Below are positions 1-24,681 of a stretch of 24,681 nt of DNA, one piece after another. Position 1 is the first letter of the stretch, and every line of letters starts with the position of its first letter. The position numbers were made by a program, and so were the translations under genes. The stretch comes from Baffinella frigidus. Lineage: Eukaryota > Cryptophyceae > Cryptomonadales > Baffinellaceae. The stretch is taken from contig MU646810.1 in assembly GCA_026770585.1 (NCBI GenBank), positions 110,471 through 135,151 of the forward strand, read 5' to 3'. Below the pieces are notes generated by a model, which did not search any database, was not told the DNA's origin, and saw only the letters and a list, made by a program, of their open reading frames with translations.

Positions 1-33
1 CAACCCTCAACCCTCAACCCTCAACCCTCAAAC

Positions 34-120
<87 letters not shown>

Positions 121-121
121 G
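1..121. repeat. CAACCCT heptamer array
   Basis: About 17 nearly perfect copies of a 7-bp unit, a variant of the CCCTAAA telomere-type repeat with C for one A. Scattered CTCT variants occur. Since the array lies at the window edge, its true length is unknown. From 122 to about 300 there is nothing further that I recognise. Confidence 0.9.
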
Positions 122-304
122 ACCCTAATCCCATACCGGCCGCTCACCTAGACCACATCCCACTAGAACCCCCGTAGATACCCTCATACCTTCAGGAAAC
201 CGCAGGGCCTGATCCTCGAAACCCCCAGCCAGCACCCGAGAACCTTGGTCGAACAGCGAGGGGGCAAACGGATCTTTTTAATTCGGATACGAATTCACCC
301 GCGA

Positions 305-477
305 CCACACAAGGCTGGCATTGGCCTTTTCTCAAATGTTGGTTTTAAGGCCGCGTCCAGGATTTGTACGGAGTTAGTCACGCAACTCTACGAAATTCCG
401 CAGAGGTGCGTGACCAAATCCCTTGTGAACCCTCGAAAAGAAGGTTTTATAAAAAGGCCATTTGTAGCCTTGTGTGG
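305..477. mobile_element. Inverted-repeat element, CCACACRAGGCT family
   Basis: Imperfect 26-bp arms at 305-330 and 452-477 begin CCACACAAGGCT and end AGCCTTGTGTGG. The same termini occur on the element at 4833-5013 and, as one arm, near 10495-10546. It has no coding capacity, so it is a MITE-like element mobilised in trans, if mobile at all. Confidence 0.6.
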
Positions 478-591
478 AAAGCCTCGCGGAGGTCTGTCCA
501 CACATGTGTCTCTCAATTTGCAGTTGCATTTTTAAATGATGACTTCGCCTGTTGGCGAAACCAAGATGTAAAACGGACGTTGTTGTATAAT

Positions 592-797
592 ACCGGGACG
601 TGACATTGACCTGGTGTGTATCTCACCGGGACGTGACCGATATCTGGCGTGTATCTCAAATCTGGTCTGTATCTCAAATCTGACCTGTATCTCACATTTG
701 GGGTGTATCTCAAATCTGGCCTGTATCTCAAATCTGGCGTGTATCTCCGGGACGTGACCGATATCTGGGGTGTATCTCAAATCTGGGGTGTATCTCG
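592..797. repeat. 18-bp tandem array (TGTATCTCAAATCTGGNN)
   Basis: About eight 18-bp units with alternating GG, CC and TC ends, interrupted twice by a CCGGGACGTGACCGATATCTGG insert, giving a two-level repeat. It ends 11 bp before the exon 1 acceptor. Open frames through it are consequences of a period divisible by three. Confidence 0.8.
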
Positions 798-808
798 CAC
801 GTCCGCAG

Positions 809-861
809 AACCGCGCTCCGATCTTCGACGCCCAGCTGCTCGCCGTCCTCAACCTCCTCAG
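809..861 (+). CDS. GBP-like gene, exon 1 of window (after the G3 motif)
   Basis: The AG acceptor is at 807-808 and the GT donor at 862-863. It encodes NRAPIFDAQLLAVLNLL and leaves two bases (AG) for a Ser codon completed by exon 2. In GBPs the residues after the DTEG switch motif run D..IFALA.LLSS, and this exon has the same hydrophobic pattern with LLSS formed across the splice. It is the first coding segment I can support. Earlier exons with the P-loop must be upstream of the window or degraded. The frame is also open through the 18-bp repeats upstream, so the acceptor choice rests on the AG and the family pattern. Confidence 0.6.
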
Positions 862-3800
862 GTCCCACGCCAGAGGGCTCGAAACATTCACTTTTGGCAT
901 CTTTCAGGGGGAATTCCCTGAATCCTTAAGTCAACGACGCCAGATCTGGCGTGGATAAGGCGTCGGTTTCCCTCGAGCCCTCTGGCGTGGAGAGTAGTGC
1001 TTGCATTCCTCAATTTCCTTAGGTCCGCTGATCCTACTTCTGCCTCACTCGGGCCTCAGCCTCACTTGGGTTGACGGACTATTCTCAAGTTGACGTGCTG
1101 GGTGTGCGGTACAAATCCGACAAGTTTGGAACGGAAAACGTGAAAACGTGTGGAAGGGGAGGGTCTCCCCTTCCACACCCACTCGAGACCATAAAAGGTA
1201 CTATTTGTAAATGTGTCGCAGAGCCACGACAGAGTTTTGTACTGGAATTGCTGTACATCACCGTGTGAGACGCCCCCTTTCCGCAGCTGGGTGGTGCTGT
1301 ACACCAAAACGTGTGGGATGACTCCTTTCCGCTCGTGGGCGGTTTTTGACAATCCCGTGTGAGATGACTCCTTTTACCAGCTCAGTTGTGCTGTACACCA
1401 CCGTGGGGGTGATCGACCGTGTTCGCTTGTGTGGCCAAACCACAACTCGCGTGTGCGCCACAGCTCGCTGTACACCAATGTGTGGGGCGACTCCTTGCCG
1501 CATACAACAACGTGTGAGATGTCCCATTTCCGCAGTTCGGTGGTGCTGTACACCAAAATGTGTAAAATGACTCTTTTCCGCCCGTTGGCGGTTTCTGAAA
1601 ATAACGTGTGAGATGCCCCAGTTCCGCAGGACGGTCGTCCTCTACAACACCGTGTGTACGTCTATTATAACGTCTATACATCTCTTGTAACGTCTATACA
1701 TCTATTATGAAGCCTATACATCTATTATAACGTCTATACAACACATTTTGAGATGCCCCCGTTCTGCAGTTCGGCCGTCCTCTCTAGTGTCTAGGGTCTA
1801 GGGTCTAGGGTCTAGGGTCTAGGGTCTACGGTCCAGGGTCTCGGGTCTCGGGTCTCGGGTCTAGGGTCTACACCAAATTGGGGGTGATCGATGTGTGAGT
1901 ATACTCGCGTGTTCGATTACATTCCCGTGCGTGGTTATATTTGCGTTTTGGCCACAGTACGGTTGTGCTGTACACCACCGTGTGAGATGAATAAACCTGC
2001 TCAATTTCAAATTTGCACCACGAAAGTCTTAAGGCGGGCCCGTCCGGTCATCCTAAAGTGGAGCGATATTTTCATTAAGATGACTCCTTTCCGCAGTTCG
2101 GTGGTGCTGTACAACAACGTGGGGGTCATCGACCGCTCGGCCGTCGAAAAGCTCGCCTACGCCATCACCACCGCCTCGACAATGTCATACTTCGAACAGG
2201 TTCGGCCACTCATGCCGCAGATTTGTACCGCGAATCACTTTTAAAGCGAAGCGTTGCGTTGTGAAATCCAAATTTGTACCGCGAAACACTTTTAAGGCGA
2301 ACCGTCGCGTTGTGAAATCCCCACTTGACCGCTCGGCCGTCGAGAAGCTCGCCTGCGCTATCACCACCGCCTCCACCATGTCATACTTCGAACAGGTTCG
2401 GCCACTTCAGGCCACACACGGGGATTCGCCTAAAGTTAATTCTGGAAATTTGTACCATAAACACGCGCACCCCATACAGTGCACAGTGGGCTTCGCAGAA
2501 AATTTCGACAAGAAATCCTGTCGAAATGTCGGTCAACAAGAAGTCTTTGTACCGAGCAATTATTAATTACTACCACGAACATAAATGGACCGATCTGCGA
2601 AGCTCACTGTGTGGTGCACCATTAACCCTGGTACGATATGGGCGGGCGCAGGAGAGTCAGGAGAACGCGATCTCGAGATTTTTTTGATTCCCCGACCTCC
2701 CGACCCCGACCCAAAATCCGCGCTGACCCGAAAATTCAAGACCGACATTGAATGCGGCGCGTCGCAGGAGAGTAAGGGGAACGCGATCTCGATGATTTGT
2801 GACATAGCGTGGTATGGGGGGGTTGCAAAAATCGATGGTTTGCTCAATCTGTGAGGGTTGGTGGTACCATTAACCTCTAAACGACATTGAATGTGGCGCT
2901 CCGCAGGAGAGTAAGGAGAATGCGATCTCGCGGCCGCATCTCCTCTGGACCATCCAGAACTTCAACCATGGAACACCACGCTTTGGGGGTGTGCAGCACC
3001 CATTAACCGATACACGATATTTACCGATACACGATATTTGTTTACCATGAACCGATACACGATACTGAATATGGCGTTCCGCAGGAGAGTGAGAAAAACA
3101 CTGTGTGTGGTGCACCATTAACCGCCATCCCTTAAGTGGCGAGTAGGATCATACGCCCTACCGTAGGGCCCTAGGACCTGCCTAGGACCTCTTGGGGGGT
3201 CAAATTTGACCCTCTCGCCACTTACGGGATATGGCATGGCGCGTCGCAGGAGAGTAAGGAGAATGCGATCTCGCGGCCGCACCTCCTCTGGACCATCCAG
3301 AACTTCAACCTCCTCCTCAACTCCGGCCAGGTATTTAGGATTTTGGGTTTAGGCAGAGAGAGGCCTTGAGTACCACCACGGGGGTGAAATGATAGGGTTT
3401 AGGGTTCAGGGTTTGGGATTTAGGGTTTAGGGTTCAAAGTTTAGGGTTTAGGGTTTAGGGATTAGGGTTCAGGGTTTAGGGTTTAGGGTTTAGGGTTTAG
3501 GGTTTAGGGTTTAGGGTTTAGTGTTGAGTGTTTAGGGCACCTCCTCTGGACCATCCAGAACTTCAACCTCCTCCTCAACTCTGGCCAGGTAAACCCTCAA
3601 TCCCAAATCTGAAACCCCAAACCCTAAACACCACACCCTAAACCCTTAACCCTAAACCCTAAACCCCACACCCTAAACCCTAACCCCCAAATCCTAAACC
3701 CCACACCCTAAACCCTAAACCCGAAACCCTCCCCACCCACTTAATGTTTTGGGGTTGCAGGGGCAGGGGCCAGCGACGGGGGCGGTTGCATCATACACCC

Positions 3801-6800
3801 TACACCCCACACCCTGACTCCTGGCCCCTGACCTCTAAATCCTGAACTGAGTGTGTCTCGGACCTGATACACCCTACACCCTCACCCCAGACCCCGAAAC
3901 CCTGAACGTTTGTCTGGATCCGTGCGATGACACAAAACCCTAACCCCTAGACCCTACACCCTATACCCTAACACGCATCGCGCAATGCAGCACGCGTTGA
4001 TGGTGTCTCGGGCCTGGGGTTGCAGGGGCAGGGGCCAGCGACGGGGGCAGAGTGGATCCAGCAGCTTCTATCGCAGATCGACCACTCGAATAACGGGACA
4101 TCGACGTTTCACCATGTGAGAGCCTCATTTCGAGAATTTCGTGAATCACACACACGCGAACAATACATGGGATAGATTTCGTGAATAACCCATACGCGAA
4201 TGCTCCATAGGACCGATCGACCACTCGAATAACGGCACATCGACGTTTTACTATGTGAGAGCTACACAGTGGGCTACGCAGGGATTTCGTGAATGGCCCA
4301 TAGGCGAACAATCGATAGGACCGTACGATGATTCTAGAGGTTTGGTCGATCACTCGAATAATGGCACGTCGACGTTGCACCATGTGAGCGTCTCTTTTTC
4401 TTATTCGTACTACTAATATTAAAGCATTTGTGTGGTAATTTTCGTTGCCAGGAAAAGAACTAGGTTTCCCAGGATGAATGTGAGAGGGTGACTGGGAGGC
4501 TATCCGAGCTGTTGACTGTGATTCTAGTAGGACTAAGAGGGTGTTACGTTCCACCATGCGAGAGTGTTGAGGGGATTGACTGAGAGACTATCCTGACTGT
4601 TGGCCTCATTCCGGAGGTATGGTGGAGAATCACGCCACACGCCCACCCGCCGCATCACTGAATTTGTACCACGAAACCACCTTTTATCGAACCTCAAGAC
4701 GGTTTCGTGAATAACCCATAAGCCCTAAGCCAAAGAGAGTGAATCGCACCATCAATATCCGAAGGTTGATGGTGCGATACCTAGTTTGCCTCGTTCGGGC
4801 CAGAACACGAAACCTGAAACTTCCACAAGCGACCACACGAGGCTATCCGTGCGAACAGAATAAAAGGACTTTTTAAAATTTGTGGGGAAATGATCACGTT
4901 TCCGTACGGATGTCCGTACGGAAACGTGATCAAATGCTGACTTTTGGCGTGTTTCCAGGGCAATAATCCAATAATTAACTTATGAATCTGTTCGCATGGA
5001 TAGCCTCGTGTGGGAACCGTCGTGTGCTGAAATTCTTTCGTGTGATCTGTTGGCCTGATTCCGAAGATTTGGGGGAGAATCACGCCGCACGCCCACCCAC
5101 CGCATCTCTGTGGAATTTGTATCACGAAACCACCTTTCAGCGAACCGTCGCGTTCTGAAACCTTCTTCTTCTTCTTCTTCTTCTTCTTCTTCTTCTTCTT
5201 CTTCGTTATTACTCTCGATACAGGTCCTAAATGAGACCCTTGCGCCTTGAGTTAAGTGATACAAAAGTCTATGAGCCTTAAGAAACGGGCCCACCTCGGA
5301 AACGTGAGTGCTGATTTTTTTTTCAAAGTTGACTAATATAAAATCTTCTGGCTAGCAATGTAAAATTTTCTGGCTAGCAATGTTCTTCCGCTCGCGAGTG
5401 GAAGAAAGTTGATTCTACCCGAGAAACACGCCAACCGTGTTGGGAATTGTTGCTGTTTGCCGCCGGAGTTTTAAAAATCTGTACCACGATAAGCCATCTA
5501 AACACTTTTAGCGCGAACGAGTGTGTTTGACAATGGAACTTGTGACCTGGCGTGGTGATCAGGACTTCAACGCGTTCTTCCGCTCTCTCGGCGCGTCCTT
5601 CCTTCCTTTCCCGACAGCGTATCACCCCATGCTCTGAAACCCTCAACCAAAAACCGTTGGTAATTTATTGCCAAACAAGGTCGTTTTTTTAAACGACTTC
5701 AACTTTGTTTCTTGTCACTCGGCGCGTCATTCCTTCCTTTCTCAACAGCGTATCACCCCACGCCCTCAAACCTATCACCCCATGCCCTCAAACCCAAAAA
5801 CGTATCCAAAACCGTATCCCACAACACGACTTCAACGTTGTTTATTCTCTCTAGGCGCGTCCTTCCTTCCTTTCCTGACAGGGTTCCACCCCACCATTTA
5901 GCAGCGACAGGGGGCTTCACGGATACAGTCCATCTAAACGATTTGCACTGAAATCGTATCCCTTTGCATTGGATTCTGTCCGCATTTTCCCCGGATATCC
6001 GGGGGAAAAGGATCTCGGCCGCTGCTAAGTGGGCCCTCCGACCCTAAACCCACAACCGTATCCAAAAAAATGACCTCAACTTGGTTTCTTCTCTCTAGGC
6101 GCGTCCTTCCTTCCTTCCCCGACAGCGCACCACCCCGTGTCCTCCAACCCTAATCCCCACACCCTAAGTCAGAGCGAGTAACCCGCGGACTCGCAGGCTG
6201 GTGGACGATCTCAAGAGGCTGACCAAGCTCTGCCCGAGCGTCCCACCACCGTCGATTGCATGCGTTTCCTGGTGCTATTTCTGTCGAGGCTAGTCATTGT
6301 CCTGATAGCTAACGCGCCGCAGGCTGGTCGACGACCTCAAGAGGCTCACCAAGCCCCCGACTATTTACGTTTGGCGTGTTTCTGAAACAAAGCTGTGGGG
6401 CAACTCCTGAGAATCAACTTTAGGCATTTTTTTACTCCACCCGATGAAGCGCAGGCTGGTCGACGACCTCAAGAGGCTGACCAAGCTCCCGGTCGAGAAC
6501 CACACCCCCGCGTACAAGAAAGCCGTCGACGATCTCTCCAGCCGGTGCTGAATCCTCACCCCTCACCCTCTCCCCTAACCGCTGAGCCCTCAAAGTAGCA
6601 ATGTTGCTGCGCCGCCTCAGCCTAAACCCCGACCCTCTCCCCTAACCGCTAAAGTTATCGACGATCTCTCCAGCCGGTGCTGCACCCCAGCCTTGAAAGC
6701 AGCAACGTTGCTGCGCCGCCTCAGCCGGGTTGCTTAAGTTGACATACTGGGTCCGCGGTGCACATCCATGCTTAAGTTGATATGCTGGGTCTTCGGTACA

Positions 6801-9800
6801 CACCCGTCAAATTTTGCGATGAAAAGCGCCCGGGCCCACCAAATTGGTGATCCCAAAAGGCAGGATATCGTGGCAGGCCCCTAGGCCCGGGTTTCTCGTA
6901 GAAACCCTACGGCCTACCGTGGCTAATGCCGTAAGCTCAACTACCCGAATTTCAGCTCGTTGCCGTATGCACGTGGCAGGATCTGTAGGAGGTGGAGATA
7001 GAATCCATCCGGGAAAAGCTCGTGAGAGCGGCCGACACGGGGAACAGTATGTAGCGCAATGCGGAAGATATGTGCGGCGCTGACGCTGGTTGTTTGGCAA
7101 CAAATTACCAATCTCCATCCTGTTCCGGTTAGATTCCAGGGCAATGGATAGAATTCTAGTACCAATAGTTTAGATGGACTGTATCCGTGAAGCCCCCGGT
7201 GGCTGCTAAGTGGGCACGGAAGTCAGCAAAGTTAAAGGAGAAAAACAACAAACAATTGTTTCATAGGACCCCCCCCCAGGTCCCTACGGCCTACCGTAGG
7301 TTATGCTGTAGGCCTAACTACCCGGTTTGTGGCAGGATCTCGCATCTGTCCTCTGCGAAGACGATCGGGGACATGAAACTCACTGGAACGCGCCTCGCCG
7401 AGCTTGTAAGCCTAACCCTCATCCCCATCCTTGAACCCTAAACCTTGAACAAACCCCGACCCTGAAAACTCTGATCCGAAACCCTAACCCTCAACCCTAG
7501 CTCTGAACACCAACCCTAAGCCCTAAATCCTCACCCTAGAGAGAGATCTTCTTGCAAATCTTAAGCCCGACGCGCCTCGCGGAACTTGTAAGCCTAACCC
7601 TAAACCTGGACCCTTACCCAAAATCTTAATCTTACACCCAAAGCCTGACTCCTAACGCTCAGCCTGTGAGGGTTGGTGGGTATTAATCTCCTTAGAAGTA
7701 TTAATTAATTGCTTTGCGGCAACGAAAATTACTACACGATTTGCTCATAAAAGTAATAGTAGAGCGTTTGTGTAGTAAATTTCGTTACGCCAAAAGCAAT
7801 TAATTAATAATTTTGTGGATATGAAACCGTACACCCTCGCCCTGAACCCTAACCCTGCCCTGAACCTTAGCCCTTGCCCTAAACCCTAACCCTGAACCCT
7901 CATCCTGCACCCTAACCCAAACCCTGAGCCCCAGCCCTAAACCCTAACCCTACGCCCCGAACCCTCAAACCTAAAACCTAAAACCTAGAACCTAAACCCT
8001 AAACCTGAAACCCAAAACCTAAACCCTAAACCCTAAACCTAAAACCTAAACCCTAAACCTGAAACCATAAACCCTGCACACTAAAACCTAAATATTTAAC
8101 CCTGCACCCCAGTCCTAAACCCTAACCCTCCGCCCTGAACCCGGAACGCCAAACCAGGTGCCCCAAACCCCTAGCCTGAACCATAACCCTAAACCCTAAA
8201 CCCTCAACTCAAGCCCTAGCCGCAAACCCTGAATTCTGAACTCTAAACCAGGTGCGCAAGTGGGCGGAGGGCATCAACGAACCTCAGCCCTAAACCCTAA
8301 CCCTACGCCCTGAACCCCAAGCATGAACCCTAAACCTCAAGCCTGCACCCTAATTCTAAACCATAACCCTGGACCCCAGCCCTAAACCTTGACACTACGC
8401 CCTGAACCCCTAACTCGAAACCAGGTGCGCAAGTGGGCGGAGGGCATCAACGTTCCCATCAACGGTGCGGGATTAGGGTTTAGGGTTTAGGGTTTGATAT
8501 TTAGGGTTTAGGTTTTCTTGGTTTATGGTTTATGGTTTATGGTTTATGGTTTATGGTTTATGGTTGATGGTTTATGGTTGATGGTTTATGGTTTATGGTT
8601 GAGGTTTTAGGGTTTAGGTTTGAGGGTTTAGGGTGTGTCGTTTAGGGTTTAGAGTTCATGGGTCAGGGTTTAGGGTTTAGGGTTTAGGGTTTAGGGTTTA
8701 GGGTTTAGGGTTTAGGGTTCATGGGTCAGTGTTTAGGGTTTAGGGTTTAGGGTTTAGGGTTTAGGGTTTAGGCTTGAGGATTTAGGGTTTAGGATTCAGG
8801 GTGTAGGGTTTGCATGCCTGCCGTTCAGGGTGCGGAGTGGAGGGACTGATGCTCAGGGGGCAGGACGTTCAACGCGGTCTCCACCCTAAACCCTAAACCC
8901 TAAACCCTAAACCCTACACTCTGAACCCTAAAGCCCAACGCCCTGCCGCGCGCAGGCCTGCATCTCAAGTCTGAAATTTGGCAGACTTCAAGATCAACAA
9001 CGCTGAACTCTTACCCCTACAACCCTAACCCCTCCCCAAACCCTCGAGACTTCACGGCAGGAGCGATACCGAAGGGTGGTACGGAATGCCGGAATTAGGT
9101 TGGCGCCGGAATTCACGCGCCCACCCTTATCCGGAATTCACGCGCCCACCCTAATCCAATACACCCTTCACCCTCCAAACTTGAAGGCGAACATCGCGCA
9201 GGCTTGCATCTCAAGTCTGAAGTCTGGCAGACATCAACCCTAACCCCTACCTCAACCCTAAAATCCACACCCTAACTCCTGCAGACTTCAAGGCGAACAG
9301 CGCGCAGGAGCTGCTTGAGCACATCCTGCGGCGAGAGGTGAATCCTCAACCCTAACGCCTAAACCCTACACCCTGAACCTACACTCTAAACCCTGAACCT
9401 TACACCCAAACCCCGACTCCCAACACCCTAAACTCCAAACCCTACTGCCTAAACCCTACACCCTAAACCTACACCCCACACCCTAAACCTTAAACCCTAA
9501 CTCCTAACCCCAAACCCCTTAACCCTAAACCCTAAACCCTAAACCGTAATGCCTAAACCCTTCACCCTAAATCCCAAACCCTAAACCCTAACCCCTAAAC
9601 CCTCAATCCTAAACCCTACACCCAGGTGGCGCGCGCGTCCCTGCGCTACGTGCAGCTCATGCAGGAGGTCTTTACCCTAGACTCTAAACCGTGTAGGGGT
9701 TAGGGTGTGTACCTTCAACCCTGAACCTTCAACCCTGCAGCCTGCGCTACGTGCAGCTCATGCAGGAGGCACCCCCTGACCCATAAATATGCAGGAGGCA

Positions 9801-12359
9801 ACCCCTAATTCTTAAAGCGTTTATGGTTTAGGATTTAGGTTGTGTTCCTTAAACATAAGCCTGCAGCTTCCACTACGCCCAGCTTATGCAGGAGGTACCC
9901 CCTAACCCATAAATATGCAGGATGTAACCCCTAATCCATAAATGTGCTGGAGATACCCCCTAAACCCTAAACCGTCTGTGGTTAAGGATTTAGGGTTCGT
10001 ACCTTAAAACCTAAGCCTGCAGCCTCCGCTTCGCCCAGCTTATGCAGGAGCTCTTAAACTTTCAACCCTCAACCCCAAACCATCAACCCTCAACCCCAAA
10101 CCCTGAACCCTCAACCTCTCAACCCTCAACCCAGCTTATGCAGAAGGTCTCCGCCGCTCGCTCCACAAACCCCACGCCCCATGAGCCCCTAAAATCTGGA
10201 CCCTAAACCCCCAGCCGTTCAGGGTTTAGGGTTTGTACCTTCAACCCTAAACCCTGAACCCCGAACCCTGAACCCTCAGCCCCAAACCCTAAACCCTAAA
10301 CCCCACACCCTCACCCCTGAATCCTAAACCCCACACCCCAAACCCCAAACCCTAAACCCTAATCCCTAACCCAGGTGCGGCCGCCGATGCTGGAGAAGGA
10401 CTTGCTTGCCAAACACGAGGAGGCGCTCGCGCTCACCACCAAGGGCCATTCCAAGGTCTGTTCTTCCTGCCGCGCTTGCGTTTACGGTCCAGGCTGGCCA
10501 CACGAGGCTGACCGTGTCCTTTTTATAAGACCTACACGTGGTTACATACGACTTTGTTTGGAAGATTTTTGTGTCGGAAGTGGTCACGGTGTACGGAAGA
10601 GAGTTATGCTGGAGAAGGACCTGCTGGCGAAGCACGAGGATGCGCTTGCTCTCACCACCAAGGGCCATTCCAAGGTCTGTTCCTGAGGAATTTCCGGTTA
10701 ATTACAAGTCTTTGTACCGATCAGTTATTAATTAGTACCACGGAGTTAAATGGACCGATCTGGGAAGCGCGCTGTGTAGTGCGCTCGTCAGAATGCTGGA
10801 TAGAGAGGTGCTTGCGAAGCATGAGGAGGTGCTCACCACCAAGGGCCATTCCAAGGTCTGCCGCCACACTGTGGGTTTTGATGGAAGTTTCGGTAAATAA
10901 TAAGTCTTTGTACCGAGCAGTTATTAATTAGTACTACGGAAATACATGGACTGATCTGGGAAGCGGACTGTGTAGTGCGCTCGTCGGAATGCTGGAGAGA
11001 GAGGTGCTCGAAAAGCACGAGAAGGTGCTCGCTTTCACCACCAAGGGCCATTCCAAGGTCTGCTGCCACACTGTGGGTTTTGATGGAAATTTCGGTAAAT
11101 AATAAGTCTTTGTACCGAGCAGCTATTAATTAGTACCACGTGAATAAATGGACCGATGTGTAAAGGCACAAGGAGGCGTTCGCGCTCACCACCAAGGGCC
11201 ACTCCACGGTCATCCTAAGGAATTGTCTGTCAATCAGATGTCTTTGTACCGAGCAGTTATTAATTAGTACCACGAAAATGAATAATGCTTTCTGGCCGCC
11301 ACTGGCACGCTTCTGCCCGGAGGAGTGCCCATCCCAGACTCATCTGGGCACATGTTTGATTTCAAAGAAAATGGCCTATCAAACAAATTTCTGGCCCTAA
11401 TTGAATTTAATTAGGGTCCTAATTAACCTTCGTCCGACTCCTTTGAAGACGATGGACTACGAGGGTTTCATTTCGTTTAGGCTCACGATTCGGTGGTTGT
11501 TCCAGTACTGGAAAGGCGACGCCCCCACCTCCTCCGAACTACCAGCCCCTTCTTGCCCCTGGGAGTACTCTTGTCCATTTTCACTTATTTTTGCCCCTTT
11601 TCGGTAAGAATGACACATGCACGGCTCTGGCGGTCGTCGAAGGCGCACGCGGGATCTGCTCAGACCCCCACCTGCTCAGATCGTTCCCCTCTTGTCTCCC
11701 CACGACTTGGTTGTGAACTGCTGGGCACTGCTGGCTCAGGTCCTGCTGGTTGTGCACTGCTGACCCAGCAGGGTCTGAGCCAGCAGTGCCCCAGCAGTGC
11801 ACAACGATGCTCTTGTCTCTTCACGACTTGGTTGTGAGCGCCTTTCCGTGTGCCTTCGACGACTGGGATCTGCTCTGATCCCAACCTCATCAGATCGTTC
11901 CCCCTCTTGTCTCCCCACGACTTGGTTGTGAACTGCTGGGGCACTGCTGGCTTAGGTCCTGCTGTTTGTGCACTGCTGACCCATCAGGGTCTGAGCCAGC
12001 AGTGCCCCAGCAGATCGGTCCATTTATCTCCGTGGAACTAATTAATAACTTTTCGGTACAAAGACTTCTTATTACCCGATATTTCGGTCGAACTTGCCTT
12101 CAAACCCCACTGTGTGGCGACCAAGTCGTGCACTGCTGGGTCAGGCCGTGCCAGTTTCCGGAGGCGCACGGGACCTTTGGAAAGGGGCAGGGGCCCAGCA
12201 GGACACACGCAATCATGGATGATGTTCTAAAACATCGTCTGCGTGGGGTCTGAGCACGGCCCTGGTGATGTGGCAGTCCTCGAAGGCTCATGGGAACTTT
12301 GTGACGGTGCTCCGCCAGGGTGTCAGCTACATCATCGACGGTCTCTCCCCTCTCTGCCC

Positions 12360-12407
<48 letters not shown>

Positions 12408-15400
12408 TTCTGTCTGTCTGTCTCTGTCTCTCTCTCTCTCCCTCTCTCTCTCTCTCAGCTACATCATCGACGGTCTGTCCCCTGTTGCATGATGTACAAT
12501 TAACACACAATTAACACATTATTATGCAGGGATGCTGCAAGACAACCGGCATTTGGTCTCATCCGGGATCTTCTCGAGGAGAAAGTCAACGCCTCGATCG
12601 CTTCCGTCTGATGAACGCCCGCAGGATCTTATAGGAAAACGCTTTTAATCCAAAACTTTCTGGCAATGAAATTTACTACACACACTCAGTTTTACTAGTA
12701 ATATTACAGCATCCGTGTAGTGATTTTCATTGAATCCAATGCAGGGATGCTGCAAGACAACCGGCACTTTGTGGCCTCGGGGATCCGGCTTCTCGAGGAG
12801 AAAGTCAACGCCTCGATCGCCTCCATTTTCACGCTCGCCGTCAACGCGTCCGACACCCTCGCGGTCCGCGCCCCATTCGAGCTTTTACCATCGCACGTAG
12901 AGCGCTGTGCCGAGAAGTTGGCCACCCGGAAAATGGGGAATTCGGGAATTTGGAGCTGCCCCACGCCACGGAACGCGTTCGCTAGCGAGAAAACCCCTCT
13001 CGCTTTGCTGACTGTCGCTTGGCATTCATCCTCGATTGCCTCTATTTTCATGCTCGCCGTCAATGCGTCTGACACCCTCGCGGTCCTGACAACCTTAGAG
13101 AGGGCCACAACTACTTTACAGAGGGACCACTTTAGAGAGGGTCGCAACTACTTTACAGAGGGAGCGGTCCGCGCCCCTTGGTTCTTGGTTCCTATCTCTG
13201 TGAAGATCCAATGGCGATGGGATGATCGAATGCGCCCCAAGACCTCGCTCTGCCTCAGTTAATCTGGTCTCCTCGAACGGAGGAGACCGGAAGTTGATTT
13301 CCCTGTTTTCTGTTACACATCCGGCAACGTTTGGCGTGAATACGATCCGCTAACCCGATTGATCCGTCTTTTCGGGGACAAAGTCAACGCGTCGACCACC
13401 TCCATGTTCACGCTCGCCACCAATGCGTCTATTCGGGATCACTAATTTGGTGAGCCCGGGCTCTTTCCCGCTCCAAAGGTGACGGATTTGTACCGTACAC
13501 CCAGCGTCTCAACTTAAGAATAGTCTCAGGGCACACGCGCGGTCCGCGCCCCACCCGAGTGTTCACAATCGCACGTAGACGAAAGGTGCCTGGTGGAAGG
13601 ATTTAGAAACCCCTGCACTCTAACCCCCCGTGGCGCCCCACGCCACGGAACACGTCACTAGAGAGAAACCCCCTCTCGCTTTGCTGACTCTCGCTTGGAA
13701 GTGTTTACACTCGCACGTCGATGAATTCGAAGATGCCTGATTTCAGGGGTTAGGAAGGCTTAAACACTGAACCTAAACGCTAAAACAGGCGGCGTGGAAG
13801 CGTTTACTCTCGCACCAATATTTGAATTCGTACCAGAATTAAAAAGACCCGTTTGCCTTCTCGCTATCCGACCCAGGACACTAAACCTCAGGAAAGCCTA
13901 AACACTAAACCTAAACCCTAAAACAGGCGGTGTCAGAGGGGGAGGCGCAGGTGCTACGCGCTCTGGAGGAGGGGGCGGTGCGCCCCTACCCTCTTTGGTT
14001 TATTAGGGATTTGGGATTAGGGTGGCGCAGGGGGGTGGTCAGCGAGCGCGAGAGTTCCGCTGCGTGTGTGGCGGGACCTCAACCTTCTGCTTTGCTCTTC
14101 TTTGTTACTGTCGATACAGGACCTAGGCAGGCCCTCAAGCATTGAGTTAGGCGACACCACCCAAACCACCCAATACAAGCACCACACTCGTTTGCTGGTT
14201 CTGGAGGGGGGGGAGGGGTGCGACCCCTCTATGGACCATTACGCCCCACCTTAGACGTGAGTATCCCTCAAGTGGTGTGTACGCGCATACGCCCTACGGT
14301 AGGGCCCTAGGACCTGCCTAGGACCTCTTGGGGGTCAATTTTGACCCCCTCGCCACTTAAGGGATACGGGCGGTGTTGCGGGCTCTGGAGGAGGGGTCGG
14401 TGTGACCCCACTCCAATACCAGAACCCAACTCGTTTGATGGTTGACCGCCCTCACGCTAATCTGGGAACACGTTTAATTTTCCATTACAAAACTCCTCTA
14501 GCTTCCATAGGAGTTGGGACGAAGGTTGATTAGGGCCCCAGCTAAATTCACTGAGGACCATAATCCCGTGTGCTAGTCCATTTTCATTGAAATCGAACAT
14601 GTTCCCGTATGAAGGCTATGAGAACCCTTGCCCTGTTGTCTCCTGGCGACTTTCTTCACGTGTGCTGATTGCTGGCGGCGGGTGGGATACAGAGGCCGAG
14701 CAACCTGAGTCTGGCGGAGGCGGACTCTTTGCCGATGCGTGCAATGAAGCTGTCTCCTGACGGCTTTGTTCACGTGTTGTGATTGACGGGGTGTGGGGGA
14801 TGCTGAGGCCGAGCAACCTGAGTCTGGCGGAGGCGGGTCCTCTGTCAATGTGAAAAACAAAGCTGCGGGTCGAGGCCGGGACTTTCGGGTTTTTGATTTG
14901 ATGTGTGTCGGGTCTAGGGTTTGATGCGCGTGCTGATTGCTGGTGGCATTGGGGTGGCAGAGGTGGAGGCGGTCCGTACGGCGATGCGTGAAATGAAGCT
15001 GAACACTGACAGCGTTGTTGACGTGTTCTGATTGATTGGGTGTGGGGGTTGGCAGTGGCCGAGCAACCTGAGTCTCTCGGAGGCGGATCCTTTGACGATG
15101 CGCGAAATTCAGGGTTCGGGGCTCAGGGTTCAGGGTTTAGTGATCAGGTTTTTACGCGTGCTGATTGCTGGTGGCATTGGGGTGGCAGCGGCCGAGCAAC
15201 CTGAGTCTGGCGGAGGCGGACCCTACGGCGATGCGTGAAGTGAAGCTGAGGATCGAGGGGGGAATCGACTCGTGGAAAGCCAGGTTGCTGACCCTGCACC
15301 TTAAAACTAAACCCTGAACGCTAACATCCTATCCCCACACCCTTAACCCTCAACCTAAACCCTCAACCCTTGATGCGGAGTCCTCCGTACGCCAGTTGTC

Positions 15401-18400
15401 TGATCAGAGGTTTCCCCACGTACAAAGCTTGTGCGGTTTGATCAACGTCCGCGGACGAAATCTGTTGGGTTTTCATCTCGGAAGATGACTGGATCAGTTC
15501 ATTTTCAATAGGAGGTTGAATAGGATAAATTAGTTCGGGCATAGCAGATTTAATTAGGCGTCCTACTTAGACTAAAACGCTAATTAGGGAACTAATTCAG
15601 TTATCTTTTGAGATGACTTTAGTCAACGGATTCTGCGGCGATGCGCGACATGAAGCTGTCGCTAACCAACCCCAAACCCTAAACCCTAAACCCCAAGCCC
15701 TAAACCTAAACCCTAAACCCTAAACCCTAAACCCTAAACCCTAAACCCTGAACCCCGAACCCTGAACCCTAAACCCTGAACCCTGAACCCAAAACCCAAA
15801 ACCCGAACTCCGGCACCCTAAACCTAAACCCCAAACCTTCCAACCTCCTGACCCTAAACCCTGGACCCTGAACCCTGCACCCTACACCCTGAACCCTCAA
15901 CCCTAGACCCTGAACCCGAAAACCGAAACCCTAAACCCAAAATCCGGCAGGGCGTTCAAGGCGCCCTGCAACCCTGAACTCTGAACCCCACACCCTGAAC
16001 CCTAAACCTTAAACTGTAAACCGTAAACCGTAAACCGTAAACCCTACACCCAACTCCCGAAATTCGACAGAGCGTTCAAAGCGCAGGCGTTGCGCCTTTC
16101 CAAGCAGGAGCTTGCCCGATGCGGGGTACCTCAACTCTCAACTGAACCAGTTCATTTTCAATAGAAGGTTGAATAGGAGAAATTAGTTAGGGCGTAGTAA
16201 ATTTATTTAGGCGTCCTAACTCAAACTAACCCGTAAACCCGAAACCCGAAATGCGGCAGGGCGTTCAAGGCACATGCGCTGCGCCTCTCGAAGCAGGAGC
16301 TTGCCCGATGCGGGGTGCCTAAACCCTAAACCCTAAACCCTAAACCCTAAACCCTAAACCCTAAATCTTAAACCCAAACCCTAAACCCTAAACCCTAGCC
16401 CCTAAACCCTAAACCCTGAACCCTAAACCCTAAACCCTAAACCACAGACCCTAACCCCTAAACCCTAAACCCTAAACCCTAAACCCTGAACCTTAAACCC
16501 TACACCCCAAACCCTAAACCCTAAACCCCAAACCCTAAGCCCTAAACCCTGAACCATAAACACTAAACCCTAAACCCTAAACCCTAAAGTCTTAGCCTCT
16601 CGGTAAACTCTAAACCTCCTGGGGTACCTCCTGCCGACCCACGCAGGGCTGGATGGGGGGGTATTCAAAAGTCAATTTTTCAATGGAAAACGGTATTCAA
16701 AAGTCAAATCGTATAAAAAACTGCTCCAACAACGACCAACGGCTCCAAGAACGGGTCTGGAATACCCCACCGAAGAGCCTTGAGTGGCCGCACAGCGGAC
16801 TTCTAAGTGATTTCTCGATAACCTAATGAATAAGTGAATAATCCATATCACCCGGTATTCCATCCATAGGGTCTTGGGGAATTTCCTACGGATATGCTAA
16901 CCGAACCCTGGTTATCCAACCGCCCGGTTGATATCCTTCTAAAATTCCCTTCGTAGCCCGATGTCCACTTAGCAGCGACCGAAGGCCTTTCCCCCCGGAT
17001 TTCCGGGGGAAATTCCGGCTGGAATCCAAAGCAATGGATAATATTCCAGTAAAAATAGATGGACTGTATCCGTGAAGTTCCCGGTGGCTGCTAAGTGGCT
17101 GGACTCTCGTCTAGGAGCTGGCGGATCTGACGACGCTCGAGGGGATCGCCCCCGCACACCCACACGCGCCTGCAGGCTCATCACCAGCAGCGGGGAAGTG
17201 ATTCATATCGTTTGTACCGGAAATATCAACCTTTTCAAGGTTTCCATGTTTTTTTTTGCACTAGAATTGTCAACTTTTTTTTTTGAGCTGACCAACTTCT
17301 TTGCACGCCTTGCTAGGAGCTGGCGGACCTGACGACGCTCGCGGGGATCGCCGCGCAACCACACGCGCCTGCAGGCTCATCACCTCCCGAAAAGCCTGGA
17401 GGCTCATCACCTGCCGAAAAGCTTGAAGGCTCGCAACCTGCAGCGGGGCCTGGGGCGGGGAACTCCTCTGGTGGGGAGCTGGACGCGCGGGTCACTTGCC
17501 CCCACCCAGTTGCTTTACACGCACGTGTTGCTTTACACTCGCATCTCATCTCTGTTGCTTTACACACACATCTCCTCGCTCACGCTTGATCCGCAGTCGT
17601 GTCCCCCAAACCGCGCTGGTTCCGCCGGGTCTTGTCCACCAAACCGCGCGCGGTGGCGTTTTCAGTGTGTCGGTCTTCTCCATCAAAATGCGTCTTTTGG
17701 CGTTTTCATTGTGCCTGATCCCCCCACTCGCGCAGCTTCTGCCGTCTTGCCCACCAAATCAACTACACACCCCACACCCTAAACCCTGAACCCTGAACCC
17801 TAAACCCGGAATTCGGAACCAGGGGCGGGAGAAAGCGGAAGCATGCTTCCACAAGGCGCTCGCCGCGCTGCAGAAGAGCCTCGGGCACGCCGACACGGTC
17901 AGTCCGAGGAGTCCTGCCGTTAAGTTAACTGTGTTTGACGGCCAGAGTCAATGTTTCCGTCGGCCAAAGTCAATTTGGTTCTTTGATTGTCCATCCTCGC
18001 CAAGAGCCTCGGGCACGCCGACACGACACCGTCAGCCTGGGATGGTGTATTTGTCACGAGCATGCATGGTGTCAAGAACACACATCGTGATTTTTCGTCA
18101 AGAACACACATTGTGATTTTTCGTCAAGAACACACATTGTGATTTGCTTCGATTGGTATTCATCATACGATTCTAGCAGGCGCTAGCGGCCCTGCAGAAG
18201 AGCCTCGGGCACGCCGACACGGTTAGCCTGCCGTGGTGTCCACTTAGCAGCCACCGGGGGCTTCGCGGATACAGTCCTTCTGATATCCGGGGGAAACGCG
18301 GTTGGAATTCCAGGGCAATGGATAAGATCGTTCTCAACGATTTGTACGCCGACACGGTTCCACGCCATGGCACTCGAAACATCCACGTTTGACATCTTTC

Positions 18401-19690
18401 AAGGGAAATGCCTTGAATTCGACACGGTCAGTCCGAGCAGTGCCACCGTCAAGTTGCCAGCCTTAAAACCATGATTTTGATGGTGAAATTCAATTTCGCC
18501 GTCGGCCAAGGCCAATTTGGCCCTTTGATTGCCAATCCTCGCCATGGCGGGGAGGAGGCTCGCCAATCGTTCCTACGAAACATTGCATCAGGGGTCAGGG
18601 TTCAGGGTTCAGCGTGTAGGGTTACCGTTGCGGCCACACATGCCGGATCGCGCCCCTCCGGGTTTCGGGTTTTGGGATCCAGGGTGCTTCCTCTGGAAGC
18701 AGGCTTCCGCTCTCTGGCAGAATGCTGAATTTTTCAAGAGCCTGAAGGGTGTGTTTGTCAAGAACATACCTGAGCTTTAATTTGCTTCGGTTGGTATTTC
18801 CATCATACGATTCTAGAAGGCGCTAGCGCTGCAGCGGAACCTGGAACACGCCGGCACCCTGAGGCTCGGGTCGGATGGTTTATTTGCCAAGAGCATGTAT
18901 GGTTCATTTGTCAAAAACATAGAGCGATTCCGGGAAATGTTGGCGGCTTTGTGAATTGCTGATTTGCCGGTTTGCTGATTTTATTTGTACCACAATTCTC
19001 GGAACGGTGCTTTTTGAAAGGACGTGAAACGTTGTTTATGGTACAAATGAAATCAACAAATCATCAAATCAGCAAAAAAAAAAGCGGCCAACATTTCCCG
19101 GAATCGCTCTGACTGATTTTTAATTTGCTTTGATTTGTGCTTTCATGCGATTGCGCGATCCGCGCAACCCCAATCCCTCAACCATAAACCTTACAACCGT
19201 AAACCCTAATCCCTACACCCTAACCCCTCACCCCTTAACCCCAAACTCTCAGCCCTCAACCCTCATGTTTCGCAGGAGCGGTTGGCGTCGGTTTAGGGTT
19301 TAGGGTTTAGGGTCAAGAGCATGCATGGTGTATTTGTTAAAAGCATCCTGCACCCTGGATCCCGAAACCCGAAACCCGGAGGGGCGCGATCTCATCCCGC
19401 CAGGTATTTGTTTTAAATGGTTGGGAGTTCCCCGAATACATGAAATTTACCACACAATTGGTCACGTCCAGGGCTGGACAAGACTGATTTGGCCAATTGT
19501 GTAGTAAATTTCGTTGATTCGGGGAACTCCCAAGCATTTAAATCAAATACCTGGCGGGATTAGATCCGGCATGTGTGGCCGGAACGGTAACCCTACACGC
19601 TGAACCCTGCACCCTGACCCTCGGCTCTCAATCCTCAACCCGCATGTTCTACAGGAGCGGTCAGCAGAAGCAGGCGGAACACGCTGCACC

Positions 19691-19771
<81 letters not shown>

Positions 19772-21139
19772 ACCCTGACCTCTGATGCAATGTTTCGCAG
19801 GAGCGATTGGCGTCGCGTGGCGCGATCCACGGAGTGCAGAAACAGGCGGAAGATGAACTGCGTCTTCTCGCCGGTGTCGAGGAAGCGGTCTTGTCCTTCA
19901 ATAACTCACTTTTAGGGGGTTTATTACTATTTTTTGTACCAGAAATCTTTTATATGGACGCCTTGCGAAATATAAGGGCGATCCACGGAGTTTAGAAACA
20001 GGCGGAAGATGAACTGCGTCTCCTCGCCGGTGTCGATGAAGCGGTCTTGTCCCTCAATAACTCACTTTGAGGAATTTAAAATACCTAGTTTTGTACGAGA
20101 AATACTTTAGATGGACGCCTTGCGAAATAGAAGGGCGGTACTCAGAGTGCAGAAACAGGCGGAAGATGAACTGCGTCTTCTCGCTGGGGTCGAGGAAGCG
20201 GTCTCGTCCCTCAATCACTGTCTGTTCGGATTGTGTTCCCTTAATCGGGGGAAGCAGCCTCATAACCCTCAACCCTAACCCTGAACCCGAAACCCGAAAC
20301 CCGAAACCCGAAACCCTAAATCCTAAACCCTAAACCCTAATCCCTCAACCCTAAAACCTAGTCCCTCAACCCTGAAAACTAAACCCTAAACCCTAGACCC
20401 TAAACCCAGGCGCGGAGACACTCAGCGGTCTTATCGTTCGTGGGATGTATTGCGCTGCTCAAGCTTCCGGTTAGAATCCATGGACGCTCCACTTTAATAC
20501 TGTTATTGTAGAATTCGGGTTGGCTTGGATTCGGGGTCGGGCAACTCCAAATCCCAGATTGTTTTGTGAGATGACTGGCTTAAATGAAGTTTTATGCTAT
20601 CTCCTGCATGAGATTGATGACAAGATCGCGACCCCCACCCATAAGATGACACAAAACGGCGCGTTTTCGTCAGATTTCCGCCCGATCCGACCCTGAAAAA
20701 ATCCAAGCCAACCCGAATTCTACAATAGGAAGTTTTTTGGATGCCCACGTCACTACGATGACGTTTGTTGGATACCCGATTTACTATGCTGACGTTGATT
20801 GGATGCCCGTTTTACTATCATGAAGTTTGTTGGGCTGCTCAAGCTTCCGGTTCGAACCCACCGACCCACCCACGCTTTACTTTGCTCTTTGTTGGATTTT
20901 TTGAGTTCATTTGTGGTAGGCTTAGACGTTTGGATCCCTCATCTCCAGGCAAGCGAGTAATGAAGCAGAAGAAAGAAGAAGGTTGTACGTGCTTCACAGA
21001 TGCAGCATGCGGGTTCAGGAGACGTGTGGCCTCTCTGGGCCCACTAGCCCTTGTAAGATGATGGCACCCTCGACAGGTGGAGGCAGCGGCGATCGGCGCG
21101 TGTGAGAAGGAGGCCCAGATGCTGTGCCGCGACGCCCAG
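809..21139 (+). CDS. Split gene for a GBP/atlastin-type large GTPase, 20 exons, both ends missing
   Basis: Twenty exons with GT/AG borders and mutually compatible phases join to 1542 nt, 514 codons without a stop. In order the product shows an LLSS..LYNN.G.ID segment (about residues 15-30), LLWTIQNF (about 65-72), FF...L..P (about 114-126), a stretch of the form K-T-I-G-D-M-K-L-T-G-T-R-L-A-E-L (166-181) followed by VRKWAEGIN, and long helical segments to the end. This order and spacing match guanylate-binding proteins, GTPases of the dynamin superfamily that bind membranes and assemble on GTP binding. That part is family knowledge; the role in this organism is unknown. The P-loop, switch and DTEG motifs should lie 5' of residue 1 and are not seen. 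Coding density is about 7.6 percent. Most exons have partial copies in the neighbouring introns, so it could also be a decaying pseudogene. Exon borders are inferred by eye, without transcripts. Confidence 0.75.
865..990. mobile_element. 126-bp inverted-repeat element next to the exon 1 donor
   Basis: Perfect 18-bp arms (865-882 and 973-990) enclose two smaller palindromes, TCAGGG/CCCTGA at 905-921 and the 16-bp palindrome at 937-952. It starts three bases after the donor GT. A related segment, from CTCGAAACAT to the AATTC, lies at 18373-18420 inside a copy of the exon 18 region and is flanked there by CGACACGGT on both sides. Confidence 0.6.
1038..1130. repeat. Dispersed AGTTGACRYGCTGG element, copy 1
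   Basis: Contains CTATTCTCAAGTTGACGTGC and GTACAAATCCGACAAGTT. The same block is present inverted at 24105-24200 and 13474-13528, and in shorter form at 6728-6815 and 24564-24644. Its two ends (AGTTGAC and GTCAACTT) are complementary, so a full copy is palindromic. Confidence 0.6.
1148..1178. repeat. Perfect 13-bp hairpin
   Basis: GTGTGGAAGGGGA and its exact complement are separated by five bases. No gene is next to it on either side that would make it a terminator, and in an intron it may simply be a remnant of a larger inverted repeat. Confidence 0.6.
1658..1742. repeat. 20-bp tandem repeat (ACGTCTATACATCTATTATA)
   Basis: About four to five units with few substitutions, interrupting the exon 2 junction array. 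No coding sense. Confidence 0.75.
1783..1872. repeat. GTCTAGG heptamer array
   Basis: About twelve 7-bp units, first GTCTAGG, then GTCTCGG. It keeps the 7-bp period of the telomere-like arrays but with a different sequence. Confidence 0.85.
2097..2199 (+). CDS. GBP-like gene, exon 2 (LYNN.GVID segment)
   Basis: The acceptor is the CTCCTTTCCGCAG tract ending at 2096 and the donor GT is at 2200. The single first base completes Ser, then 34 codons follow, beginning SVVLYNNVGVIDRSAVEKLA and ending MSYFEQ, phase 0. GBPs have SS.FVYNS.G.I....LD.L at this place, so the match is specific: S-S, aromatic-Asn, Gly, Ile-Asp and a following helix. The 3' two thirds is repeated at 2327-2395 with its donor, and the 5' end is repeated about eight times upstream. 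Confidence 0.8.
2219..2326. repeat. Tandem pair of a 51-bp TTTGTACCGCGAA element
   Basis: Two copies (about 2220-2270 and 2271-2320) run ATTTGTACCGCGAA...GTTGTGAAATCC. Related single copies are at 4667-4712, 5111-5160 and 5467-5530. The pair lies exactly between exon 2 and its partial copy. Confidence 0.7.
2327..2395 (+). pseudogene. 3' echo of exon 2 with donor
   Basis: Reads DRSAVEKLACAITTASTMSY then FEQ, followed by the same GTTCGG donor as exon 2. It lacks the exon start and any acceptor at the right place. Differences from exon 2 are mostly silent (one Tyr to Cys). Confidence 0.7.
2652..3110 (+). pseudogene. Four 5' echoes of exon 3
   Basis: Acceptor CGCAG plus GAGAGTAAGGAGAA-type exon starts at 2652, 2768, 2907 and 3085. 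The 2907 copy runs through LLWTIQNFN before diverging; the others break after 10 to 35 nt. Between them are short GTACCATTAACC and CGATACACGATA repeats. Open frames on the minus strand here are shadows. Confidence 0.7.
3127..3230. mobile_element. 104-bp MITE-like element, ATCCCTTAAGTGGCGAG termini, copy 1
   Basis: 17-bp terminal inverted repeats (one mismatch) at 3127-3143 and 3214-3230, with a GC-rich core containing CCCTACCGTAGGGCCCTAGG. A near-identical copy is at 14263-14365. It has no coding capacity. Confidence 0.75.
3250..3330 (+). CDS. GBP-like gene, exon 3 (G4 region, Arg-Asp replaced by Gln-Asn)
   Basis: The acceptor CGTCGCAG ends at 3249 and the donor GTATTT starts at 3331. There are 27 codons, phase 0 to 0, reading ESKENAISRPHLLWTIQNF and then NLLLNSGQ. 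In GBPs and atlastins the strand FVWT(L/V)RDF carries the guanine-recognition Arg-Asp. Here the same strand is LLWTIQNF, with Gln at 3298-3300 and Asn at 3301-3303. The partial copies at 2907-2966 and 3538-3588 carry the same Gln-Asn codons, so the change predates the duplications. Confidence 0.8.
3376..3535. repeat. TTTAGGG array, forward orientation
   Basis: About 20 units, with a run of perfect copies at 3461-3520. It is followed at 3538-3588 by a 3' echo of exon 3 (HLLWTIQNFNLLLNSGQ with donor GTAAAC) and then by CCCTAAA units in the opposite orientation. Confidence 0.9.
3538..3588 (+). pseudogene. 3' echo of exon 3 between opposed telomere-like arrays
   Basis: Seventeen codons of exon 3 with one silent change (TCC to TCT) and a GT donor. 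It starts directly at a TTTAGGG unit and ends in a donor followed by CCCTCAA and CCCTAAA units. Confidence 0.75.
3590..3960. repeat. CCCTAAA-type array with 5' echo of exon 4
   Basis: Degenerate CCCTAAA, CCCCACA and CCCTACA heptamers. A 24-nt echo of the exon 4 acceptor end (TTGCAG then GGGCAGGGGCCAGCGACGGG) is at 3755-3784. Confidence 0.8.
4026..4115 (+). CDS. GBP-like gene, exon 4
   Basis: The acceptor GGTTGCAG ends at 4025 and the donor GTGAG starts at 4116. There are 30 codons, phase 0 to 0, encoding GQGPATG followed by AEWIQQLLSQIDHSNNGTST and FHH. It occupies the place of the GBP segment after WT.RDF, where a Gly-rich turn is followed by a helix usually reading EYLE..L; Trp-Ile replaces Tyr-Leu. 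A different start at the internal AG (4049-4050) would run into a stop, so 4026 is preferred. Its 5' end is copied at 3761-3784 and its 3' end at 4215-4254, 4345-4383 and 4546-4557. Confidence 0.75.
4116..4390 (+). pseudogene. 3' echoes of exon 4 in a 43-bp repeat
   Basis: Copies of IDHSNNGTSTF-YHH at 4215-4254 and 4345-4383, each followed by GTGAG. A shorter one at 4546-4557 has GC in place of the donor GT. Between them ATTTCGTGAATNNCCCATA-type units recur three times. The long minus-strand frame across this region is only the antisense of these copies. Confidence 0.7.
4400..4450. mobile_element. Partial GTGTAGTAAATTTCRTTG element
   Basis: Right-hand part (ACTAATATTAAAGCATTTGTGTGGTAATTTTCGTTGCCA, positions 4410-4450) of the family whose fuller copies are at 7699-7809, 12661-12737, 19392-19562 and 22395-22507. 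The left arm is missing. Confidence 0.5.
4833..5013. mobile_element. 181-bp inverted-repeat element with a perfect central hairpin
   Basis: 27-bp terminal arms (4833-4859 and 4987-5013) with one mismatch. In the centre is an exact 20-bp inverted repeat (4891-4910 and 4913-4932) with a 2-base loop. The termini match the element at 305-477. Confidence 0.75.
5162..5204. repeat. (TTC)14 microsatellite
   Basis: An uninterrupted trinucleotide tract. It gives an artefactual poly-Glu frame on the minus strand. Confidence 0.95.
5205..5310. repeat. Dispersed GATACAGGTCCTAA...GAAACGTGAG element
   Basis: Homologous to 23067-23155 and, with an internal insertion, to 14107-14262. Shared blocks are GGTCCTAA, GAGTTAAGTGATACAA, GTCTATGAGCC and AAGAAACGGGCC. 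Function unknown. Confidence 0.6.
5563..5618 (+). CDS. GBP-like gene, exon 5 (FF...L..P segment)
   Basis: The acceptor GTGATCAG ends at 5562 and the donor GTATCA starts at 5619. It has 18 codons, DFNAFFRSLGASFLPFPT, plus two bases (GC) that make Ala with exon 6. GBPs have FFP.R.CF.L.RP here; the spacing of FF, L and P is kept but the Arg-x-Cys core is RSLGA. Phase fits both neighbours exactly, which is the main support. Three further copies (5694, 5828 and 6072) carry indels or a stop, so this first copy is taken as the functional one. Confidence 0.6.
5694..6126 (+). pseudogene. Three degenerate copies of exon 5
   Basis: Copies begin at 5694, 5828 and 6072, each with GACTTCAAC or a variant, GGCGCGTCMTTCCTTCC and ACAGC. 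All are about 55 nt; the copy at 5828 has an in-frame TAG and the others have shifted frames. The repeated pyrimidine tract ends in CAG and could act as a false acceptor. CCCTCAA-like text lies between the copies. Confidence 0.65.
5894..6033. mobile_element. TAGCAGC-family inverted-repeat element, copy 1
   Basis: Ends TTTAGCAGCGAC and GCCGCTGCTAAGTGG, with the shared subterminal GGATACAGTCCATCTAAACG and a CCCCGGATATCCGGGGG palindrome. Other copies: 7120-7213, 16965-17098, 18239-18340, 23456-23560 and 23618-23706. Confidence 0.65.
6197..6356 (+). pseudogene. Two 5' echoes of exon 6
   Basis: LVDDLKRLTK with CGCAG acceptors at 6197-6230 and 6323-6356. Both break within the Lys-Leu/Pro codons. 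They have no donor in register. Confidence 0.7.
6455..6544 (+). CDS. GBP-like gene, exon 6 (start of helical domain)
   Basis: The acceptor AAGCGCAG ends at 6454 and the donor GTGCTG starts at 6545. The first base completes Ala, then 29 codons run LVDDLKRLTKLPVENHTPAY and KKAVDDLSS, leaving CG for an Arg completed by exon 7. In GBPs the corresponding stretch is RPV.....L..L.....L.PEF...V..., with a short helix, a Leu-Pro turn and a second helix. Reading past the donor gives Cys and a stop. Two truncated copies with the same acceptor lie at 6197-6230 and 6323-6356, and the donor end is repeated at 6654-6676. Confidence 0.75.
6545..6730. repeat. Duplicated exon 6 donor and intron start
   Basis: The segment from ATCGACGATCTCTCCAGCCG plus donor through TTGCTGCGCCGCCTCAGCC is present at about 6526-6620 and again at 6654-6730. 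Confidence 0.65.
6880..7335. repeat. Duplicated acceptor region of exon 7 with palindromic CCTACGG element
   Basis: CCCTACGGCCTACCGT...AACTACCCG...GTGGCAGGATCT occurs at 6900-6986 and 7283-7340, the second leading into exon 7. Between them lie a block shared inverted with 23305-23345 (GGAGGTGGAGATAGAATCCA) and a TAGCAGC-family element at 7120-7213. Confidence 0.6.
7336..7405 (+). CDS. GBP-like gene, exon 7 (K-T-I-G-..-L-T-G segment)
   Basis: The acceptor TTTGTGGCAG ends at 7335 and the donor GTAAGC starts at 7406, the only donor in the gene close to the textbook consensus. The first base completes Arg, then 23 codons read ISHLSSAKTIGDMKLTGTRL and AEL. GBPs carry S..KT..GG..V.GP.LE.LV at this point, one of the most conserved parts of the helical domain. 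This exon was the clearest key to the family. The donor end is copied at 7569-7586, also followed by GTAAGC. Confidence 0.85.
7406..7680. repeat. Degenerate CCCTAAA heptamers and donor echo of exon 7
   Basis: Heptamer-derived sequence with an 18-nt copy of the exon 7 end and its GTAAGCC donor at 7569-7593. Confidence 0.7.
7699..7809. mobile_element. 111-bp GTGTAGTAAATTTCRTTG-family MITE
   Basis: Arms begin TATTAATTAATTGC and end GCAATTAATTAATA, and continue inward through CAACGAAAATTACTACAC and GTGTAGTAAATTTCGTTACG. There is no coding capacity. It sits in the intron before exon 8. Confidence 0.75.
7825..8424. repeat. CCCTAAA-type array, reverse orientation, with exon 8 echo
   Basis: About 80 degenerate units (CCCTAAA, CCTAAAA, CCCTGAA, CCCTAAC). 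The echo of exon 8 with its acceptor is at 8252-8280. The array runs directly into the exon 8 acceptor. Confidence 0.85.
8425..8464 (+). CDS. GBP-like gene, exon 8 (40 nt)
   Basis: The acceptor AACCAG ends at 8424 and the donor GTGCGG starts at 8465. Thirteen codons, VRKWAEGINVPIN, leave one base (G) to form Asp with exon 9. It continues the GBP pattern LV..YV.AIN....P. An echo at 8252-8280 has the same acceptor and the first nine codons before it breaks into heptamer repeats. Confidence 0.75.
8467..8815. repeat. TTTAGGG array in opposite orientation with TTTATGG block
   Basis: Starts two bases after the exon 8 donor. It contains perfect TTTAGGG runs (8672-8718, 8734-8769) and a distinct run of TTTATGG units at 8518-8600. 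The orientation is opposite to the arrays on either side. Confidence 0.9.
8880..9284. repeat. CCCTAAA units and degenerate echoes of exon 9
   Basis: Contains the duplicated block GCTTGCATCTCAAGTCTGAA...GGCAGAC (8952-8986 and 9190-9232), the exon 9 start echo at 8985-9005, a GAATTCACGCGCCCACCCT direct repeat at 9109-9152, and heptamers between. Confidence 0.65.
9285..9337 (+). CDS. GBP-like gene, exon 9
   Basis: The acceptor TCCTGCAG ends at 9284 and the donor GTGAAT starts at 9338. Two bases complete Asp, then 17 codons read FKANSAQELLEHILRRE. In GBPs the helix after AI.....P.....A reads A.A.IENS.A...A, compatible with this amphipathic helix. Degenerate copies of the 5' part lie at 8985-9005 (with a GGCAG acceptor) and 9179-9201. 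Confidence 0.65.
9340..9625. repeat. CCCTAAA/CCCTACA array between exons 9 and 10
   Basis: About 40 heptamer units running from just after the exon 9 donor to the exon 10 acceptor; the acceptor CAG itself follows an ACCCT-type unit. Confidence 0.9.
9626..9667 (+). CDS. GBP-like gene, exon 10 (42 nt)
   Basis: The acceptor ACCCAG ends at 9625, directly after heptamer repeats, and the donor GTCTTT starts at 9668. Fourteen codons, VARASLRYVQLMQE, phase 0 to 0, match the GBP helix A...Y...M. Its donor end is repeated six or more times downstream in the same intron. Confidence 0.7.
9668..10374 (+). repeat. Donor echoes of exon 10 in heptamer repeats
   Basis: Copies of the exon 10 end (CAGCTYATGCAGGAG) at about 9740-9769, 9790-9799, 9876-9894, 9916-9925, 10030-10051 and 10132-10147, several followed by GT and one by GC. 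TTTAGG- and CCCTGAA-type units fill the rest. Confidence 0.7.
10375..10455 (+). CDS. GBP-like gene, exon 11
   Basis: The acceptor AACCCAG ends at 10374 and the donor GTCTGT starts at 10456. There are 27 codons, phase 0 to 0: VRPPMLEKDLLAKHEEALAL then TTKGHSK. GBPs have a Pro-containing turn then a helix of the form LP...L...H....A.A.F here, so PPMLEKDLLAKHEEAL fits well. Four more copies follow within 760 bp. Confidence 0.75.
10593..11270 (+). repeat. Tandem array of exon 11 copies plus TTATTAATTAGTACCAC element
   Basis: Copies of LEKDLLAKHE.ALTTKGHSK end at 10674, 10855, 11057 and 11208, spaced about 150-200 bp apart. All but the last two keep AAG before GTCTG; the last has ACG. Each is separated by a unit with TCTTTGTACCGAGCAGTTAT and TAATTAGTACCACG. 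The same element is at 2541-2600 and inverted at 12013-12075. Extra exons here would be 63-81 nt and mostly in frame, but few have AG acceptors. Confidence 0.75.
11271..11640. other. Intron sequence, few features
   Basis: Contains a small inverted repeat CCCTAATT/AATTAGGG at 11395-11418. The stretch GTCCTAATTAACCTTCGTCC is found inverted near 14518-14540. I see no exon here. Confidence 0.5.
11652..12012. repeat. Direct duplication of a 150-bp hairpin-forming unit
   Basis: Two copies, 11652-11797 and 11865-12012. Each contains inverted arms of about 32 bp (for example 11719-11750 and 11763-11797) built of CTGCTGG and CCAGCAG with the core GGCACTGCTGGCTCAG. Echoes of the exon 12 start (GTCGTCGAAGGCGCACG) flank them in opposite orientations at 11632-11648 and 11846-11862. 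Confidence 0.7.
12277..12340 (+). CDS. GBP-like gene, exon 12
   Basis: The acceptor ATGTGGCAG ends at 12276 and the donor GTCTCT starts at 12341. Twenty-one codons, SSKAHGNFVTVLRQGVSYII then D, leave G for a Gly completed by exon 13. An alternative donor at 12320 has the same phase and would drop GVSYIID, so two isoforms are possible. The 3' end is repeated at 12455-12471 beyond a CTGT tract. Partial copies of the 5' part lie at 11633-11655 and 12149-12175. Confidence 0.6.
12359..12458. repeat. (CTGT)n/(CT)n microsatellite between duplicated exon 12 ends
   Basis: About 15 CTGT units and then CT-rich sequence, bounded on both sides by the 22-bp segment TCAGCTACATCATCGACGGTCT. The pyrimidine tract ends in CTCAG, so it forms an acceptor-like site in front of the second copy. 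Confidence 0.9.
12530..12609 (+). pseudogene. 5' echo of exon 13
   Basis: Same GCAG acceptor and GGATGCTGCAAGACAACCGG start as exon 13, but with a deletion of a few bases after CGGCA that shifts the frame. It ends at CCTCGATCGC. Confidence 0.7.
12661..12737. mobile_element. 77-bp GTGTAGTAAATTTCRTTG-family MITE before exon 13
   Basis: Arms CAATGAAATTTACTACAC (12664-12681) and GTGTAGTGATTTTCATTG (12715-12732). The right end lies 12 bp from the exon 13 start, so the element supplies the end of the intron and part of its pyrimidine-rich tract. Confidence 0.7.
12745..12863 (+). CDS. GBP-like gene, exon 13
   Basis: The acceptor AATGCAG ends at 12744, a few bases after an inverted-repeat element, and the donor GTCCGC starts at 12864. 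Two bases complete Gly, then 39 codons follow: MLQDNRHFVASGIRLLEEKV, then NASIASIFTLAVNASDTLA. The LL.EKV..SI pattern resembles the GBP segment C..LL...F..LE..V. Frame choice rests on phase with exons 12 and 14 and on residue composition. Diverged copies lie at 12530-12609, 13027-13081 and 13338-13432. Confidence 0.65.
12864..13560 (+). repeat. Echoes of exon 13 and its donor region
   Basis: SIASIF.LAVNASDTLA recurs at 13027-13081 with GTCC donor. A more diverged KVNAS-TS.FTLA.NAS copy is at 13381-13432. The donor-side text GCGGTCCGCGCCCC recurs at 12861, 13164 and 13537. A 38-bp tandem pair (ACTTTACAGAGGGA) is at 13087-13163, and a 9-bp hairpin GGTCTCCTC/GAGGAGACC at 13265-13287. Confidence 0.65.
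13561..13926. other. Intron before exon 14
   Basis: Contains repeated ACTCGCACGT/TTTACACTCGCAC text, CCTAAAC heptamer remnants, and a short 5' echo of exon 14 at 13789 (TAAAACAG then GCGGCGTGG). Confidence 0.5.
13927..13977 (+). CDS. GBP-like gene, exon 14
   Basis: The acceptor TAAAACAG ends at 13926 and the donor GTGCGC starts at 13978. Seventeen codons, AVSEGEAQVLRALEEGA, phase 0 to 0, sit where GBPs have GGY.L....L..L. A 5' echo with the same TAAAACAG acceptor is at 13789, and a 3' echo with its donor is at 14370-14399. Confidence 0.6.
14263..14365. mobile_element. 103-bp MITE-like element, ATCCCTTAAGTGGCGAG termini, copy 2
   Basis: Nearly identical to 3127-3230, including CCTAGGACCTGCCTAGGACC. 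TA is present at both outer edges (GTATCCC and GGGATAC), which could be a target duplication. It lies directly before a 3' echo of exon 14 (14370-14399). Confidence 0.75.
14460..14640. other. Intron sequence before the exon 15 array
   Basis: Apart from GGGACGAAGGTTGATTAGGG, shared inverted with 11405-11430, I see nothing here. Confidence 0.4.
14664..15115 (+). repeat. Tandem echoes of exon 15
   Basis: Copies begin at 14693, 14806, 14961 and 15056, each with the GCCGAGCAACCTGAGTCTGG or a reduced form and ATGCG..ATGAAGCTG. The inter-copy text GACGTGTTCTGATTG.TGGG also repeats. All are interrupted by stops or deletions. A later partial copy is at 15626-15655. Confidence 0.7.
15189..15283 (+). 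CDS. GBP-like gene, exon 15
   Basis: The acceptor GGTGGCAG ends at 15188 and the donor GTTGCT starts at 15284. There are 31 codons, RPSNLSLAEADPTAMREVKL then RIEGGIDSWKA, leaving AG for an Arg completed by exon 16. In GBPs a P.kG..A.E.L..FL segment lies here, compatible with the LAEADPTAM helix. At least four earlier and one later partial copies lie between 14693 and 15655. This last tandem copy is the only one whose reading frame continues to a donor in the right phase. Confidence 0.65.
15490..15620. repeat. Dispersed TCAATAGGAGGTTGAATAGG element, copy 1
   Basis: Shares CAGTTCATTTTCAATAGRAG, TTAATTAGGCGTCCTA and GGGAACTAATTCAGTTATC with 16146-16225. An inverted relative is at 24255-24340. 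No coding sense. Confidence 0.65.
15660..16065. repeat. CCCTAAA-type array before exon 16a
   Basis: About 55 heptamers, including a CCGTAAA run at 16017-16040. An acceptor-side echo of exon 16 (CCGGCAG then GGCGTTCAAGGCGC) is at 15944-15964. Confidence 0.9.
16071..16125 (+). CDS. GBP-like gene, exon 16a
   Basis: The acceptor ATTCGACAG ends at 16070 and the donor GTACCT starts at 16126. One base completes Arg, then 18 codons read AFKAQALRLSKQELARCG, phase 0 at the end. Exon 16b at 16260 has the same length and splice phases. Because 55 is not a multiple of three, joining both would shift the frame. Confidence 0.65.
16260..16314 (+). CDS. GBP-like gene, exon 16b (alternative twin)
   Basis: The acceptor ATGCGGCAG ends at 16259 and the donor GTGCCT starts at 16315. 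One base completes a split codon (AG plus G, Arg), then AFKAHALRLSKQELARCG follows. It differs from 16a by one residue (His for Gln) and several silent changes, which suggests selection on the protein or a recent copy. A third, truncated acceptor-side copy starts at 15951. It is not counted in the 514-codon total. Confidence 0.5.
16319..16600. repeat. CCCTAAA array after exon 16b
   Basis: About 38 units, many perfect, starting four bases after the exon 16b donor. Confidence 0.95.
16601..16964. other. Intron sequence, nothing recognised
   Basis: A short direct repeat, GTATTCAAAAGTCAA, occurs at 16661 and 16691. No exon was seen. Confidence 0.4.
16965..17098. mobile_element. 134-bp TAGCAGC-family MITE, complete copy
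   Basis: 16-bp terminal inverted repeats CCACTTAGCAGCGACC and GGTGGCTGCTAAGTGG (one mismatch). Inside are a CCCCCGGATTTCCGGGGG palindrome and GGACTGTATCCGTGAAG. It ends 17 bp before an echo of exon 17. Confidence 0.8.
17115..17199 (+). pseudogene. 5' echo of exon 17
   Basis: CTAG acceptor and ELADLTTLEGIAPAHPHAPA then GSSPAAGK and a stop. It lacks the longer linker. The 200-bp spacing from exon 17 suggests a tandem duplication. Confidence 0.7.
17317..17490 (+). CDS. GBP-like gene, exon 17 (helix plus Gly/Ser/Pro-rich linker)
   Basis: The acceptor CCTTGCTAG ends at 17316 and the donor GTCACT starts at 17491. Fifty-eight codons, phase 0: ELADLTTLAGIAAQPHAP, then a linker with three units related to GSSPxEK (17375-17428), ending GGELDAR. 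The low-complexity linker has no counterpart I know in GBPs, and its 3' limit is uncertain. An echo at 17115-17199 repeats the acceptor and first 28 codons and then meets a stop. Confidence 0.55.
17491..17822. other. Intron after exon 17
   Basis: Short tandem units TTGCTTTACACNCRC (17510-17570) and CCNCCAAACCGCGC (17604-17650). Heptamer remnants precede the exon 18 acceptor. Confidence 0.5.
17823..17897 (+). CDS. GBP-like gene, exon 18
   Basis: The acceptor GGAACCAG ends at 17822 and the donor GTCAGT starts at 17898. There are 25 codons, phase 0 to 0: GREKAEACFHKALAALQKSL and GHADT. It is Ala/Lys/Glu-rich and probably helical. Copies of its second half occur as possible extra exons at 18180-18221 and 18820-18868. 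Confidence 0.6.
17891..18546. repeat. Duplicated exon 18 donor and downstream intron
   Basis: CGACACGGTCAGTCCGAG through GTCGGCCAA.GYCAATTTGG and CATCCTCGCCA is present at 17891-18003 and 18420-18546. Between the copies are a 26-bp unit repeated three times (18070-18146, TCAAGAACACACATTGTGAT), exon 18b and a TAGCAGC-family element. Confidence 0.7.
18180..18221 (+). CDS. Possible extra exon 18b (tandem copy)
   Basis: The acceptor TTCTAGCAG ends at 18179 and the donor GTTAGC starts at 18222. Fourteen codons, ALAALQKSLGHADT, are identical at the protein level to the end of exon 18. At 42 nt and phase 0 to 0, its inclusion would add one heptad-like repeat without shifting the frame. Whether it is spliced in is unknown. 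Confidence 0.4.
18559..18687 (-). repeat. Inverted copy of the intron before exon 19 (empty-site paralogue)
   Basis: Its reverse complement matches 19349-19391, then 19563-19618, then 19771-19812, including the ATGCAATGTTTCG acceptor region and the first bases of exon 19. It lacks both the MITE at 19392 and the CAACCCT array at 19681, so it preserves an earlier state of the locus. Confidence 0.75.
18820..18868 (+). pseudogene. Diverged third copy of exon 18
   Basis: Preceded by the same TACGATTCTAG-type intron end as exon 18b (here TTCTAGAAG), it reads ALALQRNLEHAGTL and then RL. It keeps the exon 18 pattern but has lost one Ala codon and has several replacements. The GT near 18870 is not in a clearly matching phase. 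It is likely a decaying copy. Confidence 0.4.
18921..19110. mobile_element. 190-bp long-hairpin element
   Basis: Termini AGAGCGATTCCGGGAAATGT and its exact complement, with arms continuing imperfectly through GCTGATTTG and TTTGTACCA to the centre. No coding capacity. Confidence 0.75.
19276..19290 (+). pseudogene. Acceptor echo of exon 19 ending in TTTAGGG
   Basis: ATGTTTCGCAG then ERLAS, followed at once by GTTTAGGG units. At 15 nt and phase 0 it would be a legal micro-exon, but an echo is more likely. Confidence 0.5.
19392..19562. mobile_element. 171-bp MITE with GATC target duplication
   Basis: Arms of about 70 bp with roughly eight mismatches begin TCATCCCGCCAGGTATTTG and end CAAATACCTGGCGGGATTA. 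The centre has a GTCCAG/CTGGAC hairpin. GATC flanks both sides (19388-19391 and 19563-19566). The paralogous inverted copy has a single GATC at 18646-18649. The inner part belongs to the GTGTAGTAAATTTCRTTG family. Confidence 0.8.
19684..19775. repeat. (CAACCCT)13 array
   Basis: Thirteen perfect heptamers, placed right after a deleted echo of exon 19 (19655-19683). The same unit forms the array at 1-121. Confidence 0.95.
19801..19887 (+). CDS. GBP-like gene, exon 19
   Basis: The acceptor ATGTTTCGCAG ends at 19800 and the donor GTCTTG starts at 19888. There are 29 codons, phase 0 to 0: ERLASRGAIHGVQKQAEDEL then RLLAGVEEA, a charged, probably coiled-coil helix typical of GBP C-terminal regions. 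The first five codons also occur behind the same acceptor at 19276-19290. A deleted version starts at 19655. Two 3' copies follow at 19978-20043 and 20134-20200. Confidence 0.65.
19888..20225 (+). repeat. Two tandem 3' copies of exon 19
   Basis: KQAEDELRLLAGVEEA with GTCT donors at 19996-20043 and 20153-20200, in units of about 155 bp that also repeat TTTTGTACNAGAAAT and ATGGACGCCTTGCGAAATA. In the first copy the codon before KQAED is TAG instead of CAG. Confidence 0.75.
20265..20410. repeat. CCCTAAA and CCCGAAA heptamer array
   Basis: About 20 units, with five CCCGAAA units in a row at 20284-20318, another variant keeping the 7-bp period. Confidence 0.9.
20504..20727. mobile_element. 224-bp element with perfect 28-bp terminal inverted repeats
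   Basis: Ends TATTGTAGAATTCGGGTTGG and its complement, 28 bp exact on each side. Internally there is no open frame of note. Flanking text GCTGCTCAAGCTTCCGGTT is present on the left at 20454 and again to the right at 20834, so the insertion lies inside a duplicated segment. Confidence 0.8.
20738..20838. repeat. Three 36-bp units (TTGGATRCCCGWTTTACTAT)
   Basis: Imperfect tandem copies right of the preceding element. Confidence 0.65.
21077..21139 (+). CDS. GBP-like gene, exon 20 (last one seen)
   Basis: The acceptor CTCGACAG ends at 21076 and the donor GTTCCG starts at 21140. Twenty-one codons, phase 0 to 0: VEAAAIGACEKEAQMLCRDA then Q, a further Ala/Glu-rich helix. Its 3' end recurs at 21249-21278 (with GT) and 21388-21419 (GT changed to GC). 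No later exon or stop codon was recognised, so the gene probably continues beyond the window. Confidence 0.6.
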
Positions 21140-21248
21140 GTTCCGTCCCCCCTTATCATCCTACACCAGGCCTGACCACGGGACCCTGCGGTGGTCCCAG
21201 GGTGGTATGCGGGTGCTGGAGAATCTTCTACGCATACAGAGCTAGAGG

Positions 21249-21419
21249 GATGCCCAGATGCTGTGCCGCGACGCCCAGGTGCCTTCCGAGCGCACGTTTG
21301 GGCGCCACACAACCCCAAAAGTAGAGCAACCCCCCTCAGTCCTTCCGGAGAATTGACTTTTGGCGAACCCTTCCAAGAATCTGGCGTGGAGGCCCAGATG
21401 CTGTGCCGCGACGCCCAGG
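21249..21419 (+). pseudogene. Two 3' echoes of exon 20
   Basis: GCCCAGATGCTGTGCCGCGA and CGCCCAG at 21249-21278 (followed by GT) and 21388-21419 (followed by GC). The minus-strand frame across them is their antisense. Confidence 0.75.
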
Positions 21420-21739
21420 CCCCTTGTCCCATTGGGGTTCAAAAAGCAATTTAGTTGCCCTGTTGTGCTGGAAGTTGTGATCCGAATGTGTTTTATGGCG
21501 AGCTAGAAGGCACCTCTAGCTCTGCAAAGAGCAGAAATCCAGTTAAAATAGGCGAATAGAAAGCCTTTAGGACGAGCCATGACAAAACTCAGGCAGGGAT
21601 AGGCCTTCTAGCTCTGCCTGCGTAGACGCTTTTCCTTCACGCCAGATTCTTGGAAGGGTTCGCCAAAAGTCAATTCCCCGGAAGGACTGAATGGGATCAT
21701 TTACTTTTGGGATAGTTCGGCGCCCAAACGTGCGCTCGG
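21287..21739. repeat. Inverted duplication of a 100-bp segment
   Basis: 21287-21389 and 21638-21739 are inverted copies with scattered differences. Shared blocks include CCGAGCGCACGTTTGGGCG, CAGTCCTTCCGG, TTGACTTTTGGCGAACCC and TTCCAAGAATCTGGCGTG. One arm abuts the exon 20 echo at 21388. Confidence 0.75.
21498..21620. repeat. Dispersed AGAGCAGAAAT...GGACGAGCCA element
   Basis: GCGAATAGAAAGCCTTTRGG and GACGAGCCA also occur at 22952-23023. It is flanked here by GCTAGAAGG and TCTAGCTCTGCCTGCGTAGA repeats that recur at 21607, 21780 and 21909. Confidence 0.6.
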
Positions 21740-21813
21740 AAAGAACGCCCCCCCCCTGAGCAATCTGGCGTGGTTCTATCTCTGCCTGCGTAGAAGCTTT
21801 TCTTGGAAAAGCT

Positions 21814-21859
21814 TTTTTGTACAACTGGATACCTGTACAAAAATCCAGTTGTACAAAAA
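21814..21859. repeat. Perfect 17-bp hairpin (TTTTTGTACAACTGGAT)
   Basis: Exact arms around a 12-base loop that itself contains GTACAAAA, followed by the AGTTAGGCCTACGGGATTGC block of the CCTACGG family. Confidence 0.75.
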
Positions 21860-21994
21860 TGGGGTAGTTAGGCCTACGGGATTGCCTAGGACCAACAACT
21901 GGATACCTAGCTCTTCCTGCGTAAGACTGGGCTCGCCGTAACAGCATTGTAGTTGCCCGTTTGGTACTGGACCTGGAGTTTCTGCTTAAACTCA

Positions 21995-22150
21995 TGTGCG
22001 GGGCGACTCAATTTAAACCGTGTTTTTGCTGTCTTGGGATGAATTTTCTTGTATATTAAAGCTATGTCGAAGCTAATATAGCAAAATAAGAGAGCCACCA
22101 CCCTTAAGATAGCATAATAAAAGGCGGTTTAAATTGAGTCGCCCCGCACA
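21995..22150. mobile_element. 156-bp element with perfect 26-bp terminal inverted repeats
   Basis: Ends TGTGCGGGGCGACTCAATTT and its complement. The interior AGCTAATATAGCA...CACCCTTAAGATAGCA resembles the inside of 24427-24488. No coding capacity. Confidence 0.85.
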
Positions 22151-22198
22151 CTAAAATTTGCCCTCAACGTTGATGGACCTTGGCAACCTAATCCCGTG

Positions 22199-22338
22199 GA
22201 GTATTCATAATGAATACGATTTTGGTATATCTTAAGGGGTATAAATAAGACAGTCGTCTATCTAGACTTCATTTAGAGCCTTAAGATGCACGAGAATCGG
22301 ATCGGAGATCCCCGAAATCGTATTCATTATGAATACTC
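22199..22338. mobile_element. 140-bp element with 24-bp terminal inverted repeats that are themselves palindromic
   Basis: GAGTATTCATAATGAATACG at 22199 and its complement at 22319-22338 lie within perfect 24-bp arms. Each arm contains the palindrome GTATTCATAATGAATAC, so either arm can also fold alone. Confidence 0.85.
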
Positions 22339-22394
22339 ATCCGGATGAAACCGTGAGTGTAACCAGAGGTACCCGTAACGTCGGGGCAGGGCGA

Positions 22395-22507
22395 AACAAG
22401 TATTTTTCTTTTAAAAACTCAGCACGAAAACTACTACACGATTGCTTCGGAAGTGACCCGTTGTGTAGTAATTTTCATTGCCAGCTTTTAAAAGATAAAC
22501 ACTTGTT
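22395..22507. mobile_element. GTGTAGTAAATTTCRTTG-family MITE
   Basis: Arms AACAAGTATTTTTCTTTTAA and its imperfect complement, continuing through ACTACTACACG and CGTTGTGTAGTAATTTTCAT. Confidence 0.7.
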
Positions 22508-22519
22508 CCCGGATTAGAG

Positions 22520-22829
22520 TAGTGGGCCACCTTCGGAGTGAGAGTACCAGGCCGCCTTGAACCCCTCAGATTTACACTCTCAGAGTTGAAACCCTCAAGA
22601 GGTTATGCATAAGCTCCTGAACGTTTCAACTCTACTAGTTCTCTCAGACGTGGGTACTAGTACCCTCAGCCTTGGGGGAAGGCGTGGTCGAAACCAACGT
22701 GGGCAGGAGGCTCGCCGTGCATGCAACCTGGGAAACCTGAGGGGAAGGCGTGTTCGAAACCATCTTTTGAACATGTTGGGGGCTCGCGCATGCGCCGGTG
22801 GTGCACGATTTGACCATCAGAAAATTTGA
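22520..22829. other. Unassigned sequence with a 33-bp direct repeat
   Basis: GGGGAAGGCGTGKTCGAAACCA occurs at 22674 and 22740 (shared text GGGGAAGGCGTG then TCGAAACCA), with GGCTCGC nearby each time. A short open frame covers it, but no family is recognised and I do not call a gene. Confidence 0.4.
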
Positions 22830-22883
22830 CTACCGTTGGCGGTCACCGTTGGCGGTCAAATTTGCTGATACCGCCAACGGTAG
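22830..22883. repeat. Perfect 14-bp inverted repeat with nested tandem unit
   Basis: CTACCGTTGGCGGT and its complement, with CCGTTGGCGGTCA repeated inside. Confidence 0.7.
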
Positions 22884-23066
22884 ATTGATCCCGGGAGCTG
22901 CCATAGTCTAGCGCTGTCTGGTTTTTATTTTGGTTCTTCCGTGAACGTATTTAAGAGCAGAAATTCAGTACACAGGGGCGAATAGAAAGCCTTTGGGACG
23001 AGCCAGAATAAAACACGGGCAGCGCTAGAGAGTGACCCCGGAACGTGACCTTCCCTCCTCCCACCA

Positions 23067-23345
23067 GGTCCTAATCCAGGCCCTCAAGCCTTAAGTTGAG
23101 TGATACAATCGTCTATGAGCCTCAAGAAACGGGCCCGCCTCGGAGACGTGAGCTGACCTTCCCTCCTGCCCCCGGCAGGGGCGGGTGGTCGGGTAGTGCG
23201 TAGGACCCTACGGGGTTGCCTACCGTAGGTATCCCGTAGGACCCTACGGAGTACCCGTACCCGCACATTGACCCCGGGAGCTGCCAGAGTGATCCTGGGA
23301 GGTGCCCCTTTTCCCGGATGGATTCTATCTCCACCTCCCACACAG
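23067..23345. repeat. Mixed dispersed repeats
   Basis: 23067-23155 is a copy of the 5205-5310 element. 23195-23270 holds CCTACGG/CCGTAGG inverted repeats. 23305-23345 is an inverted copy of 6975-7019. Confidence 0.6.
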
Positions 23346-23397
23346 AGGGCTACGAAGGGATTTTATGTACCCGTGACCTTCCCTCCCCCCCCTGGCA

Positions 23398-23740
23398 GGG
23401 GCGGGTAGTGTGCACGATAGGCGGCATCGTCGAAACACACTCGGTCCCCCCCCCCCCACTTAGCAGCCACCTGGGGTTTCACGGATACAGTCTATCTAAA
23501 CGATTTGTACTAGAATCGTATCCATTGCCCTGGATTCCAACCGGAATTTCCCCGGGCGGGTCCGGGTGGTGTGCGCGATAGGCGGAATTGTCGAAACACA
23601 CTCGGTCCGCCCCCTCCCACTTAGCAGCCACCGGGGGTTTCACAGATACAGTCCATTTACACCATGTGTACCAGAATCGTATCCGTTGCCCTGGATTTCA
23701 ACCGGCGCGATAGGGGGTGTCGTCGAAACACACGTGTGTT
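23398..23740. repeat. Tandem duplication of about 160 bp containing TAGCAGC elements
   Basis: Units begin GCGGGT...GTGYRCGATAGGCGG, continue GTCGAAACACACTCGGTCC and CCACTTAGCAGCCACC, and end CCCTGGATT.CAACCGG. Copy 1 is about 23398-23561, copy 2 about 23562-23705, with a truncated third to 23740. Confidence 0.7.
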
Positions 23741-24104
23741 TCGCATAAGGTCAACAGTCCTGTATCCCTTTAAGGTGCCTATCTAAACGTTTAGAGCAGA
23801 AACTCCCAACTCCAGTACAAAAAGGGCGAAACATGGTTCGCCCCCTCCCCCACTCTTGCGCCTCCCCCTTTCAAATCTCATTTCGGGACATGACTGAATC
23901 AGTTGCGTTTCTTAGGGCTTCCAACGCTTAAAATAAGGGTGGTTATGCTCAGGCATACGATAGCACACACGCGAATCTGCAAGATGCCCCAAACGCCCTG
24001 TACATATGCTCCCCCAAGTCCTAGATTATGGTCGTTTGGGTCCGGCGGAGATTTAGCTCGGTCTCAATCTATGTGGTGAGTCCGGTCTTGTTTTCGCTTC
24101 AACG
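23741..24104. other. Unassigned sequence
   Basis: A third relative of the AGAGCAGAAA element starts at 23791. Otherwise I see no gene or clear structure. Confidence 0.4.
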
Positions 24105-24200
24105 TTGACGGATGTTGTTTGCGCCAAAGTTGACGGATGTGTACCGTACACCCAGCATGTCAACTTGAGAATAGTCGGTGAACCAGAGTGAGGCAGAACG
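24105..24200. repeat. Dispersed AGTTGACRYGCTGG element, inverted copy
   Basis: The reverse complement matches 1038-1130, including CTGCCTCACTC and CTATTCTCAAGTTGAC. Confidence 0.65.
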
Positions 24201-24254
24201 AGACCCTGTCCCGCCTCTGAGGACTTTTGAGGTGGAGGAGCCAAGCTCATCTCG

Positions 24255-24340
24255 GCAGATAACTGAACCAGTTCCCTAACTAGCGTTTTTATTTAATTAG
24301 GAGCCCCAATCAAATTTACTACGCCCTCACTTATTACTCC
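24255..24340. repeat. Dispersed TCAATAGGAGGTTGAATAGG element, inverted relative
   Basis: Shares, in reverse, GATAACTGAACCAGTTCCCTAACTAGCG-type text and ATTTAATTAGG with 15490-15620. Confidence 0.5.
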
Positions 24341-24426
24341 GATTTGTACCAGGGATGGCGATCCGATCCCTGGTGTTCCGGGGCGCTCTTGAAAGGTCGT
24401 GATGAGCTGTTATCTGAAGGGTGATT

Positions 24427-24488
24427 TTTGATATCTTAGCCTCGATATAGCTTTAACATAGCACACAACCCACCCCTAAGATATCAAA
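24427..24488. mobile_element. 62-bp inverted-repeat element (TTTGATATCTTAG)
   Basis: Perfect 13-bp ends at 24427-24439 and 24476-24488. The interior resembles that of the 21995-22150 element, so it may be a deletion derivative. Confidence 0.65.
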
Positions 24489-24563
24489 CCGGTACTCAGG
24501 CGGGGGTAGTGGCAAAGAACGCGATCGCGTCCCAGGAGGCTCGACCTTTGAGGGACTTTTCGC

Positions 24564-24681
24564 AAGTTGACACGCTGGATGTTTGGTACACATTCGTCAA
24601 CTTTGGAGACGTAGATTTGTATCGAACATCCAGCGTGTCAACTTTACACATTCGTCAACTTTGGAGACGTAGATTTGTATC
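24564..24681. repeat. Perfect 20-bp inverted repeat plus 36-bp direct repeat at window end
   Basis: AAGTTGACACGCTGGATGTT at 24564-24583 and its complement at 24625-24644. The 36-bp segment at 24588-24623 is repeated exactly at 24646-24681 and may continue past the edge. Confidence 0.8.

Follow-up and report, generated by a model that had tools for sequence, protein, structure and literature searches.

The locus raises the question of why the introns of one gene hold truncated copies of its own exons, most of which retain a splice junction, and what kind of process would leave them there. The analysis covered the whole 24,681-nt stretch of DNA from Baffinella frigidus (the window), and all coordinates are positions within it.

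Host gene

The window contains a guanylate-binding-protein-like gene (PF02263) for which 21 exons were modelled, from 809-861 to 21077-21139, giving a single open frame of 520 aa with GT at 21/21 donors and AG at 21/21 acceptors. The GBP domain was recognized in the first-draft model with E=5.1e-9. The PF02263 match scored 36.1 bits against a cut-off of 21.1 over positions 95-262 of 264, GBP1 structures were matched with a best E=4.3e-8, and the protein was 32-43% identical to three relatives. Since two extra exons of 20-25 nt in the first-draft model are absent from the relatives, they were removed. The P-loop of the GTPase domain would be expected upstream of exon E1, beyond the modelled part. 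A tRNA scan and an Rfam scan at the gathering cut-off returned no match.

Partial copies of exons

The modelled exons were used as BLAST queries against the whole window on both strands (exon-only BLAST). On the plus strand, acceptor-side rows numbered 17, donor-side rows 22, and whole-exon and internal rows 3 each, which with a single internal row on the minus strand made 46 non-self rows. All 46 rows sit between the parent exon and the next modelled exon or, for the last exon E23, just downstream. Eighteen exons have BLAST rows and E7 was added from other searches, including queries centred on the splice junctions, bringing the exons with adjoining truncated copies to 19 of 21. The sequence-only reading, according to which almost every exon has partial copies keeping one junction, is thereby borne out, with 39 of the 46 rows one-sided. 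For E1 and E22 no copies were found by exon-only BLAST of the whole window on both strands or by the junction-centred queries. The features are listed below, with exons taken from the gene model and the search given in brackets (BLAST, exon-only BLAST; JQ, junction-centred queries).

809-861, +, exon E1, starts NRAPIFDAQLLAVLNLL
2097-2199, +, exon E2, intact parent
1268-1317, 1362-1419, 1517-1556, 1611-1654, 1952-1982, +, E2 acceptor-side copies, all upstream (BLAST, JQ)
near 1770, +, E2 acceptor-side copy, weaker
2327-2395, +, E2 donor-side copy, 69 nt of exon, 93% (BLAST)
3250-3330, +, exon E3, intact parent
at 2652, 2768, 2907 (2647-2967), +, E3 acceptor-side copies (BLAST, JQ)
3537-3588, +, E3 donor-side copy, 52 nt, 98%, behind a heptamer tract (BLAST)
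4026-4115, +, exon E4, intact parent
3761-3783, +, E4 acceptor-side copy, 23 nt, 100% (BLAST)
at 4215, 4346 (4215-4383), +, E4 donor-side copies (BLAST)
5563-5618, +, exon E5, intact parent
at 5715 (donor side), 5828 and 6072 (exon-wide), within 5715-6126, +, E5 copies (BLAST)
6455-6544, +, exon E6, intact parent
at 6197, 6323 (6197-6359), +, E6 acceptor-side copies (BLAST)
6658-6676, +, E6 donor-side copy, 19 nt, 100% (BLAST)
7336-7405, +, exon E7, intact parent
7570-7601, +, E7 donor-side copy, 18 nt of exon and 14 nt of intron (JQ)
8425-8464, +, exon E8, intact parent
8227-8279, +, E8 acceptor-side copy, 28 nt of exon (100%) and 25 nt of intron (BLAST, JQ)
9285-9337, +, exon E11, intact parent
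9161-9202, +, E11 acceptor-side copy (BLAST, JQ)
9626-9667, +, exon E12, intact parent
at 9741, 10023 (9741-10147), +, E12 donor-side copies (BLAST)
near 9866, 10133, +, E12 donor-side copies, weak (by eye)
10375-10455, +, exon E13, intact parent
at 10606, 10793, 10989, 11167 (10606-11206), +, E13 donor-side copies (BLAST)
12277-12340, +, exon E14, intact parent
12455-12472, +, E14 donor-side copy, after a GTCT/CT microsatellite (BLAST)
12745-12863, +, exon E15, intact parent
12530-12605, +, E15 acceptor-side copy, 80 nt of exon (BLAST)
13030-13082, +, E15 donor-side copy (BLAST, JQ)
13361-13429, +, E15 internal copy (BLAST, JQ)
13532-13579, +, E15 donor copy with a long intron part (BLAST, JQ)
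13927-13977, +, exon E16, intact parent
14372-14399, +, E16 donor-side copy (BLAST)
15189-15283, +, exon E17, intact parent
at 14694, 14807, 15057 (14694-15106), +, E17 acceptor-side copies (BLAST, JQ)
at 14962, +, E17 further copy
at 15627, +, E17 internal copy, downstream
16260-16314, +, exon E18, intact parent
16072-16125, +, E18 exon-wide copy (BLAST, JQ)
15945-15962, +, E18 acceptor-side copy, short (BLAST, JQ)
17317-17490, +, exon E19, intact parent
17115-17185, +, E19 acceptor-side copy (BLAST)
17823-17897, +, exon E20, intact parent
at 18002, 18178, 18811 (18002-18857), +, E20 donor-side copies (BLAST, JQ)
at 18420, +, E20 copy with a long intron part
18694-18715, -, E20 internal copy, the sole minus-strand BLAST row
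19801-19887, +, exon E21, intact parent
19265-19289, +, E21 acceptor-side copy (JQ)
at 19978, 20145 (19978-20200), +, E21 donor-side copies (BLAST)
20410-20427, +, exon E22, 18 nt, doubtful
21077-21139, +, exon E23, last exon modelled
at 21244, 21388 (21244-21418), +, E23 donor-side copies (BLAST)

In exon-only BLAST, identity between copy and parent ranges from 74% to 100%. The duplicated segments are ~20-100 nt long; the exonic part has a median of 37.5 nt and the intronic part a median of 8 nt (40 copies, two of which carry no intron). At the 25 exon-side breakpoints listed, the similarity breaks off abruptly, and little homology was seen by eye at the joins. Without exception, the 17 acceptor-side copies from exon-only BLAST are upstream of their intact parent and the 22 donor-side copies downstream of theirs, in direct orientation. 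The geometry of duplication in place thus holds for 39/39 one-sided copies (p ~4e-12 if independent), and for 44/45 of the copies found to cross a junction by the junction-centred queries (p ~3e-12 if independent), the exception being an acceptor-crossing copy of E5 downstream of E5.

Spacers between copies

The 47 spacers between consecutive copies have a median length of 113 nt, and the shift from copy to copy has a median of 140 nt (sd 41, n=46). A nucleosome-sized period was considered and rejected; the shift is merely suggestive of one, and spacing within a series is no tighter than shuffled (p=0.22). Spacers are mutually unrelated in the E6, E20 and E23 series, as is the first E13 spacer relative to the other three. 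Relatedness was seen among the spacers of E21, of E4, of most E12 pairs and of the later E13 copies, and in part among those of E2, E3, E5 and E17, which indicates that some copies arose as tandem units without new filler. A single mobile element was rejected as the source of the spacers, several of the 11 series with at least two spacers having no shared sequence. The share of spacer bases with a match at another place in the window is no higher than for other intron (12.6% versus 12.8%), and no common end motif was found by eye.

The introns are rich in telomere-type heptamer arrays (TTTAGGG-like) and the window in simple repeats. In Chromera, passages of PMC4501334 describe large introns and numerous low-complexity repeats. 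The suggestion that copies often stop at a heptamer was not upheld, since a heptamer word lies within 21 nt of 6/40 exon-side breakpoints compared with 27% of random intron windows.

Enrichment at exon edges

A cruder, earlier circular-shift test of strict junction coverage gave 21/42 junctions, a value reached by 8% of shifts and not significant, in our opinion because shifted junctions also land on copies. Exons and copies were therefore kept out of the control intron positions for the junction-centred queries, which were symmetric (±60 nt) with simple repeats masked. Direct local copies crossed 25/42 junctions (45 copies) versus 74/337 controls (94 copies), with a Fisher p=1.1e-6, or 1.5e-4 when control counts were scaled down six-fold for overlap. 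This comparison of exon ends with intron positions, proposed in the sequence-only reading as a check, thus came out in its favour, in contrast to the circular-shift test. The exonic part exceeded the intronic part in 42/45 copies (14:1). Enrichment was weak in two classes of base composition: above 0.60 GC, 46% of 13 junctions were hit versus 39% of 23 controls, and at 0.48-0.54 GC, 1/4 junctions versus 20% of 99 controls. Part of the exon bias may therefore track base composition.

The strongest competitor, though rather improbable, is random local tandem duplication under purifying selection with no exon bias, in which exon copies stand out because their conserved parent is recognizable. Such duplication accounts for most of the arrangement, as 85-90% of simulated crossing copies fell on the expected side in five settings (44/45 observed), and direct local duplications unrelated to exons do exist, 19 pairs being listed, some outside the gene. 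Two of the listed pairs (1609 and 9760) are copy-copy pairs of E2 and E12. The excess of copies at junctions was not reproduced in the settings simulated. The observed ratio of copies at junctions to controls is 3.8, with 1.07 copies per junction and 22% of controls hit, whereas ten position-uniform simulation settings gave ratios of 0.44-1.07. Nine of these, including high turnover, gave 0.54-1.07 and an exonic-to-intronic excess of at most 3.5:1 (7 versus 2), although copies in the high-turnover runs were much sparser than in the window (at 3-13% of junctions). The excess is also equally strong at ≥90% identity (17/42 junctions versus 27/337 controls). Junction enrichment and the mostly exonic segments exceed what ordinary duplication with selection yields. 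A further set approached the observed values only when duplication was centred on exons at 10x and 20x; the copy ratios were then 3.3 and 7.1, copies with more exon than intron numbered 166:25 and 281:18, and there were 0.57 and 0.90 copies per junction with 15% and 11% of controls hit; the splice protection assumed in this set was looser (5 nt) than in the nine uniform settings (12 and 6 nt). All simulations used simple assumed rates, and no setting reproduced every number.

Proposed origin of the copies

The results are best explained if the copies were left by duplications that recur in place, straddle exon edges, arise by break repair and are biased toward exons, a reading to which we assign a probability of about 0.6; the bias was observed in one gene and may be peculiar to it. 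A segment of ~20-100 nt at an exon edge would be converted to two copies separated by a spacer of ~110 nt, and the event would be tolerated only if one exon copy and its splice sites remained whole. That need would place acceptor-side relics upstream and donor-side relics downstream of the working exon. The left-over copy would then drift like intron DNA. The likeliest chemistry would be break repair, in which the overhangs left by two staggered nicks are filled in, so that the intervening stretch is doubled, and the ends are then joined with filler DNA. Such events would start in exons ~10-20x more often than in introns, a bias required to reach the copy density seen and the preponderance of exon in the segments. 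This preference for exons may stem from chromatin, base composition or exon-limited RNA:DNA hybrids. A bolder and less probable version is an exon-aimed mutational process in which staggered breaks would be an order of magnitude commoner in exons, for example through exon nucleosomes or hybrids of spliced mRNA with the gene that end at exon borders; each repair would double an exon edge and add ~140 nt, so that introns would grow outward from exons as a layered record of breaks.

The sequence-only reading had proposed a local process such as break repair or replication slippage. A local DNA process acting in the same orientation agrees with the 39/39 geometry and with the absence of inverted local crossing copies at junctions in the junction-centred queries (0/42 versus 50/337 controls). 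Spacers, unrelated in several series, separate the copies, which makes plain replication slippage a poorer fit.

Decay and possible function of the copies

Differences between copy and parent number 45/42/100 at the three codon positions. The synonymous share (88/187) compares with expectations of 27% for random change and 42% for a constrained parent with a free copy (p=0.21 versus 42%); codon constraint on the copies is thus unnecessary overall, and they have decayed without clear constraint. It seems improbable that the copies are functional as decoy splice sites or alternative exons under selection, although several observations point that way. Differences are mostly synonymous in the E13 copy at 10606 (6/7) and the E18 copy at 16072 (5/6), and a third-position excess remains in copy-copy comparisons (0.142/0.134/0.218); some copies may therefore once have been exons. 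AG is retained in 15/17 copies and GT in 18/23, about the ~82% expected by our arithmetic from a mismatch of 9.5% per site. Copy-copy identity is 0.835 in exon-derived sequence and 0.841 in flanks, a comparison biased by extension of the flanks only while similar. Tandem exon duplication can yield mutually exclusive exons, which the exon-wide copies of E18 and E5 resemble, and that of E18 is a candidate from its sequence; in contrast to such exons, 39/46 rows are truncated on one side and only 3/46 are exon-wide.

Copying from RNA, by retroposition or cDNA-templated repair, would account for the exon preference but is very improbable, since the median copy includes 8 nt of intron, the upstream and downstream arrangement is unexpected of pasted copies, and no spliced exon-exon copy was found when 20 exon pairs were checked without gaps over 24 nt. 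The best match in that check (20/24, E1-E2 at 1524) is ascribed to the E2 acceptor copy there. The earlier dismissal of retroposition is therefore sustained. Assembly error or collapsed alleles, conceivable in a window full of simple repeats, deserves still less credence, as 74-100% identity with a third-position excess marks sequences that have long evolved apart under coding constraint.

Relation to known processes

It had also been claimed that no named system produces such copies. For the geometry this is too strong, as break repair is known to make small tandem duplications, which under purifying selection must end up in this arrangement; for the exon bias the claim stands, and we know of no precedent for a strong exon bias of local duplications. 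Patch-mediated repair of double-strand breaks, attributed to Schiml et al. 2016, reportedly produces small tandem duplications by fill-in of staggered breaks. Among the literature matches listed, which are part of the matching papers, none appeared to describe copies of exon edges like these. In wild-type mouse cells, tandem duplications were 60.9% of the repair products of breaks with 43-bp 3' overhangs, according to passages of PMC8355091. The likeness to patch-mediated repair, as far as those passages describe it, is that some tens of nucleotides are duplicated directly and locally with parent and copy in place; the ~110 nt spacers and the concentration on exons are absent from the same passages.

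Introner elements, as described in passages of PMC7789003 and PMC9860276, are ~100 nt of DNA inserted in genes, in repeat families that become introns, with direct repeats of 3-9 bp (3-5 nt in Amoebophrya). The present spacers are likewise ~100 nt lying within a gene between direct repeats, but many are unlike one another, the duplicated segment measures ~20-100 nt rather than being a 3-9 bp target duplication, no intron is made, and within the window no related sequence recurs across many introns. Intron gain by tandem genomic duplication of a split-gene stretch (PMC4974935) is alike in what is duplicated; there a new intron results, whereas here existing junctions are copied and apparently unused. 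Interstitial telomeric repeats are inserted at breaks (PMC7215372), and telomere-type heptamer arrays occur here as well, but copies end at heptamers no more than by chance.

Implications

False splice sites beside real exons may mislead gene finders and calls of alternative splicing. If general, the exon bias would represent an unrecognized source of mutation aimed at exons. If it extends genome-wide, introns would be a readable record of exon breaks, lengthened from their ends by the process, and the genome would offer a natural test of whether chromatin, base composition or RNA:DNA hybrids cause the fragility of exons.

The split gene

A split gene with GT-AG intron ends throughout lies on the + strand of the window, and its product matches the guanylate-binding-protein domain PF02263. 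The 21 modelled exons (designated E1-E23, with E9 and E10 absent) were picked by eye, then checked as a single open frame, and the gene model was aligned with three relatives. The alignment backs E1-E12 and, weakly, E13; E14-E23, the C-terminal half, were placed by open frame, phase and splice signals, and the assignment of E22 (18 nt) as an exon is doubtful. The exons are short (64% GC; median length 70 nt) and the introns long (51% GC; median length 906 nt). Telomere-type heptamer words stand immediately 5' of at least 5 of the 21 acceptors (E11, E12, E13, E16 and E22); the branch point could also be served by CTAAC.

Location of the exon copies

Each exon sequence alone was searched against the entire window on both strands. 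The search returned 46 non-self rows: 17 acceptor-side (exon start, truncated inside the exon), 22 donor-side (exon end), 3 exon-covering and 4 internal, with one of the internal rows on the minus strand. The 39 one-sided rows bear out the sequence-only reading that exons have truncated copies keeping one splice junction. Each of the 46 rows falls in the interval separating its parent, or intact exon, from a neighbouring modelled exon or, for the last exon, shortly beyond its 3' end. Every acceptor-side row (17/17) is upstream of its parent and every donor-side row (22/22) downstream, a rule also followed by the E1-E13 subset (12/12 and 12/12) and by 44 of 45 copies found with queries extending 60 nt to both sides of each junction.

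In-place doubling across a donor would leave a whole exon as the first copy and, deeper in the intron, a shortened exon end plus donor as the second, with the mirror image at an acceptor, while doublings within an exon would disrupt the protein and be lost. Copies pasted freely nearby would land on both sides of the parent. Judged from this sequence pattern, the side rule favours duplication in place, with selection as the filter, over retroposition, in agreement with the local process proposed earlier.

Copied segments and spacers

The copied segment has a median exon part of 37.5 nt and intron part of 8 nt (40 copies), values from an exon-anchored search that favours the exon; in the symmetric junction-centred search the exon part was the longer in 42 of 45 copies. 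Spacers between consecutive copies of one exon have a median of 113 nt (n = 47; 10-90% range 78-165) and the copy-to-copy shift a median of 140 nt (46 values), both compiled by hand and including some weak copies outside the exon-only rows. Relatedness was assessed in the 11 series of this hand-compiled set with at least two spacers, trimmed at exon-derived ends such that the shared intron end of the segment counts as spacer. Spacers of the E6, E20 and E23 series are unrelated to each other, and the first E13 spacer is unrelated to its three successors. Relatedness holds in the E4 and E21 series, in most pairs of the E12 series and among the later E13 spacers, and is partial in the E2, E3, E5 and E17 series.

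Decay of the copies

Copy-versus-parent differences at codon positions 1/2/3 number 45/42/100, and 88 of the 187 are synonymous, where random change predicts 27% and constraint on the parent alone 42%; rows from the same exon are non-independent in these counts. With E7 added by hand, AG is present in 15 of 17 copies and GT in 18 of 23, with GC in 2 more. Identity between copies (39 pairs) is 0.835 in exon-derived columns and 0.841 in extended flanks, the latter inflated because extension ends where similarity ends. The third-position excess persists between copies (0.142/0.134/0.218), which can reflect silent parent changes between copying times or copies that were formerly exons. Overall the copies look unconstrained from their sequences, with possible exceptions in an E13 copy (10606) and an E18 copy (16072). 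Two exon-wide E18 versions, 16072-16125 and 16260-16314, are separated by 6 differences, of which 5 are synonymous; they are possibly mutually exclusive exons.

Other repeats in the window

5886-6032, 7123-7217, 16965-17098, 18240-18281, 23448-23555 and 23616-23705, both strands: dispersed family of CACTTAGCAGC..CCATTGCCCTGG type, probably a mobile element
7696-7812, 19388-19566, 21995-22150, 22395-22507 and 24564-24644, minus-strand self matches: long imperfect hairpins, perhaps MITEs
1-126, 3393-3730, 7824-8811, 9344-9623, 15668-16051, 16318-16588 and 19688-19776: degenerate telomere-type heptamer tracts
21219-21392 and 21634-21802: arms of a 175-base inverted repeat, the first containing a copy of the E23 end
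11651-11797 and 11865-12013: 149-bp intron duplication (93% identity), unrelated to any modelled exon

Heptamer words occur 89 (CCCTAAA), 38 (TTTAGGG) and 53 (CCCTCAA) times. The + strand of the whole window has 15 occurrences of TTTGTACC, where 0.4 are expected; by eye, this word was seen within several repeats otherwise unlike each other.

Exon bias

The association with exon ends held when junctions were compared with intron positions that kept a distance of 60 nt or more from every exon and listed copy, 3,536 bases being masked as simple repeats. In this one gene and window, local direct copies cross 25 of 42 junctions (14/22 in E1-E13) versus 74 of 337 control positions, the latter forming 22 separate clusters. 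The counts were 17/42 versus 27/337 for copies of at least 90% identity and 10/42 versus 18/337 at 92%. By GC content, junctions and controls with copies were 3/3 versus 18% of 111 (0.40-0.48), 1/4 versus 20% of 99 (0.48-0.54), 68% of 22 versus 24% of 86 (0.54-0.60) and 46% of 13 versus 39% of 23 (>0.60). Circular shifts gave no significant result for strict junction coverage (21/42, reached by 8% of shifts), we think because shifted junctions also land on copies.

Genes were simulated under random local duplication, filler, insertion, deletion and purifying selection. The junction/control copy ratio was 0.54-0.90 (five settings, 12 runs each) and 0.55-1.07 (four settings, 8 runs each), against an observed 3.8. 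In a further set (8 runs each), segments and spacers were given lengths like those observed; here uniform events gave a ratio of 0.44 and a longer exon or intron part in 12:11 copies (observed 42:3). Exon-centred events 4, 10 and 20 times as frequent gave 1.66 (67:17), 3.30 (166:25) and 7.06 (281:18). Uniform settings fail, whereas exon-biased settings approach the data, none matching every number.

Proposed mechanism

A staggered break followed by fill-in and end joining would double the stretch between the two nicks, and the spacer would be filler DNA. In mouse cells such duplication is described chiefly at 3' overhangs, with 5' overhangs giving 9.8% of products, in an account that also mentions natural insertions in humans and plants (PMC8355091). 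The contrast in GC between exons and introns may be part of what aims breaks at exons; nucleosomes and hybrids involving spliced mRNA are other candidate causes.
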